Assembly: GCA_015491905.1 (NCBI GenBank) | Contig: WGGC01000058.1 | Coordinates: 1-63,875 of the forward strand | Direction: 5' to 3' | DNA from: Bacteroidales bacterium | GTDB taxonomy: Bacteria > Bacteroidota > Bacteroidia > Bacteroidales > F082 | DNA: 63,875 bases | Shown here: piece by piece, positions 1 through 63,875 of the stretch | Numbering within the stretch: position 1 is the stretch's first letter | Layout: each line of letters starts with the position of its first letter | The notes under the pieces: model-generated | What the model was told of the DNA's origin: nothing | Database searches by the model: none | Seen by the model: only the letters and a program-made list of their open reading frames with translations | Program-made: the position numbers and the translations under genes

Positions 1-119
1 ACAGGATCCATAGTTACTTTCATATCCGACCATAGCTCAATAGTAAAAGGATTAGTTAAACAAGCATAAACATCTTCAGGTTCTGCGTCAATGCTAATAT
101 ATTTTTTAAAATCTTTCAT
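1..119 (-). CDS. SRPBCC / AHSA1-like domain protein, N-terminal part only
   Basis: The first 39 or so codons of a gene that runs off the left edge. The ATG is at 119 on the minus strand and the protein begins MKDFKKYISIDAEPEDVYAC, followed by a stretch with ..IELWSDMKV.. This is the usual opening of SRPBCC (START-like, AHSA1/polyketide-cyclase) proteins: a beta strand, then P-x-x-V/Y and the first helices of the lipid-binding fold. Function beyond hydrophobic-ligand binding cannot be stated from this fragment. Its start codon directly abuts a copy of the hairpin repeat described at 120-253. Confidence 0.6.
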   Translation of the reverse strand, partial: MKDFKKYISIDAEPEDVYACLTNPFTIELWSDMKVTMDP

Positions 120-253
120 GTGTTTATAATTTTATATTTCATTGGTCACATGGAACTTACCATGATTGAATAATTATAGCCCTTGCCCTGTGAAATAGCA
201 AAAATTTCACTTAGTGTTAATGTGATTTAATAATTCTTCAATCATAGTAGTTT
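120..253 (-). repeat. Hairpin leader repeat, copy A
   Basis: Read on the minus strand, this spacer holds a long imperfect stem (arms around ATGATTGAAGAATTATT and AATAATTATTCAATCATGG). Inside it sit GTGAAATTTTTGC and TATTTCACAGGG. A conserved tail follows, GGTAAGTTCCATGTG then ATGAAATATAAAATTATAAA, ending CAC immediately before the ATG of the SRPBCC gene. The same tail and stem recur at 6378-6507, 17704-17829 and twice at 60289-60479. The remaining spacer to 496 (about 240 bases) is very AT-rich, and I see no gene or clear signal in it. Confidence 0.85.
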
Positions 254-496
254 TATATTATAAAAATATAAAAAAATCAATAAGCCTATTCCATATTGCT
301 GCTTGCAATATTAACATTATTTTTCCTTAAAATAAAAAGCCTTTATCATCAATATTAAAAACTATATTGTAGCAAGTTTTTTTATCATTATTATGCAAAA
401 AATTTTTATGAAAAAATTCTTTTTTGTTTAGTCATAACATGATAAATATACTACCTAAAAAGTCGTATTTTTACACCGGAATAAATAAAACAAGAT

Positions 497-1114
497 TTGA
501 ACGAATATTCTTCAAAATTACTTGAACGAGCTGTTCAAGAATTATCTCATCTTCCCGGAATTGGCAAAAGAACAGCTCTGAGACTTGCACTTTATCTTTT
601 GCATGAGGATCCGCCTGTAACACAAAAACTTGCTGATGCTTTGGTTAAAATGCGTAATGAAATACATTTCTGTCGCCGGTGTTACAACATTTCCGATACT
701 GATATTTGTGAAATATGCAGCAATCCTAAAAGAGATGAAAACACACTTTGCGTCGTTGCAGATACCCGTGACGTATTAGCTGTTGAAAATACAGCTCAAT
801 TTAATGGTTTATATCATGTTCTTGGTGGAATTATTAATCCCATGGAAGGTGTTGGACCTGGCGATTTACATATCACACCCCTTATAGAACGTATTAACAA
901 AGAAGATGTTAAAGAAATTATCCTGGCATTGCCTGCTACTGTCGAAGGGGATACAACAGGTTTCTATCTTTTTAAATTACTAAGTTCCTTTGATATTACC
1001 ATAACTACTATTGCACGTGGCGTAGCAGTAGGTAATGAACTCGAATATACCGATGAAGTAACATTGGGTCGATCCATATTAAATCGATTACCATTCGATT
1101 ATAAAAAATCATAA
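497..1114 (+). CDS. recR: Recombination protein RecR
   Basis: RecR, 205 aa, full family length. It acts with RecO/RecF to load RecA on gapped DNA. A helix-hairpin-helix is at residues 16-32 (LSHLPGIGKRTALRLAL), a four-cysteine zinc finger at about 58-75 (C-x2-C ... C-x2-C), and a Toprim domain from about 83 (VVADTRDVLAVE ... GGIINPMEGVGP). The start is a TTG at 497, supported by the family-typical opening MNEYSSKLLE; no ATG precedes the HhH. It converges with the gene at 1115 with no spacer between the two stop codons. Confidence 0.95.
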   Translation: MNEYSSKLLERAVQELSHLPGIGKRTALRLALYLLHEDPPVTQKLADALVKMRNEIHFCRRCYNISDTDICEICSNPKRDENTLCVVADTRDVLAVENTAQFNGLYHVLGGIINPMEGVGPGDLHITPLIERINKEDVKEIILALPATVEGDTTGFYLFKLLSSFDITITTIARGVAVGNELEYTDEVTLGRSILNRLPFDYKKS

Positions 1115-2254
1115 TTACCGGACAGACTTTTTATAAAAAACCTTTCTGTCAGCAAGGCCATTCAAAAAGAAGGAAACTATTTTCTCATTATCGCCTAACT
1201 CTTCAGGTAAATACAATCCATTATCATTTAGTAAACCGGAAAGCAACAACCGTACACCCATAGATGCAGTATAGGCTGTAGTCCTGGCCATACTGTGTGT
1301 CTTGGTTTTCTCATCATATTCATCATAAAGATTATAAGTTATTGTCATCGGCTTATCGTTTTTATTTCCTTTAGCGGTTATGCGCATTACAGTAAAATCA
1401 TGTTCTTCTTCTTCTAACTTCCATTGGTTAAACAACATCGCACTGGTGACTTCTAACGGAATAAAAGTTTTTTGTCCTGATAATACAGGTTCTGTATCAA
1501 AAAAACCACTATCGGCAAGTAGCTTTATTTTTGAAGCATAACCCGGATAACGCAGGGTTTTTTCACACATGTTACGTGCTTTCATGGTAAATAATAACGA
1601 CCGTAACCCGTCGCTGTTAAAAGCTTCCAAAGCTCCTGCTTCTTCAAAATATACCTGCTCAACATCAGTAAGTGGCGGCACAGTAACAATTTTGCCGTTT
1701 ACTACCATCCGCGCCGGACGTGTGTATTCTTCAATAACATCAACAGGAGAAAAAACAGCTTTATATTCCCATGGCTGTTGCCTGATTTTTGGTAAACCAC
1801 CTACCAATATTTCCAGCGTGTCTATTTCATCCATCTCCCTTGCAGCATCACCTGATAACAAATTACTCATTCCCGGAGCTACTCCCAAATCAGAAATTAC
1901 CCTTACCCCTTTCTCCATTGCCAATGGCTTTAGCAATAGAACGTTTTCAGGAAAAAAAGCAAAGTCAATACAGTCTTTCCCGGCATTAATAACTGCTTTT
2001 AACGTGTTAAAACCCATAAATCCCGGAACAGCATTAACCACTATATCAAAAGGTTTAACCAATTTATTTATAATTCTTTCATCAGAAAGGTCTGCTTGTA
2101 CAGTATCAATAGAAAAAGTGTGTAACCCATTAAAAACATTGATGTTTTTATCTGCTACCGTAATCCGTAATTCTTTATCTCCTGCTAAATCAACAGCTAA
2201 TGGTTTTCCTATCAAACCACCTCCAAGCACTAATACTTTAATGGTCTTTTCCAT
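1115..2254 (-). CDS. Saccharopine dehydrogenase family protein
   Basis: A 379-aa NAD(P)-dependent dehydrogenase of the saccharopine dehydrogenase family. An N-terminal Rossmann fold begins VLVLGGGLIGKPLAVDLA, with an acidic residue (D) closing the second strand at about 35. The family C-terminal catalytic domain follows (VISDLGVAPGMSNLLSG ... EYTRPARMV). In known members this is the glutamate-forming step linking saccharopine and alpha-aminoadipate semialdehyde, but the family also includes homospermidine- and carboxynorspermidine-type enzymes, so the substrate is not fixed. An ALDH7-like enzyme that would use the semialdehyde is at 52132, far away. ATG start; transcription converges with recR. 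Confidence 0.8.
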   Translation of the reverse strand: MEKTIKVLVLGGGLIGKPLAVDLAGDKELRITVADKNINVFNGLHTFSIDTVQADLSDERIINKLVKPFDIVVNAVPGFMGFNTLKAVINAGKDCIDFAFFPENVLLLKPLAMEKGVRVISDLGVAPGMSNLLSGDAAREMDEIDTLEILVGGLPKIRQQPWEYKAVFSPVDVIEEYTRPARMVVNGKIVTVPPLTDVEQVYFEEAGALEAFNSDGLRSLLFTMKARNMCEKTLRYPGYASKIKLLADSGFFDTEPVLSGQKTFIPLEVTSAMLFNQWKLEEEEHDFTVMRITAKGNKNDKPMTITYNLYDEYDEKTKTHSMARTTAYTASMGVRLLLSGLLNDNGLYLPEELGDNEKIVSFFLNGLADRKVFYKKSVR

Positions 2255-2298
2255 ATTTTTATTGTTTTATGTGTTTTTATTAAAGACATTTCAACTAT

Positions 2299-2566
2299 TA
2301 ACCTGAGTTCGACATAAGACTTTAGCTACAGAAAGCCAACAGGGAGTGAGATTTGGAGAAAAAAAACAGAAGTAATAGCGGGCTATTTCAAGGTTTTTTT
2401 TCTTCAAAGATGGCTTTTTGTTGGCTTTCCCTAAAGGGTCATGATAATTTTTCCCTTTTACTTCCGCAAAATCCCTTGAATTATCCCGATAGTCCTGCGA
2501 AATTTTGCGCCGTCCAGGAAAAAATTATCTATGTCTGAAGCAAAGTCTTATGTCGAACTCAGGTTA
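2299..2566. mobile_element. MITE-like element, 268 bp, perfect 25-bp terminal inverted repeats
   Basis: Positions 2299-2323 (starting TAACCTGAGTTCGACATAAG) and 2542-2566 are exact inverted copies of each other over 25 bases. The ends carry TA, compatible with a TA target duplication. The interior has no credible gene; a 61-codon reading frame at 2353-2538 resembles no family I know. A second internal inversion pairs AGAAAGCCAAC (about 2331) with GTTGGCTTTCCC (about 2421). The right end falls one base before the stop codon of the EamA gene (stop at 2567-2569), so the insertion spared the coding sequence. It could be a non-autonomous element or the two ends of a deleted insertion sequence. Confidence 0.8.
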
Positions 2567-3475
2567 TTAATCATCATCTGTAACAATTATCTTTTCTTTT
2601 TTCCTGCTGCCTGTTTCTGATAAAAAGACACCTGCAATAACAACTGCCATTCCAATTATTTTCTGATTGGTAAATGTTTCTCCTAAAATAAAAAAAGCAA
2701 ATAAACTTGTAAATACAGGTATAATATTAGTGTATAAACTGGATTTAATAACTCCCAAACGGTTAACAATATAAGCAAACAAAACATAAGCCACCGAAGA
2801 TGCAAATATTCCTAACATTAATAAAGAACTTATCGTGTCAACACCAGGTATGATAGCACTGAAACGTTTCCATTCAAACACTAAAAATAATGGTAAAAAA
2901 TAAACCGAACCGATTAAATTCTGCCATGTGATAATTGTAAGTGGTTTATATTTAAATGTTAGTTTTTTTAACACAATGGAATAAAATACAGCTGAAAATA
3001 CTGCTCCAAACAAAAATAAAATCCCCCATGGATTTGCAGTTATCTCAAAATCCTTGTTAACAATTATTATTAACAAACCCGTAAACGATAATATTAAACC
3101 GGCAAGGTTTACAGGCTGCAGACGTTCTTTGAAAAAATAATAAGCTGCAAATGGCGCAAATAACGGTATTGTAGCTACAATAATAGAACTTAATGATGCC
3201 GGCACTAAACTTAAACCGAAGTTCTCTCCCAAAAAATATAAAAAAGGATTTAAAAGTGCACTTACAGCAAACAATCCAAAATCTTTCTTATCAATCTTTT
3301 CAACTAATCCCGAAACATAAATATATAGAAACAGAAAAATAGTAGATATTACCAATCGAAGGAAAATAGTTGTCAATGGTGAATAGGTCTCAAAAACAAT
3401 TTTCGACCAGATATACGAAAAACCCCAGAAAAACATCGAAGTAAGCGCTGCAATATGTATCCAGACTTTCTTCAT
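2567..3475 (-). CDS. EamA family (DMT superfamily) transporter
   Basis: A 302-aa membrane protein with about ten hydrophobic segments arranged as two EamA repeats (about 5-140 and 150-290). It has the usual repeat features: FWGFSYIWSK near the N-terminus, P-L-F-A-P-F at the end of the first repeat, and ..NIIPVFTSLFAFFILGETF.. in the second. The lysine-rich tail EKIIVTDDD is cytosolic. Drug/metabolite transporters export amino acids, metabolites or nucleotide sugars; substrate unknown. The ATG at 3475 lies four bases after the stop of the upstream DUF3108 gene, so the two are probably co-transcribed. Confidence 0.9.
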   Translation of the reverse strand: MKKVWIHIAALTSMFFWGFSYIWSKIVFETYSPLTTIFLRLVISTIFLFLYIYVSGLVEKIDKKDFGLFAVSALLNPFLYFLGENFGLSLVPASLSSIIVATIPLFAPFAAYYFFKERLQPVNLAGLILSFTGLLIIIVNKDFEITANPWGILFLFGAVFSAVFYSIVLKKLTFKYKPLTIITWQNLIGSVYFLPLFLVFEWKRFSAIIPGVDTISSLLMLGIFASSVAYVLFAYIVNRLGVIKSSLYTNIIPVFTSLFAFFILGETFTNQKIIGMAVVIAGVFLSETGSRKKEKIIVTDDD

Positions 3476-3479
3476 ATAT

Positions 3480-4283
3480 TTATTTTCTGACTCTTAAAGG
3501 CTTGTAATATTTGTAACCTTCCTGATAAACTTTAATGGAGCCTACAACAATATTTGCCTCAGCATAAATAATAAAATTCCTTGGATCTCTCGAAACATAA
3601 ATCTTTAAAGGATTATCAGCACTAAAAAAAGTACTCTTGGAAACAATGGCACTAAAAACATTACAAACAATTTTTTTATTATGCCGCTTCAGCACCCCGG
3701 TGCCATCATACGAAATGTTATATGTTACAAACTGACCATCTGTTATCAACGGAACCGGAATAACGTCGCCTATCGCCAAAGTATCTGTATTTAAAGTCCG
3801 CAGATAATATGTTGCACTCAACACATCAAAAAGCGGTTTCTTCAAATTATACACAGTATCCACAACAGGCCTCCGCTTACTTTCAGTGAAAACTTTTATA
3901 CGATTTTCTTTCCAGTCGAAATGATAAATGTTGTGAATCCAATAACCACCCTCCATAGTATTTTTTTCATAAAAAAGCGGCCTGAACGGTTTAATTTGCG
4001 AAATAGCTGTATAATGATCCTCCAGTTTAAAAATAAAATCCCATTTCTTTACTGAATATCCATCCGCCGTAAACCGTACACTTTTTACACCTTTATACAT
4101 TGTGGTATCCGCCTTCAAATAAGCATTTCCCGCATGTACCCACAAAAAACTCCAGTTGTAAAAAACCTCCAGTTTCACCTCCTCATGCGGCAAAAAACTA
4201 TACGGTGGATTTTCCGAGTGTGCAGACGGAATAAACCATAAAACAATAAATATATTAAGTATAAAAAACTTTATATGTCTCAA
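3480..4283 (-). CDS. DUF3108 domain-containing periplasmic protein
   Basis: A 267-aa secreted protein with a signal peptide at residues 1-23 (hydrophobic FFILNIFIVLWFIPSAHS). It contains the DUF3108 beta-barrel-like domain: GEEVKLEVFYNW-type opening (here PHEEVKLEVFYNWSFLW), a middle VYNLKKPLFDVLSATYYLRT, and DPRNFIIYAEANIVVGSIKV near the end. Function is uncharacterised. The start is a TTG at 4283; no other start would preserve the signal peptide. Four bases separate it from the EamA gene. Confidence 0.85.
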   Translation of the reverse strand: MRHIKFFILNIFIVLWFIPSAHSENPPYSFLPHEEVKLEVFYNWSFLWVHAGNAYLKADTTMYKGVKSVRFTADGYSVKKWDFIFKLEDHYTAISQIKPFRPLFYEKNTMEGGYWIHNIYHFDWKENRIKVFTESKRRPVVDTVYNLKKPLFDVLSATYYLRTLNTDTLAIGDVIPVPLITDGQFVTYNISYDGTGVLKRHNKKIVCNVFSAIVSKSTFFSADNPLKIYVSRDPRNFIIYAEANIVVGSIKVYQEGYKYYKPLRVRK

Positions 4284-4372
4284 AATTTGCTGTCTTTTTT
4301 AATCGCGTCAAATGTAATCAAAAACGCTGAATTGTACTTACCGGCTTATCATTGCCATTTTAAATATTATTT

Positions 4373-4537
4373 TTATGGCGGCTTATCGGGCTATCCGTTA
4401 CAAGTCCTCGTGCAAAGTCAGTGTCCGGCTAACCGTTTTCGTGGGCTCCTATTGTCGCCACGCCTCCGGAAGCCTCCATCTGCCTTTGCCCTGCGGGCTT
4501 TCCACTCCTATCCCGGCCGCAAATCCCCCTTCTAATA
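4373..4537 (+). repeat. GC-rich intergenic element, copy 1
   Basis: About 165 bases of GC-rich sequence in an otherwise AT-rich spacer (4284-4668). Landmarks in order: GGCGGCTTATCGGGCTATCC, TACAAGTCCTCGTGCAAAG, GTGGGCTCCTATTGTCGCC, and GCGGGCTTTCCACTCCTATC. The same order of landmarks is found at 29993-30161 and, inverted, at 48254-48445. Small reading frames across it (4275-4535 and 4375-4584) look like artefacts of its composition. Repeats of this style are scattered between genes in many Bacteroidota, from memory; their role is unknown. Confidence 0.6.
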
Positions 4538-4591
4538 AACATATTCTGTTAAAAAAAAGATGCTATTATTTTATCACTATTTAGAATTATC

Positions 4592-4626
4592 TTTTTCCCG
4601 GCATTTTTCTTTTATTTCTATCTTTG
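4592..4626 (+). promoter_or_regulatory. Candidate Bacteroidota sigma-A promoter for the DUF1573 gene
   Basis: TATCTTTG at 4619-4626 is an exact match to the Bacteroidota -7 box TAnnTTTG. The upstream -33 box is poor (TTT-rich at about 4592). The predicted start of transcription would be about 35 bases before the chosen ATG at 4669. Confidence 0.45.
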
Positions 4627-4668
4627 TAAAGAAAAAAAATGATTTCTTTAATTTAAAAATGGTTGAAT

Positions 4669-5148
4669 ATGATTGTCCGTTTTAAATATAATCTTTTCGC
4701 ATTACTTTTTTTGTTATTCCTCATTCCGGAGACCGGAATTTCCCAAAATCAACCTGAAAATCAAATTCATCCGGCAGCACAACTGTTATTTAAAAAAACA
4801 CAGCATAATTTCGGCACCCTTTACCAGGGAGATACTGCTGTATATCAATTCTCATTCATTAATACCGGGAAAACACCTGTGCTCTTATCCCAGCCTGTTT
4901 CTTCATGTGGCTGTACTGTACCAACATGGCCAAAAACACCAATTCTTCCCGGACAATCAGCAAAAATAAGTGTTACTTATAACACGCATAATATCGGAAA
5001 ATTTAAAAAATTCGTAACAATATATTCCAATGCTCCTCCTATCGACTTAACCATTAAAGGAGAAGTAGTCCCAAGGCCTGAAAATATGTTGCCTATTAAA
5101 AAAACAAACCTTCATGCCGTTCCTGTTAATAAAAAACCTAATCATTAA
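4669..5148 (+). CDS. DUF1573 domain-containing exported protein
   Basis: A small secreted protein (about 159 aa) with an N-terminal hydrophobic segment ending at ..PETGISQ. One DUF1573 (MSP/Ig-like) domain follows, with the hallmark motifs HNFGTLYQGDTAVYQFSF, FINTGKTPVLL, SSCGCTVPTWP, PGQSAKISVTYN and FVTIYSNAPP. The function of this common Bacteroidota family is unknown; the conserved CGC pair is its signature. An in-frame TTG six bases earlier (4663) is possible, but the ATG at 4669 is preferred. The aminotransferase gene starts 13 bases downstream. Confidence 0.88.
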   Translation: MIVRFKYNLFALLFLLFLIPETGISQNQPENQIHPAAQLLFKKTQHNFGTLYQGDTAVYQFSFINTGKTPVLLSQPVSSCGCTVPTWPKTPILPGQSAKISVTYNTHNIGKFKKFVTIYSNAPPIDLTIKGEVVPRPENMLPIKKTNLHAVPVNKKPNH

Positions 5149-5161
5149 AAAATAAAATATA

Positions 5162-6361
5162 ATGCCACAAATATCCCAAAAAGGAAAACAAATGCCGGAG
5201 TCACCCATAAGGAAACTGGTTCCTTATGCCGAAAGTGCCAAAAAAAGAGGAATTAAAGTTTATCATCTTAATATTGGCCAACCCGACATAGAAACTCCTG
5301 AAGTTGCTCTTGATGCAGTTAGAAATTATAATCATAAGGTAATTGAATACAGCCATTCTGCCGGAATATTATCATTAAGGGAACGCTTGTGCGACTATTA
5401 CAAAACAGTAAACATAGAACTTTCTCCCGATGAAATTATTGTCGGTGCCGGTGCCTCGGAAGCTCTGCTGTTTGCATTCCAAAGTATTATGGATCCCGGC
5501 GATGAAGTAATTATTCCGGAACCTTTCTATGCTAATTATAATGGTTTTGCAGTTAATGCAGGCATAAAAGTCAGTCCCATAGTTTCTGATATTGAAAGCG
5601 GTTTTGCCTTACCTCCCATTGAGGATTTTGAAAAAATTATAACACCTAAAACCAAAGCAATTCTAATCTGTAACCCCAACAATCCTACCGGATACCTGTA
5701 TTCCCAAAAAGAAATGGAAACCTTACGCGATCTGGTAAAAAAATATGATCTATACCTTATCGCCGATGAAGTATATCGCGAATTTGTTTATGATGGTAAA
5801 CAACACTATTCGGCAATGTACCTGAAAGGAATTGAGAACAATGTTATTCTAATCGACTCGGTTTCTAAAAGATACAGCGCATGCGGAGTACGTATAGGCT
5901 GGATGGCTTCCAAAAATAAAGAAGTTATGGCAACGGCTTTAAAATTTGCCCAGGCCCGGTTGAGTCCGCCAACATTTGGACAGGTTGCAGCTGAAGCAGC
6001 AATTGACACACCTGATTCATATTTCGAAAAGACTTTAAAAGAATATCTTTCAAGAAGAAATGTTGTTGTTGAAGGTATCAACAAAATCAAAGGTGCTTTC
6101 TGTCCAAATCCCGAAGGTGCATTTTATGTCGTTGCACGTTTACCTATTGACGATTCCGATAAATTTTGTAAATGGTTACTTGAGGATTTTAATTTTGAAA
6201 AACAGACTGTTATGCTGGCACCCGCTTCCGGCTTTTATTCTACTCCCGGAAAAGGAAACGATGAGGTGCGATTTAGTTATGTATTGAAAGTGGAAGACTT
6301 AAAAAATTCTGTTAAAGTTCTCGAGGAAGCTTTAAAAGTATATCCGGGAAGAACAAATTAG
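5162..6361 (+). CDS. Class I/II pyridoxal-phosphate aminotransferase (aspartate aminotransferase-like)
   Basis: A 399-aa fold-type I PLP enzyme. Visible sites: the NPNNPTG motif (171-177), the cofactor-binding Asp in ADEVYREF (Asp202), the Schiff-base lysine in DSVSKRYSACGVRIGW (Lys236), and a C-terminal substrate-binding Arg in EVRFSYV. It most resembles the aspartate/alanine/aromatic aminotransferase group that swaps amino groups with 2-oxoglutarate; exact substrate not determinable. It starts at 5162 (MPQISQKGKQ). It is followed by the hairpin repeat copy B, whose left arm begins 17 bases after the TAG stop. Confidence 0.93.
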   Translation: MPQISQKGKQMPESPIRKLVPYAESAKKRGIKVYHLNIGQPDIETPEVALDAVRNYNHKVIEYSHSAGILSLRERLCDYYKTVNIELSPDEIIVGAGASEALLFAFQSIMDPGDEVIIPEPFYANYNGFAVNAGIKVSPIVSDIESGFALPPIEDFEKIITPKTKAILICNPNNPTGYLYSQKEMETLRDLVKKYDLYLIADEVYREFVYDGKQHYSAMYLKGIENNVILIDSVSKRYSACGVRIGWMASKNKEVMATALKFAQARLSPPTFGQVAAEAAIDTPDSYFEKTLKEYLSRRNVVVEGINKIKGAFCPNPEGAFYVVARLPIDDSDKFCKWLLEDFNFEKQTVMLAPASGFYSTPGKGNDEVRFSYVLKVEDLKNSVKVLEEALKVYPGRTN

Positions 6362-6377
6362 TGGATTACATAAAGCT

Positions 6378-6507
6378 CTTACCATAATTAAATAATCATT
6401 AAATTACATTAACCCTGTGAAATTTTTGCTATTTCACAGGGCAAGGGAAATGATTATTTAATTATGGTAAGTTCCATGTGGCCTATGAAATATAAAATTA
6501 TAAACAC
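6378..6507 (+). repeat. Hairpin leader repeat, copy B (best-formed copy)
   Basis: Positions 6378-6400 and 6449-6471 are perfect 23-base inverted repeats (arm begins CTTACCATAATTAAATAATC). Nested inside is a second perfect 11-bp stem, CCCTGTGAAAT (6413-6423) / ATTTCACAGGG (6431-6441), with the loop TTTTGCT. The conserved tail runs from GTTCCATGTG to TATAAACAC and stops exactly at the ATG of nfo (6508). A transcript starting upstream would carry a strong double hairpin before the nfo start. There is no T-tract after the stem, so an intrinsic terminator is unlikely. Confidence 0.92.
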
Positions 6508-7353
6508 ATGAAATTTATTGGAGCTCATGTTAGTGCTGCCGGAGGCGTGGAAAATGCACCGGTAAATGCTTTCAACATTGGAGCAAAAGCTTTCGCTTTA
6601 TTTACTAAAAACCAACGCCAATGGCTTGCAAGTCCTCTTACCCCTAAAAGTATTGATTTGTTTAAACAAAACTGTGCTAAATATGGGTACAAACCAAATC
6701 AAATACTCCCTCACGACAGCTATTTAATTAACCTTGGACACCCTGAAAAATATGCACTGGAAAAATCACGCTCCGCTTTTCTGGATGAAATAAAACGATG
6801 TGAACAGCTGGGATTGGACAGGCTAAACTTTCATCCCGGTTCTTATTTAAAAAAAATTACTGAAGACGTGTGCCTGCAAAATATTTCCGATTCTATTAAT
6901 ATGGTATTGGATAAAACTACCGGTGTTACAGCTGTAATAGAAAACACTGCCGGACAAGGTACAAATCTTGGATATCGTTTTGAACATCTTGCAGCTATTA
7001 TTGATAAAGTAAATGACAAATCCCGAATAGGAGTTTGTATAGACACTTGTCACGCATTTACTTCAGGTTATGATTTAAGAACACCTGAAAACTTTAAAAA
7101 GACCTTTGATAATTTTGAAAAGATTGTTGGCTTTCATTATTTAAAGGGGATGCACCTCAATGATTCCAAAAAAGAGCTGGGCTCACGTGTTGATCGCCAT
7201 GCAAGTATTGGAAAGGGATTTATAGGCATGGAGGCCTTTAATCAAATTATAAACGACTCACGTTTTGATAACATACCATTAATTCTGGAAACCCCCGATC
7301 CAAATATCTGGAAAGAAGAAATTAAAACCTTGTATGGTTTAATACATAGCTAA
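6508..7353 (+). CDS. nfo: Deoxyribonuclease IV (AP endonuclease Nfo)
   Basis: Endonuclease IV, 281 aa, normal length. It cleaves DNA 5' of abasic sites in base-excision repair and uses three metal ions. A TIM barrel opens with the family-typical [17 protein letters not shown]. Metal-ligand motifs are visible: NFHPGS (His), VIENTAGQG (Glu), [16 protein letters not shown] (Asp/His), [22 protein letters not shown] (His/Asp/His) and LILETPDP (Glu). The native start is intact although the hairpin repeat ends right at it. Confidence 0.97.
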
Positions 7354-7410
7354 TATTTTTTTATTGGCGCCCTTCTATTACTAAAAAAATAAAAAGGATT
7401 CAATTTATTT

Positions 7411-8610
7411 TTACTTATAAAGCAAATACTTTAACCGTATAGATTTAAAATGTTTTAAACCGGGTTGCCAGCTTTTGCGTATAGCCTTCTCCCCTATCCC
7501 ATCAGTAATTTGTGATTTTAACAAATCATTTCCCGCAAGGGTATTAAAATAACCATTAAAAAAATTAGATTGCGATTTGTGTATCTGTCTGTAAGCATAT
7601 ATCAACCACTTTAAATGTATTTGGGATGGATTTTTTCTATAATGTTCTGCGTATGGTCTTAAATTAAAACCTCTGCAAACTTTATTTTCCAGTTTAGGAT
7701 GTAAAGCTGCTCCGGGAATACTATGAGGAATAAATGAATAATTCCCTTTCATACCCGGATATCCAAATACCTGAAAAGGTAGTGCCGTTCCTCTTCCCAC
7801 ACTAACAACTGTTCCTTCAAAAAAGCAAAGAGAAGGATACAAATATATAGACTGCCAGTCAGGTAAATTTGGGGAAGGCTTCACCGCAAGTTTTACTATC
7901 ATATTGTGAGTGTATTTTTTTAATTTAACCACCTTAAGACGGCAACTAATGCCATTTTTCAACCATTTTTCACCATTAACCATTTTGGCATATTCACCTA
8001 TAGTCATACCGTAAACTACAGGAACATTGTGCATACCCACAAATGACTCAAACCCCTTTTTCAATACAGGACCGTCTACATAAAACCCATTGGGATTGGG
8101 CCTGTCAAGCAAAATAAGAGGAATATGATTTTCTGCACAAGCTTCCATTACCAATGTTAAAGTTGAAATATATGTGTAAAAACGAACACCAACGTCTTGC
8201 AAGTCAAAAACCATAACGTCAATACCCGACAAATCAAAGGCTGAAGGCTTTTTATGTTTACCATATAAAGAAATAACAGGAATTCCCGTTTTAGAATCCA
8301 TTCCGTTTTTAACAACCTGTCCGGCATCAGCATCTCCTCTAAAACCATGCTCGGGACTAAAAATACGAACCACTTTTATTCCTGAAGAAATCATGGTATC
8401 CACTAAATGGATTTTATTTATTATAGAACTTTGATTGGCAACTACTCCTACTTTTTTTCCTTTTATCAAAGGAAAATATACGCCTGTTTGTTGGTCTCCA
8501 TTAATAATAGTATTTGCTGATACCAATAAAGGTTTAACATTCTGTGCCGAAATGGTAATTTTTAAGAAAAAAAAACAAACTATTATTAACCATCTAAAAA
8601 TACGTATCAT
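7411..8610 (-). CDS. namZ: DUF1343 protein, NamZ-type exo-beta-N-acetylmuramidase
   Basis: About 399 aa with a signal peptide (MIRIFRWLIIVCFFFLKITI). DUF1343 motifs: GKKVGVVANQSSII, RIFSPEHGFRGDADAGQ, DSKTGIPVISLYG, DVMVFDLQDVGVRFYTYIST, LLDRPNPNG, and the ..SPNLPDWQSIYLYPSLC.. block. The family includes NamZ, which releases MurNAc from the non-reducing end of peptidoglycan fragments, so a periplasmic role in cell-wall recycling is likely. An ATG at 8646 would add 12 residues before the signal peptide; the internal ATG at 8610 is preferred. It is convergent with nfo. Confidence 0.88.
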   Translation of the reverse strand: MIRIFRWLIIVCFFFLKITISAQNVKPLLVSANTIINGDQQTGVYFPLIKGKKVGVVANQSSIINKIHLVDTMISSGIKVVRIFSPEHGFRGDADAGQVVKNGMDSKTGIPVISLYGKHKKPSAFDLSGIDVMVFDLQDVGVRFYTYISTLTLVMEACAENHIPLILLDRPNPNGFYVDGPVLKKGFESFVGMHNVPVVYGMTIGEYAKMVNGEKWLKNGISCRLKVVKLKKYTHNMIVKLAVKPSPNLPDWQSIYLYPSLCFFEGTVVSVGRGTALPFQVFGYPGMKGNYSFIPHSIPGAALHPKLENKVCRGFNLRPYAEHYRKNPSQIHLKWLIYAYRQIHKSQSNFFNGYFNTLAGNDLLKSQITDGIGEKAIRKSWQPGLKHFKSIRLKYLLYK

Positions 8611-8685
8611 AAAATTTATTTTAAATGTAAAACTACAAAAAAACATACCGGAATTTGTAAATGATAAATTTTTAAAAGTAATGGT

Positions 8686-8693
8686 TAACTTTG
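8686..8693 (+). promoter_or_regulatory. Candidate -7 box (TAACTTTG) for the permease gene
   Basis: An exact TAnnTTTG match placed 16 bases before the TTG start at 8710, so the leader would be very short. A TTTG at 8654-8657 is too far upstream (28-base spacer) to be a good -33 box. Confidence 0.35.
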
Positions 8694-8709
8694 TGCAAAA
8701 CTTTTTTCA

Positions 8710-9939
8710 TTGAACTTTGAATATTTTATTGCCAAACGTATTGCTGCCGGAAGAACAGAAGTTTATTCACGGCCGGTTATTCGTATTGCCTATCTTAGTA
8801 TTGCTTTAGGCCTTGCTATGATGATGATTTCCATAGCTATTGTAATAGGTTTTAAACATTCTATTACAAATAAAGTTACAGGTTTTGCTTCTGACATTAG
8901 TATCGTATCCTTTGATAAAAATGAATCGCTGGAAGAAACACCGCTAACAGTAAAGCCATCGTTGTTAAAAAAACTATCTAAAAACAAAGAAATAAAGCAC
9001 ATACAGTTATCCGCACAAAAAGCAGGTGTTTTAAAAACCACAGAACAAATTCAAGGAGTTATTTTAAAAGGAACCGGCCCTAATTTCGACTGGAGTTTCT
9101 TAAAACAAAACCTTGTCAAAGGATCTATTCCAGATTATAGTGAAGACAGCCGGCCCGGCAGGAGCGTCCTGATTTCCGACCGGATGGCAAATTACATGAA
9201 ACTGAAAACCGGCGATCCTCTTAGAGTTTGGTTTCTTGGAAACGGAAATGGCCAAACAGTTGGCAGAAAGTTATATATCAGCGGAATATATCACACAGGG
9301 CTGGAAGAATTTGACAGCCGGTATATTATTGGTGATTTAAGGATGATACAGCATTTAAACCACTGGAAATCAAATCAGGTAGGTAGCATTGAAATAAATA
9401 TTAAAAACTTTAAGGAACTAAAAAAAGTAGCCGGATGGATTTACAAACATATTCCTTTCAATATGAATATTAATACTATCACCCAAACATATCCGGAAAT
9501 TTTTAACTGGCTGGCACTTCTGGATACTAATGTAGTAGTGATACTTATTTTAATGATTATTGTAGCCGCCATAACCATTGTATCAACTTTGTTTATCCTT
9601 ATTATTGAACGCACACAAATGATAGGATTATTAAAAACACTGGGGGCACCCAATAAATCCATTAGAAAAATTTTTCTTTATAAAGCTTCTTACATTATAG
9701 GTTGGGGCATGTTTTGGGGAAATATATTAGGTCTTGCTTTTTATTTTATCCAGTTAAATTTTCACATTTTTCACCTCGATCCTAAAAGTTATTATGTTTC
9801 ATATGTTCCCGTTGAACTGAGTATTTTAACATGGTTTTTATTAAATTTAGGAACTTTCTTTATATCATTGGCTATTTTAATTGGCCCATCTTATTATATT
9901 AGTAAAATACGGCCTGCCAATGCCTTAAGGTACGAGTAA
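8710..9939 (+). CDS. ABC transporter permease, FtsX/LolC-LolE-like
   Basis: A 409-aa integral membrane protein of the MacB/FtsX permease type. One TM helix lies near the N-terminus (about 25-48), then a large periplasmic domain to about 265. Three further TM helices follow (about 272-300, 320-345, 375-398), with the FtsX segment ..VVAAITIVSTLFILIIERTQMIGLLKTLGAP... Relatives move lipoproteins from the inner membrane (LolCE) or drive envelope processes. No ATPase gene is adjacent. Start is a TTG at 8710 (MNFEYFIAKRI, the usual opening in this phylum). Confidence 0.87.
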   Translation: MNFEYFIAKRIAAGRTEVYSRPVIRIAYLSIALGLAMMMISIAIVIGFKHSITNKVTGFASDISIVSFDKNESLEETPLTVKPSLLKKLSKNKEIKHIQLSAQKAGVLKTTEQIQGVILKGTGPNFDWSFLKQNLVKGSIPDYSEDSRPGRSVLISDRMANYMKLKTGDPLRVWFLGNGNGQTVGRKLYISGIYHTGLEEFDSRYIIGDLRMIQHLNHWKSNQVGSIEINIKNFKELKKVAGWIYKHIPFNMNINTITQTYPEIFNWLALLDTNVVVILILMIIVAAITIVSTLFILIIERTQMIGLLKTLGAPNKSIRKIFLYKASYIIGWGMFWGNILGLAFYFIQLNFHIFHLDPKSYYVSYVPVELSILTWFLLNLGTFFISLAILIGPSYYISKIRPANALRYE

Positions 9940-9958
9940 GAATTTAAAAATATTAATT

Positions 9959-10720
9959 ATGAGTATAGATGTACAAAAAATGGATATAGATAATGGACAG
10001 AATACAGAACAATGTGTTGTGTGCCATCAAACTTTTGATAAAAATGATTTGGTTCAGGGTGATACCATAAGAGATGAAATATGGAAGTTAATAGAAAAAG
10101 AACATCCCGATTGGTCACGCAATATTTGGATTTGCGAACAAGATCTGGATAAGTATCGTACGCAATATGTTAAAAGTATTCTGGAAGCAGAACAAGGTGC
10201 TTTAACAGATTTAGAAAAAGATGTTCTTGAAGATCTGGAGAAACATGAACTGACAACCGAAGATATAGAAAGTCAGTTTGATCAAAAGTGGACCTTTGGA
10301 GAAAGAATTTCTGATAAAATTGCGGAATTTGGAGGAAGCTGGACATTTATATTCTCGTTCGCAGCTTTTATGGGAATTTGGATTATTTTAAACAGTTATG
10401 CTTTACTGTTTAAACCATTTGACCCATACCCTTTCATTTTACTTAATTTATTACTATCTACACTAGCAGCTATTCAGGCTCCAATTATTATGATGAGTCA
10501 GAACAGACAAGAAGCAAAAGACAGGTTACGGTCACAATATGACTATAAAGTAAATCTAAAATCGGAACTGGAGATAAGGACATTACACGAAAAAGTAGAT
10601 CATTTATTAACGCATCAATGGGATAAAATGGTAAAAATACAAGAACTTCAAATGGAGCTTTTAAATGACATTAAAAAAAATAGTGGTAAACAAACCCCAA
10701 ATAATAATTCTAAACAATAA
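9959..10720 (+). CDS. DUF1003 domain-containing membrane protein
   Basis: A 253-aa protein. The N-terminal third is soluble with a C-V-V-C pair (about 19-22) and a later Cys, perhaps a small metal site. The DUF1003 domain (about 105-215) has two TM helices (SWTFIFSFAAFMGIWIILN and PFILLNLLLSTLAAIQAPII), then the typical MMSQNRQEAKDRLRSQYDYKVN and a charged coiled-coil tail. Function of the family is unknown. Downstream of the permease by 19 bases, possibly co-transcribed. Confidence 0.9.
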   Translation: MSIDVQKMDIDNGQNTEQCVVCHQTFDKNDLVQGDTIRDEIWKLIEKEHPDWSRNIWICEQDLDKYRTQYVKSILEAEQGALTDLEKDVLEDLEKHELTTEDIESQFDQKWTFGERISDKIAEFGGSWTFIFSFAAFMGIWIILNSYALLFKPFDPYPFILLNLLLSTLAAIQAPIIMMSQNRQEAKDRLRSQYDYKVNLKSELEIRTLHEKVDHLLTHQWDKMVKIQELQMELLNDIKKNSGKQTPNNNSKQ

Positions 10721-10777
10721 TTTTTAAATACTTTATAAAAGAAAAAATTTAATATCATTTAATTTAATTTTTTCCGT

Positions 10778-10785
10778 TATTTTTG
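10778..10785 (+). promoter_or_regulatory. Candidate -7 box (TATTTTTG) for clpS
   Basis: A TAnnTTTG match 18 bases before the clpS ATG (10804), with a T-rich upstream tract but no clear TTTG at the -33 position. Confidence 0.35.
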
Positions 10786-10803
10786 TAGTAATTCTGTAAT
10801 AAA

Positions 10804-11079
10804 ATGACAACCAAACAAAAGAAAAATAAACTTTCAAAAGAAAACACCATAGAAAAGAACATGAAAAAACTTGTCCTTTTTAATGATGACGTAAATTCTT
10901 TTGATTTTGTTATTGAATCACTGCAGATAGTTTGCAATTTTAATGCAAATCAGGCGGAGACCTGCACCTGGATTGCACATTTTAAAGGTAAATGCACATT
11001 AAAAAAAGGATCAGTAAAAAAATTAAAACCATATTGGAAAGGTTTAACCGACAGGAATCTAAAAGTTGAAATACAATAG
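10804..11079 (+). CDS. clpS: ATP-dependent Clp protease adaptor ClpS
   Basis: A 91-aa ClpS, which hands N-degron substrates to ClpAP/ClpCP. The basic flexible N-terminus is followed by the core motif LVLFNDDVNSFDFVIESL, with the N-end-rule acidic pair (NDD) and the hydrophobic pocket region. The later HFKGKCTLKKG corresponds to the HxxGxx segment seen in family members. It stands 57 bases upstream of the long RelA/SpoT gene. Confidence 0.9.
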   Translation: MTTKQKKNKLSKENTIEKNMKKLVLFNDDVNSFDFVIESLQIVCNFNANQAETCTWIAHFKGKCTLKKGSVKKLKPYWKGLTDRNLKVEIQ

Positions 11080-11136
11080 TAACGACAATCCTTTGCCGTT
11101 AAATTTCTTGTTAATCATTATCCAAAAAAGTATAGA

Positions 11137-13335
11137 ATGACCAGAGGTAAAGAAGGAGATAATAATCAGATAATAAAAAATTTATTTCAAGAATTAAAAT
11201 CATTTGCTGATGAAAAAGGAGGTCATCAAGCTGTAGATTTAATTGATAAAGCATGGGAAATAGCATATGCTTCTTATGGAAATAAAAAGTTATCTGATGG
11301 CACCCCTTTTATAAAACATCATATTGAAGTAGCTCTTATTGCTTTAAAAGAAATTAACCTGGGCATTATTTCAGCTGTTTGTGCATTATTACATAGCTTA
11401 GATGTTTCTGATTCGAAAACAGCTGCTATTATAACGGAAAAATTCGGGGATAATGTTTTGGAAATTATCCAGGGTTTTAACAAAATATCCAAATTACAAA
11501 CCGAAAGAGTTTCAATTCAGTCAGATGTTTTCAGAAATCTGTTCCTTTCAATAATCGACGATATACGAGTAATTCTAATTAGAATGGCACATCGCTTAAA
11601 CGATGTTCGTAACCCGGGTCTTTTAACAAAAAAACAAAAATCATTATTTTTTGATGAAATAAAATACATCTACATTCCTATTGCACACCGTCTGGGATTA
11701 TATCGTATTAAAGGTGAAATGGAAGAGGATTTAATGCTATATGAATTTCCTGATATCTATCATGTAATAGAGGATAAAATACAGGCAACAAAAAGTAAAA
11801 GGGAAGTATATATTCATGATTTTATTGAACCTATAGAAAAGGAATTAATAAAAAATAATTTTCATTATGAAATAAAATGGCGTACTAAATCCATTCCTTC
11901 CATATGGGCTAAAATGAAAAAGCAAAACGTTTCTTTTGAAGAGGTGTACGACTTATTTGCCATAAGAATTATCATAGATAGTAAATCAGAAAAGAAAGAA
12001 AAAGAAGATTGCTGGCGGGTATATTCATTAGTAACTAATATTTATTCTCCAAATCCTAAACGCCTCCGCGACTGGGTAACAACACCAAAAGCTTCAGGGT
12101 ACGAATCATTGCATACAACTGTTATGGGTCCCAATAAAAAATGGGTGGAAGTTCAGATTAGAACTGTCAGAATGGATGAAGTTGCAGAAAAAGGTCAGGC
12201 TGCACACTGGCAATACAAAGGATTAATGAAATCAAAAGATGTAGATGATTGGCTTATACAAATAAGAGATGTACTGGAACATCCTGAAGCCCTTGGTGAT
12301 GAATATGCATATAAAACGAGAAAATCAAAAGAAAATGTATTTGTTTTTACACCAAAAGGTGATCTTAGAAAATTCCCTATGGGAGCTACCATATTAGATT
12401 TTGCTTACGATATACATACTAAAATAGGAAATACTTGTAATGGTGCTAAAGTAAATGGAAAAGTAGTTCCAATACGATATGTATTAAAAAATGGTGACCG
12501 TGTGGAGATAATGACCATAAAAAGTCAGAAACCTAAACCTGACTGGCTGGGTTTTGTTAAATCCAGTAAGGCAAAAAACCACATCAAAAGACAATTAAAA
12601 GAAGAAAAATATAAAGAAGCCGATATTGGAAAAGGAATTCTTCAACGAAAGTTTAAAAACTGGAAATTAAAAAGTACCGATGATCTGATTAATGTATTGG
12701 TAAAGCATTTTAAACTGGATACTGCAATAGATTTGTATTATTTTGTGGCATCTGATAAAATAGATTTACAGGTAGTTAAATCTGTTTTACAAAGTTACCT
12801 GAATCAAAAGCAAGAGGATAATACAGAAAGCCAGACTCCACAGGAAAAAGCTAAACCTAAAACAGAAAAATCTAAAACAGATGAAAATATATTATACATT
12901 GGCGACAAGTTAAGCAATATAAATTACCGATTTGCCAAATGCTGCAACCCCATACCGGGAGATGAGGTTTTCGGCTTCGTAACTCATCTGGGCAGCATCT
13001 CCATACATAGAAACAGTTGCCCCAATGCAAAAAGACTAAAAGAACAATATCCTTACAGGATAATTGAAGTAAAATGGATTAACCTGGAAGAAAAGCCCTT
13101 TTATCTTGTTAACATTAAAATTACCGGACAGGATCAGCTGGGGATGGTAGAATCTTTAACACGTATAATTTCAGGCGATTTAAGAGTAAATATGCGTAAC
13201 ATTAACTTTCATACTAAAGGAAAAAAATTCGAAGGTAAAGTAAGTCTTATGATTAGAAACAACGACCACCTTACTCAACTTATTCATAAACTGCTACAAG
13301 TAAAAGGTGTAGAGAAGATTACACGTGTAAAATAA
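11137..13335 (+). CDS. rel: Long RelA/SpoT homologue, synthetase intact, hydrolase site degenerate
   Basis: A 732-aa long RSH with all domains: HD hydrolase (about 40-180), synthetase (about 230-350), TGS (about 395-455, FVFTPKGDLRKFPMGATILDFAY), a zinc-finger-like region (AKCCNPIPGDEVFG) and a C-terminal ACT domain. Synthetase residues look complete (RTKSIPSIWAKM, YDLFAIRIII, RLRDWVTTPKASGYESLHTT, EVQIRT). The hydrolase signature HDxxED is replaced by HSLDVS (residues 86-91), and the ADRLHNxR motif reads AHRLNDVR (151-158). All three key acidic residues are therefore lost. I predict a (p)ppGpp synthetase without hydrolysis; another RSH elsewhere would be needed to degrade ppGpp. Confidence 0.92.
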   Translation: MTRGKEGDNNQIIKNLFQELKSFADEKGGHQAVDLIDKAWEIAYASYGNKKLSDGTPFIKHHIEVALIALKEINLGIISAVCALLHSLDVSDSKTAAIITEKFGDNVLEIIQGFNKISKLQTERVSIQSDVFRNLFLSIIDDIRVILIRMAHRLNDVRNPGLLTKKQKSLFFDEIKYIYIPIAHRLGLYRIKGEMEEDLMLYEFPDIYHVIEDKIQATKSKREVYIHDFIEPIEKELIKNNFHYEIKWRTKSIPSIWAKMKKQNVSFEEVYDLFAIRIIIDSKSEKKEKEDCWRVYSLVTNIYSPNPKRLRDWVTTPKASGYESLHTTVMGPNKKWVEVQIRTVRMDEVAEKGQAAHWQYKGLMKSKDVDDWLIQIRDVLEHPEALGDEYAYKTRKSKENVFVFTPKGDLRKFPMGATILDFAYDIHTKIGNTCNGAKVNGKVVPIRYVLKNGDRVEIMTIKSQKPKPDWLGFVKSSKAKNHIKRQLKEEKYKEADIGKGILQRKFKNWKLKSTDDLINVLVKHFKLDTAIDLYYFVASDKIDLQVVKSVLQSYLNQKQEDNTESQTPQEKAKPKTEKSKTDENILYIGDKLSNINYRFAKCCNPIPGDEVFGFVTHLGSISIHRNSCPNAKRLKEQYPYRIIEVKWINLEEKPFYLVNIKITGQDQLGMVESLTRIISGDLRVNMRNINFHTKGKKFEGKVSLMIRNNDHLTQLIHKLLQVKGVEKITRVK

Positions 13336-13378
13336 CTCCTTATTTTTTAGAAGGTTAACTAAATTTAGCACATAAAAA

Positions 13379-14059
13379 ATGAACACCGAAAAAGATAAAT
13401 TTTTTCATGCATTGTTTTTTCCAATGGTTTTGCTGGTGTTGATGTGGATAGTTAGACTTATTGAATACGGATTTGGCATTGACTTATCACAATTTGGAAT
13501 ACATCCGCTACATGCAGACGGTTTACCGGGAATTATGCTTGCCCCATTTATCCACGGTGGTTTTAAACATCTGCTTGCCAACACTTTTCCTTTTTTAATA
13601 TTATCAGTTGCATTATTTTATTTTTACCATAAAATAGGGCTTAAAGTTTTAATCTTTATATGGTTAATGACAGGTATATGGGTATGGTTTGGCGGAAGAC
13701 AAGCTTACCATATTGGTGTAAGTGGAGTTATTTATGGTCTGGCAGCTTTTTTATTTCTTAGCGGGGTATTGAGAAAAAACACTCAATTGGCTGCACTATC
13801 TTTGATTGTAGTATTTTTATATGGAGGAATGATTTGGGGAATATTTCCGGAATTTTTCCCAAAAGAAAATATATCATGGGAATCACACCTTGGTGGTCTT
13901 TTTGCAGGGATAGTAATTGCAATTTACTATCGAAAAGAAGGGCCACAAAGAAAGAAATATTCGTGGGAACTGGAAGAAGAGGATGACATGGAAAATGAAA
14001 ATGCCTATTGGAATTCTAATATTACCTCCTGGCCAGAGAAAAATGAAAATGATTATTAA
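13379..14059 (+). CDS. Rhomboid family intramembrane serine protease
   Basis: A 226-aa membrane protein with six TM helices. The catalytic dyad is visible: Ser115 in HIGVSGVIYG (GxSG motif) and His170 in WESHLGGLFAG. The loop region HGGFKHLLANTFPF matches the H-x-x-x-N element of rhomboids. It cleaves TM segments of unknown client proteins. The acidic cytosolic tail (EEEDDMENEN) is not part of the core. ATG start, 43 bases after rel. Confidence 0.9.
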   Translation: MNTEKDKFFHALFFPMVLLVLMWIVRLIEYGFGIDLSQFGIHPLHADGLPGIMLAPFIHGGFKHLLANTFPFLILSVALFYFYHKIGLKVLIFIWLMTGIWVWFGGRQAYHIGVSGVIYGLAAFLFLSGVLRKNTQLAALSLIVVFLYGGMIWGIFPEFFPKENISWESHLGGLFAGIVIAIYYRKEGPQRKKYSWELEEEDDMENENAYWNSNITSWPEKNENDY

Positions 14060-14097
14060 AGAAAGTTTAATTAAATACCATTTTCTATTATTTTTGT

Positions 14098-14161
14098 ATT
14101 CCGGCCTTCGTAATCGTTACTTTTTCTCTACTTGCACTAATTGAAAGGAGGCCGGATTTTT
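14098..14161 (+). terminator. Possible terminator after the rhomboid gene
   Basis: TCCGGCCT and AGGCCGGA pair across a roughly 40-base loop and the 3' arm is followed by TTTTT. The loop is long for an intrinsic terminator, so this is tentative. Confidence 0.35.
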
Positions 14162-14273
14162 AACTTTCATATCAGGAAAAAAATTATAACTTTTCTTAAA
14201 AAATAGATTTTAATAACTTTTGGAATAACAGTTGTTAAATCATAACACATATATCAATAAACATAAATTGTTA

Positions 14274-14723
14274 ATGATGTCAAAGAATAAATTATATCCA
14301 TATATTTTAGTTACATTTCAACTTGGAAGTTTAGGTTATTTATTGATTAGCGGGCCACTAATAGCCTATTCCTGGTTAGGAATTTTAGTAGAAGCAACAG
14401 GTTTTATTTTAGGAATTGTAGCTATATATATAGCCGGTGTGCATAACGTAAACATTGCACCGCTGCCAAAACAGGGAGGTCGCCTAATCACTTATGGCCC
14501 TTACCGTTACCTGCGCCACCCTATGTATCTGGCACAGGTTTTGGCAGTCATACCTCTTGTTATAGATTACTTCACATATATACGGTTTGCAGCTTTATTA
14601 TTATTAATAATTGCGCTGTTGCTTAAAATGCCCTATGAAGAAAAAGGATTAAAGCATCAGTTTGGAGATGATTATATAAAATATATGAAAAACACAAAAA
14701 AGGTTATTCCATTTATTTGCTGA
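14274..14723 (+). CDS. Isoprenylcysteine carboxyl methyltransferase-like membrane protein
   Basis: About 149 aa with four hydrophobic segments and the ICMT/PEMT signature: LITYGPYRYLRHPMYLAQVL (RHPxY), then a late KMPYEEKGLKHQFGDDYIKYM (EExxL...Y). It uses S-adenosylmethionine in the membrane; bacterial members methylate lipids or small molecules and rarely have known substrates. A TTG at 14232 would extend the N-terminus by 14 polar residues. The paired ATGs at 14274/14277, just before the first TM helix, are better. Confidence 0.82.
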   Translation: MMSKNKLYPYILVTFQLGSLGYLLISGPLIAYSWLGILVEATGFILGIVAIYIAGVHNVNIAPLPKQGGRLITYGPYRYLRHPMYLAQVLAVIPLVIDYFTYIRFAALLLLIIALLLKMPYEEKGLKHQFGDDYIKYMKNTKKVIPFIC

Positions 14724-14839
14724 CGTATTTAAATGTAAAATTGTCATAACTGTAAAATAGTCACTCTATAAGTTATGATAATGAAGATGGCATGTAAATT
14801 GATAGGTTCCCATTAAAAAAATTAAAAATAAAAGAGTTT

Positions 14840-15427
14840 ATGGAAATCAGAAACATTGCTTCCCATAATGAAATGCTGGGATTGTTAAATGAAAAAAGTA
14901 AGAATTATATCTTACTGTACAAAAAAGGTTCTGAAACCAGCGATTGTAGTTATAATAATATAGCCGAAGCAGTAAAAAATTTAAAAGAAATTAATATTAT
15001 GGCTGCTGATGTTACTAAAGTCAGAGATATTCACCCTGTTTACTCTGTTACCTCAGCGCCATCACTGCTGGTCTTTGAAGGAAGAAAATTTTCAAGAGTT
15101 GTAAAAGGATGTAATGATATAAGCTTTTATAAAAGTCTGTTTGAAGAAAACTTTTTTACCGCTACAACTGCCTCCGGTGAAGAAAAACAGAATAAAAGAG
15201 TTACTGTTTATTCTACCCCAACATGCTCATGGTGTAATACATTAAAAACATATCTTAAGAAAAACGGAATCCGTTTTACTGATATTGATGTATCCAAAGA
15301 TCAGAAAGCTGCAGAAGCTATGGTAGCTAAGAGCGGACAGCAGGGAGTTCCTCAAACAGATATCAATGGCCAGATTATTGTTGGCTTTGATAAACCAAAA
15401 ATAAATACCTTATTGGGAATTAATTAG
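14840..15427 (+). CDS. Thioredoxin-like / glutaredoxin fusion protein
   Basis: A 195-aa two-domain protein. Residues 1-105 have a thioredoxin-like fold pattern (NYILLYKKGS ... INIMAADVTKV ... HPVYSVTSAPSLLVF, with the cis-Pro). The expected CxxC is reduced to SDCSYN, leaving a single cysteine. Residues 115-195 are a glutaredoxin: VTVYSTPTCSWCNTLKTYL with active-site CSWC, and GQQGVPQTDINGQIIVGFDK. It probably reduces disulfides or mixed disulfides using the C-terminal site. It lies 29 bases upstream of groES, suggesting a stress-linked unit. Confidence 0.83.
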   Translation: MEIRNIASHNEMLGLLNEKSKNYILLYKKGSETSDCSYNNIAEAVKNLKEINIMAADVTKVRDIHPVYSVTSAPSLLVFEGRKFSRVVKGCNDISFYKSLFEENFFTATTASGEEKQNKRVTVYSTPTCSWCNTLKTYLKKNGIRFTDIDVSKDQKAAEAMVAKSGQQGVPQTDINGQIIVGFDKPKINTLLGIN

Positions 15428-15456
15428 TTTTTAAATAATCATAAAAAAATAAAACA

Positions 15457-15744
15457 ATGAAAGAGTTACAACCATTAAACGAAAACGTTTTGTTGGATTT
15501 AACAGAAGACAAAAAAGAACAAAAAACAGCTAGTGGAATTATAATTCCTGATTCGGCAAAAGAAAAACCGATGTTTGCCAAAGTTGTGGCCGTAGGTAAT
15601 ATTGAAAATGCCGGCATTGCTGTGGGAGATACTGTATTATACAAAAAATTCTCCGGTACTGAATTTGATTTTGAATCAAAAAAATATTTAATGGTACCTT
15701 ACGCTGACTTACTGGCAAAAATTGTTGAAACTGAAGAAATATAA
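15457..15744 (+). CDS. groES: Co-chaperone GroES (no groEL alongside)
   Basis: A 95-aa GroES-type Cpn10: LQPLNENVLLDLTEDKKEQKT, the mobile loop KTASGIIIPDSAKEK, and AKVVAVGNIENAGIAVGDTVLYKKF then YLMVPYADLLAKI. It forms the heptameric lid of GroEL. Unusually, no groEL follows: a terminator and the convergent nnr gene come next. It could be a second Cpn10 or a separated partner of a groEL elsewhere. Confidence 0.9.
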   Translation: MKELQPLNENVLLDLTEDKKEQKTASGIIIPDSAKEKPMFAKVVAVGNIENAGIAVGDTVLYKKFSGTEFDFESKKYLMVPYADLLAKIVETEEI

Positions 15745-15767
15745 GTTTTTTCTTTTAAAAAATAATT

Positions 15768-15800
15768 AGGGACTGATAAGAATATCAGCCCCTTTTTTTT
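15768..15800 (+). terminator. Terminator between groES and nnr
   Basis: Stem GGGACTGATA (15769-15778) / TATCAGCCCC (15783-15792), loop AGAA, followed by eight T. It ends the groES transcript; nnr converges at 15799. Confidence 0.85.
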
Positions 15801-17319
15801 ATCTATATATTTTTCTGACAGAGTTAAATGCTTTTCCTAAAAAAGCAATCAAATCACCGGCTAACATACTTTCTTGACCAAATTTTTTCATTGCCAAATC
15901 ACCAGCCAATCCATGCAAATAAACTCCCAATATAGCAGCTTCATGGGGTACATAGTGCTGAGCTAACAATCCGGTTATAATACCTGTTAACACATCTCCG
16001 CTACCTGCTGTTGCCATTCCCGGATTACCGGTGGAGTTAAAGTAACAATTTCCGGAAGGCAGACAAATACTGGTATTAGCCCCTTTTAAAACAACAATTA
16101 AATTGTATTTCTGAGCAAAAGACCTCTGAATTTCAATTTTTTCAAAATCATTTTGCCACTTTCCTGCCAGGCGCTCAAACTCCTTGGGATGAGGTGTTAA
16201 AATACTATCTTCAGGTAAAAAAGATAACCATGTTTTATTCTCACTTAAAATATTTAAAGCATCTGCATCTAAAACCAACGGTTGATTGCATTCCTGGATC
16301 AATAATTTAAGTGCCATCTGTGATTGTTTTTCCATCCCAAGTCCAGGTCCAACACCAATAGCATTATATAAACTTAAATCGGGGATCTCGGAAAAATAAT
16401 GTTCATACCTGTCTATACTAACCATAGCCTCAGGCAAAGCGGTTTGAATAATAGGATATCCGGCTTTGGGTATATGGGTATGCAATAAGCCAACTCCCGA
16501 ACGCAGACAGGCATGAGCAGAAAGAATTGCAGCACCCATTTTTCCATAACTACCCGCTATTAAAAGTGCGTGTCCAAAAGTTCCCTTATGGGAAAATTTT
16601 TTCCTTTCTTTTAATATAGGTGCTATATCCGGTTTTAACATAAAGAAATTTCTAACCTGAACTTGTTGAATGAAATCAGGATGCAACCCTATATCAAGTA
16701 CATGCCAACGCCCAACAAACTCATCATTTTCAGGCATTAAAAATGAATATTTAGGGAACTGAAAAGTAAGAGTATAATCAGCCCTTAAAATGGTACCATT
16801 ACTTTGTTTGGAAGTAGTATCAGTAAACAACCCGGAAGGAATATCAATAGCAATTTTTATAGCCGGTGATTGATTTATCTGAGATATAAGCTCTGCTAAC
16901 CAACCACTTACCGGACGAGTTAACCCGGAACCAAAAATACCATCCACGATAATATCTTCATCTCCTGCACCGGGAAAAGAATCTCCCTTTTCTAATTCAA
17001 AAATTGCATCCGGAGCTGTTTTTTTAAACCTTTCAAGGTTAATCTTAAAACTACCTGATAGTTTATCGGTAAATTTTACAATAAATACTGTCACTTTATA
17101 TCCATCCTCCGTTAGTTTTCGAGATAACACAAGACTATCTCCACCATTATTTCCAGGCCCACTGAATACAATAAATCTATGAGTTTTATCAACTTTTTTC
17201 CGTATCCATTTAAAAAGCCGGCCTCCGGCTCTTTCCATGAGGTCAATATCGGCAATAGGTTCATTTTTTATCGTAAAAGAATCAGCTTGCCTGATTTGTT
17301 CTACCGGTAATATCTTCAT
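15799..17319 (-). CDS. nnr: Bifunctional NAD(P)H-hydrate epimerase / dehydratase
   Basis: A 506-aa fusion, normal for bacterial Nnr. The N-terminal YjeF_N epimerase (about 1-215) has VEQIRQADSFTI, DLMERAG and VFSGPGNNGGDSLVLSRKL. The C-terminal carbohydrate-kinase-like ADP/ATP-dependent dehydratase (about 225-500) has GHALLIAGSYGKMGAAILSA, GVGPGLG, PLVLDADALNIL, LTPHPKEFERL and the catalytic STGNPGMATAGSGDVLTGII. The enzyme repairs hydrated NADH/NADPH. ATG at 17319. The spacer upstream (17320-17703) is AT-rich without a visible gene. Confidence 0.96.
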   Translation of the reverse strand: MKILPVEQIRQADSFTIKNEPIADIDLMERAGGRLFKWIRKKVDKTHRFIVFSGPGNNGGDSLVLSRKLTEDGYKVTVFIVKFTDKLSGSFKINLERFKKTAPDAIFELEKGDSFPGAGDEDIIVDGIFGSGLTRPVSGWLAELISQINQSPAIKIAIDIPSGLFTDTTSKQSNGTILRADYTLTFQFPKYSFLMPENDEFVGRWHVLDIGLHPDFIQQVQVRNFFMLKPDIAPILKERKKFSHKGTFGHALLIAGSYGKMGAAILSAHACLRSGVGLLHTHIPKAGYPIIQTALPEAMVSIDRYEHYFSEIPDLSLYNAIGVGPGLGMEKQSQMALKLLIQECNQPLVLDADALNILSENKTWLSFLPEDSILTPHPKEFERLAGKWQNDFEKIEIQRSFAQKYNLIVVLKGANTSICLPSGNCYFNSTGNPGMATAGSGDVLTGIITGLLAQHYVPHEAAILGVYLHGLAGDLAMKKFGQESMLAGDLIAFLGKAFNSVRKIYR

Positions 17320-17703
17320 TGGTTTATAATTTAATTATTAATATCAATTTCACCCTAACAACTTCAAATTTAATGAAAATTATCTCTATTTATATCATCT
17401 TTTAAATAATTATACCTTTAAAAAGATTTTTATCATTTCATTAAATAAATTTTTCTCAAAAAGAGATATAGATTCTAAAAATTAGAAAGATTTAAATTAT
17501 TATTTCTCAACAATTATTTTCTTATTTAACTGATTACATACAAGTTACAACACTTATTAGGAAATGGCACAATTTATGTTTTTTGCCCTTCAAACATTTA
17601 AAATCTTTTATCACAAGTTTGTTTAGTTCAGATGATACAAAAAAATAATAATGACAAAATATAATTTTCTAAATAACTATAAAGAAAACAAACCATGAAG
17701 CGT

Positions 17704-17829
17704 CCATGATTGAATAATTATTAAAATACATTCACCCTGTGAAATTTTTGCTATTTCACAGGGCAAAGGAAATGATTATTCAATTATGATAAGTTCCATG
17801 AAACTAATGAAATATAAAATTATAAACAC
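17704..17829 (+). repeat. Hairpin leader repeat, copy C
   Basis: Outer arms CATGATTGAATAATTATT and AATGATTATTCAATTATGA (two mismatches) enclose a perfect inner stem, CCCTGTGAAAT (17735-17745) / ATTTCACAGGG (17753-17763). The tail GTTCCATG...AATGAAATATAAAATTATAA ends CAC directly at the ATG of the LruC lipoprotein (17830). The left flank reads ATGAAGCGTCC, closely matching ATGAAACGTCC beside copy D, which suggests the element includes this left-end sequence. Confidence 0.9.
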
Positions 17830-19629
17830 ATGAAAAAATACCTATTGATACCACTGGTTCTAATTCTTTTTGGACTTTGGTCTTGTATGAAACCAAATGT
17901 GGATGATATTCTTAAAAAAGAAAGTAGTCATTTGGTAAAAAGCATGAATGATTTAATCATAAATCCTAATTTTAACTGGAAAACTACTAAAACAATTAAT
18001 GTTAACGTTAATTTACCATCAGAAATAAATGTTTTACCATTATCAATTTTAAGTAATGATGGAAAAAGAGTTTACTTTACAGGATATCCGGAAAATGGGA
18101 ATAACATTTTAAAAGTTAAAATTACAGTTCCCACTTATGAAAAGAACCTCAAGATCGCTTTTGCCAAACAATCAAATATCTCAACAAAATTAGTACCCAT
18201 TCAAGGTAATAATTTAAATTATACAGTAACAAACAACAATAAAAGCGCTTTAATGGTTTGTGATATGACAGGATTGACAACATATTCACAAGGAGGCTGG
18301 CATGCACCGGCAAACGGACAAAATGCCGGAGTGTTGCGTGATACTCACTTTTCAGATGTTTTCCCGTCAGGACTTGTAATTGGAGACCCTAATAATTATA
18401 CGATGACATTTACCAGTGCCCAGGCAATTGCCGATTTCTTACCAGGAACGGGGAACTCACAGGTTTTAACACAAAATGTTACAAATCCTCCCGATGCAAG
18501 TTTGACAGGCAACTGGGCAGGACAAATTGCAGCAGCGATTATGAATGTCGAATTTAATGATAAAGGATACCTGGGTTCCGGGCCAAACAAATTAAAAGAT
18601 TTGGTATTTTTTGCCGGTCCTTTTCAAGGTATGTCTGTCACTAATTTCCTGAATTTAGCTAATACAGCCATTGGAGGTGGTGGTTTGGGAGGCTTTACCA
18701 TTAGTGAAATTGCCTATGCTGCTGAGCAAATAAATATAAATTTTGAGAATGGTGATCAGAATTTTTTTACATGTACTACAAATAGCGGAGGAAATGGAAC
18801 AGGGCCTACCGAAGTACATTATACCGGAACACTTGCTTATGAAGATCTGTGGCCGTGGAAAGGAGATTACGATTTTAATGACTTAGTAATAAATTATGAC
18901 TTTGATATTTTTAAAAATGTTAATGAAGAAATAAGACATATTACAGCAACTTTTGTAATATATGCTTTTGGAGCTTCTTTTTACAATGGTTTTGGCTTTG
19001 TACTTCCGGCAGTTTCAAACGATGCTATAATTAACGTTACAGGATCACATTTAAAACCTTCATCAATCTTTCATTTACAACCCAATGGCCTTGAGGCCGG
19101 TCAACCTAATGCCACAATAATTGTTTATGATGATGCATTTGATTTAATGCAACATCCCGGAGTGGGAATAGGAGTAAATACAGACCCTTCGGCACCATAT
19201 GTAACTCCTGATACCATTGTAATAGAAATGAGTTTTATAGATAACGGCACCGTTCCTGCTGGTGGGCCTGTAACCTTTAATCAGTTAGATATTGGAAATT
19301 TTAATCCCTTTTTAGTAGTTAATCAAGAACGAGGAGTAGAAGTTCATCTTCCGGGATATCCACCTACAGCACTTGCTAACCAAACTCTTATAGGCACAGG
19401 TCAGGATGACGGAAACTCAGGTACAGTTCATTATTACCGGACAGTAAACAATTTACCTTGGGCTATCAATATTCCGGAAGTTTTTAAATATCCAATTGAA
19501 AAACAAGATATAACCGGAGTTTATAATCATTTTGCCGAATGGGCAGAAAGTAATGGCCAATTATATCCTGACTGGTACCAGGATAATCCCGGATATCGTA
19601 ATTCAAATTTAATTTATCAACAACCATAA
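17830..19629 (+). CDS. LruC domain-containing lipoprotein
   Basis: A 599-aa surface or periplasmic lipoprotein with lipobox LFGLWSC (Cys19). The C-terminal LruC/DUF4842-type domain (about 330-595) contains the hallmark LAYEDLWPWKGDYDFNDLVI, an acidic DYDFND-like, probably Ca2+-binding loop, followed by beta-rich GFGFVLP and IEMSFID blocks. The middle part (about 120-300) is glycine-rich and unfamiliar. Function of LruC proteins is unknown; in Leptospira the name-giving protein is a surface-associated antigen. It opens a run of three lipoprotein genes and has the hairpin repeat as its leader. Confidence 0.85.
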   Translation: MKKYLLIPLVLILFGLWSCMKPNVDDILKKESSHLVKSMNDLIINPNFNWKTTKTINVNVNLPSEINVLPLSILSNDGKRVYFTGYPENGNNILKVKITVPTYEKNLKIAFAKQSNISTKLVPIQGNNLNYTVTNNNKSALMVCDMTGLTTYSQGGWHAPANGQNAGVLRDTHFSDVFPSGLVIGDPNNYTMTFTSAQAIADFLPGTGNSQVLTQNVTNPPDASLTGNWAGQIAAAIMNVEFNDKGYLGSGPNKLKDLVFFAGPFQGMSVTNFLNLANTAIGGGGLGGFTISEIAYAAEQININFENGDQNFFTCTTNSGGNGTGPTEVHYTGTLAYEDLWPWKGDYDFNDLVINYDFDIFKNVNEEIRHITATFVIYAFGASFYNGFGFVLPAVSNDAIINVTGSHLKPSSIFHLQPNGLEAGQPNATIIVYDDAFDLMQHPGVGIGVNTDPSAPYVTPDTIVIEMSFIDNGTVPAGGPVTFNQLDIGNFNPFLVVNQERGVEVHLPGYPPTALANQTLIGTGQDDGNSGTVHYYRTVNNLPWAINIPEVFKYPIEKQDITGVYNHFAEWAESNGQLYPDWYQDNPGYRNSNLIYQQP

Positions 19630-19639
19630 AAACAGTTGA

Positions 19640-21100
19640 GTGAAATATTTTTATCACATATTTACTGTATTTGTCTTGACTACTTTAGTCATACTGAATG
19701 GCTGCACAAAATCACAACTTCAAACAAATGATTTTAAACAGGATGTTTCCTTTAGTAGTAAAAAGATATTAAACAAACCAAATAGTATAAATTTATTAAA
19801 ATCTGTTCCTCTTTCTGTTGACTATGCAATAATTGGCATCGATGATAATATTTACAAAATTCCTACTTATCAAATTAATGGAACTATTTATACAACCTCT
19901 ATAAAATTAAATCCGGGAAACTTTACTCTGTCAAAATTTATATTAATGAATAATGGAGGATCAGAAAGCGATTCTACTGACGATATTCCTGTATATGCTC
20001 TTCCCCAATCGGGATCAGAATATGCTGCTTTTGTAAACCATCCTGCAGGATTCCATTTTAATGTAAATTCTCTGGAAAAAAAAGAAGTTTCTCTGGAAGT
20101 ATTATCCTTCCAACCGGATAATTATCAAAAATTTGGTTTTAACTTTAATATTTTACCAAATACAATTATTCGTAATCAATTTTTCAAAGGTATTTTTATT
20201 CCGGTAGATTATAATTTATATACAGGTTCTCTATATCAATCTCAAACAAATGGATTACAACCTGATATGCCGGCTATTTTCCGTATTGATGTATATCGCA
20301 ATGGTAATTTTGTTAAATCATACAGTAACGAAGAAATTCCGGAAAATGAATCCTTAAAAGTGAGTTATCCCGATTCAAAACAAAACCCTGATAGTTTTCG
20401 TTTCGATTTATTCCTATATGCAAAATCAGGAAATAGTTTTGAATACCGGTTTATCCATTCCTGGAAATTCTCAGATGATGAATTACTACATCATGGCAAC
20501 AATGGAATTGTGGATTTTTCAATAGGTGATGCACAACAACAGGTTGATTATAGTTTTGGGCCATATATTAATTTGCCATTAAATTGTATGCTAACTGTTG
20601 ACCCCGGTTATGCACCGGGAAGTCGGGGTTCTTATTTCGATGGTCAAACTCAGAATATCGCATCAGGGTATCATTTAACTAATAATATTTATCGATTTTG
20701 GTGTGGAACCGATACCGTAGCAATAAATATGGGTTATTCTTACTCAATGGATGTCTTCAGTTCTCTTTCTCCCGAATCCCTACCGGCTTATACTCGAAAT
20801 TCAACACAATGGAACGAAATTAACTGGCTTTTTAACAATTTAAATAACTATCCTTTTTACGATTGGGATATTCTACAAGGAGCTGTATGGATGATTTTAA
20901 ACAACTGGAATGGAACAGGACACAGTAATGTTTCTGATGCTAATTCCATTGTTATCAGGATGGCAAATGATGCACGCAACCATTCTGACTTTATTCCCGG
21001 CTTTGGACAAAAAGCAGCAATTATTTTTATTCCTAAAAATACTCATCATGAAGAACAAAGCCCTAAAGTACAAGTGGTTTTCACTTTGTTAGAAATTTAA
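19640..21100 (+). CDS. Lipoprotein with putative C-terminal thioester (TED-like) domain, paralogue 1
   Basis: A 486-aa lipoprotein (lipobox ILNGC, Cys22), GTG start at 19640, ten bases after the LruC stop. The N-terminal beta-rich region (about 60-300) is shared with the next gene (KFILMNNGG, YAAFVNHPAG, NGLQPDMPAIFRIDVYRNG, SFRFDLFLYA). The C-terminal domain (about 315-480) has FWCGTDTVAINMG with Cys355 and WDILQGAVWMILNNWNG with Gln413. A Cys after an aromatic residue plus a ΦQxxΦW motif is the signature I know from internal Cys-Gln thioester domains of Gram-positive adhesins. The assignment is by motif only. Confidence 0.7.
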   Translation: MKYFYHIFTVFVLTTLVILNGCTKSQLQTNDFKQDVSFSSKKILNKPNSINLLKSVPLSVDYAIIGIDDNIYKIPTYQINGTIYTTSIKLNPGNFTLSKFILMNNGGSESDSTDDIPVYALPQSGSEYAAFVNHPAGFHFNVNSLEKKEVSLEVLSFQPDNYQKFGFNFNILPNTIIRNQFFKGIFIPVDYNLYTGSLYQSQTNGLQPDMPAIFRIDVYRNGNFVKSYSNEEIPENESLKVSYPDSKQNPDSFRFDLFLYAKSGNSFEYRFIHSWKFSDDELLHHGNNGIVDFSIGDAQQQVDYSFGPYINLPLNCMLTVDPGYAPGSRGSYFDGQTQNIASGYHLTNNIYRFWCGTDTVAINMGYSYSMDVFSSLSPESLPAYTRNSTQWNEINWLFNNLNNYPFYDWDILQGAVWMILNNWNGTGHSNVSDANSIVIRMANDARNHSDFIPGFGQKAAIIFIPKNTHHEEQSPKVQVVFTLLEI

Positions 21101-21310
21101 CTCAAACCTTATTTCTTTAAATATAAATAAATAATACATTAAATTCTCTTTTTAGGTTTTTATTCTTTAATTAAGAAAATAAACAATAAATATACCACAT
21201 AAAAAATACGTTATTTATCTAACAATTAACTCTTTAACAATAATGGCAAAATAATTGTAATACCACATAATAAAAAACACAAATCAAATTTATCTAAAAG
21301 CTATCAAAAA

Positions 21311-22804
21311 ATGAAAAAAATTAAATTACTCAAATTATTTACACTCTCTGCAATTGCTGTAATGCTTATTGCAAGTTGTAACAAGGCTCCCTCGCCTCTA
21401 AACAAGGATGACAACACCCCTCAAGAAGTTACCTTTAGCAGTCCTCAGGTTAGCAAAGGTAAAGCAGCATCTGCCAACACCAAAAGTACTTCTGCTAACA
21501 ATGAAAACTTAAAAGCCAGTTATGCAAGTATCACAATGGATGGAACAGTTTATACACCAAAAGTTTACTACCTAAATGGTGTAGCATATACCCAGGCTAT
21601 TAAGCTTATGCCGGGATCGTATACTATTACCCAATTTATTCTAATGAATGATAATCAAACACCCAATGACATGAGTGATGATATAATTGTAAGTGCGGCT
21701 CCGGAGGCAGGTTCCCCTTACGCTGCTTTTGTAAATCATCCATTGGATTATGTTATGAGTGTAACAGCTTTTCATAAAAATGAAATAAATATTGAAGTTT
21801 TGGAATTTTTAGCTCAGGAATATTCAGCTTTTGGTTTTAACTGGTTTAGTATGTCTCAAACAACTGTCCGTGAACAGCTGTTTTTTGGTGATATAAGCGT
21901 TAAACATCCCTCTGATTATACAGGTTCATTATATGAACAGCAAACAAATGGGCTACAAGTAGATATGCCTGCAATATTTAGAATAGATGTATATCGTAAC
22001 GATGTTTTCCTTATTTCTTATGATAATGAAAGTTATCTGGGTGAAGGTGATGTTCTGCATGTCGCTTATCCCGATGCCGCAACCACTACAGAGCATTTTC
22101 GTTTTGACTTATATATTTATGTAAAAACAGGTAACACATTCGGTTATAAAAAATTCCATTCATGGACTTTTGATGATGACCAAAAAATTTCTGCCGGTAG
22201 TGATGGAGTAGTTGATTTTGTGTTAGGAAACGCAAACTCTTCTCAACCTGACCTTTTACTGCCTCCATATCAAAATTTACCAGAGACATGTACATATAAA
22301 ATCGTAGGATCATATGGACCGGGCTCACAGGGAGCTTATGTTGATGCTAAGTTAACAGGAATAGGCAGTGGTTATGACATAAGCAATGGAACTTATGCTT
22401 CCTGGTGTGCCGACAACGATGTATCAATAAATGTAGGTCATAATTATGATATGGACGTTTACAGTTCATTATACCCCGATCAGTTACCAGCTTTTACAGC
22501 CTATGCCGACAGATGGGCGAGGGTAAACTGGCTTTTTAACCATTTAGATAATTATCCCGGTCATACCTGGGGTGAAGTTCAGGGTGCTATTTGGATAATT
22601 ATGAACAACTGGAATGGCCAGGCACAAGGTAATGTTCCTGCCGCTGACGCTCTGACACATCAAATGGCTGACGACTCTCAAAGCCATACTGATTTTACAC
22701 CACTACCTGGAGGTTGGGCAGCTGTAATTTTTGTTCCTCACGGTACCGATCCTAATCAAGGAACTCCGGATATTCAAACAATGTTTGTTCAGGTAGACCC
22801 CTAA
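21311..22804 (+). CDS. Lipoprotein with putative C-terminal thioester (TED-like) domain, paralogue 2
   Basis: A 497-aa paralogue of the preceding protein, lipobox LIASC (Cys23), then a Ser/Asn/Lys-rich spacer (about 30-70). The same body motifs recur (QFILMNDNQ, SPYAAFVNHP, NGLQVDMPAIFRIDVYRND, HFRFDLYIYV). In the C-terminal domain, Cys366 lies in ASWCADNDVSINVG and Gln424 in WGEVQGAIWIIMNNW. Between them is the shared DVYSSLYPDQLPAF ... NWLFNHLDNYPG stretch. Both candidate thioester residues are conserved in the two copies although flanking positions have diverged, suggesting selection on them. A 210-base AT-rich gap separates the paralogues. Confidence 0.7.
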   Translation: MKKIKLLKLFTLSAIAVMLIASCNKAPSPLNKDDNTPQEVTFSSPQVSKGKAASANTKSTSANNENLKASYASITMDGTVYTPKVYYLNGVAYTQAIKLMPGSYTITQFILMNDNQTPNDMSDDIIVSAAPEAGSPYAAFVNHPLDYVMSVTAFHKNEINIEVLEFLAQEYSAFGFNWFSMSQTTVREQLFFGDISVKHPSDYTGSLYEQQTNGLQVDMPAIFRIDVYRNDVFLISYDNESYLGEGDVLHVAYPDAATTTEHFRFDLYIYVKTGNTFGYKKFHSWTFDDDQKISAGSDGVVDFVLGNANSSQPDLLLPPYQNLPETCTYKIVGSYGPGSQGAYVDAKLTGIGSGYDISNGTYASWCADNDVSINVGHNYDMDVYSSLYPDQLPAFTAYADRWARVNWLFNHLDNYPGHTWGEVQGAIWIIMNNWNGQAQGNVPAADALTHQMADDSQSHTDFTPLPGGWAAVIFVPHGTDPNQGTPDIQTMFVQVDP

Positions 22805-22830
22805 TAAATTATACAAAAATATATTTGACA

Positions 22831-22870
22831 TCAAAAACGCTTTTTCTTTATAAGGAGAAGCGTTTTTTGA
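22831..22870 (+). terminator. Terminator after the lipoprotein genes
   Basis: TCAAAAACGCTT and AAGCGTTTTTTGA pair across a short loop, giving a stem followed by a T-run, 27 bases after the second paralogue's stop. Confidence 0.65.
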
Positions 22871-22909
22871 TTTATATACAAATTCTTTATTAAATAAACA
22901 GGAAACACC

Positions 22910-22917
22910 TACCTTTG
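22910..22917 (+). promoter_or_regulatory. Candidate -7 box (TACCTTTG) for the ABC-F gene
   Basis: An exact TAnnTTTG match 54 bases before the ABC-F ATG and after the preceding terminator; -33 box not convincing. Confidence 0.4.
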
Positions 22918-22971
22918 TATCCTGTTTATAATTATTGACAATAATCAATCTCTATTTAATATAATTTTTTC

Positions 22972-24861
22972 ATGAATCTTCTTTCTGTTAACAAACTTTC
23001 TAAAAGTTATGGGGATAAAACACTTTTTCACCAGATTACTTTTGGCTTAAATAAAAAGGATAAAATAGCCCTGATTGCTGATAATGGAACCGGAAAGAGT
23101 ACCTTATTGAAAATTATTGCAGGTAAGGAAACTGCTGATGACGGAGAGGTAACTTTTAGGGAAGGATTGAAACTTGGTTATCTGGAACAGCATCCGCAAT
23201 TTAAATCGGGAATAACCATAAACAGACTCATTGAAACATATGAAACCGATATCCGTAAGTTAATTGTTCAATACCATAAGGCTCTTGAGAATCAAGCAAA
23301 ATCAGACACTTCTGCCAATCGTGAAATATTAAATATGCTTACCCTCGAAATGGATAAAAAACAAGCATGGGACTACGATAGAAAGCTAAATGAAATGTTA
23401 ACACGTTTTGGAATCACCAACCTGGAACAAAAAACAGAAACACTTTCAGGAGGTCAAACCAAAAGACTGGCACTGGCACTTACATTATTGGATGATCCCC
23501 AGTTGTTATTAATGGATGAACCTACTAATCATCTTGACATTGAAATGATTGAATGGCTGGAACAATATCTCTATTCCTCAACTATTACATTACTCATGGT
23601 TACTCACGACCGTTATTTTCTTGATAAAGTTTGTAATCAGATTCTGGAGCTTACCGGTGAAAAACTTTTTCTGCACAAAGGCAATTATGCTTATTTCCTT
23701 GAAAAAAAAGCACAACGACAGGAAGCCGAAAAAATGGAAATCGATAAAGCCGCTAAACTGATGAAAAAAGAACTGGAATGGATGCGCCGAATGCCCAAAG
23801 CACGTACGCACAAATCAAAATCCAGAATTGATGCCTTTTATCAAACTAAAGAAAAAGCAAATAGCGGTACAGTTACTAAATCTATGAAGATTGAAATACA
23901 AGATAGAAGGCTGGGAGGCAAAATATTGGAAATAAAACACCTAAATAAATCTTTTGGGGCATTAAATATTGTACATAACTTTAATTATATATTTAAAAAG
24001 GGGGAAAGAATAGGTATCATAGGCAAAAATGGAACCGGAAAATCTACTTTTCTAAACCTGCTTATGGGAATAGAAAATCCTGATTCAGGAACTATTGAAA
24101 AAGGAGATACTCTTGTGGCAGCTTATTATAAACAAGAGGGACTTAAAGTAGATGAAAGCAAAACAGTACTAGAAGTGGTAAAAGATATTGCGGAAGTGAT
24201 AAACCTTGATAAGGGTAAAAGCATGACTGCTTCACAGTTTTTAAATTACTTTTTATTTCCTCCTAAAATGCAGCAAACACATGTGGAAAGCTTAAGTGGC
24301 GGAGAACACCGACGACTTTACCTGCTCACAGTTTTAATAAAAAATCCTAATTTCCTTATCCTGGACGAACCCACCAATGACTTGGATATACTAACATTAA
24401 ACAAACTGGAAGAATTTCTTCAGGAATATAAAGGCTGTTTAATTATGGTTTCTCACGATAGGTATCTTTTAGACAGACTCTCTGACCATCTATTTATTTT
24501 TGAAGGAAATGGAAAAATACGTGATTATTATGGAACCTATACAGAGTATCATCTAAAACAGGAAGAAAAAATAAAAACAGAAAAAAAACAAAAACCTAAA
24601 GAAAAATCTTCAGAAAGGAAACAGCAAAAACCCAAAAAAATAAAATTAAGTTTTAATGAAAAAAGGGAATACCAACAACTGGAAAGGGAAATAGCCGTCT
24701 TGGAAGAAGAAAAAAATCAACTCGAAATGCTTATGAACAAAGGAGTTTCTGATTACCAAAAACTCGAAGAAGCATCTAAGCGAATAGGTGAACTTATGTC
24801 GCAAATTGATGAAAAAATGATGAGATGGATGGAATTGGATGAACTATCAAACAATGAATAA
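22972..24861 (+). CDS. ABC-F family ATPase
   Basis: A 629-aa soluble protein with two ABC ATPase domains. Walker A: ADNGTGKST and GKNGTGKST. Signatures: LSGGQTKRLALAL and LSGGEHRRLYLL. Walker B: LLLMDEPTNHLDIEM and FLILDEPTNDLDIL. The ABC-F interdomain linker lies between about 240 and 320, and the Lys/Glu-rich coiled-coil C-terminus begins at about 540. There are no TM helices. ABC-F proteins act on ribosomes (translation rescue or antibiotic protection); the C-terminal coil resembles Uup, which binds DNA. It cannot be placed in a subfamily with certainty. Confidence 0.93.
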   Translation: MNLLSVNKLSKSYGDKTLFHQITFGLNKKDKIALIADNGTGKSTLLKIIAGKETADDGEVTFREGLKLGYLEQHPQFKSGITINRLIETYETDIRKLIVQYHKALENQAKSDTSANREILNMLTLEMDKKQAWDYDRKLNEMLTRFGITNLEQKTETLSGGQTKRLALALTLLDDPQLLLMDEPTNHLDIEMIEWLEQYLYSSTITLLMVTHDRYFLDKVCNQILELTGEKLFLHKGNYAYFLEKKAQRQEAEKMEIDKAAKLMKKELEWMRRMPKARTHKSKSRIDAFYQTKEKANSGTVTKSMKIEIQDRRLGGKILEIKHLNKSFGALNIVHNFNYIFKKGERIGIIGKNGTGKSTFLNLLMGIENPDSGTIEKGDTLVAAYYKQEGLKVDESKTVLEVVKDIAEVINLDKGKSMTASQFLNYFLFPPKMQQTHVESLSGGEHRRLYLLTVLIKNPNFLILDEPTNDLDILTLNKLEEFLQEYKGCLIMVSHDRYLLDRLSDHLFIFEGNGKIRDYYGTYTEYHLKQEEKIKTEKKQKPKEKSSERKQQKPKKIKLSFNEKREYQQLEREIAVLEEEKNQLEMLMNKGVSDYQKLEEASKRIGELMSQIDEKMMRWMELDELSNNE

Positions 24862-24892
24862 CCTTTAAATCAGATATATACCGAATTTAATT

Positions 24893-26470
24893 TTAAATCT
24901 TCTTCGGGTAATTGGTAATATCTCTGATATCATTATACAGAGGCTTTAAACGAGAATACATTTTCCTGTAAACACGGTTAAAAAGCTGATCATATACCTT
25001 TACATTTTCAGGAATAGGATGAAAAACCTCCCCTATTCTGCACATCCCTTCAATGGCAGATTCGAAACCGGAATAAGATCCCAGTCCCACTGCTGCATTT
25101 ATAGCAGCCCCTAATGCTGACGTTTCATAAGTATGTGGTTTTTCAACCGGAAGATTGAAAATATCAGCCGTTAATTGTAATGCATTTTTACTCTGAGAAC
25201 CGCCACCGGAAACACGAACTTTCTGAATATCTATTCCTGTTGTTTTTTGAGTGCGCAACGAGCCGTCTTTCAATGCATAGGCAAGTCCTTCCAATATAGA
25301 ACGGTACAAATGAGCACGTGTATGGATATCTCCAAAACCAATAATGGCTCCTTTGGCTTCTATTCCTGGTTGCTTTACCCCCGGCGACCAATATGGTTGT
25401 AATGTCAACCCCATAGATCCCGGTGGAATATCGGTAATCATATCATCAAAAAGTTCCTCCGGTTCTATACCCAACTTTTCCGCTTTCTCCACTTCCCGGT
25501 AACCAAATTCATTCTTAAACCACTTTATCATCCAAAAACCCCGGTAAATCATCACTTCGGTATTAAAAAAGTGTGGAACAGCACTGGGATATGATGGAAA
25601 CATTTTCACCACTTCCAGATATTTACTGTTTACTGTTTGTATAGTAGCTGTGGTTCCGTAACTAAGGCAGCCAATTTCAGGTGAAATTACTCCCGACCCC
25701 AGTACTTCACAAGCTTTATCAGAAGCTGCAGCTATTATAGTTAATCCTTCAGGAATTCCTGTTTCCTTAGAGGCCGTAGAAGTAACATTTCCTATTTCAT
25801 CAGACGGATAAACCAAGTCCGCCAACTTATTACGGTCAACAGGGAACATTTTATAATTAATAGAATTCTTTTTTGAATATTTATGTTGTTTATAATCAAA
25901 AGGAATATATCCTACTGTACTCCCCACACTATCTTTAAATTCTCCTGAAAGTCTATGTATAAAAAATCCAGATAAGAATAAATATTTATCTGTTTTTGCC
26001 CATATCTCCTTCTGATTTTGCCGAATCCAATTGGCTTCGCTTTCTTCAATGGCAAAAACTACCGATTCATAAAGTCCTGTTATTTTCAATACTCCTCTTG
26101 TTATTCCCTTTGGCCATTCCTCCGGTTTGGCTTTTCGTTGATCCAGCCATACAATCGCCGGACGTAATGGTTTTCCGTTTTTATCCAGATTAACTACTGT
26201 CCCCCGCTGAGTAGTAATACTCATTCCTTTTAAATTATTCAAATTCAATTTAGTACCTGCAAAAAGCGCCTTGGAAGTGTCGCAAAGTTTTTTCCATAGA
26301 TATTCTGCATCTTGTTCTGCATATCCGGGCAAATCTGAATAATAAGCATCTATTGGCGTTTTTACTATTTCCCTGATGTTTCCGTGTAAATCTATAAACG
26401 ACGCTCTTATAGATTGTGTGCCGGCATCAATAATAAAGAAAAAAGGATCTGAAAGTGACTGATTTTTCAT
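24893..26470 (-). CDS. FGGY-family carbohydrate kinase
   Basis: A 525-aa sugar/polyol kinase. The N-terminal FIIDAGTQSIRASFIDLHG phosphate-binding loop and the C-terminal adenosine motif VRVSGGGSQSKNALQLTADI are typical of FGGY enzymes (glycerol, xylulose, gluconate and related kinases). There is also CLSYGTTATIQTV and SALGAAINAAVGLGSY. The substrate is not settled by sequence, but the neighbours (GlpD-type dehydrogenase and AGPS-like flavoprotein, same strand, gaps of 41 and 48 bases) favour glycerol or a related triol. Last gene of this three-gene operon. Confidence 0.88.
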   Translation of the reverse strand: MKNQSLSDPFFFIIDAGTQSIRASFIDLHGNIREIVKTPIDAYYSDLPGYAEQDAEYLWKKLCDTSKALFAGTKLNLNNLKGMSITTQRGTVVNLDKNGKPLRPAIVWLDQRKAKPEEWPKGITRGVLKITGLYESVVFAIEESEANWIRQNQKEIWAKTDKYLFLSGFFIHRLSGEFKDSVGSTVGYIPFDYKQHKYSKKNSINYKMFPVDRNKLADLVYPSDEIGNVTSTASKETGIPEGLTIIAAASDKACEVLGSGVISPEIGCLSYGTTATIQTVNSKYLEVVKMFPSYPSAVPHFFNTEVMIYRGFWMIKWFKNEFGYREVEKAEKLGIEPEELFDDMITDIPPGSMGLTLQPYWSPGVKQPGIEAKGAIIGFGDIHTRAHLYRSILEGLAYALKDGSLRTQKTTGIDIQKVRVSGGGSQSKNALQLTADIFNLPVEKPHTYETSALGAAINAAVGLGSYSGFESAIEGMCRIGEVFHPIPENVKVYDQLFNRVYRKMYSRLKPLYNDIRDITNYPKKI

Positions 26471-26511
26471 TCTTAAAATATTAAAAAGTTCAACACTAAC
26501 ACATTACTTTG

Positions 26512-28140
26512 TTAATGCAACCCCAGTGTATTGCCGGGGTTCATAATTCCTTTGGGGTCAAGGAAATCCTTTACCGCCTGCATCATTCCCATTCCTGTTT
26601 TCCCAATCTCCTCTTCCATCCAGGGTGCCAGAGCACGGCCAATACCATGATGATGCGATAACGAACCTCCATTTTGATGAATAGAATCAATAAGTCCTTT
26701 ATGTAATTGAAGGTAGTCTTCCATTTCTTTTCCTTTTTTCATTGGTGACAGAAATGTAAAATATAAGTTGGCACCATTTTCATACACATGAGAAATATGT
26801 GTCATAACATGAATTTTGTCACGTTGAAATAAATATCTTCTTACTGCTTTCCATAATGGCACCAGCTGATCCCACATTACTGCAGTTTCAACGGTGTCTG
26901 TCATAATACCAATGTCCATAAGCGGATCACGCAAATAAGAACTGCTATAACGCTGACCTAACCATTCTACCACCGGTTTTTTCCCTGTAGAAAAACCTCC
27001 GTTTTTCTTTGCTATTTTTTTAATCTTTTTTTTCATCAGCTGATTTCTGTCGGCATCTCCTTTAAGCGAAATAAACATCAGGCATCTTTTTCCGGGTTTA
27101 TAGCCTAATACTTTTAATATTTTGTCTTCCTTACTATTGTCAAAACCTTTTATTTTAAATGCTGTAGCTGTTTCATCAGGATCGGAAATACGAAAAAGAG
27201 CCGGATAACCTGTTTCTGATTGCATTATTTGACGCATACATTTTGTTGCCGATTCAAAGTCTTTCATAATAAAAGATGCATAAGCAGCTTGCTCCTCACG
27301 ATTTGGTTTTATTTTTAATACCACACGTGTGATAACCCCCAGGGCACCTTCCGAACCAATAAATGTCCTCATTAGATCCCATCCTTCAGCAGAAGCCGGA
27401 AAAGTTTTCGTTTCAATAACTCCGGCAGGAGCAATAATTTTTAAAGAAAGTACCAGATTGTCTATTTTCCCGTAATATGTCGACTCCTGTCCGGCACCAC
27501 GTGCTGCCACCCATCCTCCAACACACGAATATTCAAACGACTGTGGGAAATGTCCGCATGTATATCCCTGGCCAAAACTGTTTAAATGTTTTTCCAACTC
27601 CGGACCTGAAATTCCCGGCTGTACTGTTACCGTAAGATTGGTTTCGTTAACTTCCAATACCTTATTAAAATGCTTCGACAAATCCAAACTTATACCTCCA
27701 TGAGGTGTTTCTACTCCACGTGTTACCGATGAACGGCCTCCTACAGGCGTTATTGCAATCTTTTTCCGGTTGCATAAATGAACAATTTCTTCTATTTCTT
27801 CTTCGGTGCGTGGCGATACCACAGCAGCAGGAGGTGTGGCAATATTACCTTTTCGCAAATTCAACAAATCCGTGTAAAAGTAACCATACGAATGTAATGC
27901 CCTCCCATAGGCACTTATATCTACATTCTCTTTACCACAAATTTTTATAAGGCTATCAACAACAGCCTCCGGAAGCTTGCTGTCCGGCAAAATAACTTCC
28001 TCATCACCGCGTAAATAATTTGGCTGAAAATCATCATCCGTATAGCCAAATTTTTCCTTTACCAGAGCTTTAACTCCTTCTTCAAGAATTTCCTCATGTT
28101 TATCGCCCCATTTTACTATCGACCTATATGTTTTTTCCAT
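26512..28140 (-). CDS. FAD-binding oxidoreductase resembling alkyl-DHAP synthase (AGPS)
   Basis: A 542-aa flavoprotein of the VAO/PCMH fold. The FAD domain has PAAVVSPRTEEEIEEIVHLC, ITPVGGRSSVTRG and FEYSCVGGWVAARGAGQ, followed by YGKIDNLVLSLK. The C-terminal half ends with GGSLSHHHGIGRALAPW, the multi-histidine motif of eukaryotic alkyl-dihydroxyacetone-phosphate synthase, and DPKGIMNPGNTLG. AGPS swaps the acyl chain of acyl-DHAP for a fatty alcohol, making ether lipids. Bacterial relatives may instead be hydroxyacid dehydrogenases. Its position between a G3P dehydrogenase (DHAP producer) and an FGGY kinase suits a role with DHAP. Confidence 0.85.
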   Translation of the reverse strand: MEKTYRSIVKWGDKHEEILEEGVKALVKEKFGYTDDDFQPNYLRGDEEVILPDSKLPEAVVDSLIKICGKENVDISAYGRALHSYGYFYTDLLNLRKGNIATPPAAVVSPRTEEEIEEIVHLCNRKKIAITPVGGRSSVTRGVETPHGGISLDLSKHFNKVLEVNETNLTVTVQPGISGPELEKHLNSFGQGYTCGHFPQSFEYSCVGGWVAARGAGQESTYYGKIDNLVLSLKIIAPAGVIETKTFPASAEGWDLMRTFIGSEGALGVITRVVLKIKPNREEQAAYASFIMKDFESATKCMRQIMQSETGYPALFRISDPDETATAFKIKGFDNSKEDKILKVLGYKPGKRCLMFISLKGDADRNQLMKKKIKKIAKKNGGFSTGKKPVVEWLGQRYSSSYLRDPLMDIGIMTDTVETAVMWDQLVPLWKAVRRYLFQRDKIHVMTHISHVYENGANLYFTFLSPMKKGKEMEDYLQLHKGLIDSIHQNGGSLSHHHGIGRALAPWMEEEIGKTGMGMMQAVKDFLDPKGIMNPGNTLGLH

Positions 28141-28188
28141 TTTTTAGGCTTTGATTATTTTCTACAAAATACAAAAAATTTATTTTCC

Positions 28189-29826
28189 TTATTCCGGTAA
28201 CCGGAAACGTCTCTGTACCTCTTCCATTTCTTTTCGCAGTTCTTTTTTCGACCATTTTAAATGATGAGCCGCCAGTTTACCCACTTTCTCCAAAATATCA
28301 TTCCCGGGATGCCCTGTTCCTCCAATGCCGGTACGGCGAAAAAGAATATCTGTTAAATGTAACACCGATTCATAACGAAGTGCATAGGCAACTTCTGCCA
28401 GTATTTCACCATCAGTATTTACTACTTCTGCCAGTGATTTATCTTCTCGGGCAAGCATAAAAATCTCATGACTAACTGTTCCATAATTTTTTCCCAGAAA
28501 ATTAATGGTAGCCTCCTGAAAATCCGGATAACTTCGGTGCAACGATTCCATAAACAAATCCATATTTTGAATCTCACTACCATATAAAAAAACCTTATTA
28601 CTGTTGGAAGGTGCAGAATTTACAGGTAACTTTTTTTCAATTTGCTTCATCACATCTACCGCTAACTGTCTGCTGGTAGTGTATTTACCGCCTTCTACAG
28701 TAAAAAGCCCATCAAAACCATCTTCAGCATTATCATATATTTCATATTTCCTTGACGAATCGTATGTGTTTTCGGTATCAGCATCAGCCAGCGGTCGTAA
28801 TCCGCCATAATAAAACATCACATCCTCATATTGCAACTTCTCTTTGGTATTGTAATATGTGTTTACCTCATTAAGTAATCCTTCAATACGTTCCCTCGAT
28901 ACTTTATAATTATCCGGATCACCATTAAAATCATTATCTGTTGTACCAATCAACGATAGGTTGCGCCATGGCATTACCATCATATGACGCCCCGAATCTG
29001 TCATAACCGATACTGCATGCTCATTACATAATTTTTTTGTGATTATATGTATACCTTCTGACCGCCTCACATGATGACGCGATGAAGAGGTTCCGCTATT
29101 TTCCAGTAAAATATCTGCCCACGGTCCCGTACAGTTAATGGTTACCGGAGAAGTAAAAGTCTTTTCCCTGTTGTTTTTTTCATCCACAACTTCAACACCT
29201 GTAACAACCCCATTGTTTCGTAACAGCCTCTTAACCCTGCTATAATTGGAAAGCTGTGCTCCCAGCCGGGCAGCAGATTTTAAAAAAGCCAATGTCAGCC
29301 GCTCCGGAAAAATGTTCTGCGTATCATAATATACCATCGAACCTTCCAGATTCTCCGGCTTTACACAACATTCAAGTTGCAACGTTTCTTCTGAATTATA
29401 TTTCTTAAAACGTCCCAGTTTTTTTGTCGGATCGCGTGTAAACCCTTTGTCATAAGAAAGCCCATCATAAAGCACCATTCCGGCTTCCAACATCCATTTC
29501 TCCTTCTTCCCCGGCCCGTAAACAGGAATCATAAAAGGTAAAGGATACACAAAATTTGGAGCAATATCGCTCATTATCTTACGTTCTTTCAACGACTCAC
29601 GCACTAATCCCAGCTCCATATTTTTTAAATACCGTAAACCTCCATGAATAAGTTTTGATGTCGCCGAAGATGTCGCTCCACCATAATCACTTTTCTCAAA
29701 TAATGCCACCGACAAACCTCGCCCTGCAGCTTCATAAGCCATTGCAGCTCCTGATATGCCGCCTCCGATAATTATCACATCAAAATTACTATTTCCATCT
29801 TTTTCTATAAATCGCTGTAAAACCAT
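28189..29826 (-). CDS. glpD: FAD-dependent glycerol-3-phosphate dehydrogenase
   Basis: A 545-aa GlpD/GlpA-type enzyme oxidising glycerol-3-phosphate to DHAP with electrons to the quinone pool. The dinucleotide motif FDVIIIGGGISGAAMAYEAAG is followed by SSATSKLIHGGLRYL, the family-defining substrate/FAD contact. Further blocks are INCTGPWADILLENSG, SLIGTTDNDFNGDP and LFTVEGGKYTTSRQLA. A C-terminal helical GlpD domain is present (..EVAYALRYESVLHLTDILFRRTGIG..). ATG at 29826; first gene of the glpD-AGPS-like-FGGY operon. Confidence 0.94.
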   Translation of the reverse strand: MVLQRFIEKDGNSNFDVIIIGGGISGAAMAYEAAGRGLSVALFEKSDYGGATSSATSKLIHGGLRYLKNMELGLVRESLKERKIMSDIAPNFVYPLPFMIPVYGPGKKEKWMLEAGMVLYDGLSYDKGFTRDPTKKLGRFKKYNSEETLQLECCVKPENLEGSMVYYDTQNIFPERLTLAFLKSAARLGAQLSNYSRVKRLLRNNGVVTGVEVVDEKNNREKTFTSPVTINCTGPWADILLENSGTSSSRHHVRRSEGIHIITKKLCNEHAVSVMTDSGRHMMVMPWRNLSLIGTTDNDFNGDPDNYKVSRERIEGLLNEVNTYYNTKEKLQYEDVMFYYGGLRPLADADTENTYDSSRKYEIYDNAEDGFDGLFTVEGGKYTTSRQLAVDVMKQIEKKLPVNSAPSNSNKVFLYGSEIQNMDLFMESLHRSYPDFQEATINFLGKNYGTVSHEIFMLAREDKSLAEVVNTDGEILAEVAYALRYESVLHLTDILFRRTGIGGTGHPGNDILEKVGKLAAHHLKWSKKELRKEMEEVQRRFRLPE

Positions 29827-29992
29827 TACCTTTTATTTTAATTTATACTTTTCCCCGAATCATAAAGTCCGAACTTTTACTGATAATCAAAATATTATGG
29901 TACAAAATTTACAAAAAAATAATGAATTATACTTAACAAATGATAAAAAATAAAGAAAACAATACATTTTTATATTTAAAGATATTTATATT

Positions 29993-30161
29993 TTGGGCGG
30001 CTAAACCAGGCTGTCCGCTTATAGTCCTGCCTGCAAAAAAAATTGTTCCGGCACGGCTTTACGGGTGCTTCCTGCCGTCAGCACCGTCCTGCCTGCTACA
30101 CATATTTTTTCGCAGGCAGGAGCTATCGCTCCCATCCTATGCCGCAAATACTACATTTACA
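29993..30161 (+). repeat. GC-rich intergenic element, copy 2
   Basis: It fills most of the 400-base gap between glpD and the Crp/Fnr gene. It carries GGGCGGCTAAACCAGGCTGT, CCGCTTATAGTCCTGCCTGC, GGGTGCTTCC and GCTCCCATCCTATGCCGC in the same order as the element at 4373. GCCTGC and GCAGGC segments can form a long stem between about 30030 and 30119. No convincing gene is present in the gap; a reading frame at 29940-30200 follows the repeat's composition. Confidence 0.6.
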
Positions 30162-30227
30162 ATGAGTTTTCCTGCTGGTAAATACTTATTAACTTTTTAA
30201 ACCAAAAATAATTTCACTTTAAACATT

Positions 30228-30806
30228 TTACTCTTCAAAACGAATAGATTTACGTAACCTGCTTAACGATTGAGATGTAATACCTAAAAAAGAAGCGATA
30301 TATTGCAACGGAACATGCAAAAAAATATCAGGATATCGTTTCATCATTTCTTTATAACGTGTTTCTGCTGTTTGAGTAATAAAAGCATAAATCCGATATT
30401 GTGTATCCACAAACATTTCTTCCATTACACGACGACCTACTTTTTGCCAGTTAATATACTCATTGTATAGTAATTCCAGATTATCACGATGTATAATAAG
30501 TAAATCACAATCAGTAACAGCCTGGATAATTTCAAAAGATGGAGTTTGAGAAATAAAACTGGGAAGAGCCGTAACAAAAGTATTAAGAGGTGAAATATCC
30601 CGGGTTATCTCTTCCCCGTCATGATTATAAAAAACCCTTAGATATCCTTTGCGTGTAAATGCAATATATTGGGCTATGTCACCCTCTTCAACAAAAAAAT
30701 CATTTCTTTTTAGTTCTAAAGATTCAATAAATGGATAGGCAGCTTCCCATTCTCCACTGTTCAAAGGAACTAATTGTTCCACAAAGTTTACCAGATCTGT
30801 ATACAT
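30228..30806 (-). CDS. Crp/Fnr-family transcriptional regulator
   Basis: About 192 aa. An N-terminal cyclic-nucleotide-binding-type beta barrel has RNDFFVEEGDIAQYIAFTRKG, LRVFYNHDGEE and the ..NTFVTALPSF.. segment, and lacks the Fnr cysteine cluster. The C-terminal winged helix has VPLQYIASFLGITSQSLSRL, the usual recognition helix of Bacteroidota Crp-like regulators. A TTG at 30827 is possible, but the ATG at 30806 is chosen. It stands alone between the GC-rich repeat and mgsA (divergent). Targets unknown; regulation of the neighbouring DHAP genes is only a guess. Confidence 0.88.
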   Translation of the reverse strand: MYTDLVNFVEQLVPLNSGEWEAAYPFIESLELKRNDFFVEEGDIAQYIAFTRKGYLRVFYNHDGEEITRDISPLNTFVTALPSFISQTPSFEIIQAVTDCDLLIIHRDNLELLYNEYINWQKVGRRVMEEMFVDTQYRIYAFITQTAETRYKEMMKRYPDIFLHVPLQYIASFLGITSQSLSRLRKSIRFEE

Positions 30807-30947
30807 TAAGCGAATTGATTTGTACAAATTTAATGATTTTCACGGTTTAGCAAAAAATTCACTTTACAAAGGGGGATTAATAAAATAATATGTATTACTT
30901 TGTAACCGTATTTTAAATGGAAACTAAAATCCTTAATATAAATCCAT

Positions 30948-31415
30948 ATGGAAAATATCACAAAAACAATCGCCCTTGTAGCTCATGATAACAGAAAACA
31001 AGACCTCATGGAATGGGTAGACTACAATTATGAAAAATTAATCCATAACAAACTGGTTTGTACCGGAACTACAGGCAGGCTTGTAAAAGAAACTCTTGAA
31101 AAAAATTTACAAGATGATGAGATTATAGAACAGCAGATGATTTTGTTAAAATCCGGCCCGCTGGGTGGCGACCAACAACTTGGCGCTATGATTGCAGAAG
31201 AAAAAATAGATATGCTCATTTTTTTATGGGACCCTATGGAACCACAACCCCATGACGTGGATGTTAAAGCATTGCTCCGTATTGCGGTAATGTACAATGT
31301 TCCAACTGCAAACAACAGATCTACTGCAGACTTCTTAATCACTTCCGGATTATATATGACAGATTATAAACCTATTCTGCGTGATTATTCCGGATATATT
31401 ATGAGAAAGATTTAG
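30948..31415 (+). CDS. mgsA: Methylglyoxal synthase
   Basis: A 155-aa MgsA, which converts DHAP to methylglyoxal and phosphate, a bypass that relieves sugar-phosphate stress. Motifs: IALVAHDNRKQDLMEWV, CTGTTGRLVKE, LKSGPLGGDQQLGAMI, MLIFLWDPMEPQPHDVDVKA (catalytic Asp/His region) and VPTANNRSTADFLI. It lies close to the glycerol-phosphate operon that would produce DHAP. ATG start; preceded by a divergent Crp-type regulator 141 bases away. Confidence 0.95.
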   Translation: MENITKTIALVAHDNRKQDLMEWVDYNYEKLIHNKLVCTGTTGRLVKETLEKNLQDDEIIEQQMILLKSGPLGGDQQLGAMIAEEKIDMLIFLWDPMEPQPHDVDVKALLRIAVMYNVPTANNRSTADFLITSGLYMTDYKPILRDYSGYIMRKI

Positions 31416-31499
31416 AGATAATAACTTATCAAATAAAGTTATTAACCGTTAAAATATGTTTTTAATAAAGTAATATTATTAACCATAATTAAATTTAAA

Positions 31500-32195
31500 A
31501 TGAAACAATTGATTCTTTTGCCTTTTTTCTTCCTCCTAATGGTTTCCATCAATGCGCAACAAATAAACCGGATGGATAGCAATGGAAAAAAACAAGGTAA
31601 ATGGGTTAAAAAATACAGCAACGGTGCTATTCGTTATACAGGATTTTTTATTGATAATAATCCCATTGATACTTTCAGGTATTTTTTCCCCACAGGAAAA
31701 TTAAAAGCTGTTTCTGTTTATTCTCATAATGGGGAAGTAGTATATACCAAAACATTTTATATTAACGGTAAACCTATGGCAAAAGGAAAATTTATAAACA
31801 AAAAAAAGGATAGTATTTGGACATTTTATAATCAATCAAATGGAAAGAAAGTTTCTCAGGAAAATTATCATATGGGTAAAAAAAACGGGAAATCCATAGT
31901 ATATTATCCTGAAAATGAAAAACCGGCTATGCAGATAACTTATTTAAATGGCAAAAAAAATGGAAAATGGATCAGGTATTATTCATCAGGTACATTGCAA
32001 ACTGTTGGTTTTTATATAAATGACACCCTTAACGGAAAGTTTGTTTCGTATTTTCTTAATGGAAAAGTACAATTGAAAGGCCAATATAAAAAAGGATTAC
32101 AAAACGGAAACTGGATTACCTATGATACTACCGGCAAGATAGTTAGTAAAAAATACTTTTTACATGGTATCCCCAAGGAGATAAAACAAAAATAA
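31500..32195 (+). CDS. MORN-repeat (YwqK-type) exported protein
   Basis: A 231-aa protein with a signal peptide (about 1-20, LLPFFFLLMVSINAQ) followed by eight or so MORN-variant repeats of the pattern G-x-x-x-G-x-W-x-x-Y/F: KKQGKWVKKYSNG, KKNGKSIVYYPEN, KKNGKWIRYYSSG, TLNGKFVSYFLNG, LQNGNWITYDTTG. Bacteroidota have many such proteins; databases often label them YwqK-family antitoxins, but no toxin is adjacent here and the signal peptide argues against a cytosolic antitoxin. Function unknown. Confidence 0.85.
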   Translation: MKQLILLPFFFLLMVSINAQQINRMDSNGKKQGKWVKKYSNGAIRYTGFFIDNNPIDTFRYFFPTGKLKAVSVYSHNGEVVYTKTFYINGKPMAKGKFINKKKDSIWTFYNQSNGKKVSQENYHMGKKNGKSIVYYPENEKPAMQITYLNGKKNGKWIRYYSSGTLQTVGFYINDTLNGKFVSYFLNGKVQLKGQYKKGLQNGNWITYDTTGKIVSKKYFLHGIPKEIKQK

Positions 32196-32254
32196 GCAAC
32201 TTTTTTAATTGATATTATTTGGGTAAGCTAATAACAATTCATCCAGTGAACACA

Positions 32255-33010
32255 CTACATTTTCTGTTTTCTGCCATAAATTTGAATTGTACTTAGATAC
32301 TCTTGAAAACTTTCTTTTTTTCTTCTTCTACTTGCATATCGAAGCATCTTACTGTGGTTAACAGTGTATTTGTTAAATGCTTCTTGAAAAATAGTTCGAA
32401 GTTCAGCACCTTGTTGAGCTGAAAAAACAATTGTATCAGAAAAAATATCTACCAATAATTTTTCAATAGTTACTGTTCTAATATTGCCGATTTCTTGTAG
32501 TGGTGATTCTGACACTAAAGATTTAATTATTATTGCTTCTTTATCTGTTGGCAAATATTTTTCTAATATTTCCTCTGTAGGCTCAATGAAAACAGGGTAT
32601 TTCAATCCTTTGAGAAAATAAAAAACATTTTGAGTTACATCCTTTTCAGCTTCAACTATTATCTGAAAATTGGCGGGTTGATGTTGCATAAACTCGTTCA
32701 GTATTTTTGTATTCCAAATGCAAATCTCAACAAATGGGAACTCAGACTTTAGTTTATTATATATTACCTTTTCTTTTTTATTTAATTCCGGTGAAAATAT
32801 ATTATTAGAGCCTAAACAAAATTTACCACGTCCAATGCGAGTTAATACCCCTTTTTGAATTAAGACATATACTCTCCAATTAATAGTAGTCTTTTTAACA
32901 AGAGGGTCAAATGAAAGATAAAATTCACTAATTTCTTTTGTCGTAAAGTAATCAGCATTCTTAAATCTATCTTCTAATTGCTCAATATGTAACTTTTTAT
33001 CTCCGATAAT
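32255..33010 (-). CDS. DUF6577 / AbiEi-like winged-helix protein, non-ATG start
   Basis: The reading frame is open from a stop at 33041 down to 32255, giving about 251 aa if begun at the ATT at 33010. There is no ATG, GTG or TTG before 32689. Starting at that ATG would discard a clear N-terminal domain: EQLEDRFKNADYFTTKEISE, LVKKTTINWRVYVLIQKGVL, TRIGRGKFCLGS, a winged helix like that of AbiEi antitoxins. The remainder (VEICIWNTKILNEFM ... KEAIIIKSLVSESPL ... TVTIEKLLVDIFSD) resembles DUF6577. No AbiEii-type nucleotidyltransferase partner lies next to it. A good promoter sits just upstream, so it is probably expressed, or was until its start codon was lost. Confidence 0.7.
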   Translation of the reverse strand: MIGDKKLHIEQLEDRFKNADYFTTKEISEFYLSFDPLVKKTTINWRVYVLIQKGVLTRIGRGKFCLGSNNIFSPELNKKEKVIYNKLKSEFPFVEICIWNTKILNEFMQHQPANFQIIVEAEKDVTQNVFYFLKGLKYPVFIEPTEEILEKYLPTDKEAIIIKSLVSESPLQEIGNIRTVTIEKLLVDIFSDTIVFSAQQGAELRTIFQEAFNKYTVNHSKMLRYASRRRKKESFQEYLSTIQIYGRKQKM

Positions 33011-33026
33011 AAAATTCTTTAAAGAA

Positions 33027-33058
33027 CAAAGATAGTAAAACTATATTACGGCAGCAAA
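33027..33058 (-). promoter_or_regulatory. Strong candidate promoter for the DUF6577 gene
   Basis: On the minus strand, TTTG (33058-33055) is followed after exactly 20 bases by TATCTTTG (33034-33027). Both boxes match the Bacteroidota consensus TTTG-N19/21-TAnnTTTG. Transcription would start at about 33020, roughly ten bases before the ATT at 33010. The -33 box overlaps the last codons of the truncated HAD frame. Confidence 0.6.
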
Positions 33059-33384
33059 TAATAATTATTGCCATTAATTAGATTGGTGAATGGAAAAATA
33101 GCTGTATTTATTGCTTTGCATTCGGCACCTGAAAATAGTTTTGCGTCAGGTAAATAAAAATGAAACCAATCCATATATTCATTGGCAGGAATTTCAAAAT
33201 TTTCTTTAGTAAAATCAAAACCTATCTTTGCATAATAATCCTTTACAGGGAAGCCAAAAACTGCTTTATCTCTGTTAATATCCAGAAGTGTTAAATTTCG
33301 TTTCTCCAGAAGGTGATTCATACTTTTAATGCAGATATCAACATCATTAAGTAAAGTTCCGTTCCAGTCCCATATAATATTCAT
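33046..33384 (-). pseudogene. HAD-family hydrolase, 3'-truncated
   Basis: A 112-aa frame beginning MNIIWDWNGTLLNDVDICIK, the HAD motif I (DxxGT/S-type, here DWNGT) of phosphoglycolate-phosphatase-like enzymes, followed by helical cap sequence to about residue 92 (..YLPDAKLFSGAE). Typical members run to about 210 aa. The core with motifs II-IV is missing, and the last 20 or so residues (INTAIFPFTNLING) look non-homologous. The break coincides with the left border of the DUF6577 gene, so the end was probably replaced by insertion or deletion. It lies nine bases after the DUF2279 stop, as if in an operon. Confidence 0.7.
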
Positions 33385-33393
33385 GAAAAAGGT

Positions 33394-34299
33394 TTAGAAA
33401 TACAAAGCATGAAATACTAAACCGTTTGAACGATTATATTCCAATGCAGGTGCAGGAATTTTAATAAAACTTATTGCCTTAAATACAAACCTGAGAAAAG
33501 CAGAATGAGTTTTTATTTTTGTCCAATCCACATCAACAGAGAGGTAAAACCTGGGCAATCTTTGAAAGGAAGGCATTGTATGCCCGTTATAATAAGGAGG
33601 GTTACTGTATGCACCAATCATTCCTGTTGCGCCATAACCTACAGCTACATTAAGCCATTTTGGAAATTTCGACTCTTTATGTAAAAATGAATATACATTA
33701 ACCGACAGCCAATTAGTTTCGCCATTATAATCTTTAATAATTCGTTGCAGATAATCATTTCCCAGCAAATTAGGACGGTATTGTGCGTATTGCGTAGGAT
33801 GATAAGAGAATTTTACACGAATACGCTGTTCATGCCACGCCAACTGCTGACTAATAAATAAAGCGGAACCCAATGTATTGGCAAGTAAATCTGAGGGAGA
33901 AGCGCCCCATTGTACTGACAGTCCATCAAAAAATTCTATGGTAGTCATAAAAACCAAACCTGTTGTCCCACCAATCCATATAGCTTTTTTTTCATCTAAC
34001 CCAGCCCAACGCAAGGCCCAATAGCTATAATTTCCAACCTGATAGGTCGTGGTAAAATGCCCCATTTTATCTTTAAGCAACCATTCCCGCGCATCATCAG
34101 CCCAATGAAAGCGTGTTTGCGGATAGCCTTTATACCAGGACACATATAATGCCGACATGGAAGTAACATATAATCCGGTTCCAACGCCTATAAGAGTATG
34201 GAGTCTTTTTTTATTTATAGGCGGTGATCGCAATGTATCCTGAGCATTTATATACCCGAAAGAAAAAAGAAGAATAAAGAGAAGTACTTTTCTATACAT
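33394..34299 (-). CDS. DUF2279 domain-containing (YfiM-like) lipid-barrel protein
   Basis: A 301-aa protein with a signal peptide (VLLFILLFSFGYINAQ). The DUF2279 region has WADDAREWLLKDKMGHFTTT, then GGTTGLVFMTTIEFFDGLS and SPSDLLANTLGSALFISQQ; the KMGHF and D-G-F/L-S motifs are characteristic. Family members are predicted outer-membrane or periplasmic proteins without known function. ATG at 34299, upstream of and probably co-transcribed with the truncated HAD gene. Confidence 0.85.
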   Translation of the reverse strand: MYRKVLLFILLFSFGYINAQDTLRSPPINKKRLHTLIGVGTGLYVTSMSALYVSWYKGYPQTRFHWADDAREWLLKDKMGHFTTTYQVGNYSYWALRWAGLDEKKAIWIGGTTGLVFMTTIEFFDGLSVQWGASPSDLLANTLGSALFISQQLAWHEQRIRVKFSYHPTQYAQYRPNLLGNDYLQRIIKDYNGETNWLSVNVYSFLHKESKFPKWLNVAVGYGATGMIGAYSNPPYYNGHTMPSFQRLPRFYLSVDVDWTKIKTHSAFLRFVFKAISFIKIPAPALEYNRSNGLVFHALYF

Positions 34300-34377
34300 T
34301 GTAATTCATTAAAATAAACACATTATTAAAAAAACTTCCCTTCTACCCTTCCCGGTTTTATTTATGAAATTAAAAAA

Positions 34378-35727
34378 TTATTTTTTATCAATAAAAGGCT
34401 TCAGAATTTTAAAAATTTCCTGTGTTTTTTCATCCAGCAAAGGTTGACTTTCAGCTTCAGCAAGAAAACGCAGGTAAGGCTCTGTATTTGAAGGACGAAT
34501 GTTAAACCACCATTCCGGAAATTCAAGACGGTAGCCGTCAAAGTCAAAATAAGCCGTTGGGTTCTGATTATTAAAATGATCTACAACAGCTTTCATTGCC
34601 TCTTCTTTCCGGGAAATAACAAAATTAATTTCTCCGGTATTGGCATAATGAGAAATAGAATGTATCAATTCAGAAAGTGTTTTGCCTTCCTTTTTAAACC
34701 GTTTTAAAATATCCAGCATAATAAGAGAAGCCATTAACCCGCTGTCGGAATAATAGAAATCACGAAAGTAATAATGGCCTGCAAGTTCTCCACCATAAAT
34801 ACCATTTACTTCTCTTAATTTTGTAGCGCCATAAGCACGGCCTACACGCCAAATTACCACCTCTGCATTAAACTGCTTTAAATATTCTCCTACAGCTTTA
34901 GAAGTCCGTATATCATGAACAACTTTTTCTTTCTTTGAATTTCCTTCAAGAAAATAATGTCCAAATAATGCAATTACGAGGTCAGGAGAAATAAATTTCC
35001 CTTTCTCATCGATAAACATAACCCTGTCGGCATCACCGTCAAATATAACTCCTATATCACTACCATTTTTTTCTACCGCCGACTTTATATCTTTTTGGTT
35101 TTCCGGCTCCAGAGGATTAGGTTCATGACCGGGAAAAGTTCCGTCTGCCATTTCATTTACAGCATGGTAATTATTTCCAAAAAGATCGTCTTTAAAAAGC
35201 GAAGCCATTCCGTTGGAGAAGTCAATGGAAATATTTAATTCACTATAATCTTCTTTATATGAATTTAAAAAATTAAGATAATCGGCTTTAATGTCCAGTT
35301 TTTTGATTTTACCCTTTTCTTTCACAACAACGGGATCATCGGATTCCACTAATTTTTTAAGGCGATTCAGACCCGTATCAAATCCTACAGGAAGTACATT
35401 TTTAGCTGAAATTTTTAAACCGTTATGATCTTTCGGATTATGTGAAGCTGTAATCATAACAGAAGAGTCAAAATTATAATGACCTGTTCCCCAATAAACC
35501 ATTGGAGTTGTACTTAAACCAATATCTGCAACATCAACACCGGCATCGGTAATTCCATTAGCCAAAGCCTCAAACATGGTATCAGATGACAATCGGATGT
35601 CTCTACCGATAAGTATTTCTTTTGAAGGTAATACTGATGGCAGGAAATAGCCTATTCTGTATACATTTTCCGGTGTAAGATCTTTCCCAAAAACCCCTCT
35701 TATATCATATGCTTTAAATGCTTTCAT
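34378..35727 (-). CDS. Phosphomannomutase / phosphoglucomutase
   Basis: About 449 aa, alpha-D-phosphohexomutase superfamily. MKAFKAYDIRGVFGKDLTPE opens the protein. The phosphoserine loop is MITASHNPKDHNGLK, the Mg-binding loop GVIFDGDADRVMFID, the sugar-specificity loop YGGELAGHYYFRD (GEx[SA]GH), and the C-terminal phosphate-binding loop NIRPSNTEPYLRFLAE. It interconverts hexose 6- and 1-phosphates for surface polysaccharide precursors. A GTG at 35757 would add ten residues; the ATG at 35727 is preferred. An approximately 200-base AT-rich gap precedes it. Confidence 0.93.
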   Translation of the reverse strand: MKAFKAYDIRGVFGKDLTPENVYRIGYFLPSVLPSKEILIGRDIRLSSDTMFEALANGITDAGVDVADIGLSTTPMVYWGTGHYNFDSSVMITASHNPKDHNGLKISAKNVLPVGFDTGLNRLKKLVESDDPVVVKEKGKIKKLDIKADYLNFLNSYKEDYSELNISIDFSNGMASLFKDDLFGNNYHAVNEMADGTFPGHEPNPLEPENQKDIKSAVEKNGSDIGVIFDGDADRVMFIDEKGKFISPDLVIALFGHYFLEGNSKKEKVVHDIRTSKAVGEYLKQFNAEVVIWRVGRAYGATKLREVNGIYGGELAGHYYFRDFYYSDSGLMASLIMLDILKRFKKEGKTLSELIHSISHYANTGEINFVISRKEEAMKAVVDHFNNQNPTAYFDFDGYRLEFPEWWFNIRPSNTEPYLRFLAEAESQPLLDEKTQEIFKILKPFIDKK

Positions 35728-35927
35728 AAATTTATCTTTTTTATTAATTTTTATCACAATTTTATATCAGAAAACTTTCTATTATAAAAATTCAAAATTA
35801 TAAAAATAAACTACAGGTATTGTATTGTTTTCTTCTGATTTTACCAAAGAAAAAATAAAAATATCCTAAAAACATCCGTTTAGGAAAAGATAATTTTTAA
35901 TGTTTTCTCTTTAAAAAAACTACAATA

Positions 35928-36434
35928 TTAAGTGTCCGATTCCAAAAGCACCACAACCTGAGCAGCTCCTGCCTCCTCATTACCTATAACACCTAAAAAA
36001 TCCGTTGTAGTTGCCTTTATCGAAATGCGGTTTTCAGAAATATTCATTAGTCCTGAGAGTTTTTTCTTCATTTTCGGAACAAAATCAGATATTTTCGGAT
36101 TCTGTAGTATAATAGTGGAGTCAATATTACCGATATGGTATGAGTTTTCAGAAATTTTTTTCATTACTTCCAATAAAAAAAAACTACTTTCTTTATCTCT
36201 GAATGCCTCATCAGAGGAAGGAAAAAATTTGCCTATATCTCCTAAGTTAGCCGCTCCAAGCAAAGCATCGCATAATGCATGAATTAAAATATCACCATCT
36301 GAGAAACCGAGAAAACCACTATGATAAGGGATCTCAACATTTCCAAGTATCATTTTTCTGCCGGATTCCAGTTGATGCATATCAAAACCGGTTCCAATGG
36401 CATAAGCAGGACGATTAGTAATAAGACCGTCCAT
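35928..36434 (-). CDS. ispF: 2-C-methyl-D-erythritol 2,4-cyclodiphosphate synthase
   Basis: About 168 aa, IspF of the non-mevalonate isoprenoid pathway. The signature TGFDMHQLESGRKMILGNVE contains the zinc ligands DxH, followed by GFLGFSDGDILIHALCDALLGA (third ligand His) and GDIGKFFPSSDEAF. The substrate-binding tail SIKATTTDFLGVIGNEEGA-like block is near the end. The ATG at 36434 is chosen over a TTG at 36449. The gene overlaps the 3' end of porV by 20 bases, so it is translated from the porU-porV transcript. Confidence 0.95.
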   Translation of the reverse strand: MDGLITNRPAYAIGTGFDMHQLESGRKMILGNVEIPYHSGFLGFSDGDILIHALCDALLGAANLGDIGKFFPSSDEAFRDKESSFFLLEVMKKISENSYHIGNIDSTIILQNPKISDFVPKMKKKLSGLMNISENRISIKATTTDFLGVIGNEEAGAAQVVVLLESDT

Positions 36435-37638
36435 TTCTATTATTTCCAAAATTAAATATTAATGAAAATCTGAGAGTATTCTGAAGAGGGTTCTGTTGTG
36501 CTACAGTAGGAATCAGATATGAAAAATCCAAACCAAAGACATTATACCTTAACCCCAACCCTAATGTTGCATACTGACGGTCGCCTTTTACCTTATTTTC
36601 ATAAAAATATCCGCCACGTATAGCCCAAATATCATTGTACCAATATTCTACACCAAAAGCCATATAAAACTCCTGGAGTTCCTCTTTAAACCCTCCCGGT
36701 GCATCATAAAAAGACTGTATTATTCCTTTTACAACCGGCACATTAGGATTCATTCCTTTGGCAATAATATAATTTCCATCTGCGCTAACTTGAGGATTTC
36801 CTAAACTATCAGTAGCATAAATAGGAGGTGTGGGAACAAGTAACTTATTAATATCCAAATTAAATGAAATTTTATTATAACTATCCAGATCAAGTGTAAG
36901 ACGAGGCCCAAAACGCAAATTAGTAGGGATAAAATCTTTTTGAATATTTGATTTATTATATGATATTTTACTGCCAATATTTGAAATCAGCAATCCCCAT
37001 GCAAACTGAGCATTCATAGTAGGAAACCAGTTAACATCTTTTTGCCAGTAAACACCTACATCTACTGCGGCCGATATTCCTGCTGTATTTTCTACTCCCT
37101 GGGCAGCATATCCAGCTGTTAAATTGGAATAGATAAATCTTCCGGCTACCGACAAGGCAAGATTTTCAGATAATTTCCTGGCATAAGCTCCATCAACAGC
37201 AAATTCATTTGGTTTATATATCCCTACAACATTTCCCAGATTATCTGTAAAAGTTATGTTCCCAAGAGAAAAATAAGTCATGGAAAATGCAACCGTCGAT
37301 ATATCATCTAAACGGTGATAATAAGACAGATAAGAAAGGTTTATGTCATTTACAAGATTTTTCAACCATGGAGTATAGGAAATAGAAAACCCACTTTCAT
37401 TTTGAATAAATGCGTATTTAGCCGAATTCCAATGCATTGAATTCGCATCGGGGAAAGTAGCCACTCCACCGTCACCCATACCACCGGCACGGGCATCAGG
37501 GCCAATTAACAAAAAAGGGACAGCAGTAGTAATAACACGACTCCCCGACCCCTGACCGGAAAGGTTATTATATGTTTGCGCCTGTAATCCTGAAAAAAGG
37601 AAAATCAATCCTGTAAGTAAGTATAATTTTGTCTTCAT
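36415..37638 (-). CDS. porV: Type IX secretion outer-membrane protein PorV
   Basis: A 407-aa FadL-like outer-membrane beta barrel with a signal peptide (LYLLTGLIFLFSGLQAQ). It opens VPFLLIGPDARAGGMGDGGVAT, the conserved PorV start, followed by MHWNSAKYAF, FSISYTPWLKNLVNDINL and GNITFTDNLGNVVG, and closes with ALLYNVFGLDFSYLIP-like barrel strands. PorV shuttles substrates from the Sov/SprA translocon to the PorU sortase on the cell surface. It lies directly downstream of porU. Confidence 0.95.
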   Translation of the reverse strand: MKTKLYLLTGLIFLFSGLQAQTYNNLSGQGSGSRVITTAVPFLLIGPDARAGGMGDGGVATFPDANSMHWNSAKYAFIQNESGFSISYTPWLKNLVNDINLSYLSYYHRLDDISTVAFSMTYFSLGNITFTDNLGNVVGIYKPNEFAVDGAYARKLSENLALSVAGRFIYSNLTAGYAAQGVENTAGISAAVDVGVYWQKDVNWFPTMNAQFAWGLLISNIGSKISYNKSNIQKDFIPTNLRFGPRLTLDLDSYNKISFNLDINKLLVPTPPIYATDSLGNPQVSADGNYIIAKGMNPNVPVVKGIIQSFYDAPGGFKEELQEFYMAFGVEYWYNDIWAIRGGYFYENKVKGDRQYATLGLGLRYNVFGLDFSYLIPTVAQQNPLQNTLRFSLIFNFGNNRNGRSYY

Positions 37639-37733
37639 AAAATATTATTACACGTTATTAAACGTCGATTTGCAAAACTAACGAAATTAAATCAGGTTTA
37701 TTATAACTCATTTATCAATTTTTTTGATTATCA

Positions 37734-40700
37734 TCAGGGAAAAAATATCATTTTTGACTGCAAAACTCTGCTTATTCCTGAAGGAAGTGTTACTTTTACT
37801 TTATAAATATACACTCCACGATCCAGCTTTTCACCAGAATTCCCTGTCCCGTCCCAATAAATACCGCCGGAATTAAATCCCGAAGGGACAATATCTTTTT
37901 TAATAATTTTAACCAGCTTTCCATCCATCTGAAAAATAGAAATTTCCACATGCAGTTGTTCACCGGCAAGATTATGATCAAAGATAAATCGTGAAGAACC
38001 GATAGCTGGATTAGGATAGTTCCTTAGCTTTTGAATTATTACTTTTCCGGCAGGCTCAACAACAAATTCAATTTTAGCTGTTGAGGAATTATTATACAAA
38101 TCCCAAACTCTCAATTTTAAACTATGCTTTCCGGCAGGCAGGTTTTGAAAAGGATATGTCACTATACCTCTTGAGAAACTTCCGTCTGAAGCAACATAAT
38201 TGGCATTCAGATTTATCGCTTGGGATGTGTTGTTATCCAATGTAGCTGTGATATTATGCCCTATACTTGTTCCAGAAGTATTTATCCCGCTTTCATCTGA
38301 TAATAAGGCATATAAAACAGGGTGTGTATTAGTAACATTTCCGGAGTGGAAAGTTGAATCGTTTAAATACAATCGGATTGTCGGGCCTATAGTATCCGGC
38401 ACAGCATGTTCATCAAAACCTCCTACTATTATTTTATTATTAAATCCATGACCATCAATGGTATCATTTGTAAAATAATAATCAATACGCCCCCTGCCAT
38501 ATTGATATGCAATATCTTTTGGAACAACAAACGAAAAATTAAATTTCCCGTTTACTATTGGAGCTTTACCTTGAAACAGCCTGTTTTTCCACATTTTAAA
38601 AGTTATTTTTCTACTATCAGGATCTGTTCCCAAGGTAGAGATACTAGTTTCTTTATCATAAACGGTAGGATATAGAGTACCATTAAAGGTTTTTTCAGGT
38701 TGTCCAAGACTGTTTTCAACATTTCCCTGAATATTTACACGTGATAAAGCACGAATAGTATCATAGTCATCTATAGACGTAATTTTTGAATTAATTTTTG
38801 TTGTTATAGCATTCCATTTTGGGTAAGCCAGTTGCAAAGTAGGATCACCCACTAAAATAAATTTTTTATCATTATCACCTCCTAAAACTTTAGAATTCAT
38901 TATGACATCCCCGAAACATGGATATGCACCATTTGTTTTTTCAAATAAATTATTATTATAAATAGCAGTATTTAAAGCCAGATTAGAGCTGGCATAGGTA
39001 GCTCGAGTAGTTGTAAATAATGCAATTGCACCACCGGTTTTACTAAAGAATGTAAGCTCGCCGGCAGAAACCCTTTTGGGATCGTCATAACGTGTAAACT
39101 CACAGGTAGCTGTAATAAACACAGCTAATTTATTATAGTTTGTCCAGGAGTTAATATCCGATATCTGCAGAAATCTTTCATGTCCCAATCCCACTTCCCC
39201 TCCATGACCCGAATAATTAAAAATTAATGTTCCTTCATCAATCCGGCTGTCAATAGCTTTATTCATTGCAGGTGCACGCTGGCCGGCAGGAGTAGAAATC
39301 TGAGGAAAAGCATCCAGATAAATTTTGTTAATATGAATAGCAGGAGCACGTGTGGCAACAATTTTAGCTAATTTTTCAGCATCATTTAAATGACGGTTAT
39401 AATCGCCATCATCAGCAACAAAAGTTATTATATTTCTCCATGTCCCAACAGTTTCTTTTGAAGGAGTGACATATCGTATACTTTTATCCACAGCATTTTT
39501 TGCTTCCTCAATATTATCAACCGGAAATCGTCCTATACCTATATCAACTTTATCTCTATAACTATTTCCTTCACCGGTATCGAGATAACCATAATAATCG
39601 TCTGTAGCGATGGAATTAATGGTATTAAGTGAATTTACAGATTCCCAGCAGGGGACAAAATTCTGGTTATCAGGAATTCTGTTTTTATAATCGTAAGAAG
39701 CATCACCAAAGAGTAATAAATATTTAATTCGTTTTCCGGGATCACTGTTATCATAAATTCGTTTTATAAAATCGCGAATAGCGGTAATATCTTGCGCCCC
39801 CGATGAAAATTCATTATAAATTTTTGCCGGAGTTGTAACAACTACATTCATATTATCTTTTTCCCTGTGCCATTGTGCCAGCCTTTCCGCTTCCTGAATA
39901 AAATCTTTATAAGCGATAATCAGATAATCGATATTTTTAACAGCATGCAAATTCTGATTTGATACTTTTTCAACAAAAACAGGTGAAAAAAAGCTTTTTC
40001 CGGTAAAAGCCACAAATTTTTTTACCTGTCCGGTCTCACTCAGGAAAGTATATTTTTGTTGTTGACTTTCACCGGTAAGTTTCATTTCCAATGGCTGAGT
40101 AACATTTGATATATCCCAAACCCTTACCGGCTTATCGGAAGTTAGATGATACATAGCTTTTTTATCTGATAAAAATATATTGGTAAAGATCATCTGATCG
40201 CCATTCATTATTAACTTGCGATAAACATTTAACTCCAGATAGTCCAAATACCCTACAGAAGAAATATCCGAACCCTGAAAATTAATTTTCACATTTACTT
40301 TGTCATTATTAACAGGCGCAAAACTAAAATTTGAAGATGCCCCCTTTCCAACGTCATAACTACTATTCCCTGTTATAGGCATGGAAATAATTTTCTTCAA
40401 TTCACCGTCAATATCAACTAAGAATTTATTAAAACTTTTAGAATTTGAAGCCAGACTACATTTAAAATAAGCAGGTTTTGTTTTAAGAATATCAGGAAAA
40501 GTAAAAGGGAAGCTATAAGAACCATTATTATTAAACACCTCTCCATACCATGTTCTTCCGGTACCACCCAGATTACGTTCAGCAAGCTGATGGACTGCAA
40601 AATCAATAAATGAATTTACATTAACATCAACATCTTCATTTGAATAGGAAATATTTTGTATTCTTTTTGCTTTACTGTCGAGAACAGTAATAAAATAATA

Positions 40701-41543
40701 AGCGTAATCAGAATAATAATTTGTTTGATGGTAAAAATATTTTCCTGCCGGATCTAATTTCCATGTAACGGGCCCACGACCATAAAACAAAATATAATCA
40801 CCATCATTAATCTTACCATCGCCACCGTCAATAACCTCAATAGCATCCTGTAATAATCCTGCAGGCCTGGAGATATTGCTGTTTTCCGGAAGTACACCTC
40901 CGCCATTTCCAAATATTGCAATCTTATCACTGGGAGCATCTAAAGGGAAACCCATATTTTTTAAATCATTGTATGAAATCTTAAAAACTCCCGACCTGTC
41001 TATTTTAATTTTAAACCACTGGCCTTTTGACAAAACAGAATTTTCAGGAATCTCTTCATTTTTATATTTTTTATTCACCGCATATTCATCAACTAAAACA
41101 TCTACAGTGAAATTTATTAATTTTTCATACCGTTTTAGAGAAGAATTCCATCTTACAGGTTTTATTTTTAAAAAGGCATAAGGTTGCTTACGAACTACTG
41201 ACAAGTAAACATCAATAAAAAAGGAAGTATCAGCGAATTTTTTCCTTTGTAACAATAAAGTTTCTTCGGGTGATGCAGCAATAATTTCTTTATTTGTAAA
41301 TATAGCTTTTATAGAAGCGTTGGCAGTATGAACAGGAACCATATCCGAAAAAAAAGGAACAACCTCCATTTTATCGAAGTGAGCACCGGAAAAATCAAGT
41401 CTGGTCCATTGCTGCCCATTTGGCAATAGCACATGCTGTACATCCTTCCATTTCAATTTTTTAGTTACCGAATAGTTAACCGAAAAACCAACATTAGAAA
41501 AAAATAATAAACCAACTAAAAGAAAATAAATTTTAAACCGCAT
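37734..41543 (-). CDS. porU: Type IX secretion sortase PorU (C25 gingipain-like)
   Basis: About 1269 aa. It is the surface peptidase that removes C-terminal sorting domains from T9SS cargo and attaches them to A-LPS. Signal peptide FKIYFLLVGLLFFSNVGFS. The C25 domain has the catalytic His in FNYSGHGGEVGLGHERF (about residue 780) and the catalytic Cys in VFITATCEFTRYDDP (about 814). The tail has a CTD-like region (NYPNPAIGSSRFIFDH ... GIYWDGTGNSGEKLDRGVYIYKV). A TTG 12 bases earlier (41555) is possible; the ATG is preferred. It is followed by porV and ispF. Confidence 0.95.
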   Translation of the reverse strand: MRFKIYFLLVGLLFFSNVGFSVNYSVTKKLKWKDVQHVLLPNGQQWTRLDFSGAHFDKMEVVPFFSDMVPVHTANASIKAIFTNKEIIAASPEETLLLQRKKFADTSFFIDVYLSVVRKQPYAFLKIKPVRWNSSLKRYEKLINFTVDVLVDEYAVNKKYKNEEIPENSVLSKGQWFKIKIDRSGVFKISYNDLKNMGFPLDAPSDKIAIFGNGGGVLPENSNISRPAGLLQDAIEVIDGGDGKINDGDYILFYGRGPVTWKLDPAGKYFYHQTNYYSDYAYYFITVLDSKAKRIQNISYSNEDVDVNVNSFIDFAVHQLAERNLGGTGRTWYGEVFNNNGSYSFPFTFPDILKTKPAYFKCSLASNSKSFNKFLVDIDGELKKIISMPITGNSSYDVGKGASSNFSFAPVNNDKVNVKINFQGSDISSVGYLDYLELNVYRKLIMNGDQMIFTNIFLSDKKAMYHLTSDKPVRVWDISNVTQPLEMKLTGESQQQKYTFLSETGQVKKFVAFTGKSFFSPVFVEKVSNQNLHAVKNIDYLIIAYKDFIQEAERLAQWHREKDNMNVVVTTPAKIYNEFSSGAQDITAIRDFIKRIYDNSDPGKRIKYLLLFGDASYDYKNRIPDNQNFVPCWESVNSLNTINSIATDDYYGYLDTGEGNSYRDKVDIGIGRFPVDNIEEAKNAVDKSIRYVTPSKETVGTWRNIITFVADDGDYNRHLNDAEKLAKIVATRAPAIHINKIYLDAFPQISTPAGQRAPAMNKAIDSRIDEGTLIFNYSGHGGEVGLGHERFLQISDINSWTNYNKLAVFITATCEFTRYDDPKRVSAGELTFFSKTGGAIALFTTTRATYASSNLALNTAIYNNNLFEKTNGAYPCFGDVIMNSKVLGGDNDKKFILVGDPTLQLAYPKWNAITTKINSKITSIDDYDTIRALSRVNIQGNVENSLGQPEKTFNGTLYPTVYDKETSISTLGTDPDSRKITFKMWKNRLFQGKAPIVNGKFNFSFVVPKDIAYQYGRGRIDYYFTNDTIDGHGFNNKIIVGGFDEHAVPDTIGPTIRLYLNDSTFHSGNVTNTHPVLYALLSDESGINTSGTSIGHNITATLDNNTSQAINLNANYVASDGSFSRGIVTYPFQNLPAGKHSLKLRVWDLYNNSSTAKIEFVVEPAGKVIIQKLRNYPNPAIGSSRFIFDHNLAGEQLHVEISIFQMDGKLVKIIKKDIVPSGFNSGGIYWDGTGNSGEKLDRGVYIYKVKVTLPSGISRVLQSKMIFFP

Positions 41544-41954
41544 ATAACCAGACAAAAATAAGATATCCTATCAACAATATAGAATAAAACGTACGAATTA
41601 ACGTTTTATTTTAAAAAGATATATTACTAACTCAAAGATGTGAAAAAAAGATATTTATTTATTTTTATTTATTTAAAAAATTTTCAACCTTTGCGAAAAT
41701 AGATAAAAACTTTAAATTCATTTTTATCAAAAAGAGTTTAAATTTGCAACAATCAAAGATTTTTTAAAGTATTAAATTAATTCTTGTGGATATTTTTAAT
41801 GAATAAAGCAATAAATAAGCTAAAGGAGAGTTATTACGTTAAAAATAATCTTTTAAACAGATAAAAAATAAATTCTGAATTCTTAATAAAGCATTAAAAA
41901 GATGCCACATTAAGAAAAAATATTATTGAAAAAGTAAAAAATCGGCCATATACT
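41544..41954. other. Divergent intergenic region between porU and gldJ
   Basis: About 410 bases, very AT-rich, with no reading frame of note. It must hold promoters for both porU (minus) and gldJ (plus). A TAAATTTG at 41739-41746 matches TAnnTTTG on the plus strand but lies about 200 bases before gldJ and has no -33 partner. No repeat or hairpin is obvious. Confidence 0.5.
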
Positions 41955-43478
41955 ATGTTACATACCAAAAGAATAATCATAACATTTATAATAGCAGGTA
42001 GTTTCCTGGCTTTTATAACATCTTGTAACAGAGCCTCAACAGGTCAAGTATCACAAACCACCGGATGGGCATATAACAAACCTGAGAACGGTAATTTTCA
42101 GGCATCTCCGGTAAGAGAACAGAAAACCGGACCCGGTTTAGTTTTCATCGAAGGTGGTACTTTTACCATGGGTGCAACTGAAGAAACTCCTTTTTATGAA
42201 TGGGATAATCAACCCCGGACTGTTACTGTGAACAGTTTTTACATGGATGAAACTGAAGTGCGAAACATCGATTACTTAGAATATATTCATTGGTTGCAAA
42301 GAGTATACGGAGAAGACTATCCCGGTGTTGTTCAAAAAGCCTTACCCGATACTAATGTATGGCGGGACAAATTAGCTTACAACGAACCCATGGTTGAAAA
42401 TTACTTCAGGCATCCGGCTTATCACAATTATCCCGTTGTAGGAGTAAGCTGGGTTCAGGCAAATGACTATGCTGCATGGCGTACAGACAGGGTAAATGAA
42501 ATGCTGCTTATAAAAGCCGGTTATCTGACATATAACCCTAATGAGAAAAATGACAATACTTTTCACACCCAGGCATACTTAGCCGGGCAATATGAAGGCA
42601 AAGTTCCCGAAAGAAAAAAGTTAAGTTTAGGTAGAAAGTCAAAAAATGATACCACAACGCATAGAGTAAATTTTGGAGCAGGTATTCTTTTGCCCCGATA
42701 CAGACTACCAACTGAAGCAGAGTGGGAGTTTGCTGCCTTAGGGCTTGTTGGGAACCGCGTTGGAGACCGTATTGTATCAAGAAAAACTTATCCTTGGAAT
42801 GGCCAAAGTTTACGAAATAGCAATAAAAAATATATGGGAGAATTCATGGCTAATTTTAAAGAAGGTGAAGGAAACTATATGGGAATTCCCGGAGACTTAA
42901 ATGATGGAGCCAGCATACCTGCTCCTGTAATGTCATACTGGCCAAATGATTATGGATTATTCAATATGGCAGGGAATGTTAGTGAATGGGTTGCAGATGT
43001 ATATAGGCCTATGTCCTATCAGGAATTCAGCGATTTTAATCCCTTTAGGGGAAATGTTTTTAAAAACATCAAAAAAGATGCAGAAGGCAGAATTGCACCA
43101 AAAGATAGTTTAGGCAGAATTCCATATGTTCCTATAAACCCTGCACAGGCAGCCAATCGTTCCAATTATAACAAAGCAAATAATATTAATGCCGGAGATG
43201 GTGATTTTCAATCTACTATCCAGAATAACTGGGTAAACACCGGGCAATCTCAGTTAAATAACTCCACAAAAATGATGTATCAATATGGAGTTACCACATT
43301 AATTAATGATAAGTCCAGAGTAATAAAAGGAGGATCATGGCTGGACGGGCCGTATTATTTAAGTCCGGGAACCAGAAGATACATGGATCAAAATCATGCC
43401 TCTGCAGCAGTAGGATTCAGATGTGCTATGAGTCGTGTAGGAAGTCCTATTGGCCCATTAAAAAATAAAAGACGTTAA
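41955..43478 (+). CDS. gldJ: Gliding motility / T9SS lipoprotein GldJ
   Basis: A 507-aa lipoprotein (lipobox FITSC, Cys24) with the GldJ-typical TGWAYNKPENGNFQ near the N-terminus. A formylglycine-generating-enzyme/SUMF1-like domain follows: FIEGGTFTMGATEE, VNSFYMDETEVRNIDY, YPVVGVSWVQANDYAAWRT, YRLPTEAEWEFAAL, NMAGNVSEWVADVYRP, VIKGGSWLDG, VGFRCAM. GldJ stabilises the GldK-containing ring of the type IX secretion machinery. It is divergent from porU and ends at a terminator. Confidence 0.95.
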   Translation: MLHTKRIIITFIIAGSFLAFITSCNRASTGQVSQTTGWAYNKPENGNFQASPVREQKTGPGLVFIEGGTFTMGATEETPFYEWDNQPRTVTVNSFYMDETEVRNIDYLEYIHWLQRVYGEDYPGVVQKALPDTNVWRDKLAYNEPMVENYFRHPAYHNYPVVGVSWVQANDYAAWRTDRVNEMLLIKAGYLTYNPNEKNDNTFHTQAYLAGQYEGKVPERKKLSLGRKSKNDTTTHRVNFGAGILLPRYRLPTEAEWEFAALGLVGNRVGDRIVSRKTYPWNGQSLRNSNKKYMGEFMANFKEGEGNYMGIPGDLNDGASIPAPVMSYWPNDYGLFNMAGNVSEWVADVYRPMSYQEFSDFNPFRGNVFKNIKKDAEGRIAPKDSLGRIPYVPINPAQAANRSNYNKANNINAGDGDFQSTIQNNWVNTGQSQLNNSTKMMYQYGVTTLINDKSRVIKGGSWLDGPYYLSPGTRRYMDQNHASAAVGFRCAMSRVGSPIGPLKNKRR

Positions 43479-43502
43479 ATTAAATTTTTCATTAATTTTA
43501 AG

Positions 43503-43536
43503 GACTGATTTCAATAATGAAATCAGTCTTTTTTTT
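43503..43536 (+). terminator. Terminator after gldJ
   Basis: Perfect 11-bp stem GACTGATTTCA (43503-43513) / TGAAATCAGTC (43518-43528), loop ATAA, then eight T. It covers a frame-open upstream extension of murF, showing that murF must start downstream at 43544. Confidence 0.9.
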
Positions 43537-43543
43537 CATAATT

Positions 43544-44836
43544 ATGACAGAACGCATCTATTCTTTATTTTTAAAATTAAAAAAAGTTTCTATTGATACC
43601 AGGGAGGATGTTTCCGATAGTATTTTTTTTGCCTTATCGGGGGAAAACTTTGATGGAAACCAATTTGCGCGACAAGCACTTAAAAAAGGTGCCGCTTATG
43701 CAATAATAGATAAACAAGAAATAGTTAATGATAATGATGAAAGATATATTCTTGTTGAAGATGTATTGAAAACATTACAAAATCTGGCTGCATTTCACAG
43801 AAGTAAATTTCATATTCCCGTTATTGCCATCACAGGCACAAACGGTAAAACCACCACCAAGGAACTTATTTCGGCTGTTTTAAAAAAAGAAAAGAAAATT
43901 ATTTCAACCCAAGGAAATTTAAACAATCATATTGGTGTACCTCTTACAGTTTTAAAACTCACAGGACAAACAGAAATTGCGGTTATTGAAATGGGCGCCA
44001 ACCATCCCGGGGAAATTAAATTTTTATGCAATATTGCACAGCCAACACATGGAATTATAACTAATATAGGTAAAGCCCATTTAGAAGGTTTTAGAAATTT
44101 AGAAGGTGTTATTAACACAAAAAATGAATTATATGATTATCTGAGAAATAACCATGGAACAGCTTTTGTTAACTCAGACGACAGGCTGCTAATGACTTTA
44201 TCAGAGGAAATACCAAGAGTTACTTATGGCACAAAATCTTTACCAGATGGTAAAGGAGAAATGCTGAAAACAGGGCCAAATGTTACTATTAACTGGAAAA
44301 AAGGGAATAAAAATATTAAAATTAGAAGTCATTTATTTGGCAGTTACAACTTTTCCAATTTAATGGCTTCTATTGCTGTAGGCATTTATTTTAAAATATC
44401 TGAAAAGTCAATTCATGAAGCTCTGGAAGCGTATATTCCAAAAAACAACCGTTCACAGTTTATAAAAACCAAGCATAACACCTTGATACTTGATGCATAT
44501 AATGCAAATCCGGAAAGTATGAAACTTGCTTTAACCGACTTTTACAATCAATATAAGAATAACTCCGTAATAATATTAGGCGATATGTTTGAGTTAGGAA
44601 AAGTAAGCGGTGAGGAACATAAAAAGATAATTGATTTATTAGACCAGCTTCATTTTGATAACGTTTTTCTTACAGGGAAGGAATTTTCAAAAGTTAATGG
44701 AAATAAACAATACATAACCTTTAGGACTACTAACGAAATAATTAACTATATAAAGAAACATCCTATAAAAAACAAAACAATTCTTATTAAAGGATCCAGA
44801 GGGATGAAACTTGAGGCGTTAACTCCATTTTTATAA
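43544..44836 (+). CDS. murF: UDP-N-acetylmuramoyl-tripeptide--D-alanyl-D-alanine ligase
   Basis: About 430 aa, the last Mur ligase, adding D-Ala-D-Ala to the peptidoglycan precursor in the cytoplasm. Motifs: SIDTREDVSDSIFFALSGENFDGN (UDP-substrate domain), VIAITGTNGKTTTKELIS (P-loop), STQGNLNNHIGVPLTVL, EMGANHPGEIKFL (MurF-specific), LILDAYNANPESMKLAL and ILGDMFELGKVSGEEH. The start at 43544 (MTERIYSLF) is chosen because the longer frame begins inside the gldJ terminator. Confidence 0.96.
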   Translation: MTERIYSLFLKLKKVSIDTREDVSDSIFFALSGENFDGNQFARQALKKGAAYAIIDKQEIVNDNDERYILVEDVLKTLQNLAAFHRSKFHIPVIAITGTNGKTTTKELISAVLKKEKKIISTQGNLNNHIGVPLTVLKLTGQTEIAVIEMGANHPGEIKFLCNIAQPTHGIITNIGKAHLEGFRNLEGVINTKNELYDYLRNNHGTAFVNSDDRLLMTLSEEIPRVTYGTKSLPDGKGEMLKTGPNVTINWKKGNKNIKIRSHLFGSYNFSNLMASIAVGIYFKISEKSIHEALEAYIPKNNRSQFIKTKHNTLILDAYNANPESMKLALTDFYNQYKNNSVIILGDMFELGKVSGEEHKKIIDLLDQLHFDNVFLTGKEFSKVNGNKQYITFRTTNEIINYIKKHPIKNKTILIKGSRGMKLEALTPFL

Positions 44837-44914
44837 ATGATTTAGCCACATAAGTAACTTCAAAAAGTAATCCGATTTATTTTATAAATATAAATTTCAC
44901 TAAACCAGATAATT

Positions 44915-46354
44915 TTAATGATGGAATATCAAAACATTCTGCAGCCAGTAGGTTACAATACCGGCAATATAACCTACAAATGCAATCCATGATATTTTTT
45001 TCATATACCAAATAAAATCTATTTTCTCTATAGCCATAGCAACCACTCCGGCGGCAGAACCAATTATAAGAATACTTCCACCTGTTCCGGCTGCATAAGC
45101 CAGCAATTCCCAAAATGCTCCATTTTGCATAAAATGCTGCATAAAAGCGGGCTCAGCAGAAGCTTGTACCATAGCATGGGTCATTGTAGGATACATTCCC
45201 ATTACGGCTGCAACAATAGGGACATTATCTACTATAGAAGAAAGAAGTCCTATGGCTGCATTTATAAAATATATATTGTGAAGATGCTTATCTAAAAACT
45301 GTGCTGTAATTTGTAAATGGCCTGCAGATTCCAGGGCACCTACGGCAGATAAAATTCCCAGATAAAAGAATATTGTAGGAATGTCAACTTTTTTTAAGAT
45401 GTTCACAACAGAATATTGATTTCTGACCACAGCAGGACTTTTCAAATGAATAATTTCTACTGTTATCCATATAATACTTAAACTAAACAGCATTCCCATA
45501 TAAGGAGGGAGATCTGTAATCTCCTTAAATACAGGAACAAATATCAATCCTCCAATACCTAATATTAACATTAACATTCTAATTTTAGGATTTGTATGTT
45601 TAGTTTCATTTTCTATTTCCGGTTTAGTTACCTTACCTTTAATATACAGTGAAACAACGGCTAATGGAACCAAAAGGCTTACCACACTAGGTAAGAAAAC
45701 CATTCCCATAATATCTATAGCTGTTATTTGATTTCCAATCCAAAGCATTATAGTTGTCACATCGCCTATAGGAGTAAAAGCCCCGCCGGCATTTGCAGCT
45801 ATAATTACAATACTTGCAAAAAACCAACGTGTTTTTTTATCATCAATAAGTTTGTTAAGCAGGGTAACCATAACAATGGTAGTAGTCATATTATCCAGAA
45901 TCCCGGATAAAAAGAAAGTAATAATAGCAAGAATCCAAAGCAATTTAATTTTACTGGTAGTATTAATTTTATCGGTTATGACTCTAAAACCTTCATGTTG
46001 ATCTACTGTTTCCACAATAGTCATGGCTCCCAGCAGGAAGAATAATATTTCTGAAAGATCTCCCAGATGATCAATAATTTCATTATTGATAATAAAATTT
46101 TTCATTTCATCAATAAGGGAGGCTTTGGGGTTAACCTTTAAAAAGTCTGTTAAATCTGAACTATGAACAAAATGATTCCATGCAGGGCTAAATCCAAGGT
46201 TAAGAATTTCAGGAACTCCAAAAATATATACAACCCACATTAATACGCCCAATAAAATAGCTATTGCAGCCTTATCTACTTTTAAAGGGTGTTCCAAAGC
46301 AATGGCGATATATCCCAAAACAAAAACAATCAACATTAAAATAAAAGGAGTCAT
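44915..46354 (-). CDS. nhaD: NhaD-type Na+/H+ antiporter, paralogue 1
   Basis: A 479-aa ion-transporter-superfamily protein with about 12 TM helices. NhaD hallmarks: ILFFLLGAMTIVETVDQHEGF, LDNMTTTIVMVTLLNKLIDDKK, ANAGGAFTPIGDVTTIMLWIG, SSIVDNVPIVAAVMGMYP and AGTGGSILIIGSAAGVVAM. It exchanges Na+ (or Li+) for protons at the inner membrane. The next gene (46626) is a close paralogue in tandem on the same strand, separated by about 270 bases with its own terminator. Confidence 0.93.
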   Translation of the reverse strand: MTPFILMLIVFVLGYIAIALEHPLKVDKAAIAILLGVLMWVVYIFGVPEILNLGFSPAWNHFVHSSDLTDFLKVNPKASLIDEMKNFIINNEIIDHLGDLSEILFFLLGAMTIVETVDQHEGFRVITDKINTTSKIKLLWILAIITFFLSGILDNMTTTIVMVTLLNKLIDDKKTRWFFASIVIIAANAGGAFTPIGDVTTIMLWIGNQITAIDIMGMVFLPSVVSLLVPLAVVSLYIKGKVTKPEIENETKHTNPKIRMLMLILGIGGLIFVPVFKEITDLPPYMGMLFSLSIIWITVEIIHLKSPAVVRNQYSVVNILKKVDIPTIFFYLGILSAVGALESAGHLQITAQFLDKHLHNIYFINAAIGLLSSIVDNVPIVAAVMGMYPTMTHAMVQASAEPAFMQHFMQNGAFWELLAYAAGTGGSILIIGSAAGVVAMAIEKIDFIWYMKKISWIAFVGYIAGIVTYWLQNVLIFHH

Positions 46355-46488
46355 GACATAAGATTTAATTAAACATTAAACAAAATCAATCGTGCAAATT
46401 TATACTAACCATTAAATAAATGCTCTATGTTTCAGAAATTTAAACACCATATAAATTATACACCTATTTAAATATCAATCAACAAGTT

Positions 46489-46525
46489 AAAAAGGCCACT
46501 TCTCAGAATGAGAAATGGCCTTTTT
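46489..46525 (-). terminator. Terminator between the two nhaD genes
   Basis: Stem GGCCACTTCTCA / TGAGAAATGGCC with loop GAA, flanked by A5 on the left and T5 on the right, so it can stop transcription in either direction. It follows the stop of the 46626-48071 gene. Confidence 0.8.
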
Positions 46526-46625
46526 AATTTTATAAAAACAAACCGGTTATAAACAGTTATCAAAACATTAAAATCTATTTTTAATACTTGTAAACTTGCT
46601 GGTTATGAAATTAAATATTTCATAT

Positions 46626-48071
46626 TTACATATGAAATAATAATAATTCCTGCAGCCAGTAAATAAAGATACCGCCAAAATAACCAATTAAAGCCAGCCA
46701 GCTAATTTTTTTCATATACCATATAAAGTCTATTTTTTCCAAAGCCATAGCAGCAACACCGGCAGCGGAACCAATAATCAGGATACTTCCACCTGTACCT
46801 GCAGCATAAGCTAACAATTCCCAGAAAGCACCATCCTGAACAAAATGATGCATATATTCAGGAGATTGTGAGGCGGCAGCCATTGCAGGAGTCATAATTT
46901 TATACATTCCCATTGCCCCGGCTGTTAACGGAACATTATCGACTATGGATGATAAAACTCCAATAGCTGCATTAATACCATAAATACTATGAACGTTTTT
47001 ATCAAGCCAATGGCTTGCCAAAGCCAGGTGGCCGGCAGATTGCAGAGCAGCTACAGCCGATAAAATACCCAGGAAGAAAAAGATAGTAGGTATATCAACT
47101 TTTTTCAGAACCCCAACGACAGATAATTTTCTTTTATCTTCTCCGGATTTATTTTTATGAATCAGCTCAGTAGTAATCCAAATTACACCAAGGCCAAATA
47201 ACATTCCCATAAATGGAGGCAGGTGAGTTAAAGTTTTAAAAACCGGAACAAAAATCAAAGCACCCACGCCCAAATATAACATCAATTTGCGCTCGAAGGG
47301 AGATGTAAACACCTGTGAATCTTCCGGATTTTCCTCTGGTCGTTCAAAAGTACCTTTTAAGTAAATTGAAACAATAGCCAATGGAAACAACATATTAAAA
47401 AGAGAAGGCACAAAAACCATTGCAATAATATTTCCGGCTGTCACTTGTCCACCAATCCACAGCATAATAGTTGTTACATCACCTATAGGTGAAAACGCTC
47501 CTCCTGCATTTGCAGCAATAACAACCATACTGGCAAAAAACCAACGTGTTTTCTTATCGTCAACTAATTTATTCAGCAGTGTAACAATTACAATAGTAGT
47601 TGTTAGGTTATCTAAGATTGCAGACATAAAGAAAGTAAGAATACTTAATATCCAAAGTAATTTAACTTTACTGGTAGTAGTAATTTTATCTGTTATTAAT
47701 TTAAAACCCTGATGCTGGTCAATAGTTTCCACAATAGTCATAGCACCTAACAGAAAGAAAAGGATTTCACTGATTTCACCTAAATGTTCCACTATTTGAT
47801 TATCGACGATGAAATACCTGATTTGTTCAACAAGAGAAGCATGAGGATGAATTTCTTTAAAATCAAGAAATGCAGTACTATGCAAAAATTCTTTCCAGGC
47901 TTCGCTAAAATTTAAAGAAAGGATACTTGAGCCACCAATAATAAAAACAGCCCATACTAATACACCAAGTATAATAGCTGAGGCAGCTTTATCTATTTTT
48001 ATAGAATGCTCCAAAGCAATGGCGACATATCCAAGGATAAACACAACTAACATTAAAGTAAAACCAAACAT
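46626..48071 (-). CDS. nhaD: NhaD-type Na+/H+ antiporter, paralogue 2
   Basis: 481 aa, colinear with the neighbouring NhaD over its whole length: ILFFLLGAMTIVETIDQHQGF, LDNLTTTIVIVTLLNKLVDDKK, ANAGGAFSPIGDVTTIMLWIG, SSIVDNVPLTAGAMGMYK, AGTGGSILIIGSAAGVAAM. The loop between about 225 and 245 (FERPEENPEDSQVFTSPFERK) differs most, hinting at different regulation or ion preference. The pair probably arose by tandem duplication followed by divergence. Confidence 0.93.
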   Translation of the reverse strand: MFGFTLMLVVFILGYVAIALEHSIKIDKAASAIILGVLVWAVFIIGGSSILSLNFSEAWKEFLHSTAFLDFKEIHPHASLVEQIRYFIVDNQIVEHLGEISEILFFLLGAMTIVETIDQHQGFKLITDKITTTSKVKLLWILSILTFFMSAILDNLTTTIVIVTLLNKLVDDKKTRWFFASMVVIAANAGGAFSPIGDVTTIMLWIGGQVTAGNIIAMVFVPSLFNMLFPLAIVSIYLKGTFERPEENPEDSQVFTSPFERKLMLYLGVGALIFVPVFKTLTHLPPFMGMLFGLGVIWITTELIHKNKSGEDKRKLSVVGVLKKVDIPTIFFFLGILSAVAALQSAGHLALASHWLDKNVHSIYGINAAIGVLSSIVDNVPLTAGAMGMYKIMTPAMAAASQSPEYMHHFVQDGAFWELLAYAAGTGGSILIIGSAAGVAAMALEKIDFIWYMKKISWLALIGYFGGIFIYWLQELLLFHM

Positions 48072-48253
48072 ATAACAGTAAATTAAATTAATACTAAGAT
48101 TTTATAATCGCGCAAAAATAAGGAAAGATGTTAATTGGCAACATATTTACTCGATTTTATATTAAAACAACAATAAATTTATATGCCGTCTAAACAGGAA
48201 AAGCAGATATAAAACAACAATGTATTAAAAATGAACAATTACCTTTTTCAAAA

Positions 48254-48445
48254 TTCGGGCAGGGGTGGAAGTGGCAGCCCGGAGGTGCAAAGCGGAGGTG
48301 TGCCCGGTAAGGCAGGGCGACCTATGGAGCCCCTGAAAGACCGTTGGCACACCCTGCTTTGCACCGAGGACTATAACGTACAACCCGGTAAGGTTAGCGT
48401 TGGCATTTGGCGTTGGAAACCGTGCCCGCCATTTAAGGATAATTA
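48254..48445 (-). repeat. GC-rich intergenic element, copy 3 (inverted)
   Basis: Read on the minus strand, it holds GGCGGGCACGG, CTTACCGGGTTGTACGTTATAG, TCCTCGGTGCAAAG, GGGGCTCCATAGGTCGCCC and GGGCTGCCACTTCCACCCCT. This is the landmark order seen at 4373 and 29993. GTGCAAAGC and GCTTTGCAC segments form an inverted repeat inside it. It occupies the gap between nhaD and exbB; a 77-codon frame on the plus strand (48231-48464) is an artefact of it. The rest of the 520-base gap is AT-rich with nothing recognisable. Confidence 0.6.
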
Positions 48446-48593
48446 TTATTTAATTTTTAACTAAACATGTTTATAATAATTTTTAGATTATTTAGTTTAA
48501 CTAACAGTACAATGTTTAAAAGCTATATTTATATTTTATCAGATTTATATTTAAGGCAGTTACTTTTACTTAATTTTTAACATCATCAATATT

Positions 48594-49289
48594 ATGGTTG
48601 CAAATATTTTGCTTCAAATTAGTGAACCTGCACTAAATCCGGGAATTCAGTCTGCTCAAAAAGACATTTCATTACCGATAATAGACTTATTAATAAAAGG
48701 CGGTTGGATAATGGGGTTGCTGGCTATTCTTTCTGTTATAGCGGTATATATTTTTATTGAGAGATATTTAGTTATTGCCAAAGCGGCAAAAGAAGATAAA
48801 AATTTTATGAATAACATAAGGACTTTTATTTTGAATGGGAAAGTAGATTCGGCGAAAGCATTGTGTTTAAATAATAACTCGCCAATAGGCAGAATGATAA
48901 ACAAAGGGATTTCCAGATTAGGCAAGCCATTAAATGATATTAATGCTGCGATTGAAAATGTAGGGAAACTAGAAATATCAGAACTTGAAAAGAATCTTGC
49001 CGGATTGGCAACTATTGCGGGAGCAGCGCCCATGCTGGGTTTTTTGGGAACAGTAATAGGAATGATACAAGCATTTTATGATATGTCGATGGCAGGAAAT
49101 AATATAAACATTGAATTACTATCCAAAGGAATTTATCAGGCTATGATAACTACTGTTGGTGGTTTAATAGTAGGTATTTTAGCGTATATATTTTATAATA
49201 TTTTAGTAGCAAAAGTCCAGAAAGTTGTTAATTTACTTGAAATAAGAGCTTCGGAATTTATGGATTTATTACATGAGCCTGTAAAATAA
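48594..49289 (+). CDS. exbB: MotA/TolQ/ExbB proton channel protein
   Basis: A 231-aa inner-membrane protein with three TM helices: GGWIMGLLAILSVIAVYIFIERY, LATIAGAAPMLGFLGTVIGMIQAFY and AMITTVGGLIVGILAYIFYNIL. The conserved TM2-TM3 motifs place it in the ExbB/TolQ family. With ExbD it turns the proton gradient into work on a TonB-type protein. First gene of an exbB-exbD-tonB operon (gaps 25 and 13 bases). Confidence 0.93.
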   Translation: MVANILLQISEPALNPGIQSAQKDISLPIIDLLIKGGWIMGLLAILSVIAVYIFIERYLVIAKAAKEDKNFMNNIRTFILNGKVDSAKALCLNNNSPIGRMINKGISRLGKPLNDINAAIENVGKLEISELEKNLAGLATIAGAAPMLGFLGTVIGMIQAFYDMSMAGNNINIELLSKGIYQAMITTVGGLIVGILAYIFYNILVAKVQKVVNLLEIRASEFMDLLHEPVK

Positions 49290-49314
49290 ATATTTCAATT
49301 AAAGTTTTACTATT

Positions 49315-49725
49315 ATGGCTATAGAAACGAGAAATAAAATAGACACACATTTCAGCATGGCATCCATGTCTGATTTAGTTTTTTTACTGCTTATTTTTTT
49401 CATGCTCACTTCCACACTGGTATCACCAAATGCTATTAAGCTGCTGTTACCCAGCAGTCATAGCAAGACAATGGCAAAACAAAGTTTAACAGTATATATT
49501 AATAAGGCGGGAGAATATTTTGTAGAAGATCATATTACTCCATTAAATAAACTGGAGGATGCCATTACAAACAAAATAAAACATAACGCACAAGCTACCA
49601 TTGTGTTAAGAGCTGACAAAAGAGTACCCGTTCAGGATCTTGTTAATGTTATTGATGCTGTAAATCAAATTAACGAACATCAGCACAGCAAGCACAAAAT
49701 AATTCTTGCCACAACACCTCATTAA
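49315..49725 (+). CDS. exbD: ExbD/TolR family protein
   Basis: 136 aa, with one N-terminal TM helix containing the essential Asp (SMASMSDLVFLLLIFFMLTS, Asp20) that carries protons through the ExbB channel. A periplasmic domain follows (QSLTVYINKAGEYFVEDHI ... IVLRADKRVPVQDLVNVIDA). Length and layout are normal for ExbD. Second gene of the operon. Confidence 0.93.
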   Translation: MAIETRNKIDTHFSMASMSDLVFLLLIFFMLTSTLVSPNAIKLLLPSSHSKTMAKQSLTVYINKAGEYFVEDHITPLNKLEDAITNKIKHNAQATIVLRADKRVPVQDLVNVIDAVNQINEHQHSKHKIILATTPH

Positions 49726-49738
49726 CTATTTTGAACAT

Positions 49739-50605
49739 ATGAAACCCGTACAAACTAATAAAAACAAAATATTAGCGTTAGCAGGAACAATAATTTTTCA
49801 TGCCATTGTGATTTTTTTATTGTTTATATGGGTTTTAAAAACACCTTTACCATTACCTGGAGAGCAAGGTATTGAAGTTAGTTTCGGAAATTCAAATACA
49901 GGTATGGGCATAAAATCTTCACAACCCAAACCACAAAAAAAAATCATTAAAAAGAAACCCGTTTCCCCCGTTAAACAATATAAAAAGAAGGTTACTGCAC
50001 CTAAAAAAATACTCACTCAAAACATTGAAAAAACGCCCAGCATACCCACTAAAAAAAAGGTTATTACCAAACCGAAGAATAAGATTATAAAATCGAAACC
50101 AATACCATTAAAAAAAACACATAAGCCGGATACCAATGTAGTTAAAGAAGTTCCAAAAGAAAAAAAAATTGTTAAACCCAAACCTAAAGTTAATAAAAGG
50201 GCTTTATTCAAATTAAGAAACAACACGGGGAATACACAACAAGGATTAAAAGCCGGAACAGGGGTTGTTGGCAAGCCTCATGGATTAAATAATAGTAACA
50301 GGACTACAGGACAAGGAGGGAAAGGAAATGGGGTTTCATATAGTCTGGGAGGAAGAGGCGCATCGTTTTTAGACAGGCCTGTAGCACGTTTTAATGAACA
50401 GGGAACTGTAATAATAAAAATATGGGTTAGTCCGTCGGGAAAAGTCATTCGAGCAGTTATCAATGCCAAAGGAACAAGTATCGTTAATGAAAAACTTAGA
50501 GAAATGGCACTGAAAGCAGCGAAAAATTCTCGATTTTCTACAAATCCAACAGCACCACCCGAACAAATAGGGACTATTACATACCGTTTTATTTTGAAAA
50601 AATAA
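49739..50605 (+). CDS. TonB-like energy transducer
   Basis: About 288 aa. Short cytosolic N-terminus, one TM helix (LALAGTIIFHAIVIFLLFIWVL), a Lys/Pro-rich periplasm-spanning region (about 60-150, many KPK/KKP units), a Gly-rich stretch, and a C-terminal TonB_C-like domain (IIKIWVSPSGKVIRAVINAK ... LREMALKAAKNSRF ... IGTITYRFIL). It carries ExbBD energy to outer-membrane receptors. An upstream in-frame ATG (49706) overlaps exbD; the ATG at 49739 after the exbD stop is preferred. Confidence 0.88.
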   Translation: MKPVQTNKNKILALAGTIIFHAIVIFLLFIWVLKTPLPLPGEQGIEVSFGNSNTGMGIKSSQPKPQKKIIKKKPVSPVKQYKKKVTAPKKILTQNIEKTPSIPTKKKVITKPKNKIIKSKPIPLKKTHKPDTNVVKEVPKEKKIVKPKPKVNKRALFKLRNNTGNTQQGLKAGTGVVGKPHGLNNSNRTTGQGGKGNGVSYSLGGRGASFLDRPVARFNEQGTVIIKIWVSPSGKVIRAVINAKGTSIVNEKLREMALKAAKNSRFSTNPTAPPEQIGTITYRFILKK

Positions 50606-50640
50606 ATTCCATTATATCTTATTTTTCTTTTTATAAATGG

Positions 50641-50670
50641 TTTGGCACACCAAAAAAGATAATAAATTTG
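50641..50670 (+). promoter_or_regulatory. Candidate promoter for folC, implying a leaderless mRNA
   Basis: TTTG (50641-50644), an 18-base spacer, then TAAATTTG (50663-50670): both boxes match the Bacteroidota consensus. The -7 box ends four bases before the folC ATG at 50675, so transcription would begin at or beside the A of the start codon. Confidence 0.5.
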
Positions 50671-50674
50671 TAAA

Positions 50675-51967
50675 ATGAATTATTCAGAAACAATAAAATG
50701 GTTATATCAGCAACTTCCCATGTTTCAACGTGATGGTGCAGCTGCCTACAAAGCCGATTTGAATAAAACCATTGCAATTTTAAAAGCTATTGATAATCCT
50801 CAGGAAGGTTTTAAAGTAATTCATGTTGCAGGAACAAATGGCAAAGGGAGTGTATCGCATTTTATAGCTTCCGTTTTACAGGAAAGCGGTTACAAAACCG
50901 GTTTATATACCTCTCCACATTTAAAAGATTTCAGGGAAAGAATAAGAATAAACGGGAAAATGATTCCTGAAAAAGATGTGGTTAATTTTATAGAAAAGAA
51001 CAAAGATGAAATAAAAAATATTTCTCCGTCATTTTTTGAGATTACAGTAGCGATGGCATATGAATACTTCAAAAATGAAAATGTAGATTTTGCCATATTG
51101 GAAACCGGAATGGGAGGAAGGCTTGATTCCACAAACATCTCAAACCCAATCCTTTCAATAATAACAAATATTGGATATGATCACACCAGATTTTTAGGAA
51201 ATACATTAGAAAAAATAGCCTATGAGAAAGCAGGTATAATCAAAGACGGCATTCCTGTAGTAATTGGAAGAAAGCAAAAAGAGACATTACCTGTTTTTGA
51301 AACGGTAGCCGGAAATAAAAATACCAGACTTTATTTTGCCGAAGATCATTTTGAGTTAAAGCAAATACATACACCCTCTTCATTTATTAAGCATTACGAT
51401 ATATGGAAAGACGACTTACTGTACATTGAAAATATAGAAAGTCCATTGGGAGGTGATTATCAGGCAGAAAACATTGCAACAGCTTTACAGGCATTGGATG
51501 TATTAAAAGAATCAAAAATTATTTCTACCGGCATTAATGAAATAAAAGAAGGAATAGAGAACACTGTAGATAACACCGGAATAAAAGGAAGGTGGCAGGT
51601 TTTAAATACCAATCCCGTAACAATTGCAGATACAGGTCATAATGAGGATGGAATACGATCCAATGTTACACAATTACTTCAAATGGATTTCAATCACCTG
51701 CATATTGTATTAGGGATAGTTTCTGATAAAGATTATGATGGTATATTATCACTTCTACCAGGAAGTGCAACTTATTATTTTTGCAAGGCAGATATTCCCA
51801 GAGCAATGGATGCCGAGGAGTTAAAAAATAAAGCAGAAGACTTCGGACTGAATGGTAATTTTTATCCTTCGGTAACGCATGCCTACTCCTCAGCTATTAA
51901 CAATGCAGGAGCAAATGATTTGGTTTTTGTTGGAGGGAGCACTTTTGTAGTAGCAGAAATCATTTAA
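50675..51967 (+). CDS. folC: Bifunctional dihydrofolate / folylpolyglutamate synthase
   Basis: 430 aa, Mur-ligase-like fold. VIHVAGTNGKGSVSHFIASVL (P-loop), YKTGLYTSPHLKDFRERIRING, ILETGMGGRLDSTN, SIITNIGYDHTRFLGNTLEKIAYEKAGI and VTIADTGHNEDG are the standard FolC blocks. It joins glutamate to dihydropteroate and extends folate polyglutamates. The start MNYSETIKWLYQQLPMFQR is the usual one for the family in this phylum. A short AT-rich gap (69 bases) follows tonB, with its own promoter. Confidence 0.96.
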   Translation: MNYSETIKWLYQQLPMFQRDGAAAYKADLNKTIAILKAIDNPQEGFKVIHVAGTNGKGSVSHFIASVLQESGYKTGLYTSPHLKDFRERIRINGKMIPEKDVVNFIEKNKDEIKNISPSFFEITVAMAYEYFKNENVDFAILETGMGGRLDSTNISNPILSIITNIGYDHTRFLGNTLEKIAYEKAGIIKDGIPVVIGRKQKETLPVFETVAGNKNTRLYFAEDHFELKQIHTPSSFIKHYDIWKDDLLYIENIESPLGGDYQAENIATALQALDVLKESKIISTGINEIKEGIENTVDNTGIKGRWQVLNTNPVTIADTGHNEDGIRSNVTQLLQMDFNHLHIVLGIVSDKDYDGILSLLPGSATYYFCKADIPRAMDAEELKNKAEDFGLNGNFYPSVTHAYSSAINNAGANDLVFVGGSTFVVAEII

Positions 51968-52091
51968 TGAATAAAATATAAGATTAGAAGCAAATTAATA
52001 ATTAAGAAAATTTACAACTGTAAGGTAAAAAAATCATTTAATTTAAAATGAGTATCAAATAAATATAATAGGATGCAATCTAATGATTTTT

Positions 52092-52099
52092 TAACTTTG
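52092..52099 (+). promoter_or_regulatory. Candidate -7 box (TAACTTTG) for the aldehyde dehydrogenase gene
   Basis: An exact TAnnTTTG match 32 bases before the ATG at 52132; no clear TTTG at the -33 distance. Confidence 0.4.
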
Positions 52100-52131
52100 C
52101 AAACGTTTTAAAACCATAAAAAAATTTACCC

Positions 52132-53691
52132 ATGAGTATAAAACATCAACCCAAAGAAATCCTAAGTAAGCTTGGGATAGAAGAAATTAATGCAGGCATA
52201 AGTACCGGAAGTATCTGGTATAAAAGCGAAGGTGATATTACCACTTCTGTTTCGCCAATTGATAATAAGGAAATTGCGAAAGTTAAAAATGCTACTCTTA
52301 AAGAGTATGAGATGGTGATAGAAAAAGCTGAAGAAGCTTTTAAAGCATGGAGAAAAGTTCCGGCACCTGTAAGGGGCGAACTGGTAAGAAAGATAGGGCT
52401 TGCCTTACGTGAAAACAAAGAATATCTTGGTGCACTGGTAACATTGGAAATGGGAAAAATATATCAGGAAGGTCTTGGAGAAGTACAGGAAATGATTGAT
52501 ATATGTGATTTTGCAGTTGGCCAGTCGCGATTAATTAATGGTACCAATTTACAATCGGAGCGTGTTGACCACAGGTTATCAGAGCAATATCATCCATTAG
52601 GAATAGTAGGACTGGTAACATCATATAATTTTCCTGTTGCTGTATGGGCATGGAACAGTGCCCTTGCCATAATTGCCGGAGATGTTGTTGTATGGAAACC
52701 ATCTTCAAAAACACCTCTTACAGCTATTGCAACACAAAAAATCATTGAAAAAGTTTTAAAAGAAAACAATATTCCAGAGGGAGTTTTCAATCTTATCATT
52801 GCCAAATCATCTGTTATGGGTGATAATTTCTTATCGGACAAAAGGGTACGGTTGCTTTCTGTAACAGGATCTACAGCAGTAGGAAAACGTGTTGGTGGAA
52901 TTGTAGGAAAACGGCTGGGAAAAACCATCCTTGAACTGGGAGGAAATAATGCCGTTATCATCACTCCAAGTGCAGATATTCAAATGGCTGTTATGTCAAC
53001 TGTATTTGGAACTGTAGGAACCGCCGGCCAAAGATGTACTACAACAAGAAGAGTTATTATTCATGAAGATATTTATGAAGAAGTAAAAAATAAATTTATT
53101 AATGCTTATAAAGGTGTAGTAAATAAAATTGGAAATCCATTGGATGAAGATTATCTTGTTGGGCCATTAATTGACAAGTATGCTGTTGAATTATTCAGCA
53201 ATGCTGTAAAAGAGGTTCAGAAAGAAGGAGGCAAAATATTATTTGGAGGAGAAGTTTTAACAGGAAAAGGTTTTGAATCGGGTAATTATGTTGTTCCTTG
53301 CATTGCGGAAGCTGAAAATCACTTTAAAATCGTACAGGAGGAGACTTTTGCACCAATTGTATATTTTATAAAATACAAGGGAGATATCACAAATGCAATT
53401 GAAATTCAAAATGATGTACCGCAAGGCCTTTCATCAGCATGCTTCACATTAAATATGCGTGAAGCAGAAACCTTCCTGTCTTATGCAGGTTCTGACTGCG
53501 GAATTGCCAATGTTAATCTTGGGACATCGGGAGCAGAAATTGGCGGAGCATTTGGAGGAGAAAAAGATACTGGAGGAGGAAGAGAGTCCGGTTCAGATGC
53601 CTGGAAAGTTTATATGAGACGACAGACCAACACTATAAATTTTGGCTCTGACCTTCCATTGGCTCAGGGTATTAAGTTTGAAATTGATTAA
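52132..53691 (+). CDS. Aldehyde dehydrogenase, ALDH7 (alpha-aminoadipic semialdehyde dehydrogenase)-like
   Basis: 519 aa, NAD(P)-dependent. GLVTSYNFPVAVWAWNSALA, VVWKPSSKTPLTA, VTGSTAVGKRVGG, TILELGGNNAVII (general base Glu) and the catalytic Cys in GTAGQRCTTTRRVI. The GQRCTTTRR context and the C-terminal GGAFGGEKDTGGGRESGSDAW are characteristic of ALDH7 (antiquitin). ALDH7 oxidises alpha-aminoadipate semialdehyde / piperideine-6-carboxylate in lysine breakdown. The saccharopine-dehydrogenase-like gene at 1115 could supply it, but the two are about 50 kb apart. Confidence 0.9.
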   Translation: MSIKHQPKEILSKLGIEEINAGISTGSIWYKSEGDITTSVSPIDNKEIAKVKNATLKEYEMVIEKAEEAFKAWRKVPAPVRGELVRKIGLALRENKEYLGALVTLEMGKIYQEGLGEVQEMIDICDFAVGQSRLINGTNLQSERVDHRLSEQYHPLGIVGLVTSYNFPVAVWAWNSALAIIAGDVVVWKPSSKTPLTAIATQKIIEKVLKENNIPEGVFNLIIAKSSVMGDNFLSDKRVRLLSVTGSTAVGKRVGGIVGKRLGKTILELGGNNAVIITPSADIQMAVMSTVFGTVGTAGQRCTTTRRVIIHEDIYEEVKNKFINAYKGVVNKIGNPLDEDYLVGPLIDKYAVELFSNAVKEVQKEGGKILFGGEVLTGKGFESGNYVVPCIAEAENHFKIVQEETFAPIVYFIKYKGDITNAIEIQNDVPQGLSSACFTLNMREAETFLSYAGSDCGIANVNLGTSGAEIGGAFGGEKDTGGGRESGSDAWKVYMRRQTNTINFGSDLPLAQGIKFEID

Positions 53692-53728
53692 ATAAATTTT
53701 TCATTATATTAACTAAAACAAAAAATAA

Positions 53729-54943
53729 ATGAAAGTTCAATCTATTTTTCTATCATGGGTGTTAGTTGTTGCTTTTAGTTTCACAACCTTTGCCCAGAAA
53801 CCAGAAGTAAAAAAAGCAGAAAAAGGATATCATTTTAAAGATGAAATTGTTGTTCCGCATACATCAGTAAAAAACCAATACAGGTCGGGAACTTGTTGGA
53901 GTTATTCCGGAATTGGATTTGTAGAAGCCGAAATTTTAAAAAAGACAGGTAAAAGTTATGATTTATCGGAGATGTTCTGTGTAAACCATATGTATTCCGA
54001 CAAGTCAGTAAAATATGTAAGGCTTCATGGCAAATTAAATTTTGGTTCCGGGGCTGAAAACGATGATGTTTTCCGTGTTATAAAATTATACGGAATGGTT
54101 CCTCAATCTGTTTACAGTGGTCTTCAGTATGGTACAAAATTGCCGGTGCAGGGAGAGTTGGATGCTGTTTTGCTTAACTATGTTAAAGCCATTGTAATGG
54201 ATAAGAACCACAAGTTGACTCCCGTATGGCATAAGGGATTTGATGCTGTTTTATCATCATATATGGGGCCACTTCCAAAAACGTTTAAATATGAAGGTAA
54301 AGAGTACACACCTAAATCATTCCGGGATATGACAGGATTTAATCCTGATGAAGTTCTATCTATCACTTCTTTTGAGAACCATCCTTATTACAAGCCTTTT
54401 CCTTTAGCAATTCCAGACAACTGGTTATGGGCTAATTATATGAATGTCCCCTTAGATGACATGATGGCCATTATCGATAATTCATTAAAGAACGGTCATA
54501 GTATAGCATGGGCTGCAGATGTTAGTGACAGAGGTTTTAACTGGAAAAAAGGAGTAGCTATAATTCCTTCACAACATCCAAAATTAAAGGGAAGTGACCA
54601 GGCTAAATGGGAAGCCTTAAGTCAAAGGGAAAAACAAAAAGAATTATATAACTTTGATTCTGTTGTACAGGAAGCAAATATAACTCCTGACATGAGGCAA
54701 ACTCATTACAATGACTATTTAACCACTGATGACCATGGCATGTTAATTGTTGGTATTGCCCACGACCAATATGGTAATAAGTATTATAAAATTAAAAACT
54801 CCTGGGGAACTAATCAGAAATATAAAGGATATTTTTATGCTTCAAAAGCTTATGTTGAACTGCAAACTATAAGTATTGGTGTAAACAAAAACTATATCCC
54901 CAAAAACATTAAAAAGAAAATGAAATATAAAATCGTTTTCTAA
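53729..54943 (+). CDS. C1-family cysteine peptidase, PepC/bleomycin-hydrolase-like, exported
   Basis: A 404-aa papain-fold peptidase with a signal peptide (LSWVLVVAFSFTTFAQ). Catalytic Cys56 in YRSGTCWSYSGIGFVEAEI, catalytic His in TTDDHGMLIVGIAHDQYG and Asn in YYKIKNSWGTNQKYKG. The layout follows aminopeptidase C / bleomycin hydrolase, although those are cytosolic; the exported Bacteroidota form is probably a periplasmic aminopeptidase. The C-terminus (..KKMKYKIVF) has no T9SS sorting domain. Confidence 0.9.
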   Translation: MKVQSIFLSWVLVVAFSFTTFAQKPEVKKAEKGYHFKDEIVVPHTSVKNQYRSGTCWSYSGIGFVEAEILKKTGKSYDLSEMFCVNHMYSDKSVKYVRLHGKLNFGSGAENDDVFRVIKLYGMVPQSVYSGLQYGTKLPVQGELDAVLLNYVKAIVMDKNHKLTPVWHKGFDAVLSSYMGPLPKTFKYEGKEYTPKSFRDMTGFNPDEVLSITSFENHPYYKPFPLAIPDNWLWANYMNVPLDDMMAIIDNSLKNGHSIAWAADVSDRGFNWKKGVAIIPSQHPKLKGSDQAKWEALSQREKQKELYNFDSVVQEANITPDMRQTHYNDYLTTDDHGMLIVGIAHDQYGNKYYKIKNSWGTNQKYKGYFYASKAYVELQTISIGVNKNYIPKNIKKKMKYKIVF

Positions 54944-54964
54944 AAATTAAATTTCAATATTTAT

Positions 54965-55002
54965 AAAAAAAGGCTGCAGAATTAAATTCTGCAGCCTTTT
55001 TT
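54965..55002. terminator. Bidirectional terminator between the C1 peptidase and DUF1015 genes
   Basis: GGCTGCAGAATT (54972-54983) pairs perfectly with AATTCTGCAGCC (54985-54996); A6 precedes and T6 follows the stem. It serves both convergent genes. Confidence 0.9.
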
Positions 55003-55016
55003 AAAACCTTTATTTT

Positions 55017-56264
55017 TTATTTCAGCTCATGAATAACAAGCCCCGATCTAAGTTTAGGTTCGAACCATGTTGTTTTTGGCGGCATAATTTTACCACTGTC
55101 AGCAATTCGTATCAATTGATCCATACTTACAGGATACAATGCAAAGGCAACAGCCATTTCACCGCTATCAACCCTTTTCTTTAATTCTCCCAGTCCACGG
55201 ATACCTCCAACAAAATCAATTCTTTTATCGGTACGTAAATCATGAATGTCCAATACAGGTTCTAAAACTTGCTTTGTCAAAACAGTAACATCGAGGACAC
55301 CAATAGGGTCGTTATCATCATAAGTTCCTTCCTTAGCAGTAAGTTTATACCAGTTTCCATTCAAATACATAGAAAACTCATGTAATTTTAAAGGTTTGAA
55401 CATATCTTTACCTTTTGGTTCAATATCAAAACCTTTGGAAAGCCTTGTTATAAATTCATCATTAGACAAGCCATTTAAATCTTTAATTACACGATTATAA
55501 TCGATAATTGTTAACTGGTCGGAAGGGAAATGTACGGCCAGAAAGAAATTATACTCTTCTTTTCCGGTGTGGTTGGGATTTAACTCTCTCAGTTCTTTAC
55601 CAACGAGAGCAGCGGCGGCAGTCCGGTGATGCCCGTCAGCAACATAAGTAGAAGGAATTTCACCAAATAGTTTCACAATACGTTCAATTAAATTCTTATC
55701 TTTAATAACCCAGAAATGATGGCCAAAACCATCATCTGCGGTAAAATCATAAACGGGGTTATTATTAGTAACAAAATCTTTAACTATATTGTCCAGTTCT
55801 TCCTTTTTGGGATAAGTAAAAAACACGGGTTCCATATTAGCATTTGTAATACGAACATGTTTTTTCCTGTCTTCTTCTTTATCTTTTCGTGTCAGTTCAT
55901 GTTTTTTGATAACATTATTAAAATAATCATCAATGCTGGCACATCCAACTAAGCCATATTGGGTTTTGCCATTCATGGTTTGGGCATAAATGTAAAGATA
56001 GTCTTCATTATCTTTCAGCAGCCAGCCTTTTTCCTTAAATTTTTTGAAATTTTCAGATGCTTTTTGATAAACAGCATCACTATACAAACTAATTTCTTCC
56101 GGCAAATCAATTTCCGGTTTAATAATATGCAACAGAGAGTAGGGATTTCCCTGGGCTTCTTGCCTGGCTTCTTTTGAATTCAGCACATCATAAGGTCTAG
56201 ATGCCAGTTTTTCAACAATATTTTGAGGAGGTCTTAAGCCTCTAAAAGGTTTTAATATAGCCAT
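55017..56264 (-). CDS. DUF1015 domain-containing protein
   Basis: About 415 aa. It opens MAILKPFRGLRPPQNIVEKL, with SRPYDVLNSKEARQEA nearby, the standard DUF1015 start. The motif ADGHHRTAAAALVGKEL then EEYNFFLAVHFPSDQLTI follows. This family is regularly linked to serine biosynthesis genes in Bacteroidota, and here it lies downstream of serC-serA; biochemical role unproven. A TTG at 56297 is possible; the ATG at 56264 is preferred. Confidence 0.9.
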   Translation of the reverse strand: MAILKPFRGLRPPQNIVEKLASRPYDVLNSKEARQEAQGNPYSLLHIIKPEIDLPEEISLYSDAVYQKASENFKKFKEKGWLLKDNEDYLYIYAQTMNGKTQYGLVGCASIDDYFNNVIKKHELTRKDKEEDRKKHVRITNANMEPVFFTYPKKEELDNIVKDFVTNNNPVYDFTADDGFGHHFWVIKDKNLIERIVKLFGEIPSTYVADGHHRTAAAALVGKELRELNPNHTGKEEYNFFLAVHFPSDQLTIIDYNRVIKDLNGLSNDEFITRLSKGFDIEPKGKDMFKPLKLHEFSMYLNGNWYKLTAKEGTYDDNDPIGVLDVTVLTKQVLEPVLDIHDLRTDKRIDFVGGIRGLGELKKRVDSGEMAVAFALYPVSMDQLIRIADSGKIMPPKTTWFEPKLRSGLVIHELK

Positions 56265-56276
56265 AATGTCCAAATT

Positions 56277-56314
56277 ATAAAAAATCCCGGCAATCAAAAA
56301 TATGATTGCCGGGA
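56277..56314 (-). terminator. Terminator after the four-helix-bundle gene
   Basis: Perfect 12-bp stem TCCCGGCAATCA / TGATTGCCGGGA with loop AAAATA. On the minus strand the 3' arm is followed by T6. It separates the four-helix-bundle gene from DUF1015, which must therefore have its own promoter or depend on read-through. Confidence 0.85.
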
Positions 56315-56332
56315 AAAGCTGTTATTAATTTA

Positions 56333-56875
56333 TTATTCTTCAGGTAAGTAGTTATTATTTATACCCATATCAACAGGGGTCTCGTCTTCTTTTTTATAAC
56401 GGCCATTACCGCCACCATTGCCATTATGTCCATGATATCCATTTCCATTGTTCATCGACCTTTGTAAAGAAGAAATCAAAGCTCCAATCATCTTAGTCAT
56501 TTCCATTAACTGGGTTCTTGACTCATTTTCATAAGTCTCGCTTATTAAGTTTAGTCCATAAGATAATGTTGTATACACCATGCATTGCCTAATAGAACTT
56601 TTAGCCATACGTAAATAATAAATAAATTGAGTTTTATTCCTTGCAGATCCTTCAGCAATATATAAAGCAATATTTCTGGCAGAATCGTTAAAACGCACTG
56701 CCAGCTCAGACTTATCAGTATCCGGGAATAAACTTGTAGCATCGTGTAGCCAACTAATGTAATCCAATGATTTGTGATAAATTCTTAAATCCTCAAATCG
56801 AAAAAATGTACCGTTACGTTCTTGTTTCTCAGCGCCTTCCATTTTTTCCGTTTTTTGGTTTTCGTTGTACATCAT
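56333..56875 (-). CDS. Four-helix-bundle protein (S23 / 23S rRNA intervening-sequence-type family)
   Basis: 180 aa. FEDLRIYHKSLDYISWLHDAT, FPDTDKSELAVRFNDSARNIALYIAEGSARN and FIYYLRMAKSSIRQCMVYTT are the canonical helices of the S23 four-helix-bundle family, which was first met in intervening sequences of 23S rRNA genes but mostly occurs alone in chromosomes with unknown function. The tail is unusual: an Asn/Gly/His-rich stretch (NNGNGYHGHNGNGGGNG, about 142-158) then a charged end. It sits inside the serC-serA-DUF1015 run. Confidence 0.88.
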   Translation of the reverse strand: MMYNENQKTEKMEGAEKQERNGTFFRFEDLRIYHKSLDYISWLHDATSLFPDTDKSELAVRFNDSARNIALYIAEGSARNKTQFIYYLRMAKSSIRQCMVYTTLSYGLNLISETYENESRTQLMEMTKMIGALISSLQRSMNNGNGYHGHNGNGGGNGRYKKEDETPVDMGINNNYLPEE

Positions 56876-56975
56876 GATTAATAATTTTAATAAAGTTAAA
56901 TTTAATCACCTTTAGGTGATAGTTAGTAAAATGGTTATTTATAAATATTTAAGATATTAAGTAATTCAAAGTAAA

Positions 56976-57896
56976 TTAATTAACTTTAAAGGTATCAACA
57001 CCTTTTTCAAGAAAGTCAATTATTTGGTTAGCAGCAGCAATACCTGCATTGATATTTGCTTCTGCTGTTTGAGCTCCCATTTTTTTTGGGGTAAAGAAAC
57101 ATCTTTCAGGAAATTTATCCTCAAAAAGAGATTTCTTATCCGGAGCAATATCTGAAATATAATGGAAAGATTCATTTTCATTCATTAATTTCAAAAGTCC
57201 TTCTTCATCAATAATTTCTTTTCTGGCAGTATTAATTAAGGTAGCACCTTCTTTCATACCAGAAAGTAAATCGTAATTTATAGATTTAATAGTTTGTGGT
57301 GTTGCCGGAATATGCAGACTTACAAAATCGCATGTACCATACATTTCTTTAACAGAATCAACGGCTTTCACTCCATTTTTTTCAATAATATCGTTAGAAA
57401 TAAACGGGTCGAAAGCGAAAATTTCCATTCCGAAACCCTTTCCTATACGTGCAACCTGCTTTCCCACATGTCCAAATGCGTGGATTCCCAGTTTTTTCCC
57501 TTTTAATTCAGTCCCGGGTGTACCATTAAAATGGTTTCTCACCTGATAAACCAACATTCCAAATATTAATTCGGCAACGGCATTGGAATTTTGTCCGGGA
57601 GTATTCATTACCACAATATTTCTTTTTGAAGCTGCTTCCAGGTCAACATTATCATATCCGGCACCGGCTCTGACAACTATTTTCAAATTTGGAGCTGCTG
57701 CCATTACGGTGTCATCAATTTTATCACTTCTTATTATAAGCGCATCCACATCAGCCACAGCCTTTAGAAGTTCATCTTTTGAAGAGTATTTTTCCAGAAT
57801 ATTTAGTTCATATCCTGCACCTTTTAATATATTACTAATATTTTCAACGGCTACTTTAGCAAATGGTTTTACTGTAGCAATAAGAACCTTAGTCAT
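56976..57896 (-). CDS. serA: D-3-phosphoglycerate dehydrogenase (short form)
   Basis: 306 aa, first step of serine synthesis. D-2-hydroxyacid dehydrogenase fold: the substrate-side residues RAGAGYDNVDLEAASKRNI, the Rossmann motif KLGIHAFGHVGKQVARIGKG with a downstream Asp, and LINTARKEIIDEEGL. The usual GxGxxG is changed to G-x-H-x-x-G (GIHAFGHVG). No C-terminal ACT domain, so no ACT-mediated serine feedback is expected. serC lies 49 bases upstream. Confidence 0.9.
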   Translation of the reverse strand: MTKVLIATVKPFAKVAVENISNILKGAGYELNILEKYSSKDELLKAVADVDALIIRSDKIDDTVMAAAPNLKIVVRAGAGYDNVDLEAASKRNIVVMNTPGQNSNAVAELIFGMLVYQVRNHFNGTPGTELKGKKLGIHAFGHVGKQVARIGKGFGMEIFAFDPFISNDIIEKNGVKAVDSVKEMYGTCDFVSLHIPATPQTIKSINYDLLSGMKEGATLINTARKEIIDEEGLLKLMNENESFHYISDIAPDKKSLFEDKFPERCFFTPKKMGAQTAEANINAGIAAANQIIDFLEKGVDTFKVN

Positions 57897-57945
57897 GGTT
57901 AGTTAATTTTTTAATTATTAAAATATAATTTAACATCATCAGAAA

Positions 57946-59013
57946 TTATTTTTTTTCAAATTCCTGCATACAAGATATTAGAGCTTCAACACTATCCAAA
58001 GGTAATGCATTATACAAGGATGCTCTGAAACCACCAACAGAACGATGTCCTTTTATTCCCACCATTCCTTTTTCTGTGGCAAAGTCGAGAAATGCTTTTT
58101 CCTTATCTTTATGATCTTCATCCATAACAAAACAAACATTCATTAGTGACCGGTCATCAGTATTTTCCACCGTGCAGCGGAATAACGAATTTCTTTCAAT
58201 TTCATTATAAAGCATTTCTGCTTTTTTCTGATTAATTTTATGCATTTCTTCAACACCGCCCATATCTTTTAGCCATTTCAAGGTTTGAAGTGCTGAAAAA
58301 ACAGGCAAAACAGGAGGTGTATTAAACATACTTCCTTTGTCGATATGAGTTTGATAATTCAACATGGTAGGTATTTTGCGGTCTACTTTTCCCAAAATAT
58401 CATTTTTAATAATAACAAAAGTAACACCTGCGGGAGCCAGATTCTTTTGAGCTCCACCATAAATCAGTGCATATTTTGAAACATCAACAGGACGGCTGAA
58501 AATATCAGAAGACATATCAGCCACTAAAGGAACAGGTGAATCAAAGTCCTCTTTTATTTCTGTACCGTAAATTGTATTATTTGTAGTAATATGGAAATAA
58601 TCTACATCGTCAGGAATGGAATATCCTTTAGGGATATAAGAAAAGTTTTTATCTTCTGAACTTGCTGTAATTTCCATTTCACCAAACAATGTAGCCTCTT
58701 TAATAGCTTTTTTAGCCCATGCTCCTGTATTCAGATAAGCAGCTTTTTTATTAAGTAAATTATATGGTATCATAGCAAATTGGGTGCTGGCACCTCCACC
58801 AAGAAAAAGTACTGAATATCCCTCAGGGATATGTAGTAATTCTTTAAAAAGTTGTTGGGCTTCATCCATTACAGCCACAAACTCCTTACTGCGATGTGAT
58901 ATTGACATAACAGAAATTCCGGTTCCGGCAAAATCCTTAACTGCTTTTGCTGTTTCCTCTACAGTAAATTCCGGTAAAATAGATGGTCCGGCATAGAAAT
59001 TATGTTTCTTCAT
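57946..59013 (-). CDS. serC: Phosphoserine aminotransferase
   Basis: 355 aa, PLP enzyme making phosphoserine from 3-phosphohydroxypyruvate. It begins [58 protein letters not shown] and [17 protein letters not shown] (Schiff-base Lys) follow, with [21 protein letters not shown] near the end. A TTG at 59046 would add 11 residues; the ATG at 59013 gives the family-typical start. First gene of the serine cluster. The spacer upstream (59014-59286) is AT-rich with no gene. Confidence 0.95.
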
Positions 59014-59286
59014 TTGTTTAAAATTTTTTGTTTCTAAGAAATACAAAAAAATTTTGGCACTTTCCGAAACGGCCTTGAAAAAACAATTTCTTCCCTTTAT
59101 AAATAAAGGTTTTTTTCTACAAGTTCGTTTCTTTCTTTAGTCATTTCAGATAACCTAAATTATGGTGCAAATATAAATAAAGGAATGATTTGAATAAAGA
59201 AAAATTAAACTTAGAATTGTTCTATTTAATATCTGAATACAAATATTTTAAATGATTCTTTAAAAAAAACTCATGTAAAAATCATT

Positions 59287-60288
59287 TTACTTTACTAAAA
59301 AAAACACCAAAGAAGGATAGAAAGCATCCCAAGCCCATTTTTTCGCAGAAAATGAAACAGGGTTATGTAATCTTTTACCTTTGTCAGGGCCATTAACGAT
59401 GCGACCAAATATATTAAACTGATTTCCCCGCTGATCTTCCATTATTAAAGGAAATGAGTTTTTGACAGGTCTGAATGTATCGTTAACAGTCTCTGAAGTC
59501 AAAAGAAACGATGTGATAAATTCTTGATTTTTATTTCCGATGATAATCAAGTCCATATTTCCAAAATGAGTTTTGTATATGGAATTCTTATCGGTAAACT
59601 GATCATATTTCATTAACATTACCTGTTGTTTCAAAGCCGGAGTTTCTTTTTCCACAATACCATACCAATGTATAGCATCATCTTTAACAGTAACTTTTTT
59701 AGTTAATTTAGTCATATTATCTTTTAGTACTTTTCCATTGAAGGATGCTTTTTCAATAGTTGAAAATCGTGTTTTAACCATTGAAAATGTAACCGGTTGT
59801 TCCCCAATAAGGGGGCCATGAACACATTTTAACAGCATTTGAGACCAATAACTATCAGTAGTCCTGTCATAGGGCATCAGGTTTTCATTATACAACATAC
59901 CTGAAACTCCAAATTCTGTTACATGTCCGTTAATGTTTCTATTCCAAATAATTGCACTTGCAGTACGAGGGCAATATGTCACTGAATAAAAGAAATTATT
60001 TTTTACAGCATTAACAATTTCATGAGTTTCTAATACCGAAAGCGGAAAAATATACACTGTTGTGTCTATTTCATACATATAAACCCACTCTGAATCTTGA
60101 AGAATAGTTTTTTTAAGATCGGTAAACACAGGGCTGTCAATAGATGGTATATTATCCTTTTCAGCATTAGGATTAAGTATTTTATCTTTCGGTATAAGCC
60201 AAATATCATTATCTTTCGTTGTCAGTTTTGATTTATCTGTACACCCGGCCATCAACAAAAGTAAGTATACTAACAGTAAACGTTTCAT
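59287..60288 (-). CDS. DUF3179 domain-containing lipoprotein
   Basis: A 333-aa lipoprotein (lipobox LMAGC, Cys16). DUF3179 blocks: IYIFPLSVLETHEIVN-like (YIFPLSVLETHEIV), SVTYCPRTASAIIW with the conserved Cys, VTEFGVSGMLYNENLMPYDR and TDSYWSQMLLKCVHGPL. The family is uncharacterised, with an active-site-like Cys/Asp pattern. ATG at 60288, immediately preceded by two tandem copies of the hairpin leader repeat. Confidence 0.88.
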   Translation of the reverse strand: MKRLLLVYLLLLMAGCTDKSKLTTKDNDIWLIPKDKILNPNAEKDNIPSIDSPVFTDLKKTILQDSEWVYMYEIDTTVYIFPLSVLETHEIVNAVKNNFFYSVTYCPRTASAIIWNRNINGHVTEFGVSGMLYNENLMPYDRTTDSYWSQMLLKCVHGPLIGEQPVTFSMVKTRFSTIEKASFNGKVLKDNMTKLTKKVTVKDDAIHWYGIVEKETPALKQQVMLMKYDQFTDKNSIYKTHFGNMDLIIIGNKNQEFITSFLLTSETVNDTFRPVKNSFPLIMEDQRGNQFNIFGRIVNGPDKGKRLHNPVSFSAKKWAWDAFYPSLVFFLVK

Positions 60289-60380
60289 GTGATAATAATT
60301 TTATATTTCATTGGCCACATGGAACTTACCAGAACTTGATAATCATTCCCCTGTATATTTTAATGATTTCAATTCTGGAC
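60289..60380 (-). repeat. Hairpin leader repeat, copy D1 (start-proximal)
   Basis: On the minus strand: CCAGAATTGAAATCATT ... AATGATTATCAAGTTCTGG stem, the tail GGTAAGTTCCATGTGGCC then AATGAAATATAAAATTATTA, ending TCAC at the DUF3179 ATG. The inner CCCTGTGAAAT stem of copies A-C is replaced by a shorter ATACAGGGG segment. It is one of two tandem units of 99 bases (60282-60380 and 60381-60479). Confidence 0.9.
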
Positions 60381-60479
60381 GTTTCATGTGATAATAATTT
60401 TATATTTCATTGGCCACATGGAACTTACCAGACCTTGATAATCATTTCCCTGCATATTTTAATGATTTCAATTCTGGAC
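60381..60479 (-). repeat. Hairpin leader repeat, copy D2 (tandem duplicate)
   Basis: A second 99-base unit identical to 60282-60380 except for three substitutions (A/C, C/T, T/C on the plus strand). It includes the first bases of the gene, so it carries its own ATGAAACG. From that ATG a 14-codon frame (MKRPELKSLKYAGK) would be read towards the true start. The left flank continues with one more GTGAAACGTCC-like end at 60474-60485. Confidence 0.92.
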
Positions 60480-60563
60480 GTTTCACCTGAACAAGTAAAA
60501 GTTCAGATTAATTAGACGAAAAAGAGTATAAAAACTTACAACAAGGAGAAAAGAAGAAAAATA

Positions 60564-62129
60564 TCAATCTTCAATAACACGATAAACAGAATCAATTACA
60601 GTACCATCTACCCATTTAATAACAGCTACAATTTCATCACTAAGTTTTGGTTTATCAGGAACACCGCAAATTTCTTCAGCTTCCTGTTTTAATTGTTCAA
60701 TAGTTTTAATTGGCAGGTTTGTTTCCTTGGCTTTAGCAATTAAATCCTGTCTTAAAGGATTAATGGCAATTCCTCTTTCTGTAACAATAACATCTATCAT
60801 CTCTCCCGGAGCACAGATGGTAGTAACCTCATCGCGTATAACCGGAATTCTATCCCTGAAAAGGGGAACAGGGAGAATAGTTGTTTTACCAAATAGTGTG
60901 TTTTGCCACCCTCCTATTCCATGTAGCAGATAGCCATCCGAATGAGTAACAACATTTGCATTAAAATTTATATCAACTTCAGTAGCTCCCAATACAACCA
61001 CATCGACCATAGATGCAAAATTACCTTTACCGTGATAATTATAAGAAGTAAAAGGAGATGTCCATACATGGTTAGGGTTTTCTCTCATAGACCTGACACC
61101 TTCAAGGTCGAAGGTTTGTCCGTCCAGAATATATTCTACCAAACCCTCTTCCAGCATTTCCACAGGATATTTATTACTTCCTGCACGAATAAAGCGGGCT
61201 TTCCAGTTATTTTTTCTTAAAATATCACCAAAATAATTTCCAATAGACAAGGCTGTACCACCTGCTCCTGCCTGATAGGAAAAGCCATCATAAATTAGTC
61301 CGGTCTGCTCACAAAATTGAGCAGTAAGCTCGGCAATTAAAAGCCTGTCAGGGCTTTTGGTAATTTGTGTAGTTCCGGAAATAATTTTTTCAGGTATCCC
61401 AACTTTATCAACCTTAACAACATAATCGACATAATTACCATGAATTTGCCATGGAATAGCAGGAAAAGGCACCAGATTGTCAGTTACTACAATAACCTTA
61501 TCTGCATATTGAGAATCAGCAAGAGCAAAGCCAAGTAATCCACAGGCTGCAGGGCCGTTAACTCCATTAGCATTTCCAAATGGATCTGCTGTAGGAGCAG
61601 CAATAATAGCAATATCAATTTTTACTTCTCCATCCTGAACAGCCTGATACCTTCCACCATGAGATCTAAGCACACCCAAACCATCCATTTTGCCCAAAGA
61701 GCAAAATTTACCCAAAGCACCATTCATACTTCCTTCAATACGATTAATAGTTCCATCTTCCAGATAAGGAATAATGTGTTCATGGCATGGGAACGAAGCT
61801 GAGGGAAACCATCGAAGGTTTTTAACTCCCATATCGGCAGCTATATCAAAAACCTGATTAGCAATGAGGTCTCCATTACGGAAATGATGATGAGTTGATA
61901 ATGTCATGCCGTCTTTTATCCCTGCCTTTATAAGTGCCTCACGAAGAGAATCAATTACTTTGTTGCCGTCATCAGGATAATCGGAACAAGAAGCTATTGG
62001 AGGCCCATATTTATTTCCGGTAGGTTTATACTTTCCTACGCCCATAAAAGGAACATGTTTTTCTCCATTAATGATAGCAGGAACCATTCTTCCTACAGCA
62101 TTTTTTACCAGTTTATCATATTTTTTCAT
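60564..62129 (-). CDS. citF: Citrate lyase alpha subunit (citrate CoA-transferase)
   Basis: 521 aa. Opens KYDKLVKNAVGRMVPAIING as CitF does. Later blocks: GMTLSTHHHFRNGD, GALGKFCSLGKMDGLGVLRSHGGR, DIAIIAAPTADPFGNANG, SYQAGAGGTALSIGNYF and VTHSDGYLLHGIGGWQNTLFG. The alpha subunit transfers the acyl-carrier thioester to citrate before cleavage by the beta subunit. It lies 27 bases downstream of the fused citD-citE gene, same strand, forming an operon. Confidence 0.95.
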   Translation of the reverse strand: MKKYDKLVKNAVGRMVPAIINGEKHVPFMGVGKYKPTGNKYGPPIASCSDYPDDGNKVIDSLREALIKAGIKDGMTLSTHHHFRNGDLIANQVFDIAADMGVKNLRWFPSASFPCHEHIIPYLEDGTINRIEGSMNGALGKFCSLGKMDGLGVLRSHGGRYQAVQDGEVKIDIAIIAAPTADPFGNANGVNGPAACGLLGFALADSQYADKVIVVTDNLVPFPAIPWQIHGNYVDYVVKVDKVGIPEKIISGTTQITKSPDRLLIAELTAQFCEQTGLIYDGFSYQAGAGGTALSIGNYFGDILRKNNWKARFIRAGSNKYPVEMLEEGLVEYILDGQTFDLEGVRSMRENPNHVWTSPFTSYNYHGKGNFASMVDVVVLGATEVDINFNANVVTHSDGYLLHGIGGWQNTLFGKTTILPVPLFRDRIPVIRDEVTTICAPGEMIDVIVTERGIAINPLRQDLIAKAKETNLPIKTIEQLKQEAEEICGVPDKPKLSDEIVAVIKWVDGTVIDSVYRVIED

Positions 62130-62156
62130 TCACTTATCTTATTTTTATAAAAAAGA

Positions 62157-63347
62157 CTACGGCAACAGTCCTAATTTCTTTGCCAATTCAATAGTATTTA
62201 AAGCTCTTTTAACAACAGGAGGGTCGATCATTTTTGATCCTAAAGAGACAACTCCAAGCCCTTTTTCATTTGCCTCCTCAAAAGCATGAAAAATTTTTAT
62301 CGCTTTTTCTATTTCCAGGCTGTCAGGAGCAAAATTTTCATGAATTACCTTAATCTGTCTTGGGTGAATACAACCCATACCATCAAAGCCCATGCCTTTA
62401 GAGACCTTTATATTTTCAGCTAAAGCCTTCATATCGGAAACATCAGAAAACACCGAATCTATAGGTTGAATCCCAGCAGCACGCGATGCGTTTACAACCA
62501 TTGACCTCGCAAAAAAAGACTCATTACCTATATTTGTCCGTTGAGTGCCGATATCTGCAGTATAATCTTCCAAACCTATTGCCATAGCTACAATATTTTT
62601 TGTTGAAGTTGCAATCTCATAAGCATTTATAACACCCTTAGCACTTTCAATGATAGGCATCAACCAAATATCATTTTTAATATTGTATTTTTTCTTTAAT
62701 ACAGCAATTTTATCATCTACTGATTTTACTTGTCCGGCGGTTTCACATTTTGGTATCAACACTAAATTAACAAAATGCGGAATAATAAAATCCAGATCCT
62801 GCAATCCTCTTTCTCCCTGGTTAATTCGGACCATCCTTTCTGCACCATAAAAGTGTAAAGATCGTAATGCATTTCTGACAAGGTAGCGTGCCTCATCTTT
62901 TTTGTCGGGAGCCACAGCATCTTCCAAATCCAAAATTAAACCATTAGGATGATGAATACCTGCATTTAGCATTAGTTTAGGTGAGTTTCCCGGTAAATAC
63001 AATCTGCTAATACGAAAAGCATCCCTTTCAGTAGGTTGTTTATTCTCAGGTAGCAATGGAAGCAGAAATTCTTTTTTAGTATTAATTACTTTTTTTATTG
63101 CAGCCTCAATTCTGGCAGCAAGGACAAAATTAACAGCACCAAAATCTACAATTTCCAATGATGCATGATCAATTTCAAAAAAATCAAGTATTTCTTTCGC
63201 AAGAGTTTTAATTTGATTTCCAAATAAGGCATTTACCTTACTTTTAATATTAATTTTAATTCCGCCCGTTTTTTCATGCCAAAACCTGACTCCCACATCA
63301 GAACGAGTTTTAGGGCTAATACTTCCTACCCAGATTGGATTTTCCAT
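62157..63347 (-). CDS. citE: Fused citrate lyase gamma (CitD) and beta (CitE) subunits
   Basis: 396 aa. Residues 1-90 match CitD, the acyl-carrier subunit: VGSISPKTRSDVGVRF, with Ser16 as the likely prosthetic-group site, and VDFGAVNFVLAARIEAAI. From about 110 the CitE aldolase domain follows: RLYLPGNSPKLMLNAG, LILDLEDAVAPDKKDEAR, MVRINQGERG, LIPKCETAGQV, WLMPIIESAKGVINAYE and VAMAIGLEDYTADIGTQR. CitE releases acetate and oxaloacetate from citrate. CitD and CitE are usually separate proteins. No citC, citX or citG maturation gene is in the window. Confidence 0.9.
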   Translation of the reverse strand: MENPIWVGSISPKTRSDVGVRFWHEKTGGIKINIKSKVNALFGNQIKTLAKEILDFFEIDHASLEIVDFGAVNFVLAARIEAAIKKVINTKKEFLLPLLPENKQPTERDAFRISRLYLPGNSPKLMLNAGIHHPNGLILDLEDAVAPDKKDEARYLVRNALRSLHFYGAERMVRINQGERGLQDLDFIIPHFVNLVLIPKCETAGQVKSVDDKIAVLKKKYNIKNDIWLMPIIESAKGVINAYEIATSTKNIVAMAIGLEDYTADIGTQRTNIGNESFFARSMVVNASRAAGIQPIDSVFSDVSDMKALAENIKVSKGMGFDGMGCIHPRQIKVIHENFAPDSLEIEKAIKIFHAFEEANEKGLGVVSLGSKMIDPPVVKRALNTIELAKKLGLLP

Positions 63348-63405
63348 TATTGTATTTTTTATTTTCCCAATTAATTTACTCCAGTAACCTAAACCATATT
63401 TAACA

Positions 63406-63875
63406 TCAATCTGTTAGCGTATCAATTTCTATAACAGGTTTTGCATATTCAGAAAGAGGAAGACATGTACACAGGTTTCTATCACCGAAAGCATCATCAA
63501 TTTTCCCAACAGGTGGGAAATACTTATTTTCTTTTACCCATTCGAGAGGAAATGCTGCCAACTCTCTTTTATATGGTAAATCATAATTGTCAGAAATCAC
63601 CATTTCAGCAGTATGTGGAGCATTGAATACAACATTATTCTTCCTCTCAGCTTCCCCTTGTTCTATCAAACGGATCTCCTCTCTTATGGCACGCATAGCC
63701 TCTATAAACCTATTTAAAGATTCAAGAGGTTCACTTTCTGTAGGTTCAACCATTAGTGTGCCATGAACAGGAAAGGCCACAGTAGGCGCATGAAAGCCAT
63801 AATCCATTAACCTTTTGGCAATGTCTATCACCTCAATACCGGCAGATTTACTAAATTCACGGCAGTCCAGAATCA
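63406..63875 (-). CDS. gcvP: Glycine dehydrogenase (P-protein), C-terminal part
   Basis: The last 155 or so codons of gcvP; the frame is open through the right edge ([20 protein letters not shown]). Recognisable C-terminal blocks: [63 protein letters not shown]-like ([20 protein letters not shown]) and [12 protein letters not shown]. The P-protein decarboxylates glycine in the glycine cleavage system. It shares strand with the citrate lyase genes but has a 58-base gap and no functional link I can see. Confidence 0.95.

Follow-up and report, generated by a model that had tools for sequence, protein, structure and literature searches.

The window, a 63,875-nt stretch of a Bacteroidales bacterium (contig WGGC01000058.1), carries five copies of a hairpin repeat at four loci on both strands, as the original prediction held; sequence checks, a covariance model and a genome scan found all of them. 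The copies are real but each is longer than was proposed, because the unit has ATGAA or decayed ATGAA on either side. Copy A (115..256, minus strand) has a decayed left target, ATAAA (256-252), and a right ATGAA (119-115) that is the start codon of a gene running past the contig end. This gene had been labelled SRPBCC, which could not be confirmed because the 39-residue fragment at the contig end matches no Pfam family. Copy B (6370..6512, plus strand) consists of a decayed left target (ATAAA, 6370-6374), a long hairpin, the guide TTCCATGTG and the tail, and ends with a right ATGAA (6508-6512) at the start of an nfo-like gene (6508..7353, plus strand) that indeed belongs to the AP endonuclease family (PF01261, E 5.6e-66). 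Copy C (17695..17834, plus strand) runs from a left ATGAA (17695-17699) through hairpin and tail to a right ATGAA (17830-17834), the start of a protein (17830..19629, plus strand) first read as an LruC lipoprotein and matched by Pfam to DUF4842 (PF16130, E 5.3e-53). The remaining two form a tandem pair. The gene-proximal unit D1 (60284..60387, minus strand; left ATGAA 60387-60383) has its right ATGAA (60288-60284) at the start of the expected DUF3179 gene (59287..60288, minus strand; PF11376, E 8.1e-43), and the distal unit D2 (60383..60486, minus strand) has GTGAA as its left target.

With a covariance model trained on 55 units from beyond the window, one of which (L038) came from another contig of the same genome, four window copies were recovered (bit scores 74.9, 55.2, 52.6 and 39.3, with E from 8e-13 to 2e-5). 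The model's matches in A (115-210), B (6417-6512) and C (17739-17834) cover the inner stretch and not their full longer hairpin. D2 scored 67.6 bits in the genome scan and had no separate row in the window search with the 55-unit model. The search of this genome and its relatives, which the original prediction had suggested, showed that the five copies belong to an element family dispersed across Bacteroidota. This genome has 40 strong matches, of which some are shortened and the tandem pair is not counted, and another has 58 near-full-length copies; the genome scan gave matches in 30 of 296 genomes of the phylum. Single genomes hold high copy numbers and tandem arrays, and isolates carrying the element include, among the matches listed, Labilibaculum, Natronoflexus and Parapedobacter. 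Most counts come from exact-pattern sampling, among the matches listed, which leaves decayed copies and those away from starts under-represented. A reversed-pattern control gave one match each in two genomes, and the exact core pattern gave none in the viral contigs searched. We found no Rfam match in the window (gathering scores) or in the five loci (E <= 1), and no description of the element in a literature search of open-licence PMC papers.

The unit begins directly after one ATGAA and stops directly before a second, which is usually the start codon of a gene; ATGAAA[CT] was found within 140 nt upstream of 111 of the 122 core copies. The commonest unit is 88-91 nt long (70 of 103 measured), and many copies of this genome are about 135 nt. 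Inspection of the alignment showed that the unit begins AC..., finishes ...CAS and has its inverted pairs internally. Copies shortened at the 5' end are numerous and keep the 3' tail. A coding role was rejected, as unit lengths follow no multiple-of-three rule (remainder 1, 44; remainder 2, 32; remainder 0, 27) and frames, compared by eye, vary between genomes; the same lengths show that the stop-start mini-frame (ATGA) seen in this genome has not been conserved as a reading frame.

Comparison of loci with and without the element gave one clean pair, from two Labilibaculum species (L300/L274). Here 89 nt are inserted exactly at the start codon of lpxB (identified by its Pfam LpxB match) and ATGAA is doubled, with 41 nt adjoining the site identical and 284 of 300 downstream bases identical. 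It is the only clean one among 14 pairs listed from 102 queries. In L342/L315 the flank has diverged, at least two "empty" partners (L201 and L047) still carry the element, six rows of L329 are element copies matching each other, and the other listed pairs are too divergent for use.

Genome-wide, the absence of a preference for start codons had been named as the refuting outcome; instead, 82 of 97 terminal core copies lie at frames of 60 aa or more, while starts account for 32% of non-coding ATGAA sites (208 start, 433 intergenic; p ~4e-26), with the background taken from loci L240-L350 only, the copies from all loci fetched by then, and the 60-aa rule and simple frame calling standing in for annotation. 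The original prediction had every locus flush with a start codon, which is true in the window but not of the genome as a whole, where the ATG at the end of the hairpin copy begins a frame of 60 aa or longer, or one that continues past the edge of the locus, in 29 cases out of 40. The other 11 (L003, L019, L026, L027, L028, L029, L030, L032, L033, L034 and L037) have no such frame, and one of them, L026, directly precedes another copy. Similarly, 10 of 20 exact tails in genome G177 are not at a frame, four of them immediately preceding another copy, and neither are 4 of 22 exact tails in genome G134. When the unit was removed in silico, 7 of 88 sites fell within a frame (six of the seven at gene starts), compared with 523 of 851 sampled ATGAA sites. 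Insertion sites occur within operons too, with a co-directional frame ending no more than 80 nt upstream in 38 of 94.

The left flank of single copies bears the signature of a native start: A occupies positions -13 to -11 in 59, 59 and 66% of 68 single copies and in 61, 67 and 66% of 208 control starts, and is somewhat more frequent at -2 (63 vs 42%). A longer DNA target was rejected, since the left flank resembles ordinary starts. Apart from ATGAA and the context usual for starts, the left flanks hold no evident DNA motif, as would be expected if the element inserted at random at any ATGAA and selection left it at harmless start sites, with starts themselves not targeted; moreover, 2512 of 3153 ATGAA sites are coding, where an insertion would be harmful. 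We regard this as less likely than not, as starts make up less than a third of non-coding sites and still hold most copies, so that selection would also need to clear the element from the majority of the remaining non-coding sites.

The stems, which the original prediction described as pairing despite drift, are borne out across the phylum by covariation in the alignments. Two helices covary across units. One of them, CATSTG...CASATG, includes the start codon, and its guide TTNCAT is able to base-pair with either ATG, left or right. Compensatory changes were found in 65 cells, against a shuffle mean of 23 and 0-18 when slid. Two of five covariation measures were not above shuffles; pairs changed on both sides numbered 4 (3.5 in shuffles) and further pair types 12 (11.4 in shuffles). 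In P3, four of six pairs are invariant, and the base preceding the start codon changes together with its partner in the guide (C/G 39, G/C 28), this variable pair being Watson-Crick in 124 of 135 units. RNAalifold on alignment A1 found P3 and no other helix, and P1 was therefore drawn up manually from the columns of the alignment; in about half of the units, non-standard pairs, mostly G.A, occupy two of its seven positions. The folding-strand test counted 10 G-T and 6 A-C wobble pairs.

RNA folding predicted low unpaired probabilities for both start codons (right 0.19, left 0.28), and start codons that are mostly paired, as predicted, fit poorly with a purely benign leader. In position the element is a leader, sitting in front of genes. 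The predicted pairings of the guide with the right AUG (0.54) and the left AUG (0.32) are mutually exclusive. Such pairings, together with a P3 that includes the start codon and has a covarying pair, could indicate a cis-acting RNA regulator under selection, a translational switch in which the guide would mask the old or the new AUG. We consider this unlikely. The downstream genes are unrelated, Rfam has no counterpart in the window or the five loci scanned, and the patchy occurrence at high copy number, the tandem arrays and the orthologous empty site have the look of a mobile element, whose transposition could use the same pairings.

No enzyme gene bracketed by element ends was found among the loci examined, and a Y1_Tnp element bracketed by unit ends was looked for and rejected as a candidate. 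An end motif of any kind lies within ~1.5 kb in 6 of 89 Y1 loci and on both gene sides in none, though diverged ends could be missed because the motifs were searched exact or nearly exact. The element was found within 1.5 kb of a Y1 gene at 5 of 62 loci at E <= 1 and at 3 of 27 at E < 0.001. Y1 transposases, and likewise reverse transcriptases, are missing from some element-bearing genomes. No Y1 gene was found in G368, a genome with 12 element matches; G484 has Y1 only as a remnant with three stops and G000 has two Y1 remnants, and the other element-bearing genomes tested have at least one Y1 match each. RVT_1 was rejected as a partner, being absent from 7 of 14 element-bearing genomes, among them Labilibaculum sp. 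K2S. The same absence weighs against a retroelement copied via RNA at mRNA starts, which the many 5'-shortened copies with a retained 3' tail and the coincidence of the unit end with translation starts might otherwise suggest; the left end is precise, with ATGAA, in most full copies, and later deletions can explain the shortened ones. We find this origin very improbable.

The family resembles several small repeats. MITEs of DDE transposons and the Correia, ERIC and RUP repeats are likewise small, dispersed and hairpin-forming with doubled target bases, but the element differs in lacking terminal inverted repeats, being directional and having a 5-base target mostly at starts. HEARO and IsrB elements insert beside ATGA or GTGA, a similar target, but the element is much shorter and has no shared reading frame, and Rfam gave no match to the window or to the five loci. 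IS200/IS605 elements and their non-autonomous derivatives share directional insertion by a short specific target retained at the left flank, hairpins near the ends and an internal guide that pairs with the junctions (following the guide logic in PMC6006769). In contrast to these, the element is only ~90 nt long, its target is usually a start codon, one guide serves both ends, and no Y1 gene is bracketed by element ends, none being found at all in G368.

REP sequences with TnpA-REP (RAYT) of subclass 2.6 are also dispersed hairpin repeats in Bacteroidota, and the element could be an atypical REP moved by this REP-associated Y1 transposase. PMC6006769 states that subclass 2.6 genes are flanked by atypical structures and that the subclass itself has no GT[AG]G foot. 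Among element-positive genomes, 16 of 30 contain relatives of the protein at L374, which served as query with its subclass assigned by eye; among the remaining genomes, 62 of 266 do (p = 8e-4, in a test that ignores shared ancestry). However, the protein is absent from 14 of the 30, including G285, G368 and G322 with at least 12 matches each, and an element match (E < 0.001) was present in the flanks (~1.5 kb) of only 2 of 20 protein loci. The element shows no GT[AG]G foot beside the hairpin in alignment A1, is not consistently beside a transposase gene and lies at gene starts. This identification is thus rather doubtful, and movement by an HUH-type (Y1) enzyme of whatever kind is only a little less so.

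Taken together, these repeats probably form a family of tiny, non-coding mobile elements of Bacteroidota that target the ATGAA of gene starts, so that the original prediction is partly supported: its suggestion of site-specific insertion at ATGAA agrees with the filled and empty lpxB sites and the enrichment at starts. The translational regulator or thermosensor that it also offered is not borne out, the downstream genes being unrelated and the stop-start mini-frame not conserved. The element would insert immediately 3' of an ATGAA at a gene start, oriented into the gene, and end with its own or a duplicated ATGAA, so the gene would still have a complete start codon, now preceded by A-rich sequence that the element brings. 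Our best guess for the route is an IS200/REP-like single-strand mechanism, in which the coding strand would be transposed as folded single-stranded DNA by the logic of IS200/IS605/REP, the guide TTNCAT alternating between the left (ATGAAA) and right (ATGAA) junctions as pairing partners and the enzyme acting in trans. The bias may reflect both the harmlessness of insertion at start codons and some real preference. A more speculative version, which we would not expect to hold, is that the element finds genes through the translation start itself: insertion would be guided by base pairing with the start codon, perhaps in mRNA still being synthesized or in DNA exposed at genes under translation, through an enzyme of a new kind or host proteins, with the guide masking the old AUG while the element installs a new one.

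If the mobile-element reading is correct, the defined ~90-nt unit, the filled and empty pair and the named isolates would make the moving enzyme and the recognition of starts directly testable. The family would then be a transposable element with the start codon as its preferred address, therefore able to colonize the coding regions of a compact genome while leaving its genes unbroken, and it would rewrite the 5' leaders of dozens of genes at once.

The five copies of the hairpin repeat that were originally predicted in the window, at 115-256 (minus strand), 6370-6512 and 17695-17834 (both plus strand) and as a tandem pair at 60284-60486 (minus strand), were all recovered by sequence inspection and comparison. 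A similarity search of the source genome (3.02 Mb, 204 contigs) returned 40 strong same-strand matches to the copy at 6370-6512, some of them shortened, to which the tandem pair is additional. Aligned in register, the copies share a common plan: after ATGAA and AC(G/A).. comes a long hairpin, then GTTCCAT(G/C)TG, then the A/T-rich tail ATAAAATTATAAACA(C/G) and finally a second ATGAA, in most cases a gene's start codon. Among 90 exact or one-mismatch tail sites in this genome, 41 have no left-arm match within 170 nt; 7-8 of these are located directly before a full copy, other hairpin parts persist in at least four (L028, L031, L033 and L117), and the remainder look like lone tails, probably decayed copies. 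The tail pattern read backwards gave 2 matches. Two contig ends of the source genome (L007 and L015) carry an identical upstream flank and a near-identical gene start behind the element, which may reflect a duplication or a strain mixture. In genome G177 (L171-L189), the loops of some elements contain further palindromes (CCCGAGGCCTCGGG; CTGAGCCCAGTCGAAGTA). The window also contains diverged direct repeats at 44914-48063 and 20822-22645 (~1.7 kb apart, 70-78% identity), which are probably tandem gene duplications, and a 28-nt inverted repeat (2296-2323 / 2542-2569; 96% complementary, 218 nt between arms) that is dissimilar to the hairpin element.

The copies were predicted to end flush with start codons, which holds at the window's loci but not throughout the genome, where the ATG at the end of the hairpin copy begins a frame that either spans 60 aa or more or extends beyond the locus in 29 of 40 cases. 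The exact tail occurs 53 times in this genome, 42 times at frames, and in seven of the other 11 cases the sequences place the next copy's left end directly 3' of the ATG (L004, L006, L009, L018, L036, L080 and L099). The right ATGAA is present in 110 of 122 exact-core copies drawn from all loci sampled to that point; of these, 82 lie at frames, 12 precede another copy, 15 are elsewhere and one is at a locus end. Non-coding ATGAA in 824 kb of background (L240-L350) comprised 208 starts and 433 non-starts. A genome-wide preference for start codons, set beforehand as a check, was present (82/97 copies versus 208:433, p ~4e-26). With the unit removed in silico, 7 of 88 sites fall inside a frame (six at the beginning of a gene), compared with 523 of 851 sampled ATGAA; insertions at coding ATGAA are avoided. 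Selection could explain this avoidance, but accounts less readily for the enrichment relative to the remaining non-coding ATGAA, and a genuine preference for translated starts is plausible, though unproven. By eye, the tail nearest the gene appeared better preserved in several of the G177 tandem arrays (L171, L172, L179 and L189), but an upstream unit also preserves an exact tail in L173, L177, L184 and L185; because exact tails were what the search selected for and these four loci keep upstream tails, we draw no inference from tail preservation.

Site-specific insertion at ATGAA, one of the explanations first proposed, is supported by the sole clean pair of filled and empty sites found. A unit at the start of lpxB (Pfam LpxB) in Labilibaculum manganireducens (L300) is absent from Labilibaculum sp. 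K2S (L274); the two loci differ by 89 nt with ATGAA doubled, are identical over the 41 nt 5' of the site (49/60 over the last 60 nt) and share 284 of 300 bases 3' of it. The left flanks of 68 single copies are A-rich from -13 to -11, as in native starts, a signature reported for Flavobacterium johnsoniae (PMC6847099), and the tail supplies the new ATG with a similar context. As a co-directional frame ends at most 80 nt upstream of 38 of the 94 copies at frames, promoters are not the element's address.

Two covarying helices, P1 and P3, were identified. P1 pairs AAC.. (3' of the left ATG) with ..GTT (5' of the internal guide TTNCAT), its inner pairs being A-T, C-G, G-C, T-A or, in roughly half the units, tandem G.A for the most part, and its basal pair T-A rather than C-G in the G368 and G376 copies. 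Its arms enclose the conserved CACACAGG..ATGATTAT and a variable inner hairpin (longest uninterrupted stem of at least 4 bp in 109/135 units). P3 (CATSTG + CASATG) includes the start codon, and four of its six pairs are invariant; the base 5' of the start codon covaries with its partner (Watson-Crick in 124/135 units). Compensatory cells numbered 65, versus 23 in shuffles and 0-18 in slid controls; the numbers of compensatory pairs and of pair types showed no excess over shuffles. RNA folding predicts both start codons to be mostly paired, and the guide can, in the model, pair with either the left ATGAAA or the right ATGAA (0.32 and 0.54 for these rival pairings).

Of 149 genomes in the order, 24 carry the tail pattern, which matches 56 times in the source genome, 37 times in G134 and 20 times in G177. 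The core CACAGG..ATGATTAT..GTTCCATSTGRC occurs in at least 111 stretches of GTDB contigs, and the names of all 80 titled stretches among the matches listed point to Bacteroidota or Balneolales; the exact core was not found in the viral contigs searched. A covariance model built from 55 diverse units, applied under strict filters to 296 genomes of the phylum, matched 30, among them the source genome. In the metagenome-assembled G477, 58 matches are close to full length, and many of these are arranged in tandem. Shorter model matches, 55-63 nt in length (G239, G458 and L473 3368-3422), suggest a variant whose interior is smaller.

The element resembles IS200/IS605 and REP systems, as described in PMC6006769, in its directional insertion at a short target, in lacking terminal inverted repeats and in an internal guide that possibly pairs with both junctions; by analogy, it may move by a similar single-strand route. 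No gene of the Y1 (HUH) transposase family bracketed by element ends was found at the Y1 loci examined, and none at all in G368 despite 12 element matches; G484, with two or more copies (L242, L289), has a Y1 remnant only. An element lies within 1.5 kb of a Y1 gene at 5 of 62 loci in one comparison and, at E < 0.001, at 3 of 27 in another. One REP-type Y1 protein has relatives in 16/30 element-positive versus 62/266 other genomes (p = 8e-4, uncorrected for ancestry); the other 14 positive genomes lack them. The reverse transcriptase domain RVT_1 was not found in 7 of 14 element-bearing genomes searched. Since Y1, REP-type Y1 and RVT_1 are each lacking in some element-bearing genomes, we assign no enzyme to the element. 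A decayed antisense element (L236 2426-2518, G064) apparently occupies the first part of a REP-type transposase gene, and in G477 (L416 571-2025) a gene judged by eye to be trpF-like has an element at its start, and a gene for a Y1-family protein follows.

No description of the element was found in the literature searched (open-licence PMC papers). We lean towards regarding it as a new mobile element family, tiny in size and unusual in its address; a role in regulating the host gene is possible.
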